Of a stretch of 64,000 bases of DNA, positions 1 through 64,000 are shown one piece after another. The notes under the pieces were generated by a model, which saw nothing but the letters and a program-made list of their open reading frames with translations, searched no databases and was not told the origin of the DNA. Every line of letters starts with the position of its first letter. Positions within the stretch are counted from its first letter, which is position 1. The position numbers and the translations under genes were made by a program. Origin of the DNA: Polynucleobacter necessarius (lineage in GTDB: Bacteria; Pseudomonadota; Gammaproteobacteria; Burkholderiales; Burkholderiaceae); NCBI RefSeq assembly GCF_900095215.1, contig NZ_LT606949.1:1214690-1278689 (forward strand), given 5' to 3'.

Positions 1-1227
1 TGAGAAACACATCGCCATGCGATGGTCATCATAGGTATCGATACCTTCACTTGGTGACTTCCAATCGACTAGCGAAGCTGGGGCTTGCACCACAATGTAG
101 TCAGCGCCGTCTTCAACAATTGCGCCCACCTTTTTCAATTCTTTTGCCATCGCCGCAATGCGATCAGTTTCCTTAACGCGCCAGCTCGCAATATTATTTA
201 AGCGGGTGGGACCTTCCGCAAACAAAGCGGCAACCGCTAACGTCATCGCCGCATCGGGAATCTCCGTGCAATCAATCGTGATACCATTGAGTTTACCGTT
301 GGCATTTTTTACGCCAGACACTTCGATCCAAGCTTCTCCAGCATTGATCTTGGCACCCATCAACGCTAAAGCATCAGCAAAAGCGATATCGCCTTGAATG
401 CTATCTCTGCCAACCCCCAATACCTTCACGGGCCCGCCCCCAATGGCACCAAGGGCTAAGAAGTAGGAGGCGGAAGAGGCGTCACCCTCAACCGATAATT
501 GCCCAGGACTTTTATAAACCACCTCAGATGCTTTTGCGGGAATAAGAAATGATTGCAGGTCTGGACAGGCGACATTCACCCCAAAACGCGCCATCAACTT
601 CAAAGTGATATCGATGTACGGACGAGAAATTAACTCACCAATCACCTCAATACGCACAGGCTCATTTGCCACTAAAGGTAAAGCCATGAGCAATGCAGTT
701 AAGAATTGGCTTGATACATCACCGCGGACTTTTACGACATCCTTAATCTGAATATCTGCCGCCAAAATCTGGATAGGTGGATAACCTTCCTGTAATTTAT
801 ACTCGATCTTTGCACCCACTTGGCGCAATCCATCTACCAAGTCTCTTATCGGCCTTTCATGCATACGAGCAACGCCACACAAACGATAGTTGCCGCCTTG
901 CATTGCTAAAGCCGCAGCCAATGGACGAATCGCAGTGCCTGCATTACCCATAAAAAGGTCAGCTTCACGCACGGGGAACTTACCGCCACAACCCTCAACG
1001 ACGCAAACTTTATTTTCTTGATCGGTCACAGTGAGACCCAATTGACGCAAAGCACTGCGCATTACTTGTGTGTCATCAGCATCCAGCAAGTTTGTGAGAG
1101 TAGTTGTGCCAGTAGATAAGGCGACCAACAGCAATGCGCGATTAGAAATACTCTTTGAACCCGGCAATACTATCGAGCCTTGCACTCGCTTAAATGGCCC
1201 AATACTGATGTCTGGCAAACCACTCAT
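1..1227 (-). CDS. aroA: 3-phosphoshikimate 1-carboxyvinyltransferase (EPSP synthase), 3' end outside window
   Basis: AroA joins phosphoenolpyruvate to shikimate-3-phosphate in the cytoplasm, the sixth step of the shikimate pathway. Translating the reverse strand from the ATG at 1225-1227 gives an unbroken frame to the window edge, about 409 residues of the roughly 430-440 usual for the family. Visible landmarks are the N-terminal substrate loop [14 protein letters not shown], the PEP-site motif [18 protein letters not shown], and a C-terminal WRVKETDRI followed by DDHRMAM. The start overlaps the tyrA stop by one base (TGATG), so it is the last visible gene of a translationally coupled operon. 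No damage is seen. Identification is very secure. Confidence 0.96.
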
Positions 1228-2108
1228 CACAGGACATCCAAATCTTGGCGCGCTTTACTCGCTTTGTTCAATAACTTCTCTAAACCCGCGCCATCGTTTT
1301 CGGCAATCAGCTTGCGCATATGGTTAACGATCAACAGGTATTGATCCAACTCTTTCAGAATTGCCGCGCGATTACCCAAGCAAATATCACGCCACATCTC
1401 TGGGCTGGAAGCCGCAATGCGGGTGAAGTCTTTAAAGCCGGCGCCTACATGACTCAATTTTTGAGCAACATCTTCAGAATTGACCACACTAGCCATCAGG
1501 GCGTAGGACAAGAGGTGCGGAAGATGAGAAACAGCAGCGTATATCGCATCGTGCTGCACAACGCCAATCTTTTTCACCTCAGAGCCGACAGCTTCCCAAA
1601 AGCCAGTGATCAACGCCGTATCTTGCGGAGAGTTTTCTTGCAATGGGCAAATAATGGTTTGCTTGCCCTGAAATAAATCTGCCTTGGCGGCGCTTGCGCC
1701 ATGCTGCGCGCCGCCTGCAATTGGGTGGGCAGGTACAAATTGACATGCTTTTTTACCCAATACTTCTTTGGCAGCCAGAATCACATCACCTTTAGTGCTA
1801 CCTGCATCGGTAATCATGGTGCGCGGCTCGAGATGCAGCTCAATGACTTCAAAGGCAACTCGCATTTGCGATACTGGCACACAAAGCACGATCACATCAG
1901 ACTGTTTAGCGGCTTCAACTAAATCCACTACCCCATCAATCGCACCCATCTTTTGCGCTTGATCTAAATTTTCTTTACTACGGCCAACACCCAATACCTT
2001 GGTAACTACACCCGCTTTTTTAAGCGCCAATCCTAATGAAGCGCCAATTAAACCAACGCCAACGATAGTGACAGTGCCGTAATTGCTTGCTGGATTAATG
2101 ATGGTCAT
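1227..2108 (-). CDS. tyrA: prephenate dehydrogenase
   Basis: This 293-residue protein oxidatively decarboxylates prephenate to 4-hydroxyphenylpyruvate, the route to tyrosine. An N-terminal NAD-binding Rossmann motif [17 protein letters not shown] lies near residues 16-32, and the family's HPIAGG substrate motif near residues 127-132. The length is normal for a monofunctional TyrA; no chorismate mutase or ACT domain is attached. Its ATG overlaps the hisC stop by four bases and its stop overlaps the aroA start by one base. The reading frame is intact. An arogenate-specific variant cannot be excluded from sequence alone. Confidence 0.94.
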
Positions 2109-3226
2109 TGGGAAAGCATTTCTTTAAAGGCCGCAATGAAGGCTGCATTTTCTTCTGGCAGTCCAATGGAAATGCGTAGCCATTGCGGCAAACCATAGTT
2201 ACCCACGGAACGAACAATGATGCCGCGCTTTAGCAACTCTAGATTAATGCGCGCACCGGCTTGATCATCCTCACCCACCTTAACTAGAACGAAATTCCCA
2301 GCCGATGGCAGATATTGTAAACCGAGTTCTTCAAAAGCTTGGGTCAGTTGTCCGTAGCCCGCGCGGTTTAACTCAAACCCTTGCTGCAAAAATGCTTTGT
2401 CCTGAAAGGCGGCAATCGCCGCAGCTTGAGCGAGGCTATTGACGTTAAATGGCTGACGAATGCGATTCAAAAGATCGGTTAAATGCGGTTGCGCAACTCC
2501 ATAACCAATCCGCAGGCCAGCCAATCCATAGGCTTTTGAGAAACTGCGCGACAAAATCATATTAGGAAAGCGCTTACCCAAAGCAATCGCATCGTAGCGC
2601 TGCTCTGGTGTCAGGTACTCGTTATAAGCTTCATCCAGCACCACAACCACATTCGGCGGCACAGCCACCAAAAAGTCTTCAATTTCTTTTTCAGTGAGAT
2701 AGCTGCCAGTTGGATTATTAGGATTAGCGACAAAGACCAACTTCGCTTTATCGCCTGATGCTTTGATCGCAGCCAGCATGGCTGGCAAGTCATGGCCATA
2801 GATATCGGTAGCAGCAACTTCTACCGCTTTAGCGCCTACAACTTGAGTCGCCAATGGATATACGGCAAACGCATGCTTAGAAAAGATCACCTCATCACCA
2901 GCCTGAGCAACAGCACGCGCAGCCAATTCCAAAATGTCATTGCTACCATTGCCCAAAGTAATCCAGTCAGTCGGCACACCTAAACGCGCAGCCAAAACAT
3001 TCTTGAGTTCAAAGCCATTTGAGTCAGGATAACGACCTAAATCGCCAGCTGCTTTGAGCATGGCATCTTGCGCAGACTTTGGCATGCCCAGTGGATTTTC
3101 ATTGGAAGCCAATTTCACAATCTTGGCTTCATCTACGCCATACTCGCGCGCAACTTCACTGATAGGACGCCCACCAACATAAGGGGCAATCGCATGAATA
3201 TGTTTTAGACCAATCTTGGAAGTCAT
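2105..3226 (-). CDS. hisC: histidinol-phosphate aminotransferase
   Basis: A 373-residue PLP-dependent class I/II aminotransferase that makes histidinol phosphate from imidazole-acetol phosphate. Enzymes of this clade placed between pheA and tyrA often also transaminate phenylpyruvate and 4-hydroxyphenylpyruvate. The PLP lysine lies in SRSFSKAYGLAGLRIGYG near residues 231-248. The substrate loop ASNENPLGMP is near residue 40 and NPNNPTG near 167. The gene is intact and overlaps the following tyrA by four bases. Given its neighbours, the aromatic aminotransferase role is at least as likely in vivo as the histidine role; I cannot separate them here. Confidence 0.92.
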   Translation of the reverse strand: MTSKIGLKHIHAIAPYVGGRPISEVAREYGVDEAKIVKLASNENPLGMPKSAQDAMLKAAGDLGRYPDSNGFELKNVLAARLGVPTDWITLGNGSNDILELAARAVAQAGDEVIFSKHAFAVYPLATQVVGAKAVEVAATDIYGHDLPAMLAAIKASGDKAKLVFVANPNNPTGSYLTEKEIEDFLVAVPPNVVVVLDEAYNEYLTPEQRYDAIALGKRFPNMILSRSFSKAYGLAGLRIGYGVAQPHLTDLLNRIRQPFNVNSLAQAAAIAAFQDKAFLQQGFELNRAGYGQLTQAFEELGLQYLPSAGNFVLVKVGEDDQAGARINLELLKRGIIVRSVGNYGLPQWLRISIGLPEENAAFIAAFKEMLSQ

Positions 3227-3281
3227 TCTGGCTTTACTAATTTATTTACTAAGGACGAAATTAATTACAGTTCATCTTCAA

Positions 3282-4361
3282 TTAAGCAGAGTGCGGATAA
3301 GAACCGAGATTCTTATAGAAAGCGGCAACGCCTTTAAGCTCTTCGAGCGCCTTGACTACCTTGGCATCATCAGCGTGACCTGCAATATCGATGTAGAAGT
3401 GATATTCCCAAGTGCCCTTACGCGCAGGGCGAGATTCAAAGCGATTCATGGAAACACCATGCTTTGCCAAAGGCGCCAGTAAACGATGCACTGCGCCAGG
3501 CTGGTTATCCACCGAAAGCATCAAGGAAGTTTGATCTTGGCCGGTTGCCTGGCAGGCATAGTTACCCACCACCACAAAACGCGTACGGTTGTGCGGATCA
3601 TCCTGAATTTGGGCAGCAACAGCTTGCAGGCCATAAGCCTCTTGCGCGGGATCACCAGCGATCGCAGCCAAACTTGGATCCGCAGCTGCCATACGGGCTG
3701 CCTCTGCATTACTACTCACCGCTTGACGCTTCAGTTGTGGCGCATGAACGCTTAACCATTGCTGACATTGAGCCAATGCTTGCGCATGGGCACACACCGT
3801 TGTCACACCGTCCAAATTGCCGCTCTTGGTTAAGAGGTGATGACGAATTGGCAAGACCACCTCACCACTAATGCGCATAGAAGAATCAAGCAACAGATCT
3901 AATGTACGTGAAATAGCACCTGCGCTAGAGTTCTCAACCGGAACAACGCCAAACTGCGCTGCGCCCTTCTCCACCGCTTTAAACACCTCATCCAAACTTG
4001 CGCAAGGCACGCCTGCAATAGAGTGACCGAAATAGGTTTGCGCTGCTTGCTCAGAAAATGTTCCTACTGGACCGAGGTAAGCAATCGTCTGGCGAGCTTC
4101 TAAAGCTCTGCATGCGGACATCACTTCACGCCAAATAGCGGCGATGCCATCCGGAAGCAAGGGGCCCGCATTGATTTCTTGAAGACGCGCTACAACCTGG
4201 CGCTCACGCTCAGGACGAAACACTGGCGATGAAAAACCGCCTTTGACATGACCCACCTCTTGAGCAGCTTTTGCGCGCTGTGTCAGCAAATCTAAAATCT
4301 GCGCATCTAATGCGTCAATTTTTTCGCGCAAGGGAGCTAAGCGCTGTTCTTCAGTACTCAT
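3282..4361 (-). CDS. pheA: bifunctional chorismate mutase / prephenate dehydratase
   Basis: PheA converts chorismate to prephenate and then phenylpyruvate, committing flux to phenylalanine. The 359 residues show three parts: an N-terminal chorismate mutase helix bundle (about 1-90, beginning with LREKIDALDAQILDLL), a prephenate dehydratase domain (about 93-270, starting IAYLGPVGTFSEQAA and ending in the catalytic TRF of HNRTRFVVVG), and a C-terminal ACT domain with the phenylalanine-binding ESRP motif. Presence of ACT means feedback inhibition by phenylalanine is expected. Its start overlaps the serC stop by one base. Intact. Confidence 0.96.
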   Translation of the reverse strand: MSTEEQRLAPLREKIDALDAQILDLLTQRAKAAQEVGHVKGGFSSPVFRPERERQVVARLQEINAGPLLPDGIAAIWREVMSACRALEARQTIAYLGPVGTFSEQAAQTYFGHSIAGVPCASLDEVFKAVEKGAAQFGVVPVENSSAGAISRTLDLLLDSSMRISGEVVLPIRHHLLTKSGNLDGVTTVCAHAQALAQCQQWLSVHAPQLKRQAVSSNAEAARMAAADPSLAAIAGDPAQEAYGLQAVAAQIQDDPHNRTRFVVVGNYACQATGQDQTSLMLSVDNQPGAVHRLLAPLAKHGVSMNRFESRPARKGTWEYHFYIDIAGHADDAKVVKALEELKGVAAFYKNLGSYPHSA

Positions 4362-5458
4362 TAAGCCCGCCTTTCAAAGTCACGCATAAATTCAATTAAA
4401 GCCTTTACACCTTCAATAGGCATGGCGTTGTAGATACTAGCGCGCATGCCGCCCGCGGCCTTATGGCCACGCAGAGCCACCAAACCAGAAGCGTTCGATT
4501 GCGCTAAAAACTCAGCGTTCAGACTCTCTTCTTTTAAGAAGAAGGTCACATTCATACGCGAGCGATATTCTTTGGTGACACGGTTTTCATACAAACTACT
4601 TTGATCTAAGAAGTTGTAGAGCAACTCTGCTTTTTCTTGGTTGCGCTTTTCGATGGCTTTGACACCGCCCTGCTTAAGCAGCCACTTAAAGCCTAAGCCA
4701 GCCATGTAGATTGAAAAAGTGGGTGGCGTATTAATCATGGATTGGGTATGAGCCTGCACAGACCAATCCCAAATCGTTGGGGTACTAACCATACTGTGGC
4801 CGATGAGGTCTTTGCGCACAATCACAATCGTGACACCAGACGGGCCGATATTTTTTTGCGCACCACCAAACCAGACAGCAGCTTTCGTAACATCCATCTC
4901 TGTAGAAAGGATGTTGCTGGAAATATCCGCAACTAAAGGAGTGCCGCCAACATCTGGTACGTCCGGAAACTCAACACCGCCAATAGTTTCATTCGCGCAG
5001 TAGTGCACATAAGCAGCATCGTTAGAAAGTTGCCATGTGGATCTTGCTGGAATCGTATTAAATTTTTCTGCGGCGGAAGAACCGGCTAAATGAGCAACGC
5101 CGTATTTCTGCGCTTCCTTATATGACTTTTCTGACCAAATTCCAGTTACTACAAAATCTGCCTTAGGGCCGTTCTTAGCCAAGGGCATGAGGTTCATTGG
5201 GATTGCAGCATTTTGACCAAGGCCGCCACCTTGCAATAGCAAGATCTCATAAGAGTCTGGAATATTCATCAAGGTACGAAGATCTTGATTAACCTCTTCA
5301 TACACTTCCATGAACTCTTTACTACGATGACTAATTTCCATCACGCTAGTGCCGAGTCCACGCCAATTGAGCATTTCATCAGCAGCTTGCTTTAATACCT
5401 CTTCAGGCAAAGTAGCAGGACCCGCAGCGAAATTAAATATGCAGCGGTCAAAAGTCAT
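4361..5458 (-). CDS. serC: phosphoserine aminotransferase
   Basis: SerC transfers an amino group from glutamate to 3-phosphohydroxypyruvate in serine synthesis, and can serve pyridoxal phosphate synthesis. The 365-residue frame begins with FNFAAGPATLPEEVL, the typical N-terminus. It carries the PLP-linked lysine in GGAQKNIGPSGVTIVIV near residue 200, and ends with the usual GGMRASIYNAMPIEGV substrate-binding segment. Its start lies 25 bases after the gyrA stop, just beyond a perfect palindrome. Intact. Confidence 0.97.
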   Translation of the reverse strand: MTFDRCIFNFAAGPATLPEEVLKQAADEMLNWRGLGTSVMEISHRSKEFMEVYEEVNQDLRTLMNIPDSYEILLLQGGGLGQNAAIPMNLMPLAKNGPKADFVVTGIWSEKSYKEAQKYGVAHLAGSSAAEKFNTIPARSTWQLSNDAAYVHYCANETIGGVEFPDVPDVGGTPLVADISSNILSTEMDVTKAAVWFGGAQKNIGPSGVTIVIVRKDLIGHSMVSTPTIWDWSVQAHTQSMINTPPTFSIYMAGLGFKWLLKQGGVKAIEKRNQEKAELLYNFLDQSSLYENRVTKEYRSRMNVTFFLKEESLNAEFLAQSNASGLVALRGHKAAGGMRASIYNAMPIEGVKALIEFMRDFERRA

Positions 5459-5475
5459 AATGCGTCCAGTCTAAC

Positions 5476-5495
5476 GGTGACGCTTAAGCGTCACC
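5476..5495. other. perfect 20-bp palindrome across the gyrA stop codon
   Basis: GGTGACGCTTAAGCGTCACC is its own reverse complement, and the TAA stop of gyrA (5484-5486) lies at its centre. In RNA it would fold into an 8-bp stem with a UUAA loop between gyrA and serC. No T-run follows on the minus strand, so a classical intrinsic terminator is unlikely. It could be an attenuator, a 3'-end stabiliser or chance. Confidence 0.5.
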
Positions 5496-8192
5496 TGCCG
5501 TATCGTCATTGGCATCAATTGCCGGATCCGCGGATACATCTCCTTCTTCCGCATCATCAGCATCATCATCTGAGTCGCTTTCAGCGATGCGCTGTAAGCC
5601 AGATAAGCGAGTGCCTTCATCCACGTTAATCAAGGTAACACCTTGCGTAGAGCGACCCATTTCACGAATTTCAGAAACACGTGTACGCACTAAGACACCG
5701 CCAGTGGTGATCAACATAATTTGATCCTCTGGAGACACCAATGCGGCTGCAACTACTTTGCCGTTACGCTCTGAAGTCTGAATCGCAATCATGCCCTTAG
5801 TACCGCGACCATGACGGGTATATTCAGCAATTGGCGTACGCTTACCGTAACCATTTTCTGTCGCAGTCAACACGCTACTTGGAATCGAAATACCATTCGC
5901 ATCCACTACAGCGGCTTCAGCACCTTCTACCGCTTCAGCAGGAGCAACCAACATCGCGATCACTTGATGACCTTCACCTAAGTTCATACCGCGTACACCG
6001 CGTGCGGTACGACCCATTGAACGAACATCGTTTTCATCAAAGCGCACTGCTTTACCAGCGTCAGAGAACAACATGACGTCGTGCTGGCCATCAGTAATCG
6101 CTGCGCCAACTAAGAAATCGTTTTCATTCAAGTCGACTGCAATAATGCCGGCCTTACGTGGATTAGAGAAATCAGACAAGCGCGTCTTCTTCACAGTACC
6201 TAATCTGGTTGCCATAAAGACATACTGATCGTCTTGGTAACCCTTAATCGGCAGAATCACAGTGATTTTTTCGCCTTCGATCAGCGGGAACATATTCACA
6301 ATAGGCTTGCCGCGAGAGGTGTGACTTCCTTGTGGCACTTCCCAGACTTTGAGCCAATACATACGACCGCGATCAGAGAAGCACAATATCGTATCGTGTG
6401 TATTCGCCACAAAGAGTGTTTCAATCCAATCTTCATTCTTAGTAGCAGCAGCCTGCTTACCGCGTCCACCCCGTTTTTGCGCGCGGTATTCGCTCAGCGG
6501 CTGACTCTTCATGTAACCAGTGTTTGAAAGTGTCACCACCAAATCTTGCGGTGTAATCAAATCTTCTGTGAAGAGTTCAGTCGCATTCATTTCAATAAAT
6601 GAACGACGGCCTGTATCGCCACCAGCAATACCAAATTCAGATTGAACTGCTTGCAACTCAGATTCAAGCACTTGAATAACACGCTCTGGCTTCGCCAACA
6701 AATCAAGTAAGTCAGAAATCTCCGCCATGACTTCTTTGTATTCGTTAACGATCTTGTCTTGCTCAAGACCAGTCAAGCGTTGCAAACGCATCTGCAAAAT
6801 TTCTTGCGCTTGACTATCTGACAAGCGATACAAGCCAGTGGTTTGCATACCGTACTCAGGCAACAAGCCTTCTGGGCGATAGGTGTTACGACCGCCCGGA
6901 GTATCGATCTCAGCACGCGCCGACATCTCGCGCACCATCGATGAATCCCACGCTTTGCCCATCAACTCTTGCTTAGCAATCACTGGGTTCGCAGCAGCTT
7001 TAATAATCGCGATGAACTCATCAATATTCGCTAATGCAACCGCCAAACCTTCTAAAACGTGTCCACGATCACGCGCTTTACGCAATTCAAAAATCGTGCG
7101 ACGTGTAACTACTTCACGACGATGTTGCAAGAAGTACTCGAGCATTTGCTTCAAGTTCAACAAGCGCGGCTGGTTATCCACCAAGGCCACCATATTCATA
7201 CCAAAGTTATCTTGCAGCTGAGTGCTATTATACAAATTATTGAGAACAACTTCAGGCACTTCACCGCGCTTCAATTCAATCACAACACGCATACCAGATT
7301 TATCTGATTCATCACGCAAATCAAAAATGCCTTCAACTTTTTTCTCGTTCACCAACTCGGCGATACGCTCGAGCAAGTTCTTTTTGTTAACTTGATAGGG
7401 CAACTCATCAACGATGATGACTTGACGCGCGCCCTTATCCACATCTTCAAAATGGGTCTTGGCGCGCATCACCACACGGCCACGACCAGTGCGATAGCCT
7501 TCACGCACGCCTTGAACGCCATAAATGATGCCGGCGGTCGGGAAATCCGGAGCTGGAATGATCTCAATCAGCTCATCAATTGTGCATTCTGGGTTGTGCA
7601 GCACGTGCAAACAGGCTGAAACCACCTCATCCAGGTTGTGGGGAGGAATGTTGGTCGCCATACCTACAGCAATGCCAGAACTGCCATTTATCAGTAAATT
7701 CGGCACTTTGGCCGGCAGAATCAGAGGTTCTTTCTCGCTACCGTCGTAATTTGGCCCAAAATCGACCGTTGCCTTGTCCAAATCGGCCAAAAGCTCATGG
7801 GCAATCTTACGTAGGCGAATCTCGGTATACCGCATCGCAGCAGCGTTATCGCCGTCTACGGAGCCAAAGTTACCCTGTCCGTCAACCAGCATATAGCGCA
7901 GAGAGAAGTCCTGGGCCATTCGAACGATCGTGTCATACACCGCAGCATCACCGTGCGGATGGTATTTACCGATTACATCGCCAACTATACGAGCAGATTT
8001 TTTGTAAGCTCGGTTCCAATCGTTGTTTAATTCATACATTGCGAATAAGACCCGGCGGTGAACCGGTTTGAGGCCATCACGCACGTCTGGCAGGGCTCTG
8101 CCGACGATGACGCTCATTGCGTAGTCCAAATAGGACCGCCGCATTTCGTCTTCGAGGGATATTGGTAGTGTTCCTTTAGCGGCTTGTTCCAT
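5484..8192 (-). CDS. gyrA: DNA gyrase subunit A
   Basis: GyrA is the breakage-reunion subunit that introduces negative supercoils together with GyrB. The 902 residues comprise the winged-helix/tower N-terminal half and the beta-pinwheel C-terminal half. The catalytic tyrosine is Y122 in AMRYTEIRL, and the GyrA box QKRGGRGK is present. The last 40 or so residues are a highly acidic Asp/Ala-rich tail. Numbering matches Escherichia coli through the quinolone region, where residue 83 is Ala (codon 7944-7946) rather than Ser, while D87 is kept. No frame damage over 2.7 kb. Confidence 0.98.
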
Positions 8193-8351
8193 CTGGAAAT
8201 AATATCATTTTGATGACAGGTAGGCCCTATGCTAAGATTCTGTCAGTTTGTATGAAATTGAGATGTGTCGCTTTGCAGTTTTTGCATCAAGGTAGGGCGA
8301 ATTACATTTAAGTTTGACTTTAATTAAAAAAGAGATTGTTGAGGACTAAAA

Positions 8352-8915
8352 ATGAACAAAACCCTAAAAGTGTTGCTGGCTTCTGTTATCACTGTTTCTG
8401 CTACTGCAGCAATTGCATCTGATAACTTGGAAAACAGCTCTGGCTTGAACTGGAAAAACGGCGACGGCGCATTGTGCTGGCGTGATAGCAACTGGACACC
8501 TGCTACTGCAGCTAAAGGTTGCGACGGCGCATTGACTTCAGAACCTGCTGGCGTTAGCCAAAGCAAAATCACTTTGCAAGCTGACACACTTTATGACTTC
8601 GACAAAGCTACATTGAAGCCAGAAGGTAAAGCTACTTTGGACAAAATCGCTGCTGACTTGAAGAAAATCAAGTTAGAAGTAATTATCGCTGTTGGTAACA
8701 CTGACAGCATCGGTACAGATGCATACAACATGGCCCTCGGTCAACGTCGTGCGCAATCTGTTAAGACATACTTGGTAAGCCAGGGTGTTGACGGTAGTCT
8801 TATCTACACAGAATCTAAAGGCAAGAGCAATCCAGTTGCATCAAACGCAACTGCTGAAGGCCGCGCTAAGAACCGCCGTACTGACATCGAAGTTGTTGGT
8901 ACAGCAGCTAAGTAA
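8352..8915 (+). CDS. OmpA family outer membrane protein
   Basis: A 187-residue envelope protein. A signal peptide (about residues 1-23, LASVITVSATAAIAS) is followed by a short linker with two cysteines. An OmpA C-terminal peptidoglycan-binding domain occupies about residues 70-183, with TDSIGTDAYNMALGQRRAQSV and the closing NRRTDIEV. There is no room for an eight-strand barrel, so it is a small OmpA-like anchor rather than a full OmpA. A strong Shine-Dalgarno (TTGAGGAC) precedes the ATG and a terminator follows. GNTDS stands where GHTD is common. Confidence 0.9.
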   Translation: MNKTLKVLLASVITVSATAAIASDNLENSSGLNWKNGDGALCWRDSNWTPATAAKGCDGALTSEPAGVSQSKITLQADTLYDFDKATLKPEGKATLDKIAADLKKIKLEVIIAVGNTDSIGTDAYNMALGQRRAQSVKTYLVSQGVDGSLIYTESKGKSNPVASNATAEGRAKNRRTDIEVVGTAAK

Positions 8916-8929
8916 TTCACTTTACTTTT

Positions 8930-8958
8930 AAAAAAGCCCGCTTCTAGCGGGCTTTTTT
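8930..8958 (+). terminator. intrinsic terminator after the OmpA-family gene
   Basis: AAAGCCCGC, a five-base loop TTCTA, then GCGGGCTTT and a run of T. The perfect GC-rich stem followed by a U-tract is a textbook rho-independent terminator, 15 bases after the stop codon. The A-run on the left side makes it potentially bidirectional. Confidence 0.93.
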
Positions 8959-9010
8959 ATTTACGCTATATTCATAAACTTCTTCAATCGCCTCACGATT
9001 ACCAGTCAAT

Positions 9011-9700
9011 ATGAACGTCGACCAATCCGAAATTGCTAAATTTAGCGCCATAGCCCATCGCTGGTGGGATCCTAATAGTGAATTCAAGCCATTGCACGCA
9101 ATCAACCCTCTGCGACTCAATTGGATTAAATCCTTCGTGAGCCTAGAGGGCAAGAAGGTGGTCGACATTGGTTGTGGTGGTGGCATCCTGGCTGAATCCA
9201 TTTCCCAAGCAGGTGCAGATACCACTGGCATTGATTTATCCGAAAAAGCGCTTAAGGTTGCGGAATTGCATGCGCTTGAAGTGGGGGCTCATCTAACTTA
9301 TCGATCCATCTCAGCAGAAGCGTTCGCTGATGAGCAGTCTGGGCAATACGATATTGTGGCCTGTATGGAAATGCTCGAGCACGTGCCCGACCCTGCCTCC
9401 GTAGTGCGCGCATGCGCCAAACTCTGCAAACCGGGTGGCACTTTATTTTTTAGCACCCTCAATCGCAGCCCTAAGTCTTACTTATTTGCCATTATTGGCG
9501 CTGAGTACATCCTGAAATTACTCCCAAGAGGCACTCACGAATACGCCAAATTCATCAAACCTTCAGAGCTAGTTGCCTTTACTCGTCATGCGGGATTAGA
9601 GCTCATTGGCATGAAAGGCTTGAGTTACAATCTCCTTACCCAGGTATACAGCCTCAGTGATGATGTGGATGTGAATTACATGATTGCCGTTAGGAAGTAA
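9011..9700 (+). CDS. ubiG: bifunctional 2-polyprenyl-6-hydroxyphenol methylase / 3-demethylubiquinol 3-O-methyltransferase
   Basis: UbiG carries out both O-methylations of ubiquinone synthesis. The 229-residue protein opens with the family signature of an N-terminal helix and AHRWWDPNSEFKPLHAINP. It has the SAM motif I VVDIGCGGGILAESIS near residues 52-67 and the following motifs GIDLSEKAL and CMEMLEHVPDP. Length is normal. In many betaproteobacteria ubiG is followed by gph, and here the next gene is a gph remnant starting a few bases downstream, consistent with a former operon. Confidence 0.95.
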   Translation: MNVDQSEIAKFSAIAHRWWDPNSEFKPLHAINPLRLNWIKSFVSLEGKKVVDIGCGGGILAESISQAGADTTGIDLSEKALKVAELHALEVGAHLTYRSISAEAFADEQSGQYDIVACMEMLEHVPDPASVVRACAKLCKPGGTLFFSTLNRSPKSYLFAIIGAEYILKLLPRGTHEYAKFIKPSELVAFTRHAGLELIGMKGLSYNLLTQVYSLSDDVDVNYMIAVRK

Positions 9701-9708
9701 ATTCAACA

Positions 9709-10262
9709 GTGAGGCAGCTTTCCAGCCCATATGCATCAGCTGGTGCGCGCGGCCTGCTAGAGGGCGCCTTTGGAATTAGCCCTGATCATGCGGATTTCAA
9801 CTTACTGCGGGATGATTTTTTCAATAACTACGAAAAAGCATTGTTGGTAGAGAGTAAGCTATTTGATGGCATTGACCATCTGCTCGATCAAATGGATCAA
9901 GCAGGACTCCCGTGGGGAATTATCACCAATAAAAGCGAGCGCTTTACAAATCCCTTCACCGACCTCATGGGCCTTCGTCAGAGAGCTATTTCTACCGTTT
10001 CAGGCGACACCACCCCTTATTCAAAACCACATCCTGAGCCCATTCTGCACGCAGCCAGATCTACTAATATCGATCCCACTCGATCAATCTATGTTGGAGG
10101 CGATATCAGGGACGTTGTAGCGGGCAAAGCCGCTGGCAGAAGGCAGTGGCAGCCGCTTATGCCTACTGTGGCTGAAAAGAGCCTCCTGAGGCCTTGGGAG
10201 CCGATTACATCATCCATAGCCCGGTTGACTTACTAAAAATCATCTTTCCCAATAGGGATTAG
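9709..10262 (+). pseudogene. gph: phosphoglycolate phosphatase (HAD family), broken
   Basis: The downstream two thirds of a Gph-type HAD phosphatase are recognisable: cap region SPYASAGARGLLEGAFG, motif II in WGIITNKSERF, and motif III YSKPHPEPIL plus VGGDIRD. The first roughly 40 residues, including the catalytic DLDGTL motif, are missing, so the upstream joint with ubiG reflects a deletion. A one-base frame change near 10140 moves the C-terminus to another frame, where AVAAAYAYCG is followed by a TGA (10173-10175). The true end LLKIIFPNRD then stops at 10260-10262. Three lesions make function impossible. Confidence 0.9.
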
Positions 10263-10328
10263 GCTAAAAGATATCCAACAATTTAAAGCCAGCGGCTTTA
10301 AAATAAGAACATCCTATGCAAGCAATCT

Positions 10329-10687
10329 GGGACCGACATGGTTTCGACGTGGATTACAAAGCATCAAGGGCATACCGAGGACCCGTTATCTCGTAAATCA
10401 ATGGGAATGTAATAACTGCTAACGACGAACGTTACGCACTAGCCGCTTAATTGCGGTTGCCCCTGAACTGATTCTCTCTTGGGTCAGGTAGCACAAGCTA
10501 CATCAGGGTCATATACAAGAGATAAGACTATTTTGTGTCACGAAGAATAGTACGAAAACCTAGTGAATCGTCAGCGAGGAACGTGTCAATCCGTGCCTAA
10601 CTGATTAAATCAAACGATATGACTAAGTATGTAGAACTTGTTGTAGAGGATTTGCGGACGCGGGTTCGATTCCCGCCGGTTCCACCA
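10329..10687 (+). ncRNA. ssrA: transfer-messenger RNA (tmRNA)
   Basis: tmRNA rescues stalled ribosomes and tags the nascent peptide. The 5' GGGACCG pairs with CGGTTCC next to the 3' CCA to form the alanine-type acceptor stem. The T-arm GGGTTCGATTCCC is at the 3' end and the conserved GACATGGTTTCGACG is at the 5' end. The tag frame resumes at GCT (10418) and reads ANDERYALAA, ending in TAA (10448-10450). The CCA is encoded at 10685-10687. The one-piece form and the pseudoknot-rich interior are typical of betaproteobacteria. No sign of decay. Just upstream, TTTAAAGCC-AGC-GGCTTTAAA (about 10284-10304) can fold into a hairpin of unknown role. Confidence 0.97.
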
Positions 10688-10701
10688 TTTTTAAGTCTGT
10701 A

Positions 10702-10739
10702 AATGTTAAACGCCACCCTCCTCGGTGGCGTTTAACATT
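10702..10739 (+). terminator. long hairpin after ssrA
   Basis: A perfect 16-bp inverted repeat begins AATGTTAAACGCCACC, has a six-base loop CTCCTC and returns. It sits 15 bases beyond the tmRNA CCA end and has A/T-rich flanks in both directions. The next gene is convergent, so a bidirectional terminator or 3'-processing structure is likely. Confidence 0.8.
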
Positions 10740-10775
10740 GTTACTCGCGCATTACGCGCACGCATGATCTACGCA

Positions 10776-12847
10776 TCAATTAAATTGGTAGCTCATGCCA
10801 GCTTGAAAATTCAGCGGCGCTCCAGCAAAAATACCATCCGGACTTCGGCTAGCAATATAGCGTTTATCAACTAAGTTATTGATTACTCCAAATACTTTCC
10901 AATCCTTATTGATTGGATAGTTCGCACTCCAATTCACAGTCGCAAAAGCAGGTATCTCGCCTAAAGTTCCAATCGTATTTTGCGCCACCGTATTAGCTGA
11001 ATCAGCATATTGGGCAGAAACATAATTCAAACTAAGTAATGTATTCAACCCATTCTTTTCGTAACTGATTCCCAGATTGGAGGTGAGCTTAGGGGTGTAA
11101 TAAGGAATGCGATTGCCATCTCGTCCCAAGGAATTGGTTCCCACAAACTTTGCCACCGGGATATAGGTTGCATTTCCATTGATGCCCCAGCCGCGCCCCC
11201 GGGCATCAGCTAAAGAAGCCTCAGCACCTGGATGCAATCTTTTCCCACCATTCGCTTTTGAAATTCCAGCGGCCAAACTTGGATTCACGATCTGGTTGCT
11301 AAAGTTCATACTAAAAATAGCTGAATCATAAGAAAAAGCGCCTGCTCGTCCACGCAATCCCAATTCCATATTGGTAGAACATTCTGGCGCCAACTGCTGA
11401 TCAACCCCTTTGTCATCAATCGCTGTTGCCAATTGGGCTGGCGCAAAGCCTTTATAAATGCTGCCGTACACCTGAGCCTGGGGAGTTAGTTGCCAGGTTG
11501 CCCCAATTTGCGGAATTGTCTCCACATTTTTAGCGCTACCCGATTGACCGGTGATGACATTTGAACGAGTTTGGTTGTAGCTTGCAATTCGCACCCCCGG
11601 AATTACGGCAAAGTTTTTAGTTAGCAAAAATCGATTCTGGCCATGCATCGCCAACGAATTCGCTTTATTGTCTTCCTGCAATGAAACTCGACCGGAATAA
11701 GCCAAGGTTTGAGAGCTCACCAATTGATTAATTTGAGATTCTGTATGCAAACGGATAGCGAACTCCGCTTCGTTAGTGATGCCTAAGGCTTTGTATGCAT
11801 GGCTTACCCGAGAATCGATGCCTAGCATTTGAAACTCTCGATTGCGCCCAACTAGACAGTCAGAGCCAACATTGCACGCCTTAAAAATCGTAGCATCTTG
11901 GGTTCGATTCAAAATACTTTGTCGCCAATAGTCTCGCGACAACTTGCTCCAATACATCAAAGTATTGATTTTGGTATCTGAATTCAGCTCCAAAGAATGG
12001 TTGATATCCACTGCATTTCTTTGGGTAATAAATCGATCGTTTGACGGCAGATTATCTTTACTTCGATTCATGTATTGAGTGGGACGCAGCCCCACATAAG
12101 ACGTATTGATATTGTTGTCGTAATGCGTGTATTTCAGGCTGAGCCACTGATTTTGCGCAACCTCAATACCTCCCTGTAGGAGAATGTCATACATCTTAAA
12201 ACCATTGGCCTGATAACCACTAGACTCGGATTGAATCAAATTAATTCCCCCGATTGCGCCGTTCGATGACGACTTCCCTCCTGCCTCTATCTCCGCCAAG
12301 CGATAGCCATAATCACCCACTTTGCCGGTTAACTTAAACCCATGAGAAGGTGTTTTGCTGAGGTAGTTCACTACCCCACGTATTGCAAGCCAGATGCGCC
12401 CTTTAATACTTCAAGTCCAGAGATTCGTTCTATTGGCGGACTGTAATAAGAGGCATTTGAAATGAATAGGCTCGGTTGAATTGGTGCGTTCCTCCAACAA
12501 CAATACCTTTGAGCTACGGCTTGGATTCAGGCCGCGAATCGATATTGGGCATTGCCCCAAAACCGCCTTCATCCCCCCCGAATATTGACGCCAGGCACAG
12601 TCCGCAAGACATCCTGCAGTGATTGAGGCTGTAACTCCTCCATCTTTTGCTGATTGATAACATCGACCGTACCTGGAATTTTGCTCAAAGCATATTCTTC
12701 TGAGCAAACGATATCAATCTTAGGTAGCTCAATATCTTGATCTTTGGCCCAAGCTAAAGAAGAACTTCCATACAACAATGCAAATGATGAAATCCAGGCA
12801 AGCCCACATTTTGAGGACGAAAAACTACTTGATGCTTCATATACCAT
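10776..12847 (-). pseudogene. TonB-dependent outer membrane receptor (probable heme/siderophore), broken
   Basis: Reading leftward, the first piece (12570-12847) has a signal peptide and a plug domain with VDVINQQKMEELQPQSLQDVLRTVPGVNIRGG-type sequence. The frame then breaks near 12580. A middle piece (about 12411-12560) reads LEERTNSTEP in one frame and continues the plug in another. A large beta-barrel piece (10776-12371, 531 residues) runs to the C-terminal aromatic FQAGMSYQF. At least two frame changes separate the three parts. Lying just downstream of hemP and tonB suggests heme or hemin import, but the substrate is an inference from context. The barrel itself still looks clean, so inactivation is recent. 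Confidence 0.88.
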
Positions 12848-12916
12848 GTGATAACAAAAAATCGCTGGCTATATGCATATGAAAATGCTCTTGCTGGCTA
12901 ATGACTTATGACAGAA

Positions 12917-13084
12917 TTACTTTGTCAGAATGAGCTTCCCCAGTTTAGTCATTCGCAATTGATAGGTATGGCCCTCATGCAGAATTAAGACTTGCTTCAT
13001 GCAACCCAATAGGGCCTCACTTGCAATAAGCTGTGGCAATATTTGAGCCGATTGAACACATTTCGGGCGAGACGCTGATGATGT
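12917..13084 (-). pseudogene. hemP: hemin uptake protein HemP remnant without a start codon
   Basis: Translating the reverse strand up to the TAA at 12917-12919 gives ILPQLIASEALLGC, then LILHEGHTYQLRMTKLGK and finally LILTK. The last two blocks fit the HemP signature (short peptide ending RLTRNGKLILTK). HemP is a small basic protein encoded beside heme receptors and reported to act in their regulation. The frame is open back to a TAA at 13085-13087 but contains no usable ATG, GTG or TTG at its N-terminus; the only internal ATGs are too late. The start has probably been lost by an indel, so I call it broken with moderate confidence. Confidence 0.72.
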
Positions 13085-13099
13085 TTAATTGCTCAAGTA

Positions 13100-13667
13100 C
13101 TAGACTTCCAATGAAAATTGAATGAGGGTCTGAAAACACTGCGCAGAAAGACTGATGGAATTTTCTGCAATCGGCGCAAATCTCCATTGAACTAAAGTAT
13201 TCAGCGCCGATCGATCCAGGCCTTCAAATCCCGAGCTTTTAAAGACCTCGACTGCTTGCACAAGACCATGTTCGTTTACACACATTCTGACGATAACCAA
13301 CCCCTGCTCCCAAAGCCGCCTACTCGCTAGTGGGTAGAGCGGTTTAGGGTTATAAATAACTGACCTAGCATCTCCTTTTGCCTCATGACCCACTCCTCTG
13401 CTATCACCCAGGCTTTTGGAATCATTTGAGGTGCTTGAGCTGATGTATTTGCCATTTGAGACCGAACTTGTTTGAGGTTTAGCTGAAAATTGTTGGTGCG
13501 AAGATGCGCCCACTCTTTCCCACGCCAGATTTACCATCAGAACCCCCCGGAATCTCTAAGCCTCTACCCACCAGAGATCCGGACATAAGACTCAACAAAA
13601 CCAACAAATAAGAGATTGCTACCGCTGAAATGAGAACAATATTGCGAGAGCGCGGACTACTAAACAA
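13100..13667 (-). pseudogene. tonB: TonB-type energy transducer, frameshifted
   Basis: TonB carries proton-motive energy from the inner membrane to outer membrane receptors. The upstream piece (13479-13667) has a membrane anchor IVLISAVAISYLLVLLSLM and then shifts out of frame. The downstream piece (13100-13537) holds a linker and a TonB C-terminal domain (YPLASRRLWEQGLVIVRM, then FEGLDRSALNTLVQWRFAP). The two frames overlap around 13480-13540, so one indel there explains the break. The upstream piece can only begin at TTG. Order tonB, hemP, receptor on one strand supports a dedicated heme-uptake operon. No clear Fur box was seen in the 160 bases upstream (13668-13826). Confidence 0.82.
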
Positions 13668-13826
13668 ATGGCATCCTTAAGAGATAAAAGAGAAAAACTG
13701 CAGCCCATCTACTGACAAAAGTTGCAGTAAGTGAACTATTACGCTGAATGATTTTAAGGATGATGTGATTGATTAACAACCATAATCCCAATGGGTACGG
13801 GGCTTGTAGGGCTATTGAATGTGGTA

Positions 13827-14999
13827 CTACTTAACAGCTAAACGCCAAAGTGAAGTCACTGCCTTTGATCGAGCAGCGTGCAAGGCATCTGTTTTATTGA
13901 ATACTTTTTGATGTGTTGGTTTGGGATCAATGCGACTCAACACTTTTAATCCAGCCTGTTCAACCCAACTAAGCAACTCCGCTCTTGTTCTCAAACCCAA
14001 ATGTTCGGCCAAGTCGGAAAGTATTAACCAGCCCTCACCGTCAGCGAGCAAATGATTCTTTCAATTACTCACAAAGCCCTTCAACATCTGACTCTCAGGA
14101 TCATATACCGCATGCTCTAGGGAGGAGCTTGGTCTAGCGGGCAACCATGGCGGGTTGCAAACAATGAGTGATGCTTTTCCTGATGAAAATACATTGGTTT
14201 TGAGAATTTCTATTTTGGATTGCAGGCCTAGACGCTCAATATTTTCTTGCGCACAGGCAATCGCGCGATCATCTAAATCTGTCGCAGTAATTTTTTGAAT
14301 CCCACGCAACGCCAAAACCACTGAAAGCACCCCAGCACCCACCCCAATATCGAATGCGGTGGAATTTTTCTTGATGGCTGCAGGCAACGGCGTCTTTAAC
14401 ACCAACTCGATATACCCTCCGCGCACCGGCGAAAACACACCGTAATGGGGATGAATACGAATCTCTTCATCGTCCCTTGTTAAAACCTGCACACCCTTCT
14501 TGCGCCACTCATGAGCGCTAATCACACCAAGCAATTCGCGCAAAGAGATAACGTAAGCCTCTGATTGAGGGCCATAAGTCTCAAGACATGCTTGAGCTAC
14601 ATTAGGAGCACGCCGCAAAGAGATGCTATAATCAGCATTCACCTGAAGCAAAATCATCCCGAGAATACGAGCGCGCTGTGACTGAGCAAGGCGATAGAGA
14701 TTGAATGCGTCTGAAGGGCTTTTGATCTTCTCTTTTGCCACCCTGTCAGCTCTGGTGGATTTCTTTGAGGGCTTATCAACTCTTCTTACTAAAGCCTGCA
14801 AGAGCCGCTTTGCATTCTGAAAGTCACCTTTGTAAAGCATCGCCGTACCCTCACAGGCGAGGCGATAAACCACATCCGCAGTCAACATATAATCGGCGAT
14901 TTGAATCCTTTTATGAGGGGCAATGCCGTTTTCAAAATGCCACTTAGCACTATGGGTTTGGCCACCCTCTCCCCACTGAAGAGTTACAGATGAGATCAC
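13827..14999 (-). pseudogene. class I SAM-dependent methyltransferase (N5-glutamine/RlmG-like), single in-frame TGA
   Basis: The first 312 residues contain a helical N-terminal region and a Rossmann methyltransferase domain with motif I FDIGVGAGVLSVVLALRG near residue 218. Motif IV is IVCNPPWLPAR, the NPPW form used by enzymes acting on glutamine or nucleobase amino groups. Translation stops at TGA (14061-14063). The same frame then continues without other lesion as LLADGEGWLILSDLAEHLGL to a stop at 13827, giving the normal C-terminus of about 77 residues. One substitution (for example TTA to TGA) accounts for the break. Substrate is unknown. A shortened product might fold but would lack the last strands. 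Confidence 0.82.
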
Positions 15000-15853
15000 C
15001 TAGGAAACCACAAGGCGATTATTTTGATAATCATCACTGGCCTGCTCTATCTCAGCACGGGTATTCATGACAAACGGTCCATATTGAACAATCGGCTCAT
15101 GCAGCGGTAAAGCCGCGAGCACAATGAATTGCGCGCCCATAGATCCAGCCCTAGCCTTCAAGCGATCTCCATCCCCAAGCACAATGGCAGCCTGCTTTGG
15201 AGCTGGCATCATCGGTCCACCTATCTCCAACTCGCCCTCATACACATAGACAAAAGCATTAAGCTCCTTGAGAATACGCTGTTCAAATTCAGCATTTGAA
15301 GTTAAATGCACATCCAAAAATAAAGGGGCTGTAGTAAGACCTTGAATTGGTCCTGGAACTTCCTCGCCATCGTGACCATAGGGGCCAGCAATCACGTTGA
15401 CTGACCCGCCATTAGCCAAGCTGACTTTGGTATATCCTCCGCTTGAATGTCTTTATACCCGGCCGCTTTCATCTTTTCCTTGGCGGGTAAATTAATCCAT
15501 AACTGAAAGCCCCGCATAGCGCCGCTCACTTATTGAGGCATCTCAGAATGAATAATGCCGCGCCCCGCAGTCATCCATTGCACGCCACCGGTTTTGAGGT
15601 GGCCCTGATTGCCCAAGTAGTCCTCATGCAACATGTGGCCCTCAAGCATATAAGTGACCGTCTCAAATCCACGATGTGGGTGCGCTGGAAAGCCTGCCAC
15701 ATCATCATTGGGGTCATTAGAAGAAAATTCATCTAGCATCAAGAAAGGGTCTAGCCGCACTTGATTTTGACCGCCAAGACTGCGCCGCAATTTCACACCC
15801 GCGCCATCCGAAGTGGTAATGCCGGGAATGATGGTTTGAGTATTGCGAATCAT
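15000..15853 (-). pseudogene. pirin family protein (quercetinase-like cupin), broken
   Basis: Pirins are two-domain cupins with a metal site in the N-terminal barrel. The upstream piece (15530-15853) has FPAHPHRGFETVTYMLEG, which supplies the metal histidines, and ends WMTAGRGIIHSEMPQ. TAA (15530-15532) follows, most simply CAA to TAA. The frame continues VSGAMRGFQLWINLPAK and then loses one base in an A-run near 15430. After that the C-terminal cupin resumes as LANGGSVNVIAGPYG to the stop at 15000. Two independent lesions mean no full-length product. It abuts the methyltransferase gene with no gap. Confidence 0.9.
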
Positions 15854-15894
15854 ATGGATGAATGCTTTGGCTTAGCCTTGACTGGGTGATGTCT

Positions 15895-16446
15895 TTAAGC
15901 CGGTGGGTGATCTTCAGGATTTACGTCTAGCGCAATCAAGAAACGAGACACCATATTGTAAGCAGCAATCACGGTGACTAACGCCACCGTGTCGGCATTT
16001 CCCGATGCTTTTTGCAAGCGCTTCATTAACTCCGGATCCACTTTGATATTACGCGTCATCTGAAAGGTCAATTCAGCGGCATCATTTTCAACTGGAGAGT
16101 ACAAATCTTTTGGGAAATTCGACTGCCAAATGAGGCGCAAACCTTGTACCTGCTCTTCTGTGCCACCCGCTTTCTTAAAGGGTGGGGCATGGTGAAAGCA
16201 TTCATATTCAGCGCCATTGAGCACCGCCACACCACACATAGCCAATTCACGCAGCTTGGGATCTAAAGAGAGATTATTGCGAATCTCTCCGATACAGTTA
16301 TTCCAACCATCGGCAATAGGAACGCTATGCAAAAGCATACGATCAAGATTGATAAATTGACCGCCACGTCGTTTGCGAATAGCGGCCACACACTCGGCTG
16401 GTTCAGCCAAGTCCATTGGTTGATACGGAATTAAACGTTCTGACAT
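15895..16446 (-). CDS. carboxymuconolactone decarboxylase family protein
   Basis: An intact protein of 183 residues from the ATG at 16444-16446; I prefer this to an upstream TTG because AAGAGAA sits just before it. The AhpD/CMD fold signature ELAMCGVAVLNGAEYECFHHAP has the E-x-C-x-x-H-H arrangement with only one cysteine of the AhpD CxxC pair. Redox peroxidase activity is therefore not supported, and the substrate is unknown. It follows a Bug-type receptor gene on the same strand with a short gap, suggesting a former catabolic unit for an organic acid. Confidence 0.82.
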   Translation of the reverse strand: MSERLIPYQPMDLAEPAECVAAIRKRRGGQFINLDRMLLHSVPIADGWNNCIGEIRNNLSLDPKLRELAMCGVAVLNGAEYECFHHAPPFKKAGGTEEQVQGLRLIWQSNFPKDLYSPVENDAAELTFQMTRNIKVDPELMKRLQKASGNADTVALVTVIAAYNMVSRFLIALDVNPEDHPPA

Positions 16447-16466
16447 AGATTCTCTTATCAATGCTT

Positions 16467-17480
16467 TTACTGAGCAGTTTCTTTAATATTGTTTTCAATC
16501 ACGAACTTACCCCAGATACCAATTTGCTTCCCAATAAACTCCTGAGCAGCTTCAGTGGTGCCTCCAACAATTTGAATGCCTTGAGCCTTAAACTTTTCAG
16601 CAACGGCTGGCGTTTTAAGCGCTTTATTCAAAGCTTTGTTCATCGCAGCCACAACTGCTGTCGGTGTTTTTCCAGGGGCCAATACCGCCCACCAAGCTGG
16701 TGCGCTCAATCCAGGGAAGCCACTTTCCGAAATGGTTGGAACATTCGGCAAAGACGGTGATCTTTTGGCTGTAGTGATAGCCAACGGAATGACGCCACCA
16801 CTATCAATATGGGGTTTCACCAAAAATTCAGAGCCAACCGCTAATTCAACTTGACCGCCTAAAGCGTCCTGCATCAAGGGACCGCCGCCACGATAAGGAA
16901 TGTGATTCCAATCAAAGCCCGATTGCTTCGCGAGACGAGCCATAGCCAAGTGCCCTAAGCTTCCAATACCAATGGAGCCATAACTAAATTGCTTACCAGT
17001 CTTGGATAAATCAACCAACTGCTTAAAGCTGGTGATGCCAGATTTTTTACTGGCAACCAACACCATTGGTGATGTTCCCACCAAAATCACTGGCGCAATA
17101 TCTTTGATAGAGTCGTAGGGGAGCTTATCTTTGAGGCTAGGATTAACACCGTGGGTATCGAATACCACTGCAAAGGTATAGCCGTCTGGATCAGAACGCG
17201 TCATTGCGGAAGTGCCAATCACACCCGAAGCGCCACCAACGTTTTCAACAATGACGTTTTGCTTTAACTCCGACTGCAAAGCATGCGCCAAGACACGAGC
17301 AACCTGATCGACAGAGCCGCCAGGAGGAAATACCGCAATTAAACGAATCGGCTTTTGAGTAGGCCAAGCGCCCACGCCTGCGGTTTGTGCAAACGCAAAA
17401 CTACTGAACCCTAAAACCATCAATGTGGCTAATAGACTGTTTTTAAAGCTTCTTTTGGCTATTTTTGCTAAATCCAGCAT
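16467..17480 (-). CDS. Bug/TctC-family tripartite tricarboxylate transporter substrate-binding protein (intact)
   Basis: A periplasmic receptor of the Bug family, which binds small carboxylates or amino-acid-like solutes. From the ATG at 17478-17480 (AGGAG eight bases upstream) it has 337 residues. The signal peptide ends around GFSSFAFAQ. Family hallmarks are KPIRLIAVFPPGGSVDQVAR, VIVENVGGASGVIG, DPDGYTFAVV and HIPYRGGGPLMQDALGG. This is the only one of five Bug genes in the window with an unbroken frame. No TctA or TctB membrane genes are nearby, so it would need a permease encoded elsewhere. Confidence 0.92.
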   Translation of the reverse strand: MLDLAKIAKRSFKNSLLATLMVLGFSSFAFAQTAGVGAWPTQKPIRLIAVFPPGGSVDQVARVLAHALQSELKQNVIVENVGGASGVIGTSAMTRSDPDGYTFAVVFDTHGVNPSLKDKLPYDSIKDIAPVILVGTSPMVLVASKKSGITSFKQLVDLSKTGKQFSYGSIGIGSLGHLAMARLAKQSGFDWNHIPYRGGGPLMQDALGGQVELAVGSEFLVKPHIDSGGVIPLAITTAKRSPSLPNVPTISESGFPGLSAPAWWAVLAPGKTPTAVVAAMNKALNKALKTPAVAEKFKAQGIQIVGGTTEAAQEFIGKQIGIWGKFVIENNIKETAQ

Positions 17481-17568
17481 GGATTTGTCTCCTGTCAATA
17501 AGACATTAAGGTTAACACCCCCGCAGCCTATTTGCTCGATAATTCGAGGGTATCCAAGTGAGAGAAAA

Positions 17569-18346
17569 ATGAAGTCGATTCTAAATATTGCCGCCTATTT
17601 ATTTGTCAGCCTAAATGTGACTTGCCAGCACTTCGCGCCAAAATGCTGGACGAATGGAATACACACCAGCTCAAAGGCACCATCCTACTAACAGGTGAAG
17701 GCATCAATCTGTTCCTGGCCGGCAAGGCGGATGAACTGCGTGGCTTTCTAGATTGGTTGCGCATGGACCCCCGCTTTAAACCCCTTGAGGCAAAAGAGAG
17801 CTGGTCTGAGGATCAACCTTTCAAAAAATGCTGATCAAACTGAAAAATGAAATCATCTGCATGAATCACCCGGCGATTCGCCCAGAAGAGGGTCGCGCTA
17901 ATTTCATTAGCCCTAAAAAATTACAAGAGTGGTTAGATCGTGGCACTGATGCTTGAGGTCGCCCTGTAGTCATGGTGGATACGCGCAATGCTGTTGAGGT
18001 CGACTACGGCACTTTTGAAAATGCTTTGCATTTCAATATCGAAAAGTTCACGGAGTTTCCCGCGGCTATCTCGGCACATAAAGAAGAATTAGCTGATAAA
18101 ACGCTGGTGAGTTTTTGAACCGGCGGGATTCGCTGCGAAAAATCAGGCCTATATATGCGAGAGATTGGCATGCAGCACAGCTACCAACTAGAAGGTGGGA
18201 TTTTGAAGTATTTCGAAGAGGTTGGCTCGGCTCATTACCAGGGTAGCTGCTTCGTCTTTGACGAGAGAGAGGCTCTTGAGCCAAACCGCGATTCCATCCC
18301 TGTAGAGCGCTCTATTCAAAAAAAACTGAAGGCTAATGCAGTCTAA
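17569..18346 (+). pseudogene. trhO: tRNA uridine(34) hydroxylase TrhO (YceA-type rhodanese), broken
   Basis: TrhO hydroxylates U34 of certain tRNAs. The start KSILNIAAYLFVSLN is normal. A one-base loss near 17620 shifts the frame to ALRAKMLDEWNTHQLKGTILL, and another in an A-run near 17828 precedes MLIKLKNEIICMNHPAIRP. A TGA then interrupts [16 protein letters not shown], and a second TGA replaces the first cysteine of the active-site loop normally reading CTGGIRCEK. The tail [16 protein letters not shown] to TAA at 18344-18346 is recognisable but shortened. Two frameshifts and two stops leave no doubt that it is dead. Confidence 0.9.
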
Positions 18347-18403
18347 GCAGAACCCAGGCCATAAATGAATTAACACGCTGTACAAAATTAATAAAAAACA
18401 ATA

Positions 18404-19423
18404 ATGCGGACTCGAGACATGTCTAAAACAATTAATCGGCAAAAGCCGATTTTTTTGTCATCCCTACTCTTTGCATTACTGGGAATGACAATCACCCTAA
18501 ACTCCCAATCACAAAGTGCGGCCATCCTCTATCCAGTAAAGCCAATCAAATTGATTGCGCCAGTGGCGGCTGGTGGCGGTCTAGATAACATTGCCCGTGC
18601 TGTTGCGGCAAAACTTTCCCGCCCAATTGGCCAAACAGTGGTTGTGGAAAACATAGGTGGCGGAGGTGGATCAATCGCTTCACAAGCAACTGCAAAAGCC
18701 CCGGCGGATGGCTATACCCTCATGATTGCGTATGTTGGCACACACGGCACCAATCCCGCTGTGCGTAAATTGCCTTATGACGCCCTCAAAGATTTCACAC
18801 CCATCGGCATGATTGGCGCGACGCCCAACGTCCTCATCATTAATCCTGATTTGCTAATCAAAAATTTCAAAGCGTTTGTAGATTACGCAAAAAAGAATCC
18901 CGCTAAGTTAAGCTATGGTTCCGCAGGTCCAGGCACATTGACCCACCTTGGCATGGAACAGCTAAAGTTAGCGGCCGGCATATTTATGGTGCATGCACCC
19001 TATCGCGGCGTAGGCCCTGCTTATACGGATTTATTGGCTGGCCAAACTCAAGCCATGTTCCCAACTTTATTTACAGCGCTCCCCTACATCATCACCAATC
19101 GCGTTCGCAGTCTAGCGGTTACTGGCTCAAAGCGCAGCATCGCCGCTCCCAATATTTCCACCTTCAAAGAGTTGGGTTACAGCGGGTTTGATGGACAATG
19201 ATGGTACGGCTTAGTTGGCCCGGCAAATTTACCGCCTGCCATCACAGCAAAGCTAAATACCGAACTCAACAAAGTTCTCGCATTACCAGACTTCTTAGAA
19301 ACAATGACCAATGAAGCGATGACTTTAATGCCAATGACACCACCTCAGTTTGCCAACTACATTAAAGAAGATATCGCGCGCTGGGCCAAAGTTGCCAAAG
19401 ATCGCAATATTGAAATTGATTAA
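18404..19423 (+). pseudogene. Bug/TctC-family substrate-binding protein, in-frame TGA
   Basis: A periplasmic solute receptor of the tripartite tricarboxylate transporter type. The N-terminal 265 residues include a signal peptide, KPIKLIAPVAAGGGLDNIAR, VVVENIGGGGGSIA and APADGYTLMIAYVG. A TGA at 19199-19201 cuts the frame after YSGFDGQ. The same frame then continues WYGLVGPANLPPAITAKLN to its natural end IEID at 19421-19423. The missing 73 residues contain a conserved lobe and the closing helix, so the truncated product is unlikely to work. No other lesion is visible. Confidence 0.88.
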
Positions 19424-19482
19424 ATTTTTACGCGCCTTTTTCTAAAAAATATTTCCCACCCATTCACAGGGACTTTTTTTAT

Positions 19483-20849
19483 ATGTCTCACGCTATCGCC
19501 GCAGCAGCTGATCTCAACGCCCCACCAGCAACTAAAATTTTGGCTGAGTTTGTGCATGCTCACCCAAGTCAAGGCTGGACCCCAGCAGTTGAACATGAAG
19601 CTCACCGCACATTTTTACACTGGCTTGGTTGCGATATTGGCGCAGCTAACCATGAGAGCGTGGAATCTTCATTGGCCGCTATTCGTGAATTTCAACCTGC
19701 GCCACAAGCCACCATTCTGGGTCGCAAAGATAAAGTGGATATGGGTGGCGCCGCTCTTATAATGGCATCAGCTCGCACACATTCGACTTTGATGACACCC
19801 ATCTCAAAACGGTGATTCATCCAGCAGGCCCAGTAGCTTCAGCGATCTTAGCCCTTGGGGAGCAGATCGGTGCCAATGGTCGCCAAATGATCGACTCCCT
19901 CATCCTGGGAATTGATGTGGCTTGCCCTGTAGGCAATGCAATGTATCCAGATCACTACCATCGTGGCTGGCACATCACCGACTCCACTGGTATGCTAGGA
20001 TCTGCCGCCGCATGCTCCCGCCTAATGGGTCTTGATCTACAAAAAACAACTAGGGCCTTAGGTATTGCCGCCTCACAACCCGTAGGTATGCGCGCACAAT
20101 TTGGCACGATGACCAAACCGTTTCATCCGGGCGGCGCAGCACGCGCTTGTCAACTTTCCGCCTTATTAGCAAAGCATGGATTCACAGCAAGCCCTAAAGC
20201 ACTCGAAGCTGGTCTTGGCTATATACAAACTGTTTCCACTAAATACGATTGGTCAGAAATTGATCGCGCCCTAGGCAAGTCGTTTGAAATTTCCCTAAAC
20301 ACCTACAAGCCTTTTGCTTGCGGCATTGTGATTCACCCAGCAATTGATGCCTGCGCCCAATTACGCGCCCAGGGAGTGAAGGCGGATGAAGTGGAGCGCA
20401 TTGAACTACGCGTTCATCCGCTGGTGCTGGAATTAACTGGCAAGAAAACACCTAAAGATGGTTTAGAGGGCAAGTTCAGCGTTTATCACGGCTGCGCAGT
20501 GGGCTTAATTTTTGGCCAAGCTGGCGAAGGTGAATACGCTGACGAGATCGTAAACCGCCCTGACGTGGTGGCATTACGCGCCAAAGTTAACGCCACTACC
20601 GATTTAGCGAAGCTTCTGTTGACGTTACAGCCTTCTTAAAAGATGGCAAAGAAGTCCACATCTTCGTTAAGAATGCGATCGGCTCTGTTGAGAATCCAAT
20701 GAGTGACGCGAACCTGGAACAGAAGTGCACCAGCGTGGCTGAACCCATCATCGGTAAAGAGAAAACCCCGTCAACTGATTTCCGCACTCTGGAAATTAGG
20801 ACAAGCATCCGATCTCACACAAATCCTCAGTCTTTGCGCTCCTGATTAA
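19483..20849 (+). pseudogene. MmgE/PrpD family protein (2-methylcitrate dehydratase superfamily), frameshifted
   Basis: Members dehydrate or isomerise branched tricarboxylic acids. The first piece (19483-19770) reads to GRKDKVDMGGAALI, then a one-base loss shifts the frame. The expected NGISSHTFDFDDTHLKT is readable in the next frame and leads into the long second piece VIHPAGPVASAILALGEQ. That piece breaks near 20600, where RFSEASVDVTAFLKDGKEV continues in a third frame. A last shift near 20795 is needed to reach LGQASDLTQILSLCAPD and TAA at 20847-20849. Adjacent Bug and 2-hydroxyacid dehydrogenase genes suggest an organic-acid pathway; the substrate is not known. Confidence 0.88.
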
Positions 20850-20874
20850 TTTCACTTGAAAGTTTTTTTCATCT

Positions 20875-21852
20875 ATGGCTTCATTACCAAATATCGTTGT
20901 TCTTGGCGACTATGAGCGTGCACTACGACGATTTTCTAACTGGGATAAGTTGGATCAACAAGCAAATCTCACTATCCATCACGAGCCTTTGCGTGATGAA
21001 GCGCCATATGAAGTAGTCAAAGATGCGGATACGATCGCCATCGTGAGAGATCGCTCCCCTTTTAATGAGGCGATGATTGCGCGCTTACCGAAGCTTAAAT
21101 TTTTAATGTTTACCGGTGAGCGCAATGGACCTCTCGAAGCATCAGCCCTGGTTTCTAGAAACATTCCTATGGCTTGCACACCTGGCGGCCTCTCCAAAGC
21201 AACTACAGCGGAGCTCACTTGGGCATTAATTTTGGGTGCAGCCAAACGCTTGGTGGAAGAAAACAAATTGATTGCTTCTGGTGGATGGCGCGATGCGCTA
21301 TCTCTCCTACCAATGCTCTCCGGTGAACGCCTGGGCATTATGGGCTTGGGCGCTATTGGCAGCCGAGTAGCTCGCGTTGGCGCCGCATTTGGCATGGAAG
21401 TGGTCGCCTGGAGTCCACGCATGACACCGGAACGCGCTGCTGCAGAAAACGCCAAAGCCGTGAGTCTAGAAGAATTGCTCAAAACCTACAAAGTGGTATC
21501 GATGCATTTAGTAGCCGGCCCCGGAACCAATGGCCTGATTAGCGCAGACCAATTAGCGCTCATGCGGCCTGATTCGATTTTAGTACACACCTCTCGCGCG
21601 GCATTGATTAATATGACCGACCTACAAAAAGCATTGGCTGCAGGCAGACCGGGCCAAGCTGCAGTGGATGTATTTGATGTTGAACCTCTCCCAGAAAAAG
21701 ATGCACTGCGTAACATCCCCAATCTTCTAGTCACTCCTCACCTTGGATTTATTGCTGAGCCTATTTTTGCTACATTCTCTAAAGGCATCACCGAAACCCT
21801 GGAAGCATGGCTAGAAAATAAACCAGCGCCCCATCCCTTTCAACCACAGTAA
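20875..21852 (+). CDS. D-isomer-specific 2-hydroxyacid dehydrogenase family protein
   Basis: A 325-residue NAD(P)-dependent dehydrogenase of the phosphoglycerate/glyoxylate reductase family. The cofactor-binding motif GLGAIGSRVARVGAAFGMEV lies near residues 157-176. The catalytic arginine is in VHTSRAALIN, the glutamate in VDVFDVEPLPEKD and the histidine in LLVTPHLGF. The frame is intact, in contrast to the genes immediately upstream. Its exact 2-keto acid is not predictable. It sits 25 bases after the MmgE/PrpD remnant and 19 before a chromate transporter pair, so it may belong to an operon that is partly dead. Confidence 0.9.
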   Translation: MASLPNIVVLGDYERALRRFSNWDKLDQQANLTIHHEPLRDEAPYEVVKDADTIAIVRDRSPFNEAMIARLPKLKFLMFTGERNGPLEASALVSRNIPMACTPGGLSKATTAELTWALILGAAKRLVEENKLIASGGWRDALSLLPMLSGERLGIMGLGAIGSRVARVGAAFGMEVVAWSPRMTPERAAAENAKAVSLEELLKTYKVVSMHLVAGPGTNGLISADQLALMRPDSILVHTSRAALINMTDLQKALAAGRPGQAAVDVFDVEPLPEKDALRNIPNLLVTPHLGFIAEPIFATFSKGITETLEAWLENKPAPHPFQPQ

Positions 21853-21871
21853 TTCTTTTTTTTATTCATGC

Positions 21872-22414
21872 ATGCAAGCGATAACACTAACCCCCAAACA
21901 ATTATTTATTGGGTTTAGCAAGATCGGCGTGTCTGGATTTGGTGGCGTACTTCCTTGGGCGCGCCGTACGATTGTTGAGCAAGAGAAGCGGCTCAGTCCT
22001 GAAGAATTCAGTGCCATGCTAGGCATTTGCCAAATAGTTCCAGGACCTAAGATCGTTAATTTAGGTGTTTGTGTAGGCAGTCGTTTTGCGGGCGTGCCAG
22101 GCGCTATCGCTGCGGTGCTCGGCTTATTGCTGGGTCCTGTGGCGATAGTCATCCTATTAGGCATTCTCTATGAATACTTCAGCTATATGCCGATTGTTCA
22201 AGGTCTGCTTCGAGGCATCTCCGCAGTCGGAGTGGGTCTTATCGCCAGCACTGGTTTCAAAATGATGCATTCAGAATTAAAATACCCTCCTATGCTCTCA
22301 GTCATCATCCTGACTGTTTTATCGGCAAGCTATTTTCATTTGGGCTTAGGCTTGGTGGTTTTATTAGCGTCACCATTAGCATTTTTTCTAGCATGGAAGA
22401 AGGTAAAGAGATGA
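21872..22414 (+). CDS. chromate transporter family protein, first half-gene
   Basis: A 180-residue membrane protein of the CHR family in its short two-gene form, where two homologous halves are separate proteins. The half motif FSKIGVSGFGGVLPWARRTIV is near residues 11-31, and the family's PGP motif is in ICQIVPGPKIVNLGVCVG. Four to six hydrophobic segments follow. Its TGA (22412-22414) lies next to the second half-gene. Family members export chromate, but many short pairs have unknown anion substrates. Confidence 0.87.
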   Translation: MQAITLTPKQLFIGFSKIGVSGFGGVLPWARRTIVEQEKRLSPEEFSAMLGICQIVPGPKIVNLGVCVGSRFAGVPGAIAAVLGLLLGPVAIVILLGILYEYFSYMPIVQGLLRGISAVGVGLIASTGFKMMHSELKYPPMLSVIILTVLSASYFHLGLGLVVLLASPLAFFLAWKKVKR

Positions 22415-22933
22415 TTGGTACTCTTGTTAGCTTTTTTGAAACTCTCTGCCTTCTCTTTGGTGGCGTTTGGAGGCATCAATGTGCTCCTTCCCGCTCTATA
22501 TGACCTCTCCGTAAATCAAGAGCATTGGATTCATAGCCAAACATTCGCGGATTACTTCGCGATTGCCCAAGCTGCGCCCGGACCAAATCTCATGACCGTT
22601 ACCCTGATTGGGTGGAAGGTGGGTAGCGTTGTCGGTGCGGCAATCGCCACAATAGCGATTGCGTGGCCATCTTCGATCATGATCTATTTCTTGCAGCGCT
22701 CAATTTTGGGCATACGAGACATTCAAAAACAGAAAATGATTCAGGCGGCGGCCGGCGTTCTAGCAGTTGGCTTAGTCCTATCCGCAGCGTGGGGGATCGC
22801 CCTGCAGATTAATAGCGGCACAGCTGCTTATTTATTGACCATTGGTACGATTGTGATTACTGTATTTACACGCTGGCATCCGCTTTACCTCATTGCAATT
22901 GGCGGAGCATTGGGTGTCTTAGGATTTATTTAA
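22415..22933 (+). CDS. chromate transporter family protein, second half-gene (start codon uncertain)
   Basis: A 172-residue partner of the preceding half, with SAFSLVAFGGINVLLPALY and the motif AIAQAAPGPNLMTVTLIGW. The only in-frame starts near its beginning are TTG codons (22415). An ATG at 22411-22413, which overlaps the previous stop in the usual ATGA arrangement, is out of frame by one base. Reading ATG-ATT-GTA would require one G fewer in the ATTGGTA string. So either it starts at TTG, weakening expression, or an insertion has just broken the coupled start. The rest of the frame is clean. Confidence 0.75.
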   Translation: MVLLLAFLKLSAFSLVAFGGINVLLPALYDLSVNQEHWIHSQTFADYFAIAQAAPGPNLMTVTLIGWKVGSVVGAAIATIAIAWPSSIMIYFLQRSILGIRDIQKQKMIQAAAGVLAVGLVLSAAWGIALQINSGTAAYLLTIGTIVITVFTRWHPLYLIAIGGALGVLGFI

Positions 22934-22951
22934 ACAGATAGCGGAAAAGAT

Positions 22952-23932
22952 ATGAAATTGATTCAAAACTCCACCATTTTTCTAGTGAGCTTGCTCACTG
23001 TTTTCTGCGGCACATCTTTTGCGCAAAGCAATTAACCAGCTAAACCTGTTAACTTTATCGTGTCTTATGGTGCTGGTGGTAACGCTGACTCAAGAAGTCG
23101 TCAAATCGCACAGACAATGAGCGTCCTCTTGAAACAACCGATTGTGGGTGATAACAAACCAGGCGCTGGCGGCAACATTGGCACCGAAGCCATTGTTCGA
23201 GCTGCGCCAGATGGCTACACCATTGGCATGGGCAATTTCGCGCCAATGGCGGTGAACAAAACACTTTTTGGTAATTTGCGATACGACCCTGAAACTGATT
23301 TAACACCCATCATCTTGATTGAAAAAGGTCCCCTAGTTTTAGTGGTCAACTCCAACTCCCCTTATAAAACAGTTCAAGATATTGTTCCGGCCGCAAAAGC
23401 AAAACCCGGCACCCTCACATTCTCCTCCGGCGGGATTGGTGGTAGCCATAAACTTTCAGCGGAACTATTTGAAATGAATGCTGGCATTTAAATGATTCAT
23501 GTGCCCTATACGAGTGGCTCAGCTGCCTTAACCGACCTCATGGCTGGTAACGTAGACCTGATGTTTGATCAAATGTATTCCGCGGTACCCAGCATTAAAG
23601 CCGATAAGATTCGTCCACTTGCTATCACTAGCAAAAAGCCCTCCCCCCCCCTGCTTCCTAATGTTCCAAGCTTTTCAGAGTTAGGCTATCCAAAGGTTGA
23701 GGTTCTGAATTGGCAAGGGTTGATTGAGCCTAAGGACACACCAAAAGCAATTATTGATAAATGAAATCCGACTGCAAATGAGGCGCTTAAAGATCCCCAG
23801 TTGCGTGACCTCATGTTGTCACAAGGCAATGAAATTGGTGGAGGTAGTCCAGCCGACTTTGCCTCTCTCATCAAAGCGGAGGTATCTAAATGGAGTGCTG
23901 TTGTCAAAACAGCCAACATCAAACCAGAGTAA
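22952..23932 (+). pseudogene. Bug/TctC-family substrate-binding protein with three in-frame stops
   Basis: A single continuous reading frame from ATG 22952 to TAA 23930-23932 encodes a complete Bug receptor apart from three internal stops. These are TAA at 23033-23035 right after the signal peptide (TSFAQSN), TAA at 23489-23491 before MIHVPYTSGSAALTDL, and TGA at 23762-23764 in AIIDK/NPTANEAL, the last most simply TGG to TGA. There is no indel, only base substitutions. Landmarks are NFIVSYGAGGNADSRSRQIA, APDGYTIGMGNF and LPNVPSFSELGYP. A terminator follows. Confidence 0.92.
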
Positions 23933-23952
23933 AAAAATAAGGGTACAAGAAC

Positions 23953-23976
23953 AAAGGGGCCTAGGCCCCTTTTTTA
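23953..23976 (+). terminator. intrinsic terminator after the Bug pseudogene
   Basis: AAAGGGGCC, a two-base TA centre, then GGCCCCTTT and further T. The near-palindromic GC-rich stem with T-run suits the plus strand. It also covers the end of the convergent crcB remnant, so it may work both ways. Confidence 0.85.
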
Positions 23977-24348
23977 TGTGATAGCTTGGTAAGTCAAAAT
24001 ACCTAAAAAAGTGAGAACGAGAGAGCCAACTAAGTTTAAAAGAGCAGTACCCAGCGCCCAAGTAAATTCACCACGCTGCATAAAACCTACTACCCAGAAA
24101 AACTAGAGAAAGTAGTGAGACCGCCCAAAAAGCCAGTCACTACCAGCAATTTCCACTCGGGCGAGAGATGGGGGGTTATTGCCAAAAAATGCTACCGCAA
24201 TGCCAATCAAGTACCCACCAACCATATTCGAAATAAAGGTGCTCAAAGGTAGTGAAGATGCTGCACCCACAGTGAGAAAATTAAAACCCGCTCTTAGTAA
24301 GGCGCCAAACCCTGCTCCAAAAAAGATTGCAAAGATAGGTAGCCACAT
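23974..24348 (-). pseudogene. crcB: fluoride exporter CrcB/Fluc, frameshifted
   Basis: Fluc proteins are small dual-topology fluoride channels. The N-terminus is intact from ATG 24346-24348 (LPIFAIFFGAGFGALLR, then STFISNMVGGYLIGI). The frame changes near 24170 to [18 protein letters not shown] and its conserved [11 protein letters not shown] segment. It changes again near 24085 to [18 protein letters not shown] and ends in YQAIT at 23974-23976. Two indels in 375 bases disrupt the second half of the channel. No fluoride riboswitch-like element was recognised in the few bases before the start. Confidence 0.87.
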
Positions 24349-24361
24349 AATCCGCTCTTTA

Positions 24362-25138
24362 TTAAATGGAAAAACACAGCATACTGATAGAACCCATCTC
24401 GATCCCATCCGTAAATACCTTTGCTTGCTCGCCCTCATACTGCAGAGCCAATGTATACAAAGCGGGCCAGTAGTGTTCTGCAGTCGGGATCGATAAATGA
24501 GCGGCTTCACCATAGCGCTCCCAATCAATTAAGGGCCCATGATGATTTGCATTTATTTTTGCACTGAAAAACTCATTAAAGTCTTGTGCCCATGGGTAAG
24601 GTTGAGCGTCATCCTGCCAACGAATGGTGCGCAAGTTATGCACCACATTGCCGCTCGACAAAATGAGAATATTTTCATCACGTAGTGGGCGGAGCTGTTT
24701 AGCAAGCTCGTAATGCTCTCGCGCCGATATCGATCCATCTAAACTCAGCTGCACTACCGGCACATCCGCATATGGATACAGATATTTCAGGACAGACCAT
24801 GCGCCATGATCAATGCCCCATTCATTCTCTTCGAGCACCACCGGGACATTTAATAATTCTTGGACGCGATCAGCCAAAGCGGGACTGCCTGGCGCAGGAT
24901 ATTGAATATCAAAGAGCGCTTGCGGAAAGCCGCCGAAATCGTGAATCGTTTTGGGTTTATTCATTGCGGTAACCCATACTCCGCGGGTTACCCAATGCGC
25001 TGAAATCACCAATATTGCGTCAGGACGATTAAGTGATTTTCCTAGAGCAGACCATGCCGCTGTATAGCGGTTTGGCTCTATGGCATACATCGGACTGCCA
25101 TGGCCAGCGAATACCGCAGGTTGGCGATGGCTAGTCAT
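24362..25138 (-). CDS. LigB/DODA-type extradiol ring-cleavage dioxygenase
   Basis: A 258-residue class III extradiol dioxygenase, closest in layout to YgiD/4,5-DOPA dioxygenase. Metal-binding histidines fit AVFAGHGSPMYAIEPN (about residue 13), LVISAHWVTRG (about 47) and SSGNVVHNL (about 165), and a further histidine lies in the C-terminal PTAEHYWPALYTL. The frame is intact. The four-base-scale gap to the crcB remnant implies they were cotranscribed. The physiological catechol is unknown; in bacteria this family is often of uncertain role. Confidence 0.9.
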   Translation of the reverse strand: MTSHRQPAVFAGHGSPMYAIEPNRYTAAWSALGKSLNRPDAILVISAHWVTRGVWVTAMNKPKTIHDFGGFPQALFDIQYPAPGSPALADRVQELLNVPVVLEENEWGIDHGAWSVLKYLYPYADVPVVQLSLDGSISAREHYELAKQLRPLRDENILILSSGNVVHNLRTIRWQDDAQPYPWAQDFNEFFSAKINANHHGPLIDWERYGEAAHLSIPTAEHYWPALYTLALQYEGEQAKVFTDGIEMGSISMLCFSI

Positions 25139-25148
25139 TTAATGCTAA

Positions 25149-25286
25149 TTAACCGAATACGTAACACGTATGAGCCGCAACCAAAGCAAACAAAATAGCC
25201 AAGCTTGTAGCAGCTCCGAACATCACGATCAATGTAATGATCTTTTTGTTGATTTCTTCTTTTGATTCGTTATGCCATTCGTTCAT
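25149..25286 (-). CDS. small single-pass membrane protein, 45 residues, unknown function
   Basis: From ATG 25284-25286 to TAA 25149-25151. The protein starts MNEWHNESKEEINKK, a charged cytoplasmic-looking head. One hydrophobic segment follows, IITLIVMFGAATSLAILFAL, and then VAAHTCYVFG. It sits ten bases upstream of the dioxygenase on the same strand. I do not recognise a family. The frame ends cleanly, and the amphipathic head plus membrane span argue for a real small gene. Confidence 0.62.
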   Translation of the reverse strand: MNEWHNESKEEINKKIITLIVMFGAATSLAILFALVAAHTCYVFG

Positions 25287-25331
25287 GCTAAATCCTCTGT
25301 AAACACATTAATGCATAGGGATAATTATCCA

Positions 25332-25499
25332 CTATCGACCGCGACCTGCCTTGCGCATCATGCCCTTTCCGCCACCAAACCCCGCCTGAGGCCTTCCAGC
25401 TGGACCAGATGGCCCTTTTGGAGCGGGTGGACGCGCCGGTGGCTTGGTAATAGCCGCCTTTACTGGGGTTTTTGAATCGGGTTTCTTTTCGTCAGTCAC
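25332..25499 (-). CDS. small basic Pro/Gly-rich protein, 55 residues, unknown function
   Basis: GTG at 25497-25499 is preceded by a good Shine-Dalgarno (AGGAGCTTAAA) and the frame closes with TAG at 25332-25334. The sequence is low complexity: a Lys-rich start (TDEKKPDSKTPVKAA), a Pro-rich middle (KPPARPPAPKGPSGPAGRP) and a Gly/Arg/Lys tail (GFGGGKGMMRKAGRGR). High positive charge suggests nucleic-acid or ribosome contact, but this is speculation. The ribosome-binding site is the main reason for calling it. Confidence 0.6.
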   Translation of the reverse strand: MTDEKKPDSKTPVKAAITKPPARPPAPKGPSGPAGRPQAGFGGGKGMMRKAGRGR

Positions 25500-25529
25500 T
25501 TTAAGCTCCTATGGATATCATATATTGCC

Positions 25530-26192
25530 ATGATTACTGACTATTCTATCCAAGCTGTCGCAATTAATGCGATTCCCCTAATTTTCGCCATCACCATCCA
25601 CGAAGCAGCCCATGGTTACGCTGCCCGCAAATTTGGGGATAACACAGCCTATATGCTGGGACGGGTCAGCCTAAACCCAGCCAAACATATAGACCCCGTA
25701 GGAACCATCTTGATTCCACTGGTCTTAATGCTGACGGGATCCCCTTTTTTAGTTGGATACGCCAAACCAGTACCCGTGAACTTTGGCCGCCTCAGAAACC
25801 CCAGACTTGACTCAATCTGGGTTGCTTTGGCAGGCCCGGGATCGAATTTCATCCAAGCTCTTATATGGCTGACTCTTTTAATCCTATTGGTGGGGTTCGG
25901 TGTAAACGAGAAATTTCTAATCTCAATGTCACAAGCGGGCATTACTTGGAATCTAGGCTTACTCGTATTTAATCTATTTCCCTTGCCTCCTCTAGACGGT
26001 GGTCGCGTTCTGGCAAGCCTGCTTCCCGCACGCCAATCTATTGCCTTGGGCAAAGTAGAGCCCTGGGGCTTTTTTATAGTTTTAGGACTGGTATTCACAG
26101 GGGTGATAGGCGCCTTATGGATAAACCCCTTGATGAACTTCTTTGAATGGCTCATTCTTTTACTAACAAGCCCCTTAAGAATGATTTTTTAA
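25530..26192 (+). CDS. site-2 protease family membrane metalloprotease (peptidase M50)
   Basis: A 220-residue polytopic zinc protease. The HExxH motif is HEAAHGYAARKFGD near residues 24-37, and the third ligand lies in NLFPLPPLDGGRVLASLLP near residues 148-166. The roughly six membrane segments and lack of PDZ or CBS domains fit the short S2P subfamily found in many proteobacteria, not RseP. Substrate is unknown. It is divergently arranged from the small basic protein gene, with both starts within 31 bases, so they share a promoter region. Confidence 0.9.
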   Translation: MITDYSIQAVAINAIPLIFAITIHEAAHGYAARKFGDNTAYMLGRVSLNPAKHIDPVGTILIPLVLMLTGSPFLVGYAKPVPVNFGRLRNPRLDSIWVALAGPGSNFIQALIWLTLLILLVGFGVNEKFLISMSQAGITWNLGLLVFNLFPLPPLDGGRVLASLLPARQSIALGKVEPWGFFIVLGLVFTGVIGALWINPLMNFFEWLILLLTSPLRMIF

Positions 26193-26261
26193 GCCCAGCA
26201 GAAATCAATATTGTGAGATATCATGTGCTCAGCAGTCCCACTTTATCAAAGGAGAGTCGTC

Positions 26262-26708
26262 ATGAAACTTCAAAAAGTTGCTATCGGCGCAGCAGCATTC
26301 CTAGCATTCAACGGAACTGTATTTGCGCAATTTCAAAATGCGGAAAAAGCTGTTGACTATCGTGAAAGTGTTTTTACGGTGATGGCCACCCACTTTGGAC
26401 GCATTGGCGCGGTAGTGAAAGGTGAAGCGCCCTACAACAAAGATGAGGTCGCAAAGAATGCCGCGATCGTAACGATGATGTCCACACTCCCATGGCAAGC
26501 GTTTGGCCCCGGAACAGAAGGTGGCAAAGCAAAGCCTGAAGTATGGTCAGATAACGCAAAGTTCAAAGCCGCTGCAGATAAAATGCAATTGGCTGTAATG
26601 GGCCTAAATAAGGTCGCCCAGTCTGGCGATCTAGAGAGCATCAAGAAATCATTTGGCACAGCAGGATCCACCTGCAAAAGCTGCCATGATGATTTCAAGA
26701 AAAAATAA
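26262..26708 (+). CDS. cytochrome c' (class II c-type cytochrome)
   Basis: A 148-residue periplasmic cytochrome of the four-helix-bundle c' type, which binds NO or supports electron transfer. I start it at ATG 26262, nine bases after AAAGGAGAG; a longer upstream reading lacks a ribosome site. The signal peptide ends FNGTVFAQ, and the C-terminal heme motif CKSCH is near residue 139, as usual for this class. Its end faces the cytochrome b gene with a four-base gap; such pairs are often functional partners. It needs the Ccm system found at 50536-57337. Confidence 0.92.
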   Translation: MKLQKVAIGAAAFLAFNGTVFAQFQNAEKAVDYRESVFTVMATHFGRIGAVVKGEAPYNKDEVAKNAAIVTMMSTLPWQAFGPGTEGGKAKPEVWSDNAKFKAAADKMQLAVMGLNKVAQSGDLESIKKSFGTAGSTCKSCHDDFKKK

Positions 26709-26712
26709 AGAG

Positions 26713-27384
26713 TTACTTAGTCATGAAGTAACCTACGACTACAGCGATTAGACTTAAAAGCAGCAAAGCAAAAGTACGCTGTAGCACTCCATCCTTGGAG
26801 GCGAGACCCAAGTCGGAAGGCAAGTAATGAACCTCCTCGCTTGGGTCAATTTCTTTATCGCCACTGATCATGGGCTTGATGAGATTTTCACCTTTAAATT
26901 TTTTGTAAAACCAAATTGCCGCGACATGAATCGTAATCAAGGTGTAGATCACGACTTGAGTGCCCTCATGAATTTCGGATAAAAACGAAACTACAGAGCT
27001 AGACGCATACTTCGCGAAAGGCCCTTGAAAAGCTACCTCATCATCTACAAATAAACCCGTTATCACTTGCACACTCAAAACAAAGAGCAAGGCAAACACA
27101 GATAAGGCACCTATTGGGTTATGCCCAAGCGTGCGAGGCGACTTTCCTTGTAGATATTGAAGAATAGATTTTTTAGTGGGCAAGAAAGAAAGGAAGCGTG
27201 CATGGGTAGAACCAACAAAACCCCAAACTATTCGGAAGATCAACACAGTCAAAACGCTATAGCCAAAATAGGCGTGCCATTGAATCGCATTACCACCAAG
27301 ATTGACGCTAATACAGCTACCAATAATGCATAGCACCAGAAGCCAGTGAAATAAACGGATTGGCAAATCCCATACGCGAATCAT
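26713..27384 (-). CDS. cytochrome b561-type diheme membrane protein
   Basis: A roughly 223-residue integral membrane cytochrome. The start at 27384 (MIRVWDLPIRLFHWLL) is chosen because AAGGA lies seven bases upstream; another ATG three codons earlier is too close to that site. Heme-ligand histidines are visible in LPIRLFHWLLVL, IQWHAYFGYSV, SEIHEGTQVVIY and LITIHVAAIWFY. A soluble tail and a final membrane segment LLLLSLIAVVVGYFM follow. It is the usual partner of small c-type cytochromes, and the intact cytochrome c' lies head-on downstream. Confidence 0.88.
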   Translation of the reverse strand: MIRVWDLPIRLFHWLLVLCIIGSCISVNLGGNAIQWHAYFGYSVLTVLIFRIVWGFVGSTHARFLSFLPTKKSILQYLQGKSPRTLGHNPIGALSVFALLFVLSVQVITGLFVDDEVAFQGPFAKYASSSVVSFLSEIHEGTQVVIYTLITIHVAAIWFYKKFKGENLIKPMISGDKEIDPSEEVHYLPSDLGLASKDGVLQRTFALLLLSLIAVVVGYFMTK

Positions 27385-27436
27385 TTTCTTCATCCTTACA
27401 GGATAACTCGCTTTTCCCGTAAAATGGAGGGAATTC

Positions 27437-28644
27437 ATGAATCCTGGCAAAGCCTTTAGAACTCTACTGCTGTACCGCATTGGCGCGACACTCAGCTACC
27501 AAATTACGATGGTGGCGGTAGGGTGGCATCTATACGAAATCACGAATAGCGTTGTCTCCCTTGGTCTTGTGGGCCTCGCAGAACTCATTCCTTACTTCGC
27601 ACGCGCACTCTTCTATTCCGGGCATGCAGTCGATCACTACTCTCGCAAATGGATAGCAGCAATCGCCTGCATCACTCATATCGCGGTAGCTTTATTTTTG
27701 ACGGTCATAGCGCTGGACTGGGTTGCTCCACCGGTACCATTGATCTACACGGCAGTTGCGTTGATTGGGGTTGGTCGCGCCTTACTCAGACCTTCTTATC
27801 AAGCGCGTTTTGGGCAAATTATTCCAAGAGATCAATTACCTCGTTACACGACATATGCCTCATCCGCTTTTCAGATTTGTGTTGTGGCTGGCCCTGGACT
27901 AGGCGGCCTGATGATTGGCTTTGCCGGCCTCGAATGGACTTACCTACTCGCCGCTTTTTGCGGGGCTATCGGTTTATATGGAATCACTTTCATTACCGCC
28001 GCTCAAGAAAAAACGGGTAATTTATGCGGTCACTTTCTGAAAAGTTTTTTGAGGGCTTTCATTACGTCAGAAAACATGAGCTCATCTTGGGAATCATGGC
28101 GCTTGATATGTTTGCCGTTCTCTTTGGTGGCGCAGTTTCTATTCGTCCGGCTTTTGTTAAAGAAGTGCTCAACTTAGGACCCGAAGCCCTCGGTATATTG
28201 CGCGCCGCCCCAGCCGCAGGGGCAGTGATTACCGGCATCTATTTAGCTCGGCGACCTATCCTCACAGATTCAGGAAAACATCTCCTGATTTCAGTTGCGG
28301 GATTTGGCGCCGCTGTTATTACTTTTGGGATCTCCAGCAATTTATGGCTATGCGCCTTTTTTCTATTTATCTCCGGCTGTTTTGACTCCGTATCAGTAGT
28401 GATTCGCGGTAGCATCATGCAGCTCACCACTCCAGATCATATGCGCGGCAGAATTAGCGCTATCAATGGAATCTTTACTGGCTCCTCGAATGCGTTGGGC
28501 GCGCTTGAATCTGGTATTGCGGCTAGCATGATGAGTTTAGTACCATCCATCGTATTTGGTGGGGTAGCAACGATCGCTATCATTTTAATCACGTATCGCC
28601 TCGCCCATCCCCTAAGCAAGTTACACCTTAACGATATTTCCTAA
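27437..28644 (+). pseudogene. MFS transporter (enterobactin-exporter-like), one frameshift
   Basis: The first piece encodes about six membrane segments from ATG 27437 (NPGKAFRTLLLYRIGATLSY) through GRALLRPSYQARFGQIIP and AGPGLGGLMIGFAGLEWTYL. One indel near 28010-28022 (AAAACGGGTAATTT) shifts the frame. The second half continues as LMRSLSEKFFEGFHYVRKHEL with MALDMFAVLFGGAVSIRPAF and the remaining six segments. Both halves are otherwise clean over 1.2 kb. Substrate unknown. If the indel is a sequencing artefact this would be a normal gene. Confidence 0.8.
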
Positions 28645-28673
28645 AACGAATTTCTTCGATTTACATCTTGCCG

Positions 28674-29618
28674 CTACTCTTTAATTTCCGACAAGTCCTT
28701 CTGAATAATCTTCAATCTAGCGCGTAACGTGTCTTGATAGCGCTCACGCTCCACTTTAATAGATTCCGCAGTCCACGTAAAAAATCCTTCGCCGGTTTTC
28801 ATACCAAACTTACCGCTAGCAATACGTTCGCTTAAGCATTCCGCAATCGTCGGCGAGTTATTCAAGGTTGGATAAATAGTTGCGCCGCCCGCACCATGCA
28901 CCTCCAGGCCCGCATGGTCTCTTTGCATCGCAGGACCTGCCGCTATATAGCGAAAGCCAAAGCCAAAACGCACCGCCTTATCAATATCTTCGAGCGTGCA
29001 GATACCGGCATCCACCATCGCAAAGGCTTCACGCGATAAGGTATGTTGCAAACGATTCGCCAGAAAACCAGGGAGATCTTTTTTCACAGTGGCCGGCACC
29101 ATGCCGCAGGCAGTCATCAGTCGCGACAGACTTTCGCCAACCATCGGCGAAGTTTTCTCATCATAAACCACCTCAACACAAGGCACTAAATGCGCTGGCA
29201 TAAAGAAATGCAAGCCAATCATGCGAGCGGCCGTCTTTAAACCGCTTGCGATTTCGCTGATGGGAAAGCTGGTGCTATTACTTGCCAACACCGCCTCCGG
29301 CTTTGCATATTTTTCCAGCTTGGCAAACAATTCACCCTTAATGTCCAAACGTTCTGGTACACACTCGATTACCAAGTCGATATCCGACCAATCGACCTCT
29401 TCCAAGGAGCCAGCAACAGAGAGAAAATGAATGCGATGTTCGTATCCAAGCTCAGTCATCGTGTTGGAAAAGTAATCAGACAGAAGGGCGCGTCGCCCAG
29501 TGGTTGACTCTACCACCTGGACTGCGCAACCGCCTCGCGCGCAAACGGCTGCAACGTCTGCACCAATCGTGCCAGCACCAACAACTACTACCTTAGTTTC
29601 GGCCGGGGTAAATAACAT
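28674..29618 (-). CDS. 3-hydroxyacyl-CoA dehydrogenase family protein (carnitine dehydrogenase/lambda-crystallin-like)
   Basis: A 314-residue NAD-dependent dehydrogenase, started at 29618 because AGGA precedes that ATG by eight bases. It has VVVVGAGTIGADVAAVCARG near residues 10-29. The catalytic serine/asparagine region ASNSTSFPISEIASGL and catalytic histidine in IGLHFFMPAHLVPCVE follow, and the C-terminal dimer domain starts FLANRLQHTLSREAF. Only one substrate domain is present, so it is not FadB. A decayed paralogue lies at 35728-36500. Probably acts on a small hydroxy acid or its CoA ester; intact. Confidence 0.88.
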   Translation of the reverse strand: MLFTPAETKVVVVGAGTIGADVAAVCARGGCAVQVVESTTGRRALLSDYFSNTMTELGYEHRIHFLSVAGSLEEVDWSDIDLVIECVPERLDIKGELFAKLEKYAKPEAVLASNSTSFPISEIASGLKTAARMIGLHFFMPAHLVPCVEVVYDEKTSPMVGESLSRLMTACGMVPATVKKDLPGFLANRLQHTLSREAFAMVDAGICTLEDIDKAVRFGFGFRYIAAGPAMQRDHAGLEVHGAGGATIYPTLNNSPTIAECLSERIASGKFGMKTGEGFFTWTAESIKVERERYQDTLRARLKIIQKDLSEIKE

Positions 29619-29703
29619 GAATACCATCCTAAAGGGGTGCAGACTTTTTCTGAAAAATCCTCTTACAATGGGATCATTATTTCAATAAAAAAGTTAGTGG
29701 GAC

Positions 29704-30636
29704 ATGATCCCCGTCAATTCGGTGCTACAGGTCGGCCATTTCCCTGAAATTATGCAGACTGAAATTAATCGACGCTTCACTCCCGTTTATCACCCCAATC
29801 CAGACGCTCCAGCGCCCGCTGGAAACTTTCAAACAATTCTGATTCGCTCCAATACCAAGCTTCCAGAGGCCTTAGTTCAACAAATCCCAAGCATTCGTAT
29901 GGGTAGCTACCTGTGGAGTGGGTTATGACAATCTGCTTTTAGGCTATTTAAAGTCAAAAGGCATCAAAGCAAGCAATACACCTGGCGTCTTAAATGATGC
30001 GGTCTGCGAGCTTGCGAGAGGGATGATGTTTGCGCTACTGCGTCAGATTCCTGAGGCTCAGGAATACGTGAAAAGTAGCGCATAGTCAAAATCGCCATTT
30101 AGATTAACCACCACCCTTGCCGGCAAGCGCGTGGGTATCGTTGGCCTGGGTCGCATTGGACAGGACCTAGCTAAGCGCCTAGAGCCCTTCAAAGTCAGGA
30201 TTGCTGATTCAGGACCCAATCCGGAACCTTTGCCTTATACCTACTATCCAAATGTGACGGAATTGGCGGAAGATTGCGATGTCTTATTTTTGGCCTGTCC
30301 AGCCACACCAGAAACAAACCAGATGATTAATGCGAAAGTGCTGGAGGCGCTGGGTCCGGATGCTTACTTAATCAATATTGCCCGCGGGAGCGTAGTTGAC
30401 GAGAGCGCTCTTTCTTTTATATGCGCTGCAACATAAAAAGATTGCTGGCGCCGCTTTAGATGTTTTTTTAAAATGAACCTAACCCAATTCATGCATTTTT
30501 AACGCTTGATAATGTATTGTTAACTCCACATATTGGAAGTGCTGCATCGGAAACACGAATAGCCATGACCAACTTAGCTGTAGATAATTTAGAAGCCTTC
30601 TTACAACAAACACTTCCATCGGAAGTGAATAACTAA
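29704..30636 (+). pseudogene. D-isomer-specific 2-hydroxyacid dehydrogenase, broken
   Basis: The N-terminal piece (29704-29926) ends after SIRMGSYLWSGL where the frame changes. The next pieces read LLLGYLKSKGIKASNTPGVL, then a TAG after YVKSSA, then GKRVGIVGLGRIGQDLAKRL (cofactor site). YLINIARGSVVDESAL supplies the catalytic arginine before another shift near 30405. The ending AGAALDVF is followed by a TAA-interrupted NEPNP, and TPHIGSAASETR holds the catalytic histidine, with TAA at 30634-30636. At least four lesions. It starts divergently, 85 bases from the intact hydroxyacyl-CoA dehydrogenase gene. Confidence 0.88.
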
Positions 30637-30652
30637 AAAAAACGGAGCCAGT

Positions 30653-31584
30653 ATGACGATTTCTTTGCACCCATCCACTTTACCTGCGGTGCTCTCCCCT
30701 GTAATTACCCCATTTAAAGCAGATGGCAGCCCAGACGCTCCAAAATTATTAAAGCAATGCCAGTGGCTTGAAGCCAATGGTGTTAGTCAAGCCATCTGTG
30801 GCACCAACTCAGAAGCCAACTCGATGTCCGCGCCACAAAAAATGAGCACTCTCACCGCATTGATTGAGGGTGGCTTAAATCCAGAGCACCTCATTCCCGG
30901 TACTGGCGCCACCTCCATTGATGCGACAGTCAGTCAATATGACACGTCATGCGGTAAATCACAAATGCGCAGGCGTTATTAATGTTGCCACCTTTCTACT
31001 ACAAAGATGTTTCAGATGATGTGCTGTTTGCCTACTTTTCTGAGGTCATCCAAAAAGTGGATAGCGCGGCACTACAGAGTTATATCTACAACATTCCCCT
31101 TGTCACCAAAATTCATTTAAGCCTCTCTTTGCTTGAGCGTTTAGCAAAAGAATATCCAAAGACCGTTGTAGGCATGAAAGACAGCTCAGGTGATTGGTCA
31201 TATACAGAATCCGTCATTAAATTATTAGCTCCTCATGGTTTCCGCGTCTACGCCGGTAGCGCAGTATTTTTGATGCGCGCTCTGCGCGCTGGTGGTATCG
31301 GCTGCATTTCCGCAATCGCCAATATCAATCCCAAAGCAATTGCTGATTTGGCGGCCCACTGGAGAGAATCTAATGCCGATGAGCGTCAAGCGGCTCTAGA
31401 TCAAGTGCGCAACGTATTTGCTAAGTATCAAATGATGGCCGGTATGAAGACAGCGGTCGCGCATTACAGTAAAGACCCTGAATGGCTCAGCGTGCGCCCA
31501 CCACTCATGCAATTAAGCGCCGAGCAACAAGCGCAATTACTAAGCGAGCTCCAAGCGATTCATTTCAGCATGCCAGGGCTGTAA
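30653..31584 (+). pseudogene. dihydrodipicolinate synthase/N-acetylneuraminate lyase family aldolase, broken
   Basis: A DapA-superfamily class I aldolase outside lysine synthesis. The first piece reads LPAVLSPVITPFKADGSPD and GTNSEANSMS. Two small indels between about 30940 and 30980 disrupt the HAVNHKCAG segment, where the conserved MLPPFYYK loop begins. The second piece (30982-31584) is clean and has the Schiff-base lysine in VVGMKDSSGDWSY. Family members in such islands act on sugar-acid derivatives. It lies 17 bases after the 2-hydroxyacid dehydrogenase remnant, so these were cotranscribed. Confidence 0.87.
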
Positions 31585-31615
31585 TTTAACAATATAAATT
31601 CATTAGGAGATAACA

Positions 31616-32580
31616 ATGAAATTACTTAAAGTCATCGCCTTATCACTAAGCCTTCTTTGCGCGAGCGTCAGCGCTCAAAATATTTCCATTGCAACTGGCG
31701 GTACTGGTGGCGTCTACTACCCAATGGGTGGTGGCCTCGCTTCGGTGCTCTCCATCAAGGTTCCCGGAATGTCCGCCACAGCGGAAGTGACTGGTGGCTC
31801 AGTGGATAACTTAAACCTCATTGGCACAGGTAAGCCTTATGTTGGCTTTTCTATGGCTGATGCGGCCAAAGATGCTCAAGTGGGTGAAGGCAAGTTCGCC
31901 GGCAAAAAAGTAGATCTGCGCACCTTAGTGGTTCTATATCCAAATCTCATGCATATGGTCACAGTGGACTCTACCGCCATCAAAACCATGAAAGACCCGA
32001 AGGGCAAACGGATTAGCACTGGCGCTCCGGGTAGCCCGACAGAAGTGATGGCGTTTCGCTTGCTAGAAGCTGCGGGTCTTGATAAAGACAAGGATGTAAA
32101 GCGTGAGCGTTTAAGCGTAGCTGAATCAGTGAACGCTGTGAAAGACCGCAAGATTGACGCTTTTTCTGGGTTGGTGGCTTACCAACCGCCGCAGTCACCG
32201 ATTTAGCCAATAGCCCAGGCATGAAAATTGTCAAGGTTGATACTTCAGATGAAGTGCCCATCATGAATAAGAAATATGGCAACTTATATTTCTCCACAGT
32301 CATACCTAAGGCAATGTATAGCGGCATGGCTAAATACAATAAAGTGGCGGCTGTAGCCAACATCTCGGTTGTCAATGCCAATATGCCAGATGAACAAGCG
32401 TACAAGATTGTCAAAACGATGTTCGACAATAGGCTGGATTTAGTTCGTACCCACCAGGAATACATGAATGTCAGCCTAGAAAATCAAAAAGTAAAATCAA
32501 CTCCAGTTGATTTTCATCCAGGCGCCCTGCAGTACTGCAAAGAAAAGAACGTCAAGGTCAATGAAGTCTGTTTTACATAA
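31616..32580 (+). pseudogene. TAXI-family TRAP transporter solute receptor, one frameshift
   Basis: TAXI receptors deliver small organic solutes such as glutamate or dicarboxylates to a fused TRAP permease. The first piece has a signal peptide ending LLCASVSAQ and then ISIATGGTGGVYYPMGGGL, the hallmark TGGTGGVYYP. The frame breaks in a T-run near 32160: one extra T would restore FFWVGGLPTAAVTDLANSPG. The second piece from MKIVKVDTSDEVP runs clean to the stop at 32578-32580. The permease follows 67 bases downstream. Confidence 0.9.
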
Positions 32581-32583
32581 AGT

Positions 32584-32600
32584 GGTGAGTTAATCTCACC
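32584..32600 (+). other. small hairpin between TAXI receptor and permease
   Basis: GGTGAG-TTAAT-CTCACC forms a perfect 6-bp stem right after the receptor stop. No T-run follows. Hairpins at this position often let the receptor be made in excess over the permease; here both genes are dead, so it is likely a relic. Confidence 0.4.
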
Positions 32601-32647
32601 CCTTGTGCTTTAAAGTAGCGCATAAATATACATAAATAGCTTGAGAC

Positions 32648-34403
32648 ATGAATCAAAACGTTATCGATAACGAAACCCAAGAAAAATTAGACGCCTTCAT
32701 CACACAAGAAGAGGGCGACTCCAATGATTACAAGGGGGTACTAGCCAAGTTCATCACACTCGTTGCGGTAGGCATGTCTTTGTTCCATCTTTATGCCGCT
32801 TACTCCATCATTCCAACACAGCAACTGCGCGTAATTCACGTTGCCCTGGTCCTATTTTTGGTTTTCTTAAGCTTTCCAATCGCTGCTCGCTTTAAAAATC
32901 GCCTCATGATTTGAGACGTCTTATTCGCACTTGGATCCATCGCTATTGCTTATTACATTCTCAGCGGTGGCGATGATTTCATGGACAGAAATACCGCCCC
33001 CAACTCCACTGATGTGATGATTGGTATTGGTCTCATCCTGCTAATCCTTGAAAGCGTCAGAAGCACTAATGGCATGGTGCTGGTAACGGTTACCGTTTTG
33101 TTCCTGCTCTACGCATTATTTGGTAATTACTTGCCAGCGCCCTGGACTCACAAAGGCTATGGTCTGGATCATTTAGTAGGTGATATGTATATGACCATCG
33201 AAGCCATCTATGACACTGCGGTTGATGTCTCTGCAACGCTGATTATTCTCTTCACTATTTTTGGCGCCTTCCTGCAATTCACCGGCGCGGGAAAATTCTT
33301 TATTGATTTCTCATTTGCCGCGATGGGCGGTAAGTCCTCTGGAGTGGGCAGAACGATCGTGACGTCTTCATTTCTATTGGGTGGGCCATCAGGATCGGGT
33401 GTAGCTACTACCGTGACCGTTGGCTCAGTTGCAGCCCCCATGCTGGATAAAGTGGGTTACGAAAAAAATGCTGCAGGCGGACTATTGGCAGCCGGTGGTC
33501 TAGGCGCCATCATCTCGCCACCAGTACTGGGCGCAGCAGCATTTTTGAGTGCTGACTTTCTACAGATTTCCTATTTAGATGTGTTGCTCATGGCGACCAT
33601 TCCAACCATTCTGTTTTATCTTGGCTTATTTGTCATGGTGGAAATTGATGTTCGTAAATATGGTATGAAGAATATTCTCTACCGGTGTATTGGCGATTGC
33701 TGCCACATGTGCTGGAGCTGGGCTTATTGTTGGCACAGTGACCTTGACAGGCCTTGGTCTGAAATTTAGCTCAATCGTCATTCAATATGCGGGCGGATCT
33801 CTTCTATTAACAACCATCTTTACTGCTTTAGTAGTTTGGGTAGTTGGTCTGGCTGTCCCCGTTACAGCCTCATACATTATTTGCGCAGTGATTGCCGCTC
33901 CCGCCCTCATTAATTTAGGCGTGCCAGTCTTTGCTGCCCATATGTTTATCTTCTACTATGCAGTTCTATCCGAGGCATCACCTCCAACCGCACTCTCTCC
34001 ATTTGCGGCAGCAGCTATTTGCAAAGGCAATTCTTATAAGACGACTTTGCAAACTTGCAAGCATGTTGCGCCAGCTATTCTGGTGCCCTTTATGTTTGTG
34101 TTGGATCAGTCAGGCGTAAGCTTATTGTTCACGGCCTCAACAAATGCATTGGAGCAAGCTGATTGGATGCAACTTGCTTGGGTATCCTTTACCGCTGTTG
34201 TTGGCATTATCTATCTAGCTGGTGGACTGCAAGGTTGGTTCATTGAGAAAACCAAAATATTTGAGCGTGTCATTATGGTGATCTCCGGTGTCGCTCTGGC
34301 CTATCCATCCACAGAAGCGGACTTGGTTGGCTTTATTGGAGTTGGCGTAATACTGGTGACTCAAACAATCATGCACCTTAAGCTAAACCCGCGATCTTCC
34401 TAG
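32648..34403 (+). pseudogene. TRAP transporter fused permease (TAXI-type DctQM), broken
   Basis: A large membrane protein combining the small and large TRAP permease subunits. The first piece (32648-32911) has a charged head and membrane spans. TGA at 32912-32914 in LMI/DVLFALGSIAIAYY is most simply TGG to TGA, and the same frame goes on to about 33690. The core has GGPSGSGVATTVTVGSVAAPM and GGLGAIISPPVLGAAAFLSA. A frame change near 33690 then leads to AGAGLIVGTVTLTGLGLKFS and the C-terminal spans ending LKLNPRSS. One stop and one indel. Confidence 0.9.
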
Positions 34404-34420
34404 AAAGACGCTTTTCTTAA

Positions 34421-34454
34421 AACAATAAAGCCCGCTATTGCGGGCTTTATTGTT
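34421..34454. terminator. bidirectional intrinsic terminator
   Basis: A perfect 15-bp stem begins AACAATAAAGCCCGC, has a four-base loop TATT and returns. GC-rich base pairs sit at the top with A/T at both outer ends. It separates the plus-strand TRAP permease from the convergent enolase-superfamily gene and could terminate both. Confidence 0.88.
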
Positions 34455-35612
34455 AGATGACCGCTCAGTCTTCCTAGATTGGGCAATCTTGGTCCATGCA
34501 GCCTTGCCTGCGTATTTCTTCACAGCAGCCTCATCAAACTCAAACCACAAACCAGGCGTTTGATGCAATATCAAGTCACCATTTTTAAAGGTGAGTTACT
34601 TATTGATCAATTTACGGAAGTTAAGCACCTGGTCGTCTAAGAAGAATTCCACAAAACGCGCATTAGGGGTGGCAGCTACCAAAGGCGGATGTAGGTCATG
34701 CATCCAGTGCGGGCAAACCGTTACCCCTTTTAAGTCAGCATATGCGGAAATTCTTCTCCACTCAGCGATGCCGCCACAACCCGCGGCATCGGATTGCAGA
34801 ATCGCGACGCCACCAGCATCAATTAACTCTCTAAAGCGCCAGCGCCCCACTTCCATTTCACCAGTAGCGACATTGATTTTAGTTTGACGCGCTAATGCAG
34901 CATGCAAATCAATCGCGTCCGGCGAAAAAGGTTCCTCAATCCAATAAGGGTTATAGGCTTCGAAGCGTCGCACGTACTCTAGAGCGATTGGTAAATCACG
35001 CCAGGCATTAGTGGCGTCCAACGTGAGCAGCACATCATCACCCACTGCTTTACGCGCAGCCTTAACGCGAGCTTCCTCCTCGGACGGAGATAGGCGACCC
35101 ACCTTCATCTTGACTGTTTTAAAGCCCTGCTTTACATAGGACTCCATTTCTTTGCCTAATTTGGCTGGAGTCTTACCTTCTAAATAGTAGCCGCCACTGG
35201 CATAGGCAGGTACACGATCATCCATCACTGAGCCCAAATATTGATGAAGCGGCAAACCCACTGAACGCGCATTAAGATCCCATAAGGCGGTATCTAAAAT
35301 AGAGATGCCACGCATTACCGCGCCTGTTCGACCTTGTAGAATGGATTCGTTATGCATTTCCATCCAAAGGCCTTAGCTGCGGTGACTATTCTGGCCAATT
35401 AATTTTGGAGCCAGTAATTGCTCGACCGCAATTTTGGCGATATCACCACCAGCGCTGCCGACATAACAAAAGCCAATGCCTTCGTTACCATCTTTGCCGC
35501 GAACTTTTACCATGCAGTAGTGACGCTCAGAAACAGTGCGAGCAGAAAATGAGGTGACTTTATCCAAAGGCACCGCCACAGAAGCAACTTGGATGGATTC
35601 AATAATCGGCAT
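34455..35612 (-). pseudogene. mandelate racemase/muconate-lactonizing enzyme family dehydratase, two in-frame stops
   Basis: An enolase-superfamily enzyme, typically a sugar-acid dehydratase or racemase. One frame spans the whole gene from ATG 35610-35612. TAA at 35373-35375 splits QNSHRS/GLWMEMHNES, and TAA at 34596-34598 splits FRKLINK/LTFKNGDLILHQTPG, the second most simply CAA to TAA. Core motifs are intact: KMKVGRLSPSEEE (catalytic Lys region), LLTLDATNAW and WIEEPFSPD for metal ligands, then VATGEMEVGRWRF. The natural stop is unclear, since the frame runs into the terminator at 34421-34454; the left end given is approximate. Confidence 0.87.
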
Positions 35613-35727
35613 CTACACTCCTTAATCAAAAAATGATTGTATCTAGAAATTCCATTGCCAGCATAAGCCTGATTAAGGAATAATGACTACACTCCATTAC
35701 GCAATAAATAGATTAAACAGGCTAATC

Positions 35728-36500
35728 ATGAGTAAAGTAGTTGTCATCGGAACAGGCACAATGGGAGTGGGTATAGCCGCCGGATTTATAGCCAGCGGCG
35801 CAAATACTATCATCCTGGGCCGCAGCGCGGACAAGGCGTTGACCTGCCTCAATTCCGTTAAGGCATGCGCGGAATCTATGCATTCTGAATGGGGCAAAGA
35901 CAAACTCCACATTACAGAGCGGCAGCATCGAAGATTGGCGCGACCGGAATGTGGTGGATTTAGTCGTTGAAACGGTTTCAGAACAATTGAAATTGAAACA
36001 AGAGATCTTCGCATTACTAGATCAACGGGTTTCCCCACATATCCGGATTGGCAGCAATAGCTCAGAATTTCCCATCAGCGATATTGCCAAAGGCTTGCCT
36101 AGCGCGCACCGCATGTTTAACACCCACTACTTTATGCCTGCGCACATCGTGCCACTAGTCGAGATTGTCGCCGGGCAACATTCCACCGGAGGATATTGAC
36201 ACAGCGGTTCGCTACAGTTTTGGATTGCGGTATGCGGCTGTAGGGCCCATGACCCAGAACGAAATTTCTGGGTGGGCAGGCATGACTCTGACTGCAAAAT
36301 TAATCTACCCCTCTTTATCCAATATTGCCGATCCACCTAGTTGCGTAACGAGTTTAGTTAAAAGTGGCAAAACTGGCATTGCTAAAGGAGCAAGCTTTAG
36401 AACCTGGTCTACCGATGAAGCGGCTACAACCCTACGGAATTACGAACAAAGACTGAAGGCAGTCTTTGAAGTGCTTAAAGTAGCGCCAGACCAGGAGTAA
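35728..36500 (+). pseudogene. 3-hydroxyacyl-CoA dehydrogenase family protein, frameshift plus internal deletion
   Basis: A paralogue of the intact gene at 28674. It begins SKVVVIGTGTMGVGIAAGF with the NAD site and breaks near 35920. It continues in another frame as VDLVVETVSEQLKLKQEIF and FNTHYFMPAHIVPLVEIVAG with the catalytic histidine. At about 36175 some 50-60 residues expected in this family (the IPGFLANR region) are absent, and the text jumps to PPEDIDTAVRYSFGLRYAAV in a third frame. A deletion plus at least one indel explain this. Confidence 0.88.
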
Positions 36501-36565
36501 ATTCAATTTGCTGCAACACAGCATATTTATTCGGCAGCGCCCTCACATTATTAGATAATTGAGGG

Positions 36566-38035
36566 GTGAATAAAAAAGCATCTTTTAGCTCCCTGTTTAC
36601 CAAGGGAGTCATCGTTTTATCTGGCTGCGCCTTTCTGAGCTCAACTCCGGTCTTAGCTTACGCGGCACAAGCCAAAAACAACCAAACCCAAAGTGCCAAC
36701 CAGACGCGCAAGAAGGTGACTGTCCAGAGCACTAAATCGGTTGGATTTCAAGACAAATCGGCTGGAGCAGGCTCAAAGACCAATAGCATGAGCCTAAACC
36801 CATCCTTGTTTCAGCGTAAAGCCCCTGATGAGCTCATGCTGGATAGTGACGCGAATTTAGATTACCGTGTATCGCAAGGATGCCTACGACGCAATTTCAA
36901 TGAAGACAATCTTCCAGCCAGTGTCGGCATCGATAACCGTCAATTTTCTGAGTTCTTTAAGAATCAGACCAAAACATTTTTTGATCATATGCGAGGTGAT
37001 TGCATTCCCTACGCAGTGGCTTTTGGTAGTCGCAATCGTTTTGATTCACTTAGCATCATGAATAGCCCCATTCAAGATAGCAAAACTGAAGTGTGGACAT
37101 TTACACCTTCAGCTGTTGGTGGATTTTTAATTCAACAAGATTACCTAAAAGATGAATCTAAACGATTGGCCGAGATTCGGATTCCCTTGAGAGATGTCTT
37201 GTACGATCCGCGCAAGGTTAGCGATCAGTTACCAGTTGAACTCGTTTGGGAATTAAATTCACTGATTAAGCAAATCTATCCGAAAGAAAATAATTCCATC
37301 GAAAATACGAATCGCGTGGTGCGCTTAATTGTGGACTTTGGTGATCGAGAAAAATGGGCGCAAATTCGGGCGGCGGAAATTATGGATCCGGTAAGCAAAG
37401 AAGTTTACGCAAACGCTTTTTGGCTAGAGCGCGACGACGTTCCAGGGGGCTTCTTCACCGGTTCCGGAGAATCCCTTGAGCGTTCCTTTTGGACGAACCC
37501 CTTAAGCTATCGCCGTATCTCTCGGGGCGTTGGCATGGTCAGAGCCTCCTCTAGCAAGCGGAGCAAAAGCCCTGCACCAACCACCAAGCCGGCTGCAACT
37601 ACTTCAGCACCAGCATCAGCACCCAGACAGCGTTATCGCGCCCATATGGGAATTGACTACTCTGCACCGATTGGGACACCCATCTTTAGCGTTGCCAATG
37701 GCAGAGTAGCGCATATTGGTTACAGCGGTGCGTTTGGTAACTTGATCGTGTTGGAGCACCCAGGCAATTACCATACCTACTATGCCCACTTAAGTAATTA
37801 CAACGTAGAGCTTGAATTAGGGAATGAAGTGCGACGGGGCTTAGAGATTGGTTATGTGGGCTCGACAGGAAGATCCACTGGACCACACCTGCATTTTGAA
37901 TTAAGAAAGAATGGTATTTACGTAGATCCCTACGGCTCAAAAACTCAACTCGATTTATGGTCCATGCGCGATAACGAAAGTGGCCAACTCACTAGAGACA
38001 TCCTTTTGCTGGGTAGTCCGATCAAATCCAATTAA
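36566..38035 (+). CDS. M23 family metallopeptidase (LytM-type murein endopeptidase or regulator)
   Basis: A 489-residue secreted protein starting at GTG, with GAGGG immediately upstream. A signal peptide is near residues 12-33. A long N-terminal domain and a Ser/Pro/Ala-rich linker (about 325-350) lead to the C-terminal LytM domain. There HMGIDYSAPIGTPIF and the final HLHFELRKNG supply the zinc ligands (H...D and HxH), so it looks catalytically competent. It would cut peptidoglycan cross-bridges during growth or division. The frame is intact and a terminator lies 42 bases downstream. Confidence 0.88.
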   Translation: MNKKASFSSLFTKGVIVLSGCAFLSSTPVLAYAAQAKNNQTQSANQTRKKVTVQSTKSVGFQDKSAGAGSKTNSMSLNPSLFQRKAPDELMLDSDANLDYRVSQGCLRRNFNEDNLPASVGIDNRQFSEFFKNQTKTFFDHMRGDCIPYAVAFGSRNRFDSLSIMNSPIQDSKTEVWTFTPSAVGGFLIQQDYLKDESKRLAEIRIPLRDVLYDPRKVSDQLPVELVWELNSLIKQIYPKENNSIENTNRVVRLIVDFGDREKWAQIRAAEIMDPVSKEVYANAFWLERDDVPGGFFTGSGESLERSFWTNPLSYRRISRGVGMVRASSSKRSKSPAPTTKPAATTSAPASAPRQRYRAHMGIDYSAPIGTPIFSVANGRVAHIGYSGAFGNLIVLEHPGNYHTYYAHLSNYNVELELGNEVRRGLEIGYVGSTGRSTGPHLHFELRKNGIYVDPYGSKTQLDLWSMRDNESGQLTRDILLLGSPIKSN

Positions 38036-38076
38036 GTAGACTATTGAAACACCTCAATTTCAATTTGCTGCAATAA

Positions 38077-38100
38077 AAAAGGGTCCTCTTGGACCCTTTT
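38077..38100. terminator. intrinsic terminator between M23 peptidase and UspA genes
   Basis: AAAAGGGTCC, loop TCTT, GGACCCTTTT. A perfect 10-bp stem with A-run and T-run at the two ends, lying between convergent genes, suits termination in both directions. Confidence 0.9.
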
Positions 38101-38116
38101 ACTAAGTGGCAAATAA

Positions 38117-38557
38117 TTAACCCAAGACTAGCACAGGCAGCTTTGAGTGAACGATGACCTCATGAGTCTCGCTGCCCAATAAGATACCTTTGATGCCAGT
38201 ACGCTTATGGGATGCCATCACAATGACATCTGCCTGAGCTTTTTTGGCACCATCCAAAATTCCCTCGGATAAGTTTCTATTAGCAATATGAAGGCTTTTC
38301 ACTTTCAGGCCAGCACCAAGTGCAGTCGTAGACTTCTTAAATACGTCTTTTGCGTAAGCCTCACATACTTTTGTATGCTCTTTTTGCGAGATTCCATATC
38401 CCATGGCGCTATCCGAATAAACCATAGGCGGCAAAGGATCGGAAACGTAAACAAGTGTTACCGCAGCCCCATCAGCTTTAGCAAGCGCAGCGACTTTTTT
38501 CAAGGATTTTCTGATGACATCCGAACCACCTACTGGCACCAATAAATGTTTAAACAT
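38117..38557 (-). CDS. universal stress protein, UspA family
   Basis: A 146-residue single-domain Usp. It starts FKHLLVPVGGSDVIRKSLKK and ends with the ATP-binding signature: VIVMASHKRTGIKGILLGSE and HSKLPVLVLG. The G-2x-G-9x-G(S/T) pattern is present (GIKG then GSE), so it probably belongs to the ATP-binding class. ATG is preceded by AAAGGAGG. Intact. Role in stress survival is by family only. Confidence 0.9.
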   Translation of the reverse strand: MFKHLLVPVGGSDVIRKSLKKVAALAKADGAAVTLVYVSDPLPPMVYSDSAMGYGISQKEHTKVCEAYAKDVFKKSTTALGAGLKVKSLHIANRNLSEGILDGAKKAQADVIVMASHKRTGIKGILLGSETHEVIVHSKLPVLVLG

Positions 38558-38643
38558 AACCGCCTCCTTTAAATTGAACTACTTATCTACTGTTTCTATC
38601 ATAATGCTTATTATTAGCCTATAAAAGAATAAAAGTAACTTAA

Positions 38644-40314
38644 TTGCTCAAGAATTTCGCTATCTATATCTCATTCGGGGATGCGACCTATGTTTTTTGT
38701 CCTCAGCTATTTAATTCATTTGGCGGGCACAACCGCGCCCTTTTCGCTAAGGATGTTTTGGCTGGATTAACGGTTGGTGTGGTCGCCATACCGCTGGCGA
38801 TGGCTGTTGCAATTGCTAGCGGTCTTAAGCCAGAAGCAGGGATTTTTACCGCCATTATTGCTGGCGGACTCATCTCCATGTTGGGTGGTAGCCGCATTCA
38901 AATTGGCGGACCAGCCGGTGCTTTCATTGTTATTGTTTATGGCATTGTCGAGCGTTATGGAGTGCCGAACTTATTGCTCGCTACCGCGATGTCGGGGGGT
39001 ATTTTTATTTTTGATGGGCGTATTTCGTCTCGGGACGCTAGTGCGCTTTATTCCAATCGCCGTCATCATCGGATTCACTAACGGGATCGCTTTTCTGATT
39101 GGCATTTCTCAAATCAAGGATTTCTTTGGACTCCAAATTGAAAAAATGCCTGCTCAATTTTTTCAATCGATTCACACCCTCTATTTGGCGGCCAATACCT
39201 TTAACCCCATTGCACTTGGACTGGCCTGTGGAAGTCTTGCTTTACTCGTTCTCTGGAAGTTATTCCAGAATCCCCTAGGTTGGCTGTCACATCTGCCAGG
39301 AACGGTAGTAGCTATGGTTGTAGCCACTATCATTACAAGTATTTTAACTTTCCAGTAGATACTATTGACAGCCGCTTTGGAGGCATTCCCTCCGCCATAC
39401 CCTCTTTTGAATGGATTCCAGTAAGCTGGGATAGTGCCCAGTATATGGTTACGCCTGCCATAACATTAGCGCTATTGGGGGCGATTGAATTTTTGCTCTG
39501 CGCACGGATTGCTGATGGCTTAATTCATGATCGCCACGACTCTAACCAAGAGCTCATGACCCAAGGCGTTGCCAACTGCACCGTTCCATTTTTTGGCGGG
39601 ATGCCAGCCACTGGAACAATTGCCCGAACAGTAACCAATATAGAAAGTGGTGCTACCACTCCAGTTTCCGGAATTGTGCATGCGGCAACCCTACTGATCA
39701 TCGTTTTATTTGGCGCACCTCTTGCCAAAAACATCCCCCTTGCCAGCCTTGCCGCAATCTTGATGTACGTTGCTTGGAATATGGGCGAGTGGAAAAAGTT
39801 TGTCGACCTCAAGCAGTTTCGACTGCCTTATCGCATTACCATCTTAAGCGTCTTTATTCTCACTGTTGCGTTAGATCTTACTATCGCGGTCGAAGTAGGC
39901 TTACTGCTCGCCTTCATTACCTTGATCTATCGTATTTCTAGCCTATCACGTTGCGAGCTTGCTTTGCCAAGTGACTTCCCAGGACTTCATAACCAACAAG
40001 GCCGTATTGATGCCTACCGTATTCATGGAGCCATCTTTTTCGGGGCAGTCAAACTACTAGAAAAGATTGAGGCAAATCTACCCACGCAAACTCTTTTGCT
40101 CGACTTGAAGAATGTGATCTACGTTGACACCTCTGGCATGGACACAATTATGGAGCTTGCGCACTTGTGCAAGATTCTCAACATCCGCCTGATCATTTGT
40201 GGATTAGCGCATCAACCCCTAGAGATGGCGGAACGCAGCGACTTTATTAGCACACTACCGCAAGATGCTTTCCACCCCGATCTTGCCTCAGGAATAGCGG
40301 CAGCGACATTTTAA
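38644..40314 (+). pseudogene. SulP family anion (sulfate/bicarbonate) permease with STAS domain, broken
   Basis: SulP proteins import sulfate, bicarbonate or related anions. The N-terminal part has the SulP signature region LTVGVVAIPLAMAVAIASGL. The frame shifts near 38990 to VFLFLMGVFRLGTLVRFIPI and near 39340 to FPVDTIDSRFGGIPSAIPS. It then stays open to the C-terminal STAS domain (IYVDTSGMDTIMELAHLCK) and the stop at 40314. The 5' end has no good start: the readable frame opens with TTG and the likely PQLFNSFGG beginning is also offset. Two or three indels, so inactive. Confidence 0.9.
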
Positions 40315-41033
40315 GAAATACAGAAACCACCTTTTAACAAAGCCTCAGGCAAAGCCCAGGCGCGGTATAAAGCAAAACCACCAGCAATTAACAGAAGCGA
40401 AGCTTCCAAATATCTCACCCAAAGATACCGACCAAACTGAGTAAGATCTGCGGAAAATTTCGAGATCAATAGTAGATTGGGTAAAGTGCCCAAACCAAAT
40501 GCCAACATCAGCGTAGAGCCAGTCAAAATATCTCCCGACAAAAAAGCGAGCGGTAGAACGCTATAAACCAAACCGCAGGGCACCAAACCCCAAAGCATGC
40601 CGCTAAACCAGCGTGAAGGACCACTAGCCAAACGACCTAGATGCTTAGCCCAATAGCTTGCCATTTTGGCACTGAGCCATTTACCCCAAAGCGGACCTTC
40701 TGTTTTGCCCACCCTCAGCAGATGAATGCCCAGCAGAATCAAGATAAACGAGGTAAGCGCAAATAAAGGGCGCTGGATTGGAATGAGATTTTGTTGCCAA
40801 ACTACCACCCCGATAGCGGCGGCAATACCACCCAATATGAAATAGGTAGTCACACGCCCCAAATGCATGATCAACTGCAGGTAAAAAAAAGCGTTTTTTT
40901 TTGGCCTCAGAGGCATCTCTAGGGCAGCTGGACGCTCAATAGCAGCCGCGATACCACCACACATCAAGGCGCAATGCCAACGGCTCACAAGGGCGTCCAA
41001 AAAGACAGTGAATAACAGGCTAGTGGTTAGCAT
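40311..41033 (-). CDS. TauE/SafE-like membrane protein of the cbb3 oxidase locus
   Basis: About 240 residues and six membrane segments, with the tandem-repeat MCGGIAAAI motif near the N-terminus. This branch (sometimes called UreH-like or DsbD-like) is commonly encoded next to cbb3 oxidase and copper-handling genes; a copper-related role is an inference. I take ATG 41031-41033 rather than an upstream TTG at 41060. No ribosome-binding site is evident at either, so the start is uncertain. In the family the region after the first helix often reads SGWHCALMCGG; here it is SRWHCALMCGG. The frame is intact. Confidence 0.8.
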   Translation of the reverse strand: MLTTSLLFTVFLDALVSRWHCALMCGGIAAAIERPAALEMPLRPKKNAFFYLQLIMHLGRVTTYFILGGIAAAIGVVVWQQNLIPIQRPLFALTSFILILLGIHLLRVGKTEGPLWGKWLSAKMASYWAKHLGRLASGPSRWFSGMLWGLVPCGLVYSVLPLAFLSGDILTGSTLMLAFGLGTLPNLLLISKFSADLTQFGRYLWVRYLEASLLLIAGGFALYRAWALPEALLKGGFCIS

Positions 41034-41108
41034 AAAGTCGACAGGTATAGGTGAAATCAATGATTTTGATATTAATAGAATAAACTGCTCGTATAGATCT
41101 CAGTAAAT

Positions 41109-41873
41109 ATGAATTACAAGCCTACCGACACCCCAACCAGCCAATGCTCAGCATGTGTACTGGATCAGTTTTGCCTTCCAGTCGGCCTAAGCAGTAGTGA
41201 AGTATCAAAAATCGATAGTCTAGTCAAAGAACGCCTTCACCTACAGAAAGATGAAAATCTCTATCGCCATGGCGACCCCCTCAGCTACGTATACAGCGTT
41301 CGCTTTGGCACACGCAAAACAGAATTCAGTCTGCAGGATGGTCGCCAGCAAGTCATCGGCTTTCATCTGCCTGGAGAAATTTTGGGTCTGGATGGAATTG
41401 GTGAGGGTCATTATCAATCTGATGCGATTGTGCTAGAAGAGAGTGAAGTCTGCATCATTCGTTATGCAGCTTTTGAAGATTTAGCTCGTCAAATTCCAGT
41501 TCTGCAAAATCAGTTTCATAAAATCATGAGTCGTGAGTTGACTCAAGACCAACGTCATCTACTCTCTCTTGGCACCATGCGCGCAGAAGAACGATTGGCG
41601 GCATTTTTATTAAGCCTTTCCCAGCGCTTAGCTGCGCGCGGCTATCTCAATAATGAATTTGATTTACGCATGAGTCGCAATGACATTGGTAGCTATCTTG
41701 GCATTCAGATTGAAACCGTGAGTCGTATGCTGTCTCGCTTTGCCGAATCCGGCTTAATTCAGATTAAACAGCGTCATATCAAACTGATTGATATGAATGG
41801 GCTATATGAGCTAGCGGGCATTCCAAATACGGATCGCCACGGCTGTGTCAGCGCGGAAATCCCAATCAAGTAA
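41109..41873 (+). CDS. fnr: FNR-type oxygen-sensing transcription regulator
   Basis: A 254-residue Crp/Fnr regulator. The N-terminal CSACVLDQFC supplies cysteines 13, 16 and 22, and the fourth is C115 in EVCIIRY. The spacing C-x2-C-x5-C and the 93-residue distance to the last cysteine match the [4Fe-4S] ligands of Escherichia coli FNR. The cNMP-like barrel contains FHLPGEILGLDGIGEGHYQSD, and the helix-turn-helix is NDIGSYLGIQIETVSRMLSR near residues 193-212 with the E-x3-R FNR recognition pattern. Intact. It would activate micro-oxic genes such as cbb3 oxidase, but that target locus is destroyed here. Confidence 0.95.
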   Translation: MNYKPTDTPTSQCSACVLDQFCLPVGLSSSEVSKIDSLVKERLHLQKDENLYRHGDPLSYVYSVRFGTRKTEFSLQDGRQQVIGFHLPGEILGLDGIGEGHYQSDAIVLEESEVCIIRYAAFEDLARQIPVLQNQFHKIMSRELTQDQRHLLSLGTMRAEERLAAFLLSLSQRLAARGYLNNEFDLRMSRNDIGSYLGIQIETVSRMLSRFAESGLIQIKQRHIKLIDMNGLYELAGIPNTDRHGCVSAEIPIK

Positions 41874-41875
41874 GC

Positions 41876-42134
41876 TTAAAAGCCGCGATCGATTGCCTTA
41901 TTATCTGGCACCTCAATACCAGGCAATATATAGGCGGTAAGCGCACTTGAGACCGCGCAAAAAACCCAAATCGAAAAAAATCCAATGGTGTAAATTCCCT
42001 CATCTGAAATGTCAGGATGATGGCCAGAAAAATAGCAAATCTTGTGTATTTACCATGGTAAACAGCAGACCTTCCGCCATACCAGCCACCAAAAAGGATG
42101 GCCATAAAATCCAGATCAGTAGGCGGTACTTCAT
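41876..42134 (-). pseudogene. small membrane protein of the cbb3/Fix locus, frameshifted
   Basis: A roughly 85-residue two-span protein. The first part reads KYRLLIWILWPSFLVAGMAE and LLFTMVNTQDLLFF. An indel near 42020 then shifts the frame, and the continuation reads GHHPDISDEGIYTIGFFSIW, AVSSALTAYILPGIEV and DNKAIDRGF, ending TAA at 41876-41878. Its ATG overlaps the fixH stop (ATGA). I do not know a named family; conserved-looking text on both sides of the break argues that it was a real gene of the fix cluster. Confidence 0.7.
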
Positions 42135-42334
42135 TTTTGCGCCTGCGCGTCTTTAAGCTGCTCTACTTTCAAACCCTGCTTCACAACGCCATCACGCAAA
42201 GGTTTATCGGCATACATATTAATTGCTAAATAGATAGTAATGATGCAACCAATCATCGAAACCGCAGGACCGCTGATGAGCAACCATGGCCACAATTGTT
42301 TAAACCAAGGTTTAGTAGTTTGCTGTTCTGACAT
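42131..42334 (-). CDS. fixH: FixH/CcoH-like cbb3 oxidase assembly protein
   Basis: A 67-residue protein from ATG 42332-42334; GGAGAGG upstream decides this start over two ATGs slightly earlier. One membrane span (LWPWLLISGPAVSMIGCIIT) is followed by the family motif TIYLAINMYADKPL and a charged tail. FixH helps cbb3 oxidase assemble. It is shorter than many FixH proteins (around 150 residues), as is common in betaproteobacteria. The frame is intact although ccoG beside it is dead and ccoN/ccoO are absent from the window, so it is probably a functionless survivor. Confidence 0.75.
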   Translation of the reverse strand: MSEQQTTKPWFKQLWPWLLISGPAVSMIGCIITIYLAINMYADKPLRDGVVKQGLKVEQLKDAQAQK

Positions 42335-42359
42335 AGACATCCTCTCCATTGCTCTTAGC

Positions 42360-43834
42360 TTAACGGGGAATAATAAAAGTTGATTTCTCTTCGCGGGTTC
42401 TAATAATTTCTTTATCACCTACGACTTCTTGTGCTGTTACATCACAATGAATTGGGTAATTACCAGAATTAGTTTGGCCAATAGTAGTACTGACTTTGAT
42501 GGGCAACAATTGATTGCTTGCCGGTGCCACTTCAATTTCTTGGATTTCCTTGCCTTGCGAATTCAAAATTCTGAGATCATCCAGGCCCGTAGCCTTCACT
42601 CGCACCTTCATTGGATGCTCGGAGGCGTGCATAATTTGAATACGATAAATATTCTCAATGCGCACACCCTCAACCTCTCGAGCCAAAGCCCCACGATCCC
42701 GCATCACATCCACCCTTAATGGGTTGCGGGTCGCCAGGGAAACTAAAAAAAAGCGGAGGTGAGCACAGTAATAAAGGCCGTATAAATCAATACCCGCGGG
42801 CGCAAAATATGGCGGATAGCGCTTTGATTAGACTCTTTATTCTCAACTGCGCGCTCTGTCGTATAACGGATCAAGCCTTTCGGATAGTTGGCCTTCTCCA
42901 TTACCTGATTGCAAGCATCAATACATGCACCGCAACCGATGCACATATATTGCAGTCCATCCCGAATATCAATGCCGGTAGGACATACCTGGACGCAAAT
43001 ACCGCAATCTACACAGTCACCCAATCCCAAAGCATTATGGTCAGCAGACTTACTGCGACTACCTCTTGGCTCACCACGCACTTTGTCGTAAGTCACCAAG
43101 AAGGTGTCTTTATCCACCATCACACTTTGGAAACGCGCATAGGGGCACATGTACTTGCAAACTTGCTCACGCATAAAGCCAGCGTTACCCCATGTGGCGA
43201 ATCCATCAAAACACAACCAGAAGGTTTGCCATGGGCCGAGTGATAGGTGCAACAAAGACACGCCCAAAGTTTCAATCGGAGTAAAGTAACCAATAAAAGT
43301 AAAGCCCGTCCAGAAAGCGATTAATAGCCACAGAAAATGCTTTGTGATTTTTAAGCGCCGCTTGCGGAAACCCCATGGCCACTCTTCGCCATCGAAACGG
43401 ATTCGGGCGAAGCGATCGCCTCCCACCTTACGCTAGATCCACATAAAGATCTCGGTATACACCGTTTGTGGGCACGCATAGCCGCAGAAAAGACGCCCAG
43501 CAACAGCCGTAAATAGAAATAACGCTAGCGCGGAAAGAATGAGTAAAAGCGTAAGGTAGATCACGTCCTGCGGCCAAAACACAAGACCAAAGATATAAAA
43601 CTTACGCTGAATTAAATCGAAGAGTACTGCTCGACGGTCATTCCAACTCAACCATGGCAAACCATAAAACAATAATTGGGTTGCAAAGACAAGTATGAAG
43701 CGCCAGCGGGCAAAAAAGCCCGACACTGAACGCGGGTAAATCTTTCGCCGGACCTCGTAAAGAGACTCCTCAATAACTTCTATCGGAACGGGTTTTCCAC
43801 CCGGCGAATTATCTGACACTAATATATCTGACAC
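42360..43834 (-). pseudogene. ccoG: cytochrome c oxidase accessory protein CcoG (RdxA/FixG), broken
   Basis: CcoG is a membrane iron-sulfur protein that reduces copper for cbb3 assembly. The frame starts at a GTG inside a 15-bp tandem repeat. It passes GRLFCGYACPQTVYTEIFMW, hits TAG (43433-43435, most simply GAG to TAG), and continues in frame through WGNAGFMREQVCKYMCPYAR. The two 4Fe-4S motifs follow as CVDCGICVQVCPTGID and CIGCGACIDACNQVM. An eight-T run near 42745 is one T short, shifting the C-terminal immunoglobulin-like part (VDVMRDRGALAREVEGVRIE) to another frame, ending at 42360. Two lesions. Confidence 0.93.
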
Positions 43835-43839
43835 TAATA
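43810..43839. repeat. 15-bp perfect tandem duplication over the ccoG start
   Basis: TATCTGACACTAATA occurs twice back to back (43810-43824 and 43825-43839). On the coding strand it contains GTGTCAGAT, so the GTG start codon and the first codons of ccoG are duplicated in frame. This looks like a slippage event and would add five residues if the upstream GTG is used. Confidence 0.9.
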
Positions 43840-43846
43840 ACTTTAC

Positions 43847-44515
43847 TTACTTAGCTGCTGCTGGCTGTTTATTGTTGGATAAACCCCAAACATAAGCAGT
43901 CAGTAACTGAATCTTCTCAGGGCTCAGGACTTTATCTTGCGAAGGCATTTGTGCCATGCGACCTTTGGTAATGGTCTCAACAATGGTTGCCTCTGAACCA
44001 CCATATAACCAAGATTTGTCGGTTCAATTCGGAGCGCCCAATGCGATATTGCCTTGGCCATCAGGACCATGACATGCAGCGCAATTGGCTTTAAACACGT
44101 CAGCGCCACGAGCCGCTTTCAAATCATCAGCAGGTAAACCCGAGAGGCTACGAACATAATTCGCCACATCGAGAATTTGCTTGCTATCCAATTGTGGGAA
44201 TGGAGGCATTACACCAGCACGGCCATTAGTAATAGACGCTTTGATATTTTCAGGTGAGCCACCGTAGAGCCAATCACCATCAGTCAAATTCGGAAAGCCT
44301 TTAGAACCACCTGCATCTGAACCATGGCACTGTGCGCAGGAATTCAAGAATAAGCGTTGACCCATTTCACGCGCCTTTGGATCGGCGGCTACTTGCTCAA
44401 CGTCCATCTTTACATATTTAGCGTAGACAGGCTTCAATTCATCATTAGCGCTAGTCATGAACTGCATTAAGGCGCCAGCCTGTTCATGGGCCTTACTAGC
44501 CCCCTGGTAATTGCC
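43847..44515 (-). pseudogene. ccoP: cbb3 oxidase subunit III (CcoP), 5'-truncated with an in-frame TGA
   Basis: CcoP is a membrane-anchored diheme cytochrome c. Both heme sites are present: CAQCHGSDAGGSKGFPNLT and CAACHGPDGQGNIALGAPN. Between the second site and the end a TGA (44024-44026) interrupts APN/TDKSWLYGGSEAT. The frame then continues to WGLSNNKQPAAAK and TAA at 43847-43849. The N-terminal membrane anchor of roughly 100 residues is gone. Upstream of about 44515 the DNA is an unrelated Bug gene on the opposite strand, so ccoP was cut by a deletion that probably also removed ccoN, ccoO and ccoQ. Confidence 0.9.
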
Positions 44516-45155
44516 GATAAGTACCCATCCAAACCTATCAAAGCGATTGTTCCATTTGCCCCTGGTAGCGCCACAGACCAAATTGGGAGAGCCTGTGCCG
44601 CCAAGATAGCTGAATCCTTAGGTCAGCCAGTAGTCATTGAAAATAGACCAGGCGCTAATGGTTTGATCGGTGCAGACCTAGCGGCGAAATCCCCAGCCGA
44701 TGGCTACACCTTACTTTTTGGAACAAACAGCACCAATGCGGCATTAAAAAGCTTGGTAAAGAATCTTCCATACAACCAAGATACCGCATTCACGCCTATC
44801 GGCTACTTTGGATCGGTACCACTCATTGTCGCCATCAATAATGATGTGCCCGCAACATCACTAAACGGTTTTGTTGCTCTTGCAAAAGCAGATCCTGGAA
44901 AAATGACTTTTGCTTACGCCAGCACATCACAACGCGTTTCCTCTGAAATGCTGGCAAATGCTGCCGGCATCAAAATGACTGGGGTTTCTTACAAGAGCAG
45001 GCCAAATGCAATGACTGATTTAATTGGCGGTCAAGTCAATATGTTTACTGCCGCCTTTGCCGTGACCTTACCTCAAGTTCGGGCTGGAAAAATTCGAGGG
45101 CTTACAGTGACTTCGCTTAAACGCTCCACCGCCATTCCTGCATTACCAACTGCAA
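44500..45155 (+). pseudogene. Bug/TctC-family substrate-binding protein, truncated at both ends
   Basis: The mature N-terminus ADKYPSKPIKAIVPFAPGSA is present but its signal peptide is missing, replaced by ccoP antisense sequence. The core is clean: VVIENRPGANGLIGADLAAK, SPADGYTLLFGTNSTNAALK and GVSYKSRPNAMTDLIGGQ. After TSLKRSTAIPALPT (about 45150) the text no longer matches a Bug protein; the remaining DNA is the antisense of an AtuA-type gene. About 60-70 C-terminal residues are lost. Both ends are deletion joints. Confidence 0.88.
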
Positions 45156-46630
45156 TAGCGAAAAATCCTCCGGACGATAAACAATCACGCTGATATTAGA
45201 TCGATTAGCTTTATCACCGGTTCTAGCATGAGCAATCTTGTAGAGAGGTATGGTTTTTGACATTCCGTCTTCAGCCCCCAAAGAACTCATAAGATGCATG
45301 AACCAATTCTCGCGGGACAAAGCAAACCAAGGTATTCAAACGGGGTTTGAGACTTGTGCGCACCCCACCACCACCTGCCGGACCACAGGTATATAGCGCG
45401 GTTACCTCTCGAAAAACCCTCAAAGCCTGATTCCGATCGTTATGAGCGGCTGCCACGCGAAGACGAATATCTGCAAAATTTTCATTGGATTTAAGTTAAG
45501 GACTATCGCCTGAATCACTGGCAAAAACACTGGATGAACCAATAAAATCGATTCTTAAGTCCAAGCCTTCTAAACGCTATCGAATAATATTAGCAGCCAA
45601 TTGCACACGTTGATAAGCATTAAATCCAGCATAAGCAATTTCCGCTTCCGCAAACCAACCTCCATGAATACATAAGTTGGCTTTTAAAGTAGCAGGTCTT
45701 GGATGCCCCTGAATACCATTCACCAAAACTCTATCCCCGCCTAAATCCTGAATCTGCGCGTGAGTAATGTCAGCAACAACGTCTGGAGTTAAATACTCCG
45801 CCGGATTATGAAGTTCGTATAAGAGTTGCTCTGTTACCGTCATGCGGTTAACAAACCCACCTGTCAACGGAGGTTTAGTGACACAAATTGTTCCGTACGT
45901 ATCAAACTCCACAATCGGAAAGCCAATCCTGGCCAGTCCAGGAACATGTTTCACTCCGGGATCCGAAAAATAACCTCCCGTAACTTGAGCGCCACACTCC
46001 AAAAGGTGTCCTGCCATAGTGGCTGCCCCCAAGAAGCCCCAGTCGCTACAGTCTTTTTTAAAGTGCGCCATTAAAGGGCCGACCGTTAACGATGGATCTG
46101 AGACGCGACCTGTCACCACAACTTGCGCCCCGGCTATTAAAGCGTCAGTAATTGCTTTCGCACCAAAATAAATATTTGCACGAACTAATGTATTTTTCGT
46201 AAGTATTTTTTGATCTGCTGGAGAGAGCCAATTTCCTATCGCGGAACGGAACTCTACCGCAGAAATATCATCACCTTTAACAATTGCGATCCGAATATCC
46301 GGTAAACCTTGTTGTTTGGCAATAGAGGCAATTAGTTTTGCTGCACCTTCTGGATTGGCTGCTCCAAAATTTCCAACGATGGGTATTCCACCGTTGACAC
46401 AATCCGCTAAAACAGGCCCTAACATTTCCGCCAGTAAAGGCTCATAGCCCAGTTCAGAGTTCTGATGACGCTCCAATGGCGCTAGTGCTAAAGTTCGCTC
46501 AGCAAGGCTTTCAAAAATAAGGCAGCCTGGCCCCACCCTGGCTTAAAAACTCATCAACTAGCGGTCTCGCAACATTAGTTCGGTCCCCGGAGAATCCGAC
46601 AGCACAAGCAATATGGTAGGTATCAGTCAC
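45156..46630 (-). pseudogene. acyclic terpene utilization AtuA family (DUF1446) protein, broken
   Basis: The start at GTG 46628-46630 reads DTYHIACAVGFSGDRTNVAR, then shifts one base near 46540. It continues GCLIFESLAERTLALAPLER, GIPIVGNFGAANPEGAAKLI and GGDRVLVNGIQGHPRPATLK. Beyond 45577 the C-terminal domain is broken by at least one stop and frame changes (fragments RVAAAHNDRNQALRVFREVT and PAGGGGVRTSLKPRLNT). Its last part, HARTGDKANRSNISVIVYRP, fits the ferredoxin-like AtuA tail and ends abruptly at the joint near 45155. The family is linked to terpenoid or branched-acid degradation; the exact role here is unknown. Confidence 0.85.
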
Positions 46631-46643
46631 TTTTATGATGGAT

Positions 46644-47399
46644 TTATTGCTGGCTACGATTTGGAGAATATTGAAAGCCGTTAGAGCGGTAAGTTAATAC
46701 CAAGGTATCTCGATACCCATAATTTTCCAAAGGCTGAATAGGTGTTGACTCATGGATCATGCGTTGATCATTCATCAGCAATAAAGACCAAGGTTGAGTG
46801 AGCGTAAAGCGTAGTCCTGCAGAGCCAGTTGTATCAAAGATGCTGGTCTCCCCACCTTTGATACCAACGCGGTCTAGAAGAAAGACCGCCACAAAATCCA
46901 CACCATCCCGATGCGCGCCCTCAGGTGTTGGACGCCCAATACCATCGGCTGTATCAATGCGACACTGATGCGCCTCAACAAACCACGTATTGACAGACTG
47001 AAGACCATTTAAAAAATGGGCAAGTCCCAGCAATACTGATTGCCAAGCAGGGTTATTCAATAACTCGACTTGGACTGGCTAAAACCAACGCTCGATTCCA
47101 CCATGCAGCGCGTTGCAATCTAGTAATTGCCAATGCGCGCGATGCGGAACCAAGTTAAGGTGATCACCTCGAATCTCGTAACTGGCGTGACGACGGAAAC
47201 GATAGCGGCCACCATCCTTGAAATAAGGATCGCGCGGCAGACTCTCCCAATAGCTTGCGAGCTCTCGAAGATCATTTAGATCTAAATGACTAAATTGCGC
47301 AACAGTCTCCGCGGATACGACTGCGAAACCATCATTGCGCAAAGCTTGATCAATCTGTTTTAAAGGGGTCAGTGGAGGCGCAAGGCCATCAATCGTCAT
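46644..47399 (-). pseudogene. 2OG-Fe dioxygenase family protein, in-frame TAG
   Basis: A member of the bacterial 2OG-Fe dioxygenase family that hydroxylates free amino acids in known cases. One frame covers 47399 to 46644 with a single TAG at 47079-47081 (GGIERWF/PVQVELLNNP), most simply CAG to TAG. Iron ligands are in GAHRDGVDFVAVFLLDR (HxD) and the distal histidine in NDQRMIHESTPIQPL. The N-terminal part has RYRFRRHASYEIRGDHL. No other lesion. The truncated product would lack the whole active site. Confidence 0.85.
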
Positions 47400-47434
47400 G
47401 GGTTTATTTTATTAGGTCAAGCAGCCAGAATGGG

Positions 47435-48400
47435 TTAATCCAGTTGCGCGCTAGATGCCTTGACAATTTTTGCCCACTTGGCTAACTCGTCTTTCAGAAA
47501 AACACTTAACTTCGTAGTGGGTACTGGACTTAAATCCAAACCCTGCGCAATCAACTTTTCACGCACCTCTGGTTTAGCCATCGTTTTATCCATTGCCGCC
47601 TGCACTTTCTTAACCACATCCGCATTCACGCCAATCGGCGCAAATATTGCCACCCAAACCTCTCCTACGCAATCCGGATAGGTTTCTGCAATGGTCGGTA
47701 TTTAAGGAGCGGCACTAGAGCGCTTGGCGGAGCTGATAGCGATTGCCTGGAGTTTACCCGCTTTGATGCAATTTAATGCAGATGGCAAACTTGCAAATGC
47801 CCATGGTACTTGCCCACCCAACACATCATTGATCGCTGGAGCCACGCCGTTGTAGGGAATATGTTGCATCTCTATGCCAGCACTGACATTGAGCATGGCG
47901 CCCAATAAATGACTAATCGTGCCATTGCCCGCAGAGGCGTATGAGAGCTCGCCCGGTTTTTTCTTGGCGGCGGCTACAACATCGGCCAAGGTTTTATAAG
48001 GCGAACCTGGAGGTGATGCCAAAACATAGGGTGTGGCATCAACATAATACAGCGGCACAAAATCATTAACGGGATCAAAGCCAGGGGTTTTATATAAAGA
48101 AGGGTTAATAGCTTGCGCGCTGTTAATGGTAAGCAGTAAGGTGTAGCCATCCTTAGAAGAGCGTGCCACACTTTGCGTGCCAATATTTCCACCAGCGCCG
48201 GGCCTATTCTCAACCACGATTGCAGTGCCAATCGCTTCTCAAAATGCAGGCGTAATTAAACGCGCAACAATGTCCTTTGTTCCGCCAGCAGCCTGAGGAA
48301 CAATCATTGATATTGGCTTATTTGGATAGCCTTGCGCGCACACCCCAAAGGAAGCAACGATACCCAATCCCAATAAATACTTCTGAATTTTTTTATACAT
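47435..48400 (-). pseudogene. Bug/TctC-family substrate-binding protein, two in-frame stops
   Basis: One frame from ATG 48398-48400 to 47435. The signal peptide ends VASFGVCAQ, and the receptor begins YPNKPISMIVPQAAGGTKDI. TGA (about 48238-48240) follows TPAF, probably from TGG. After AIVVENRPGAGGNIGTQSVA and SKDGYTLLLTINSAQAIN a TAA (47702-47704) splits SSAAP/IPTIAETYPD. The end LAKWAKIVKASSAQLD is natural. Substitutions only, no indels, as in the Bug gene at 22952. Confidence 0.9.
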
Positions 48401-48409
48401 GATTCCCCC

Positions 48410-49655
48410 TTAATGGACCAAGTTCAAGCGGCCGCGAACTTCACCCATATGCCCCTTAAGGTCATAAAGCTCTTTGGCATCTAACATAGCGACCTTGATA
48501 TTGTTAACGCGTCTTTCTATAACCTCCAGACCCTTAAAGTTCTTTTCTTGCAGATCTGGATTTTGAGCATTTCTCTCGATCACTTTCAGTTCTTCGTACA
48601 CCTGAGCCAGCTTTAAGCGCAATAAAAAATTCTTCGCCGCCGGAATATAAGCGAATAAGGGAATCAAAATCACTAAAAATGGAATAACAATCTTGACAAA
48701 GCGCCCCCCATACGGCAGTCCAAAATGGCAAATGTCGATGCAAGAATGAGGGGCCATCTTTTAAATCAATCTCAGCATCGACATACAGCGGAAAATCCAA
48801 TCCAGCGCTTGATGGAAATTCACCCACTTTTTGCAAGAGTGAATAGGATTTCCAAATATCGTATGAAGCGCAAAGCAGGAGGGAAACTAACGCTGGGTTA
48901 ACATTTTCATGCGCAACCAAAGTGGCCGTTGCAGCCATAACCTGTATATCTTGACGGGGTTGGTCATACTGAATGCTCAATAAACCTCTTGGTACAGTGA
49001 CCTTGGATCAATAAGGCCAATTACGAGTGTAGGCATCTGCCTGATCAAAACCCATCAAACGGATGCCTGGAACAGAGTAAAACTTTCTTAGAATTGGCGT
49101 CTCTGCCGCAGCCACAACAAATACTGCATCTAACTCACCACTTCTCAATTGAACAATCGCATCATCCGGCTTAAGCTTCTGCGCGCCAATTTCTTTATCA
49201 GTGATGCCACTGGCCTGAAGCAAATCTTTGACGAGTGCCAGTGTGCCGCTTCCATCGTTGCCAATCGAAACGTTTTTCCCTTTTAACTGACTTAATAGTT
49301 TGAGTTGACCACCATCACCTTTGAAGGCATCTTCGCGATACCAAACCCAATTAGTAACTCCTCCCTGCACCATCCCAAAATCAACACCCGATTTCGGATC
49401 ATTTAAGAGCGCCAAATTATCCAGGGTACCGCCAGTAGAGCGCACCTTGAGGTCCACGCCGTCTTTAGCTAATTCGGCTTTCAGACGTTCTCCAAATTGG
49501 TAATACAAGCCAGTTGGCAAGCCGGTAGCCATTTCAGTTGATTTTGGTGGTGGGGGTATCAGAATCCACAGCACTCCAAAAAGGATGATTAGCAGCATGA
49601 AAAAGACTGCCACTATAGCCATAGGGTTGTAAATTTGTCTTTTAATGAAATTCAT
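48410..49655 (-). pseudogene. TAXI-family TRAP transporter solute-binding protein (membrane-anchored), broken
   Basis: The first piece from ATG 49653-49655 has an N-terminal anchor (MAIVAVFFMLLIILFGVLWI) and receptor text TGLPTGLYYQFGERLKAELA. KGKNVSIGNDGSGTLALVKD follows, ending TRNWPY. TGA at 49008-49010 interrupts, then the same frame continues VTVPRGLLSIQYDQPRQDIQ. A G-run near 48705 shifts the frame into RFVKIVIPFLVILIPLFAYI and the C-terminal coiled region, ending at 48410. One stop and one indel. This long TAXI type with a C-terminal membrane span is separate from the one at 31616. It lies directly upstream of a dead Bug receptor. Confidence 0.88.
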
Positions 49656-49770
49656 TTCAGTCTCTTTTGTTTTTTGCATTATGCCCAGAGCATGGCATTA
49701 GGAAAAGGTTTCAAAAGCGACTGCCCAAATCAAGATAAGATGATGCTGTTTAGAAGCCCTAAATACCATC

Positions 49771-50532
49771 ATGAATTTAGCAAAAACCAAGGTAGCCCTA
49801 GTCACTGGCGCGGGAACTGGGATTGGAAAAGCAGCCGCTAAGGCCCTTCTCAAAGGGGGCTATCCAGTAGTCTTCACAGGACGTAGTTTGGAGAAATTGG
49901 AGAGGGCTATAGCTGATATTGGCGGGGATCAAAGCAACTGCCTTGCCGTCTCCTGCGACGTGGGCAAACCTGATGAAGTCAAAAAACTATTTCAATAACT
50001 GAAAAATCGATTCGGGCGCATTGACGTTCTATTTAATAACGCCGGTATGGGTGCCCCCGCTATCCCGATGGAATATCTCACATACGAACAATGGATGAAT
50101 GTAGTGAATGCGAATCTTTGCGGAGCATTCTTATGTTCTCAAGAAGCGATCCGCATGATGAAAGCGCAATCTCCCCAGGGCGGCAGAATTATTAACAATG
50201 GATCTATTTCCGCTCATTCGCCAAGACCCATGTCCGCACCCTATACCGCGACAAAACATGCTATGAGCGGCTTAACGAAAACAATCGTCTTGGACGGTCG
50301 GCCCTTTAATATCGCCTGCGGTCAAATCGATATTGGCAATGCCGCCACTGAAATGACCGAGCGCATGGCCGCCGGAATTATGCAGGCGGATCAATCCATC
50401 AAAGTAGAACCGCGCATGGATGTAGATCACGTTGGCGAAGCGGTACTTCATATGGCTCAATTGCCACTAGAAAACAATATTCTCTCCATGACCATTATGG
50501 CTACCAACATACCTTATGTTGGTAGGGGCTAA
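49771..50532 (+). pseudogene. short-chain dehydrogenase/reductase, in-frame TAA
   Basis: A classical SDR of about 253 residues in one frame. The cofactor motif is TGAGTGIGKAAAKALLKGG, then [10 protein letters not shown], and the catalytic Ser/Tyr/Lys lie in [20 protein letters not shown] and TKHAMSG (YxxxK). TAA at 49996-49998 splits [16 protein letters not shown], most simply CAA to TAA. Everything else is clean, so this is a recent nonsense mutation. Its stop lies four bases from the convergent ccmI stop. Confidence 0.87.
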
Positions 50533-50535
50533 GTC

Positions 50536-51726
50536 TTACTGGCGAACTTGATCCACCAGTAGGCGCACATTATTCGCGCCGACTTTAACCGTCTGCACAG
50601 TGGACATTAAATCCCCCACCTCTGGCTTAGCCATTCCTGTTTTCGAAATACGTACCTCAATACTGACCTCAGACAACCGAGACAAAGGCGCGCTTGGATT
50701 CATTGCCAAAGCATCATTCAAAGTGAAGCTCATTGGAAAATTGGCGGCAGGCACTTTTAAAATAGCGGCCGGCATGCGCTCACCGAGCTTACGAGCAATC
50801 ACCATCACAATGTCATCTCGTTTAATTTTTAATTTCAGCTCAGCAGATAACTCAATCTTGCCACTGATTGCCTTACCTGCCGTAGCAGCAGGGCTTGGAG
50901 CGGTAAGACCGCCTTTAGTGCGCGCCTCAGCAATAGAGCCTTGAATAGCGCGCGCTTCATCTGTATTTGGCGGAAACTGTTGCGCCAATTTCCCCCAAAC
51001 CTGTACAGCTGCTTTGTAGTTTCCAGCGTTATAAGACGCCGTCCCAGAAAGCCAGAGCGCCATCAAATTATTGGGGTCCAGTTTTAAAGCCTGGTTAATT
51101 AACTGCAGAGGCTTTCCAACAAAGCTACCGTTCGCGTTACTTGCCAATACATCCGCATAGTCAGCCAACCGCTGTGGATCGGAATCAATAAAGCTACCTG
51201 CCCGCGCATAAGCTTTGGCAGCATCTTCATTGAGACCCAAAATGCGATAAGAGCGGGCAAGCATAGCCCAGCCTTTCAGGTTGCCTGGATCCTTTTCCAT
51301 TTTGATGGCAAATTCTGCCACCATTTTTTCAACACCTTCTTGGGTAACAGGCGTCTCAGAATTTTTCTGGGCTACACGAACAACGTCACCCAAAGAAAAA
51401 TAGAGGGCCGAAGACAGCAAGGCAATAAAGACACAAAGACCAATGGCAGTTTTCTTCGCGGAACCAGCAACCTCGCGATCATCTTCTTCAACTGTGTCCT
51501 GAAAAAGTCGTTGGCGCATCTCTGCATGCGCGATTGCATAATCAACAGAGGCAATTACGCCGCTCTGATGCTCGGCTTCCAATTTATCGAGCTCCTCGCG
51601 ATAGATGGCAGCGTTCATCTGGCGACGTGAGGTTGCTTTACTCTTGGCCGGCAAAATAAAGGGACGCAAAAGCAATACCAAAACCAACACGAGCAACAGG
51701 AAAGCGGGAATCAAAAAGCTAGTCAC
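50536..51726 (-). CDS. ccmI: cytochrome c biogenesis protein CcmI
   Basis: CcmI (CycH) delivers apocytochrome c to the heme lyase. The 396 residues start with a membrane helix (AFLLLVLVLVLLLRPFILP) and a cytoplasmic coiled segment. A second span (KTAIGLCVFIALLSSALYFS) is followed by a periplasmic TPR region (GWAMLARSYRILGLNEDAAK, then NNLMALWLSGTASYNAGNYK). The last 130 residues form a beta-rich C-terminal domain. It is the final gene of the ccm operon, five bases after ccmH. Intact. Confidence 0.93.
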   Translation of the reverse strand: MTSFLIPAFLLLVLVLVLLLRPFILPAKSKATSRRQMNAAIYREELDKLEAEHQSGVIASVDYAIAHAEMRQRLFQDTVEEDDREVAGSAKKTAIGLCVFIALLSSALYFSLGDVVRVAQKNSETPVTQEGVEKMVAEFAIKMEKDPGNLKGWAMLARSYRILGLNEDAAKAYARAGSFIDSDPQRLADYADVLASNANGSFVGKPLQLINQALKLDPNNLMALWLSGTASYNAGNYKAAVQVWGKLAQQFPPNTDEARAIQGSIAEARTKGGLTAPSPAATAGKAISGKIELSAELKLKIKRDDIVMVIARKLGERMPAAILKVPAANFPMSFTLNDALAMNPSAPLSRLSEVSIEVRISKTGMAKPEVGDLMSTVQTVKVGANNVRLLVDQVRQ

Positions 51727-51731
51727 TCGAT

Positions 51732-52205
51732 TTATCCTTCTTTCCTACCGGTCGCATTCAGCAATGCATCGATTTTCTGATTATCCGCATCCGTCAGGAT
51801 TGCAGTAGGAGCGCTACTATTTCTACGACGTAAATACATCAATAAGCCAGCGATGCCAATCGCCAGAATAGCAAATGGTCCAATCCACAGCAGCCAGGTC
51901 ACTGGCTTAACAGGTGGACGATAAAGCACGAAATCGCCGTAACGCTCAACCATGAAGGAACGGATCCGATCATCACTCTTACCTTCTTTAATCAGAATCC
52001 GAATTTCACGACGCAAATCATTCGCCAAATCAGAGCGTGAGCCTGCCAAAGATTCGTTTTGACATACCAAGCAACGCATTTCTTCTGAAATGCTAATCAG
52101 GCGCTGCTCCGTTACCGGATCATCCACTAGTGGCGCAGCCTCATTAGCAAGGACGCTACCCAGACTGCATACACCAACCGCGGCCAAGACAATTGGCTTC
52201 ATCAT
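51732..52205 (-). CDS. ccmH: cytochrome c-type biogenesis protein CcmH
   Basis: CcmH is a membrane-anchored thioredoxin-like reductant for apocytochrome c. The 157 residues carry a signal peptide (ending VLANEAA) and the redox motif MRCLVCQNESLAGSRSDLA with its CxxC pair. One membrane span (LLWIGPFAILAIGIAGLLMY) and a short cytoplasmic tail follow. Its ATG overlaps the ccmG stop by four bases. Intact. Confidence 0.95.
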   Translation of the reverse strand: MMKPIVLAAVGVCSLGSVLANEAAPLVDDPVTEQRLISISEEMRCLVCQNESLAGSRSDLANDLRREIRILIKEGKSDDRIRSFMVERYGDFVLYRPPVKPVTWLLWIGPFAILAIGIAGLLMYLRRRNSSAPTAILTDADNQKIDALLNATGRKEG

Positions 52206-52729
52206 TTCTTGAGCTCGCTCAACATGGGATAAATCTTTTGGTTCAACAAATCCATTGTTAATGGGCCAATATGCTTAAAGCGAATCACGCCTGTTTTATC
52301 AATGATGTAAGTTTCTGGAACTCCATACACCCCATAATCAATACCAACACGGCCATTTCCATCAAATGCTGAGAGCACATAAGGGTTGCCTTGTTTAGCC
52401 AACATCGCTAAAGCATCCTCACGCTTATCTTTGTAATCCAAACCAATCACTGGCGCCATTTGCGATTTGGCTAGCTCGCCCAAAACAGGATGCTCTTCAC
52501 GACAGGCGACACACCAGGATGCCCACACATTCAGAATCCACACCCGGCCCTTCATCCTAGCTGGTGAAAACGTTTTGCCGGGCTCAGCCAATTGAGAAAT
52601 CTCAAACGCAGGAGCTGCTTTATTGATCAAGGGAGATGGCACTTCGTGAGGATCACGATTCAATCCGATAGCCAAGAAAACAACTAGGCCAAAAAATAAA
52701 ATCAGAGGAATTAAAAATTTTGCCTTCAT
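52202..52729 (-). CDS. ccmG: thiol:disulfide interchange protein CcmG/DsbE
   Basis: A membrane-anchored thioredoxin that keeps apocytochrome c cysteines reduced for heme attachment. The 175 residues have an N-terminal anchor (FLIPLILFFGLVVFLAIGLN), the redox motif WASWCVACREEHP near residue 73, and the GVYGVPETYIID cis-proline segment typical of CcmG. It overlaps ccmF and ccmH by four bases each. Intact. Confidence 0.95.
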   Translation of the reverse strand: MKAKFLIPLILFFGLVVFLAIGLNRDPHEVPSPLINKAAPAFEISQLAEPGKTFSPARMKGRVWILNVWASWCVACREEHPVLGELAKSQMAPVIGLDYKDKREDALAMLAKQGNPYVLSAFDGNGRVGIDYGVYGVPETYIIDKTGVIRFKHIGPLTMDLLNQKIYPMLSELKK

Positions 52730-54645
52730 GCAAGCTTACTCTTCAATTTCAGCCGATAACGCTTATCTGACATAGCCAATACACCGCCCAAAGCCATTAA
52801 TAAGCAACCGCCCCAAATCCAGTCAACGAAAGGCTTGTAGTAAACACGTACTGCCCATGATTGATCACCCAACTCTTCACCAAGCGATACATAAATGTCA
52901 CGTGTCAGCCCAGCATCAATCGCCGCTTCCGTCATTGGCATCGTCGAAGAAAAATAGCTTCTCTTTTCAGGGTAGAGACGAATGGGTATTCCGCCATCTT
53001 TTGACAGCAAGAATGTCCCGCGCATGGCCTGATAGTTTGGGCCGCGTGCCGCATTAACACCCTGCAACTTAATTTGATAACCACCAACCATCACGGTATC
53101 GCCCGCTGACATGCGAACGTCTTTCTCTTCTTGATACGCACCTACCATCGTGACGCCAATGACAAACACGGCAATCCCCAAATGGGCCACCTGCATCCCA
53201 ATAAATGAGCGGGTGGGTTTACCTGCTTTCGCTTGACGCAGGATTTGCATACAGCCCGATGCAATCACCCAAAATGCCAATACGAAACCCATGCCTGCAA
53301 GCCAAGTAAATTGGCCCATGAGCAAAGGAATGGCAATGCCCGCGACCAAGGCAATGAGGCCAGCAATCCACAAACGCTTGATGATGCTGATTAAGTTGCT
53401 TTGCTTCCAGCTTGCCCAAGGACCAATACCCATCAACACCAATAAAGGAACCATGACGGGAACAAATACGCTATTAAAGTAAGGAGACCCAACAGAAATC
53501 TTGCCCAGATGCAAAGCATCAATCAGCAGAGGGTATAAGGTGCCAAGCAAAACAGATCCAGCGGAAACCACCAAGAAAACATTGCCCAACAAAATAAAAG
53601 TTTCTCTTGAGCTTAAGCTAAATTTACCGCCCATTGAACTCTTAGGCGCGCGCCAAGCGTAAAGCAATAAAGAAGAGCCCACTACCAGCGACAAGAAGAT
53701 CAAAATAAAAAGACCGCGCCTCGGATCAGTGGCGAATGCATGCACCGAGGTCAATACTCCGGAGCGAACCAAAAATGTGCCTAGCACAGATAAAGAGAAT
53801 GCGGTGATCGCCAGGAGCACAGTCCAACTCTTAAAGCCGCCGCGCTTGTCAGTAACAGCCAAAGAATGTAGTAATGCCGTGCCGACAAGCCAAGGAATAA
53901 ATGAAGCGTTCTCTACAGGATCCCAGAACCACCAGCCACCCCAACCTAATTCGTAATAAGCCCACCATGAGCCAAGAGCAATACCGAGGGTAAGAAAAAC
54001 CCAAGCAGCGGTAGTCCAAGGACGCGACCAACGCGCCCATGCGGAGTCCAGCCTACCTGACAACAAAGAAGCAATCGCAAAAGCACAGGCAACCGAGAAG
54101 CCAACATAGCCCATGTAGAGCATCGGCGGATGAAATACCAAACCAGGATCTTGCAAAAGTGGATTGAGGGAGCGACCGTCTTGCGCAGCAGGCAATAAAC
54201 GCTCAAATGGATTTGAAGTTGTTAATACCAATAACAACAAGCCGCTAGTGACCAACCCTAGTACGCCAATGACGCGCGCCACCATAAAGTCATCCAACTC
54301 TTGAGAAAGCTGCGCAACCAAAATAGTCCAGGTAGCCAATAAGAAGATCCACAATAAGAGCGAACCTTCATGACCAACCCAAACCGCACCCAATCGATAG
54401 ATCACCGGCAACTGGGAATTGGAATGCTCGGCAACATAGAGCACAGAGAAATCATTAACGTAAAAACTCCAAGCCAATATTCCGAAAGCGATTGCTAATA
54501 ATAGGAATACTGTTTGCGCAGCCGGTCTTGCTAAAACCAACCAATCGCGGCGACCATAGTGCGCACCGAGTAGAGGCAACGCCCCTTGAATCAGAGCAAT
54601 GCAAAGCGCTAGAACTAATGCGTAATGCCCAAACTCAGGAATCAT
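52726..54645 (-). CDS. ccmF: heme lyase subunit CcmF
   Basis: The large membrane component of the cytochrome c heme lyase. The 639 residues have about 15 hydrophobic segments. The WWD signature is [18 protein letters not shown] near residue 230, with heme-binding histidines in the flanking segments (for example [15 protein letters not shown]). A periplasmic domain with [15 protein letters not shown] lies near the C-terminus. Length and layout are normal; coupled by four-base overlaps to ccmE and ccmG. Confidence 0.97.
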
Positions 54646-55076
54646 TTAGCACTTCCATTTTTTTGCGCTTGATCTAAGGCGTATTTAGCCTCAGGAGGCA
54701 TATAATTTTCATCATGCTTTGCCAGAACCTCGCTAGCAATAAATGCCCCACTGGCATTCATACGACCTTGGATTACGGCGCCCTTACCCTCTTTGAATAA
54801 ATCGGGAAGAATGCCGGTGTAAGCGACTGGAATATCTTTAGCCATATCGGTAATCACAAAGTGCACTGTTAAGCCATCACGCTTTAATGAACCATCTTTC
54901 ACCATGCCGCCAATTCGAAAAGCCCGACCCTGAGGTGCTTTTCCGGCTGCCACTTCACTTGGGGTGACATACAAAGCGATATTGCTATTCATAGCATTCA
55001 AGATCAGCATCGCAGCAACCCCTATTACCAGGAGTGCGGCAACAATAATTAACGCGCGTTTATATCTAGGCTTCAC
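54642..55076 (-). CDS. ccmE: cytochrome c maturation heme chaperone CcmE
   Basis: CcmE carries heme covalently on a histidine in the periplasm. The 144 residues have an N-terminal anchor ([19 protein letters not shown]), an OB-fold domain with [20 protein letters not shown], and the heme-binding signature [12 protein letters not shown] near residue 124. That histidine and the following tyrosine are both present. Intact, overlapping ccmD and ccmF. Confidence 0.96.
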
Positions 55077-55261
55077 TTACCAATCTCTTTATCAAACTGC
55101 TCTGCTAATTGTTCTTGCTTTAACTGGCGCACGATCGCTCTAAAGCGAGCGCGTACAAATAAAGGCTCCAATACCAAAACCAGTGTGCAAACACCAAAAC
55201 TGCACCAAACATAAAGCGCGTAACCGCCCATAGCAAAAAACTCAGCTGGACTATTCCACAT
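55073..55261 (-). CDS. ccmD: heme exporter protein CcmD
   Basis: A 62-residue single-span protein that helps release holo-CcmE from CcmABC. It starts [20 protein letters not shown], runs through one membrane helix and ends in a basic/acidic helix with [16 protein letters not shown]. It is recognised mainly by size, the conserved [12 protein letters not shown] and position between ccmC and ccmE. Confidence 0.9.
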
Positions 55262-56031
55262 CAGCTTCTCACCTCAATGAATTGTCTCACCCAATCAGCA
55301 TGAGCTTCACGCTCCAAAATGATTGTCCTTACACGCATTAAGGCAACCGCAATGGTGTACATCCAAAGGCATAATGCCATCAATAGCATTCCCCAAAGCA
55401 TGGCTTGAGCCATCGCTGGCGCCTTAGTGAGAGAAACCGATGCGCCTTGATGCAAGGTATTCCACCACTTCACTGAAAAATAAATAATTGGCACGTTAAC
55501 TACGCCGACTAATGCCAAGATAGCGCTAGCCTTATCAGCACGACGAGGATCGTCGATAGACGACTGTAGCGCAATAAAGCCTAAATACAAAAATAAAAGG
55601 ATTAACTCTGAAGTGAGGCGCGCATCCCAAACCCACCAAGCACCCCACATCGGCTTGCCCCAAAAGGCACCAGTCCATAAAGATAAAAATGCCATCCACG
55701 CGCCTATGGGTGCCAGCGCTTTCGCCATCATGGCGGATAAACGGGTATTAAAAATGAGCCCGAGCCCTGCCCATGCAGCCATCACCAAATAAATGAACAG
55801 CGACATCCACGAAGCAGGTACGTGAATAAAAATAATACGGTAGCCCTGTCCTTGCACTGCATCGACTGGCGCCCCAAAGAAACTCACCCACAAACCAGCA
55901 GCGCCAAACAAGAAGGTCAAAACCCAAAATAAAGGAATGAGCTTGCCCGCCACCGGATAAAAGGTGTTTGGGCTAGATAACTTAAACCAGTTAATCAAGC
56001 GGTGGTTAGAAAAAGAATTGATCTGACTCAT
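55261..56031 (-). CDS. ccmC: heme exporter/transfer protein CcmC
   Basis: A six-span WWD-family protein that loads heme on CcmE. The 256 residues contain the tryptophan-rich motif WGAWWVWDARLTSELILLF near residue 138, with heme-binding histidines on the flanking loops (IIFIHVPASWMSLF and WNTLHQGASVSLT). The start overlaps the ccmB stop by four bases and its own stop overlaps ccmD by one. Intact. Confidence 0.96.
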   Translation of the reverse strand: MSQINSFSNHRLINWFKLSSPNTFYPVAGKLIPLFWVLTFLFGAAGLWVSFFGAPVDAVQGQGYRIIFIHVPASWMSLFIYLVMAAWAGLGLIFNTRLSAMMAKALAPIGAWMAFLSLWTGAFWGKPMWGAWWVWDARLTSELILLFLYLGFIALQSSIDDPRRADKASAILALVGVVNVPIIYFSVKWWNTLHQGASVSLTKAPAMAQAMLWGMLLMALCLWMYTIAVALMRVRTIILEREAHADWVRQFIEVRS

Positions 56032-56693
56032 TCAATCGCAATCTTGACAGCGGCACTACTTACCCAAGGAACAAATGCTAAAGCCAAAATCAATAATGCA
56101 CCTAGCAAGGAAAAATGACCTGAAGCATCTAAACCCACACTATTCGCATAAACAGCACCAGCGCCAAAAATAAGTACAGGAATAAACAGAGGAAGTATTA
56201 ACAAACTGAGCAACACACTTCCACCACTGACCCCCAAGGTCAATGCCGCGCCAATCGAACCTAGCAAGGATAGCACTGGCGTACCCAATAACAGGGTACC
56301 CATCAGCACATACAAAGAGCTGACATCCAGATCAAACTGAATACCGATAATCGGAGCTAAGAGTACGAGTGGTAAGTCGCACACCATCCAATGGGCAATG
56401 ATTTTTCCAGTCACCAGCAACACTAGGGACTGAGGGGATAAAACAAGCTGCTCCAATGTGCCGTCTTGATAGTCTGCCGCAAACATCCGATGCAAACCCA
56501 ATAAGGTAGATAACAGAGCGGCAACCCAAAGAACGCCTGGCGCCATTTTTCGGAATAAAGCGGGATCAGCACCTATTCCCAAAGGAAACAAGCTGGTGAC
56601 CACCACAAAAAAGAATAAAGCGGTAAGCACCTCGCTCTTACGGCGCATTACCAGCAACAAATCGCGACGAATAATTGCTAGCAAGGCCTTCAT
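56028..56693 (-). CDS. ccmB: heme exporter protein CcmB
   Basis: The membrane subunit of the CcmAB ABC transporter that powers release of holo-CcmE. The 221 residues begin LLAIIRRDLLLVMRRKSEVL and show six hydrophobic segments, including a glycine-rich one, LTLGVSGGSVLLSLLILPLF. QDGTLEQLVLSPQSL is typical of CcmB. Overlaps ccmA and ccmC by four bases. Intact. Confidence 0.95.
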   Translation of the reverse strand: MKALLAIIRRDLLLVMRRKSEVLTALFFFVVVTSLFPLGIGADPALFRKMAPGVLWVAALLSTLLGLHRMFAADYQDGTLEQLVLSPQSLVLLVTGKIIAHWMVCDLPLVLLAPIIGIQFDLDVSSLYVLMGTLLLGTPVLSLLGSIGAALTLGVSGGSVLLSLLILPLFIPVLIFGAGAVYANSVGLDASGHFSLLGALLILALAFVPWVSSAAVKIAIE

Positions 56694-57337
56694 AGATCGA
56701 GCGTCCTCACCTGTGGAAGGCTGACTTCTTGATGGCTAGTTAAGATCACCAAACCACCTTGCTCGATATGTTCTACTATTAACCCTTGCAATGCCTGCAC
56801 CGCATGGATATCCAGCGCATTGCATGGCTCATCCAAAATCCATAACTTTGCTTGACGCGTCAGCATGCGGGCCATCAAAACGCGACGCTTTTGTCCGGCC
56901 GATAAACAACTCACCGGCAGGTGCTCACGCGCGCGCAATCCAAAACGCCAGAGAGCAGCTAGGGCCTTCTCATCTGACAACTCAATACCATCCAGCGCCG
57001 CATAAAACTGAATATTTTCTAGCGCAGTGAGATCTTCTTTTAGGGCATCGCGATGCCCTAAAAACAAAAGCTCACGATGATAGTTAGAGACGTCTTTTGC
57101 AATAGCTTGGCCATTCCACAAAATCATCCCAGCCTCTGGTGTGGACAACCCTGTCAGCAACCTTAAGAGGCTAGTTTTCCCAACGCCATTCTCACCACGC
57201 ACATGCAAACATTCCCCACTTGAAATCGTTAAATCGAGATCCTGGAATAGGTGTCTTGCACCCCGAATACAGCAAAGCGTACGAGCTTCAAGCCTGAAAT
57301 GCGGATTGTTTGAAGGGGAATAAGTGTCAACTGTCAT
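56690..57337 (-). CDS. ccmA: heme exporter ATP-binding protein CcmA
   Basis: The ATPase of the CcmAB complex. The 215 residues contain Walker A GENGVGKTSLLRLL near residue 50, the ABC signature CLSAGQKRRVLMARML, Walker B KLWILDEPCNALD and a switch histidine in VILTSHQEV. It is the first gene of the nine-gene operon, so its promoter lies in 57338-57532. That stretch is AT-rich, and I see no confident -35/-10 pair in it. Confidence 0.96.
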   Translation of the reverse strand: MTVDTYSPSNNPHFRLEARTLCCIRGARHLFQDLDLTISSGECLHVRGENGVGKTSLLRLLTGLSTPEAGMILWNGQAIAKDVSNYHRELLFLGHRDALKEDLTALENIQFYAALDGIELSDEKALAALWRFGLRAREHLPVSCLSAGQKRRVLMARMLTRQAKLWILDEPCNALDIHAVQALQGLIVEHIEQGGLVILTSHQEVSLPQVRTLDL

Positions 57338-57532
57338 GAGAGCTAGTGGCTTAAATAACCACCCCTGGCATTGTCCAAGAGCCCTAGAGGACTGTCAAAC
57401 GCGCTAAAGTGGAATTGATGGAAATAATCCCTTTTAATTCATATACTTATGTAATTATAAACCCAGGAGAACGACAAAGAAACAATCACCCGAAGGTGGT
57501 TTTTTTGGACTACATCAAGCCTAAAGAAGGAT

Positions 57533-58105
57533 TTAGTCTTGTTTAGACGCCTCAATAGCGATCAAAATCGTGACATCGTCACCTACGTGCGGAGCATATT
57601 TACCCATATTGAATTCTGTACGCTTCATTTTGGTTTCAGCATTAGCGCCACAATACTCCGCTCCAGTCATTGGATGTTTTTTGCACTCAAAGTGAGTAAT
57701 TTTTAAAGTAACAGGCTTGCTCACACCTTTCAATGTCAATACGCCTTTTAAGGCAACTGGCTTCTCACCTTTAAAAATCATATCGTTTGATTGAAAGCTA
57801 GCAGTCGGACATTGGGTGGTCGACAAAAAGTCTTCGCTCTGAATATGGCTATTAAATACTGTGGATCCTGTATCGACAGACTTGGTATCAATCGTGATAT
57901 CAGCGCTTCCTTTTTTAGCCGCTTGGTCAATAGTCACTGTACCTGCGACAGTATTAAAACGACTAGTTTGATTTGAAAAACCTAAGTGGTTGTATTCAAA
58001 CTGTGCGAAGGTGTGATTTGCATCAGCAGTGTAAGTTGTTGTCGCAGCAAAAGCCGAGCTAAGACCAACAGCTGCAAATAAAGCGATCAGTAATTTTGAT
58101 GCCAT
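57533..58105 (-). CDS. YceI family periplasmic lipocalin-like protein (first copy)
   Basis: A 190-residue secreted protein. The signal peptide ends VGLSSAFA. The YceI fold is shown by NHTFAQFEYNHLGFSNQTSR near residue 30 and by FNSHIQSEDFLSTTQCPTAS. Conserved C-terminal text includes FECKKHPMTGAEYCGANAET. YceI proteins bind polyisoprenoids such as ubiquinone in their barrel. Two extra cysteines near residue 150 could form a disulfide. It is the last gene of a five-gene unit and follows its paralogue by 46 bases. Intact. Confidence 0.88.
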   Translation of the reverse strand: MASKLLIALFAAVGLSSAFAATTTYTADANHTFAQFEYNHLGFSNQTSRFNTVAGTVTIDQAAKKGSADITIDTKSVDTGSTVFNSHIQSEDFLSTTQCPTASFQSNDMIFKGEKPVALKGVLTLKGVSKPVTLKITHFECKKHPMTGAEYCGANAETKMKRTEFNMGKYAPHVGDDVTILIAIEASKQD

Positions 58106-58151
58106 GTAATTCTCCTACTTAGAAATTGAAGAAATAAATTCAGTTGTAAAA

Positions 58152-58739
58152 CTATTTTTGATTTAAGACTAAGCGCACATTCACGGGGACTTCATTAGCA
58201 ACTGCAGAGGTGTCAGCCCAATTACCAGCACCCAAACCAAAATCCAATCTCAGCACCTGAAAGTTGGCGTCAAACACCATTTGCTTACCGTGTGGCTGAT
58301 ATTTCACGGCAATCAATAGCGAAACAGTTTTGCCCTTAATGGTTAATGTCCCGCGGATATCCAAGCTATTAGAGCCTGTTACCTTGACCGAATCAGTCGC
58401 ATAGCTAGCAGTAGGAAACAGCTTTGTACTAAACCAATCCTTTCCTTTTGCCTCTTCTTGCAGCTCATCGCCACCCGCATTAAAGCTGGCAATATCAATG
58501 ACGAGATTAGCTTTGGCTTTTTCAGGTTCATCTGGATTAAATGAAATCTTCCCAGAAAACTTTCCAAAACCCCCGGATATCTTGGAGCCCATCAACTTAC
58601 TGGTAAAAGTAATTTGGCTTTTTGCAGAATCGATCGATGAATACTCCATCGCATACGAAGAACTTGCCACTCCAAAAATCACAATCATCAAAAATGCTTT
58701 AAGCGCTGATGAAACTCGTAAGTAAAAATTACTTTTCAT
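58152..58739 (-). CDS. YceI family periplasmic lipocalin-like protein (second copy)
   Basis: A 195-residue secreted YceI paralogue. The signal peptide is FLMIVIFGVASSSYA. The mature protein starts MEYSSIDSAKSQITFTSKLM, and carries DWFSTKLFPTASYATDSVKV and the closing GAGNWADTSAVANEVPVNVR. Its start overlaps the cytochrome b561 stop by 11 bases, a strong sign of translational coupling. Pairing with cytochrome b561 is common in proteobacteria and points to quinone-linked redox work. Confidence 0.88.
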   Translation of the reverse strand: MKSNFYLRVSSALKAFLMIVIFGVASSSYAMEYSSIDSAKSQITFTSKLMGSKISGGFGKFSGKISFNPDEPEKAKANLVIDIASFNAGGDELQEEAKGKDWFSTKLFPTASYATDSVKVTGSNSLDIRGTLTIKGKTVSLLIAVKYQPHGKQMVFDANFQVLRLDFGLGAGNWADTSAVANEVPVNVRLVLNQK

Positions 58740-59277
58740 TTTTAGATCCTCCGAAAGTCATGCGACTCAATAGACCATCCTTATCGATGAATTGATGCTT
58801 TAGCGCTGCCAAAATATGGAGTTCAACTAAAGCCATTAATCCATTCGCCAGAAACTCATGGACCTCTTTTAACTGATGGCCCAAGGCTTTATCTTTACCC
58901 ACCAAGTCTGGCAGCTCAAATAAACCAAAATAGTTCACCGTATACCCTTTAGCAGAGCTCATGAGCCAGCCCACTACCGGCATTACCGCCATCAATAGAT
59001 ACATGGCAATATGGGTGAGTTGCATGATGCGCTCTTGCCATACTGGCATCGCTAGATTCAAAGCGGGCGCGGGATGAGTGGCTCGCCATAGCAGGCGCAG
59101 GACTACCAAAAAGAATATGGTGACGCCAAACCATTTGTGCCAGCTTAAACCTGTAATTCTGGTGGGACTCAAAGGCATATCATCTACAGCAATTGCGATC
59201 GACCAGGTTACAAAGATCAAAAGCGCCATCACCCAATGCAGAAGAATGGCGACAGAGGTGTATCTTGCTTTATTCAT
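58729..59277 (-). CDS. cytochrome b561, CybB (superoxide oxidase) type
   Basis: A 182-residue four-span diheme b cytochrome. Histidines sit in AILLHWVMALLIFVTW, GLSWHKWFGVTIFFLVVLR and two later spans (MQLTHIAMYLLMAVMP and LVELHILAALKHQFID). Escherichia coli CybB oxidises superoxide to oxygen and passes the electron to ubiquinone; the same role here is inference. The gene starts one base into the stop of the flavodoxin-like gene. Intact. Confidence 0.9.
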   Translation of the reverse strand: MNKARYTSVAILLHWVMALLIFVTWSIAIAVDDMPLSPTRITGLSWHKWFGVTIFFLVVLRLLWRATHPAPALNLAMPVWQERIMQLTHIAMYLLMAVMPVVGWLMSSAKGYTVNYFGLFELPDLVGKDKALGHQLKEVHEFLANGLMALVELHILAALKHQFIDKDGLLSRMTFGGSKNEK

Positions 59278-59831
59278 TAGCCACGCAACTGCTTTGGGAT
59301 TTTTGCGATACGCTCACCATAAAGTCGAGCAGTTTCTAAATCGCCCGCACTCACTTCATCAGCACTTGCATCAGACGGGGTTTGCATCATTGCGCCAGAG
59401 AATGAACCAACATAGTTCACATGATTACGTTGAGCGGCCTTAGAGTTTGAAGGCATCAATCCAGTACCTACCCACAAACCTGAATGATGCATAGCCAAGG
59501 TGAAGAAATAATGCAAAGTGGAATGTTTATCACCATTCATGGTGTCGGAGTTGGTAAAATCGCCGAAGACTTTGTCTTTCCATCGCCGAGAGAACCACTG
59601 TTTAGAGCTAGCATCAGCAAACTTCTTAAACTGCCAACTTACAGTGCCCATATAGGTTGGAGAGCCAAACACAATCGCATCAGACTCATTTAATGTAGCC
59701 CACTGCGCATCGGAAATATTACCTTCAGCATCAATCGCTACCAAGGTGCCATTTGCGCCCTTGGCAATTGCCTCAGCCTGCTTAACGGTATGGCCATCAC
59801 CACTATGAAATACCACAGCTACTTTAGTCAT
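59277..59831 (-). CDS. flavodoxin family protein (NAD(P)H:quinone oxidoreductase, WrbA-like)
   Basis: A 184-residue flavoprotein, started at ATG 59829-59831 because AGGAG lies six bases upstream. The FMN phosphate loop is VVFHSGDGHTVKQAEAIA near residues 7-24, then AIVFGSPTYMGTVSWQFKKF, and the TGLMPSNSKA loop follows. It is close to WrbA-like quinone reductases, which reduce quinones by two electrons and avoid semiquinone radicals. It is preceded by marR with a 27-base gap, so both are probably expressed together. Confidence 0.87.
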   Translation of the reverse strand: MTKVAVVFHSGDGHTVKQAEAIAKGANGTLVAIDAEGNISDAQWATLNESDAIVFGSPTYMGTVSWQFKKFADASSKQWFSRRWKDKVFGDFTNSDTMNGDKHSTLHYFFTLAMHHSGLWVGTGLMPSNSKAAQRNHVNYVGSFSGAMMQTPSDASADEVSAGDLETARLYGERIAKIPKQLRG

Positions 59832-59858
59832 CATCTTCTCCTGTTGTATCAACTTTAA

Positions 59859-60272
59859 TTAAAAGATGTCTCGTAACAATTTGAGAGACTTGTCAAGTTG
59901 CTTCAATTCATCTGGTGCTAATTTTTTGAAAGCCTCATTCAAATACTGCAAATGCTCTGGAAATACTTTTTCAAAAAGTGTTTGACCTGATGGGGTCAAT
60001 CCAATTAATTGACTACGCGCATCCTCGGTGTTAACTTGACGATGTATCAAACCTTTCGCCTCTAATCGCTCCAATACGCCAGTCAATGTTCCTTTGGTAA
60101 CCAATGTCTTTTCTCCCAGTTGCTTGCAACTCATCGGCAATTGATTTCCCAAGGTTGCAATCACCTCAAACTGAGTCATCGTCAACCCCAACGATTTGAT
60201 ATGAGGCGCTGAATAGCGATCAAACGCTTGATAGGAAGAAACCAGGTTTCTTAGGACTGGTAAGAAGTTCAT
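59859..60272 (-). CDS. MarR family transcriptional regulator
   Basis: A 137-residue winged-helix regulator. The DNA-binding region is MSCKQLGEKTLVTKGTLTGV, followed by LERLEAKGLIHRQVNTEDAR and its conserved D-x-R wing. The flanking helices build the dimer interface. As the first gene of the five-gene redox unit it probably represses that unit and itself, responding to quinones or phenolics. A pair of AGTACTAAT sites lies 14-43 bases upstream of the start. Confidence 0.9.
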   Translation of the reverse strand: MNFLPVLRNLVSSYQAFDRYSAPHIKSLGLTMTQFEVIATLGNQLPMSCKQLGEKTLVTKGTLTGVLERLEAKGLIHRQVNTEDARSQLIGLTPSGQTLFEKVFPEHLQYLNEAFKKLAPDELKQLDKSLKLLRDIF

Positions 60273-60285
60273 TTGCGTTATATAA

Positions 60286-60315
60286 AGTACTAATTAGGAC
60301 TAGTTTAGTACTAAT
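60286..60315. promoter_or_regulatory. candidate MarR operator pair upstream of marR
   Basis: AGTACTAAT occurs at 60286-60294 and again at 60307-60315, 21 bases apart (two helical turns). The second is part of the perfect palindrome TTAGTACTAA (60305-60314). The related AGGACTAG lies between them. Position just before the marR start and the symmetric, repeated form are those expected of an autoregulatory MarR operator. No binding data are implied. Confidence 0.6.
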
Positions 60316-60342
60316 GCGAACTAAATGCAAGCAGTGGCAATA

Positions 60343-60373
60343 AAAAAACCCCACAACTTATGCGGGGTTTTTC
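60343..60373. terminator. probable intrinsic terminator between marR promoter region and hydrolase remnant
   Basis: AAAACCCC, an 11-base loop with partial pairing, then GGGGTTTTT. The T-run is on the plus strand and the A-run on its left gives a T-run on the minus strand. It could end minus-strand transcripts entering from the left-facing hydrolase gene only if read in reverse, so its true partner is uncertain. Confidence 0.6.
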
Positions 60374-60416
60374 CTTTGAGCCGTAAATAACGCTCCTGAA
60401 GCCTCATTTAGACCAC

Positions 60417-61213
60417 CTAGAACTGAACCGTTTCTCCTTCGGTCATAGGAATGATCCTAATATTGCTACCCTTCATGGATTCCTGGAATTCCGCCAAAGT
60501 ACCTTTGGTCATCGGATTGGAGTTGTAGTGCATAGGGATAACCATCTTCGGCTTAATCCACGTACGCAATGCATAAGCCGCATCATCTGGCGCCATTGTG
60601 ACATTACCCCCAATTGGAACCATCACCAAATCTGGCTTGTAGTGTTCACTAATAAATTTCATATCACTAAATAAGCCGGTATCACCCATGTGCCAAATCT
60701 TAAATCCATTCTCTAGCTCAATGATGTAGCCCATAGGCTCGCCCGTTGGGTGCGATTCCACTTTGTCTGTCGCAGGATTTTTCCAAACCCGCAATGATGA
60801 ATGCTCAGCTTGTACTGCGGCGACTTTAATTCCAGGCGCCGGAGTAACGCGCCCTGTTTTATTAAAACGATGGCCTAAATCTGCTGGCAGAATTCCCAAA
60901 GTAGTTAAAGGGGTCACCATATCAGCAGGGCCATACAACTTAATGTTGTGCATCCTGGCTACTGTTGGAGCATCGCCAATATGATCCACGTGCGTATGTG
61001 TTACTAGCAGCACATCAATGGGGCCTATCGCCGCTAAATGATTCTTATACATTGGGGGGTGTCTTTGGTCCGACCGTAATCCAGGGGTCGATCAAAATCA
61101 TTTTTCCCTGCGGACTTTTGTGCGGGATTTTGGGCGATAGCAAACGATGATGTCGAAACAAATGCGACAGCCAACAATGTAGTCAATGCATCTTTAGTTG
61201 CAAAACTCTTCAT
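60417..61213 (-). pseudogene. metallo-beta-lactamase fold metal-dependent hydrolase (UPF0173-like), broken
   Basis: The start at ATG 61211-61213 encodes a signal peptide (ALTTLLAVAFVSTSSFAIAQ) and then AQKSAGK. The next roughly 20 residues expected before the first strand pair are missing. MILIDPWITVGPKTPP is readable only in another frame, and the frame changes again near 61055. From 61052 a clean piece runs to 60417 with the metal motif VTHTHVDHIGDAPTVAR, then WHMGDTGLFSDMKFI and MVIPMHYNSNPMTKG. Thus an internal deletion plus indels. Substrate unknown. Confidence 0.85.
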
Positions 61214-61303
61214 GATGGCGTCTCAGAATAATGGTATTTATTAGAGCACTATAGACCAAGTTGAGAGTTAAAGCATATGACGCAATGCGTCATTTTCAGG
61301 ATC

Positions 61304-61714
61304 TTATTTCCAGAAAACCGATAACGTTTGTGATGAGTCAGACTTAATGGATATAGATCGTTTTTGCACTACACTTTCATAGCTTGCTTCAAGCGTATAG
61401 TCGCCCGGCACGAGATTAACCAACATATATGGTCTCTCCGCCTGAGCATCAAAAATCACTTGTTTCGTTGAGCCCATGATTTTGATACTTGCACCAAAGA
61501 TCCAAACACATCTGCCATTCTGAATTTGCGATAGCTCCAACAATAGCGGCCACTGTTTTGCTTCAGCCAAAATCGCGGTTGATTCACCCTCACCTACGCC
61601 ACCAGTGATATAGGAAACACCTTTTGAATGCTGCGTATCTGGAATGTGCGCTAAGGCCCAAGAAGTCGCTAAGAGCAGCTGAACAGAGATGATGATTGTG
61701 AGAAGCGCTTTCAT
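61304..61714 (-). CDS. secreted hypothetical protein, carboxypeptidase-regulatory-like fold
   Basis: A 136-residue protein with a signal peptide (LTIIISVQLLLATSWALA). The second half resembles a small Ig-like or carboxypeptidase regulatory repeat: RPYMLVNLVPGDYTLEASYE and SVVQKRSISIKSDSSQTLSV. The first half has no motif I recognise. The frame is intact and ends 90 bases before the neighbouring dead hydrolase. A periplasmic structural or binding role is plausible but not shown. Confidence 0.7.
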   Translation of the reverse strand: MKALLTIIISVQLLLATSWALAHIPDTQHSKGVSYITGGVGEGESTAILAEAKQWPLLLELSQIQNGRCVWIFGASIKIMGSTKQVIFDAQAERPYMLVNLVPGDYTLEASYESVVQKRSISIKSDSSQTLSVFWK

Positions 61715-61744
61715 ACTTCTATCTTACGACTGATTGGGCCAGAA

Positions 61745-61768
61745 AAAAGCCCCGGCAACGCGGGGCTT
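61745..61768. terminator. intrinsic terminator downstream of the quinone oxidoreductase remnant
   Basis: AAAGCCCCG, loop GCAACG, CGGGGCTTT. A 9-bp GC-rich stem with A/T ends between two minus-strand genes. It most likely terminates the transcript of the quinone oxidoreductase gene whose stop lies at 61792. Confidence 0.85.
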
Positions 61769-61791
61769 TCCTAAAACTAAACGCTGACGAC

Positions 61792-62764
61792 TTAAGGAGT
61801 CATCACAATAGCGCCGGAGACTTTTCTACCCTCAGCAGCACGATGGGCATCGGCAGCTTGCGCCAATGAAAACTTCGCGCCGATCTACACTTTGACATGG
61901 CCTTTAGCAATCGCATCGAATACCGCCTGGGCATTTTCTTTCAACAGGGCCGCAGTTGCGTTATTTGGAAACACTGACGGTCTTGTTAAGAATAAACAGC
62001 CCTTCTTGATTTCCGGCTGAATCTCTGGGGCTGGACCTGAAGCGGAGCCAAATAGGGCAACGGTTACAAATGGAGCAGTGCAATCTAAAGAACCTAAGAA
62101 GGTGGTTTTCGCAACGGAGTCATAAACCACATTTGCTTTTTTACCGCCAGTTGCCTTAATCACTTCTTCAACCCAGTTTGGCTGTGAGTAATCCACCACC
62201 GCATCGCAACCAGCCTCCTTGGCGGCAGCGAACTGCGCATGGGAGCCAACAGTACCAACCACAAAGGCGCCCAACGCTTTTGCCCAACCAGCCAAAATTT
62301 GACCAACGCCACCAGCAGCTGCGTGCACAAGCACCACATCGCCCGCTTTTACCTTGTAAGTTTTCTGAACAAGATATTGCGCAGTCATCGCTTTAAAGAA
62401 AACGGCGGCAGCCACTTCATCCGAAATGCCGTTAGGAATCAACACCAATTTATCAGCTGCAACATTACGAACGCTGGCATATGTGCCAATACCGGCGTTC
62501 ATATACACAACGTGCGCCCACCTTAAAGTCAGTAACACCTTCGCCCACAGACTCCACAACGCCAGCAGCCTCATGTCTCAGGCCCGTAGGCATCTCCAGT
62601 TGGTATACGCCAGAGCGCTGATACACATCAATGAAATTGAATCCAATAGCGGTTTGACGAATTTGCACTTCACCTCTTGCTGGTAGCGGTAATTCTTTAT
62701 CAATCACCTTGATTACGTCAGCACTACCTAGTTCTGTCAGACTAACAACTCGAGCTTTTGTCAC
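61792..62764 (-). pseudogene. zinc-independent NADPH:quinone oxidoreductase (QOR), broken
   Basis: A medium-chain reductase. From GTG 62762-62764 the first piece reads ELPLPARGEVQIRQTAIGFN and LRHEAAGVVESVGEGVTDFK. A frame change near 62510 separates VYERRYWH from MNAGIGTYASVRNVAADKLV. The clean middle has the cofactor motif VLVHAAAGGVGQILAGWAKA. TAG at 61885-61887 cuts GHVKV/IGAKFSLAQAADAH, and the natural end GAIVMTP stops at 61792-61794. One indel and one nonsense mutation. Confidence 0.9.
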
Positions 62765-62963
62765 ATGTCACCTAATTATTTTTTATTGAGAAAAAAATTA
62801 TCATACAGTAGAGGCATCTTTTTAATTCCTGCCTCAGCACTGCCACCTAACTACTGAATAAACCCTCTTGGAAAGAGTGACACAAATTCCAGGGTTTTGC
62901 TTTGGGTGAGCAAATTTATCGCTCATTTAATCCACTGACTGATACCAAACTTTCAAGGCAGCC

Positions 62964-63338
62964 ATGCAAAACGAAATCGCGCTCAATGTATTTGGAGAGC
63001 CCCTCACACCCTGCTCCTTCGATCCTCTAACAGGGTTGTTTAGGGATGGCTGCTGCAAAACCAATGAAGAGGATGTGGGCAGTCACCTAGTGTGCGCCAT
63101 CGTGACGGATGCTTTTTTAGAATTTAGCCTACACCAAGGGAATGATCTCATTACCCCAAGACCTGCATATCAGTTTCCAGGATTGATTGCGGGAGACCAG
63201 TGGTGTTTATGCATTAATCGCTGGGTAGAGGCATTCAATGCGAATTGCGCACCCTTTATTAAATTAGAGAGCACCCATATCAAAGCACTTGAAACAGTAC
63301 CCCTCAATATTCTTAAGGAATATGCGAGAGAAATATAA
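62964..63338 (+). CDS. DUF2237 family protein
   Basis: A 124-residue cytoplasmic protein of the DUF2237 family, whose function is not established. The signature text is NVFGEPLTPCSFDPLTGLFR, DGCCKTNEEDVGSHLVCAIV and GDQWCLCINRWVEAFNANCA. The many conserved cysteines (C-C pair, CLC) hint at metal or redox chemistry. It ends 16 bases before the histone-deacetylase-family gene on the same strand. Intact. The 199 bases before it (62765-62963) show no gene. Confidence 0.85.
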   Translation: MQNEIALNVFGEPLTPCSFDPLTGLFRDGCCKTNEEDVGSHLVCAIVTDAFLEFSLHQGNDLITPRPAYQFPGLIAGDQWCLCINRWVEAFNANCAPFIKLESTHIKALETVPLNILKEYAREI

Positions 63339-63354
63339 AAGAAATAAAAGTAGC

Positions 63355-64000
63355 GTGAAAAAAAAGAAAGCGTTTTATACCGACCATTTTGTATTACCGC
63401 TTTCCGCGGGACATCGCTTCCCCATGGAAAAATATTCACGCCTACGGGATTTGGTCGGCACGCAAGCCGAGATTGAGCTTGTTGAAGCACCCCCTGCCAC
63501 AGATACACAAATTCTGTATACGCATGATCCAAGCTACCTCCTCAAAGTCATCAATGGAACACTTTCAGAACACGAGCAAAGGGATATTGGTTTCCCATGG
63601 AGTGCGCAGATGGTGGAACGCTCCCGGCGCTCCGCTGACGCCACAGTCGCTGCAGCCAAAACCGCTTTACACGCAGGCATCGCAGCCAATCTTGCGGGAG
63701 GCAAACACCATGCTTATTGCGATATGGGTAGTGGATTTTGTGTATTTAATGATTCCGCTATTGCCGCGCGCACCCTCCAAAAAGAAATCAGCTCCTCTTT
63801 AAAAGTGGCCATCATTGCTTTAGATGTCCATCAAGGCAATGGCACCGCAGCCATTCTGCAGAATGATGACTCCATCTTTACCCTTTCTATTCATGGAGAA
63901 AATAATTTTCCATGCAAGAAAGAGCACAGCAATTTGGACTTAGGGCCAGTGGATGGCTGTGATGATGCACTCTACATGCGCTCTTTAGAAGAATGCCTAG
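63355..64000 (+). CDS. histone deacetylase family protein (acetylpolyamine amidohydrolase-like), runs off window
   Basis: A zinc-dependent deacetylase-superfamily enzyme, open from GTG 63355 to the window edge (215 codons of about 300). The tandem active-site histidines are in GGKHHAYCDMGSGFCVFNDS near residue 122, and the zinc-binding DVHQGNGT near residue 157. The start reads KKKKAFYTDHFVLPLSAGHR. No lesion in the visible part. Bacterial members remove acetyl groups from polyamines, acetoin-like compounds or lysine; the substrate here is unknown. It probably forms a unit with the DUF2237 gene. Confidence 0.88.
   Translation, partial: MKKKKAFYTDHFVLPLSAGHRFPMEKYSRLRDLVGTQAEIELVEAPPATDTQILYTHDPSYLLKVINGTLSEHEQRDIGFPWSAQMVERSRRSADATVAAAKTALHAGIAANLAGGKHHAYCDMGSGFCVFNDSAIAARTLQKEISSSLKVAIIALDVHQGNGTAAILQNDDSIFTLSIHGENNFPCKKEHSNLDLGPVDGCDDALYMRSLEECL

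Follow-up and report, generated by a model that had tools for sequence, protein, structure and literature searches.

The window analyzed here is a stretch of 64,000 nucleotides (G000:C1:1214690-1278689) from G000, a genome consisting of one contig of 1,703,354 bases with a reported completeness of 99.94%, and the section under study covers positions 9709-62764 (53 kb). GyrA from the window matches Polynucleobacter at up to 97%, and the genus is confirmed as Polynucleobacter. The gene order of the window is common to all five near relatives with which it was compared, genomes whose lifestyles are presumed, and positions 1-9735 share about 85% nucleotide identity with them. The features of the window are collected in Table 1, where the family names of broken genes were mostly taken from the relatives' intact genes. 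The tmRNA was the sole match in an Rfam search of the window, and a 157-aa member of the ccm block (51735-52205) matched NrfF below the cut-off. At 57533-59277 lie two YceI genes and one for cytochrome b561, all intact, which matched none of the genes in the stretches of the five relatives. Two large deletions were found. The first removed the start of ccoP, ccoO, ccoN, a P-type ATPase, an MFS gene, and the start of a TctC gene; it cuts through the cbb3 operon and was absent from the first-pass annotation of this DNA. The second removed DUF3833 and chalcone-isomerase-like genes.

Table 1. Broken and intact features of the window (positions are those of the window)
Feature	Position	Strand	Remarks
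Intact block: tyrA-, hisC-, pheA-, serC-like genes, gyrA, ompA, ubiG	1230..9700	.	intact-gene test
Broken HAD hydrolase behind ubiG	9709..10259	+	2 frameshifts, 1 stop; family from relative's gene
Intact tmRNA (ssrA)	10329..10687	+	
Broken TonB-dependent receptor	10776..12850	-	two pieces with stops, 4 frameshifts
Broken PrmA/MTS-type methyltransferase	13830..14999	-	1 stop
Broken pirin	15000..15871	-	1 stop, 1 frameshift
Broken UPF0176/rhodanese protein	17562..18343	+	2 stops, 1 frameshift
Broken TctC receptor	18404..19420	+	1 stop
Broken MmgE/PrpD enzyme	19483..20846	+	3 frameshifts, stops
Broken TctC receptor	23030..23929	+	3 stops
Broken CrcB-like gene	23977..24528	-	2 frameshifts
Broken MFS transporter	27407..28641	+	only 1 frameshift, in run of 6
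Broken D-2-hydroxyacid dehydrogenase	29698..30633	+	3 frameshifts, 2 stops
Broken DHDPS-family enzyme	30629..31581	+	2 frameshifts
Broken NMT1-type receptor	31607..32577	+	only 1 frameshift, in run of 5
Broken TRAP DctM permease	32645..34400	+	1 stop, 257-base deletion
Broken mandelate racemase/muconate lactonizing family enzyme	34386..35612	-	2 stops
Broken 3-hydroxyacyl-CoA dehydrogenase	35716..36500	+	pieces in three frames, ~43 codons missing
Broken SulP permease	38600..40314	+	4 frameshifts
Intact Fnr-type regulator	41109..41870	+	best NCBIfam match Fnr, 220.9 bits vs cut-off 228
Broken 86-aa ORF adjoining cco genes	41879..42152	-	only 1 frameshift, in run of 5; without Pfam family
Broken ccoG/fixG-like gene	42363..43846	-	1 stop, 1 frameshift
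ccoP 3' remnant	43850..44476	-	1 stop; 5' part lost at deletion junction
Junction of ~6.7 kb deletion	44467..44476	.	same jump vs G113, G093, G081, G062
TctC remnant without start	44471..45190	+	
Broken AtuA-family gene	45274..46630	-	2 stops, 1 frameshift
Broken 2OG-Fe dioxygenase	46644..47408	-	1 stop, 2 frameshifts
Broken TctC receptor	47438..48394	-	2 stops
Broken NMT1-type receptor	48408..49697	-	1 stop, 1 frameshift, 54-base deletion
Broken short-chain dehydrogenase	49744..50532	+	1 stop
Intact cytochrome c maturation genes, ccmI to ccmA	50536..57337	-	
Broken zinc-type alcohol dehydrogenase	61795..62767	-	1 stop, 1 frameshift
Second deletion	62855..62909	.	2.0 kb vs G113, 2.5 kb vs G093; just past 9709-62764

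A gene was scored as intact when 85% or more of the reference protein was covered by a single open frame, and the 80 test genes were genes conserved in near relatives. This rule scored 37 genes as intact, 24 as broken, and 19 as absent in the window, the last class being a mix of deleted genes and genes lying outside the fetched stretch. In each of the five relatives, 74-80 of the genes were intact by the same rule and at most one was broken; these relatives supplied the test genes and are thus favored in the comparison. Three genomes of 1.67-1.77 Mb that supplied no test gene (G064, G038, and G067) had 3, 1, and 1 broken genes, with 21, 37, and 37 test genes, respectively, not found in their stretches. 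Two genes were dropped from the 24, one cut by the window edge (G113|27) and one a 107-aa ORF at a deletion junction (G093|145). The TonB receptor, the MmgE/PrpD enzyme, two TctC receptors, and the 3-hydroxyacyl-CoA dehydrogenase were added by position, which brought the total to 27; the last of these (G113|45) had first been scored as intact via a paralogue at 39% identity and was reclassified. Set against about 31 intact genes, a hand count of 26 test genes and five window ORFs with Pfam families, approximately 47% of the genes in 9709-62764 are broken. The first-pass annotation had put the share at roughly half and the number of pseudogenes at about 24, in good agreement with these counts. 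It had also described the housekeeping genes as clean, and we found no lesion in gyrA, the tyrA-, hisC-, pheA-, and serC-like genes, the fnr-like gene, ccmI to ccmA, the tmRNA, or the MarR ORF, nor in ubiG, ompA, and the YceI and b561 ORFs. Since intact genes are defined by the absence of lesions, the contrast between clean and broken genes is partly circular, and the non-circular test is the overlap of the broken genes with those of other lineages. Twelve lesion marks were noted across 36 intact genes; most of them lie at the ends of genes or cancel one another. A chromate transporter with a 2-base gap near its start (G113|70, 22415-22930) is a borderline case that was scored as intact.

The broken genes include parts of uptake and transport systems (TctC, NMT1, TRAP, TonB, MFS, SulP, and CrcB) as well as many oxidoreductases and catabolic enzymes, a pirin, a HAD hydrolase, a methyltransferase, a UPF0176-family rhodanese, and cbb3. 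The genes kept include those for aromatic, histidine-, and serine-type biosynthesis, gyrA, ubiG, ccm, and the fnr-like gene; the amino-acid biosynthesis genes covered, all of them in the window (tyrA-, hisC-, pheA-, and serC-like), are intact. A chromate transporter, cytochrome c', b561, a LigB-type enzyme, and peptidases were kept also, and thus the loss of catabolic and transport genes is not total. The earlier proposal that selection was lost on scavenging and catabolism stands insofar as such genes dominate among those broken, but it does not cover the methyltransferase, the HAD hydrolase, the cbb3 oxidase, or the UPF0176/rhodanese protein, which presumably belongs to a tRNA-modification family.

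The 27 broken genes carry 24 in-frame stops and 32 frameshifts in a tally that leaves out gene ends; an alternative tally (23 genes, 28 stops, and 52 frameshifts) was set aside because it counts misalignments at the ends of truncated genes. Larger events are the deletions of 257 bases (DctM gene), ~6.7 kb, and 2.0-2.5 kb. A mutator was considered as the cause of the lesions, as the stops seemed rich in transversions, but the polarized spectrum at fourfold sites (71 changes) had no clear bias relative to that of the relatives, although the counts are small. Because in-frame stops occur in 17 of the 27 broken genes, single indels in runs of 5-6 bases are the sole lesion in only three, and the same genes are broken elsewhere by different lesions, sequencing error is an unlikely cause of the lesions, as the annotation had argued. 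That the lesions are mostly errors of sequencing or assembly appears very improbable even though 11 of the 32 frameshifts lie in runs of at least five bases, given the ~6.7 kb and 257-base deletions and the reported completeness of the genome. There is next to no chance that the stops are read through or recoded in genes that still work. Such genes would be expected to show the low dN/dS ratio described below, which is shared by broken and intact genes, but the stops comprise all three codons (TGA 10, TAA 9, and TAG 5) and occur alongside insertions, deletions, and gene loss that no single recoding covers, and 37 of the 80 test genes are translated normally with table 11. Recoding was rejected on these grounds.

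Gene decay extends beyond the window. In five 60-kb blocks sampled elsewhere in G000 (300 kb) and scored in this genome alone, 53 of 173 testable genes (31%) are broken, where 204 of 377 reference ORFs were left out for want of a 60%-identity match in the block and up to ten genes cut by block ends may be scored as broken. Open frames of at least 150 aa cover 69-84% of these blocks, 87-90% in G093, and 68% of the window. A six-gene tree (7035 nt) places G000 in a clade with G081, G036, G113, G093, G092, G062, L004, and L005 (99% support), to whose members it has ~86-87% nucleotide identity. At 1.703 Mb, G000 is smaller than its near relatives, the contigs of which measure 1.87 (G093), 1.92 (G081), and 2.23 Mb (G062). 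Small size and a high pseudogene load are both features of reduced genomes of the endosymbiont type. The shift to high A+T typical of long-established obligate symbiont genomes is not seen in the window, either in G+C content, which at 46.7% has not fallen relative to the five relatives (45.2-46.1%), or at fourfold sites, where G+C over the six genes (0.459) is higher than in the five near relatives (0.402-0.416), opposite to the usual drift of symbionts.

The decay is also recent, as had been proposed from the readability of the surviving segments. On the window branch (dS 0.65-0.79), dN/dS is 0.049 for broken genes (0.043-0.058, 20 genes) and intact genes (0.044-0.056, 31 genes) alike; the same two gene sets give 0.032/0.029 in G093, 0.041/0.049 in G081, and 0.061/0.049 in G062. 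By our own arithmetic from dN/dS, any share of the branch that the broken genes would have spent under neutrality is below about 2%. The comparison of the two sides of the lesions, which the first-pass annotation had suggested as a check, pointed the same way. In 18 genes, codons past the first lesion are conserved no less than those before it, with dN/dS of 0.062 (0.046-0.084) upstream and 0.041 (0.034-0.052) downstream. Broken genes have raised dN/dS relative to intact genes in G031 (0.050/0.036), G034 (0.063/0.051), G036 (0.049/0.038), and G050 (0.063/0.045), but not in the window, and for this reason decay in the window looks younger than that in these four genomes, subject to saturation of dS. 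In G033 and G032, dS of the broken genes is saturated. Because decay in the window is this recent, the broken genes still bear visible traces of past selection, and the order of loss is open to study.

Several other genomes of the genus are degenerate in the same region, with 21 (G031), 25 (G033), 21 (G036), 24 (G050), and 10 (G034) of the 80 test genes broken. These genomes are scattered in the tree: G036 joins G081 (100% support), G033 joins G032 and L006 (90%), and G034 joins G035 (100%), with weaker positions for G031 (56%) and G050 (73%). Of the 57 core genes, 23 escaped breakage in all six degenerate lineages, where 9.2 would be expected (5000 shuffles gave at most 16), and 21 core genes are broken in at least three of the six versus 15.2 expected (sd 1.9, maximum 22). 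Of the core genes broken in the window, 18 of 21 are broken also among the five other degenerate genomes, versus 13 of the 36 that are unbroken in the window (p 0.0003, or 0.003 when its first 9.7 kb are left out); for G034 alone, the overlap with the broken set of the window is not significant (p 0.44). Common ancestry of the lesions was considered and rejected. When seven genomes (the window, G031-G034, G036, and G050) were compared pairwise (21 pairs), only four lesion pairs of the same type lie within 4 bases of one another, namely one between G050 and G032, two in one gene between G034 and G050 (one at the same position), and one between the window and G033 in neighboring codons, a near miss; no lesion among those compared is shared with the window. 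As judged from the genes and their lesions, largely the same genes have been shown to be lost independently in other lineages. G035 has 8 broken genes among the 60 found. Between gyrA and the remaining syntenic region, this genome also has a stretch of ~50 kb (G035:C1 ~1041000-1091000, L116-L119) at 53-58% G+C, versus 45-47% around it, that is probably an insert.

An alternative explanation is that a free-living lineage moved recently into a constant or rich habitat and, with no host involved, is shedding genes for uptake and catabolism. The window looks free-living in its synteny, G+C content, and biosynthesis, and 25 of 144 high-quality Polynucleobacter genomes, G000 among them, lack a FixO match. 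We nevertheless regard this explanation as improbable, since the five near relatives have almost no broken genes, the small genomes G064, G038, and G067 have few, and the pattern of loss agrees with that of the other degenerate lineages.

The loss of a terminal oxidase deserves separate consideration. Lesions break ccoG and ccoP in the window, and ccoO, ccoN, and the cation ATPase gene have been deleted, whereas G031, G032, G033, G034, G036, and G050 carry intact copies of all five genes. No FixO match was found in G000; given that 119 of the 144 genomes have a match, some of them distant, and 25 have none, the absence of FixO is not rare in the genus. G000 keeps one COX1 (open over 553 aa), COX2, and COX3, and cytochrome bd was not found in this genome. 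Thus, aa3 seems to be the sole oxidase of G000 among the types sought (cbb3, aa3, and cytochrome bd). The opposite is seen in G050, in which cbb3 is intact, COX1 and COX3 of aa3 are in pieces, and COX2 is absent; COX2 is missing from G050 alone among the 144 high-quality genomes. G036 retains both cytochrome c oxidases. It is possible, although we consider it rather doubtful, that two independently decaying lineages each depend on one, opposite oxidase and that which one survived reflects the oxygen conditions, in host or habitat, that prevailed at host entry and not chance. Such opposite losses would amount to a measurable prediction on oxygen supply inside hosts. Among the papers listed by a literature search, judged by titles and opening abstracts, none dealt with oxidase loss in Polynucleobacter symbionts.

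Taken together, the window is very probably part of a 1.70-Mb Polynucleobacter genome in early genome reduction of the kind known from Euplotes endosymbionts. Uptake receptors, transporters, catabolic enzymes, and one of the two terminal oxidases would recently have been released from selection. Their genes would then have accumulated point stops, small indels (of which a third lie in short runs), and an occasional deletion, whereas selection would have continued to act on biosynthesis, replication, cytochrome c maturation, and the aa3 oxidase. We infer that dependence on a host and fixation of the lesions by drift were parts of this process. The first-pass annotation had likened the pattern to that of Polynucleobacter endosymbionts; the genus is correct and the pattern fits, and endosymbiotic life of this lineage is suggested by analogy only.

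Boscaro and colleagues reportedly described P. necessarius endosymbionts of Euplotes, STIR1 and others, in 2013 and 2017. According to published accounts, the Euplotes endosymbionts of the genus have reduced genomes with many pseudogenes and distinct origins (PMC11253213, PMC5018217), and STIR1 has 1279 genes in 1.56 Mb (PMC4285135). The decay described here fits the genome reduction known from these endosymbionts, and since such reduction is already known, our finding extends a known system. G000 resembles them in genus, reduced size, and many pseudogenes, and, as far as the window shows, may also do so in keeping amino-acid biosynthesis. The degenerate genome nearest to the window is G036 (86.5% nucleotide identity), which has an overlapping set of broken genes but groups with G081 and not with the window, and has no lesion in common with it in the 11 genes broken in both. 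G050 is likewise similar in its number of broken test genes and differs in having lost aa3 and kept cbb3. Several lineages with different lesions provide a replicated natural experiment.
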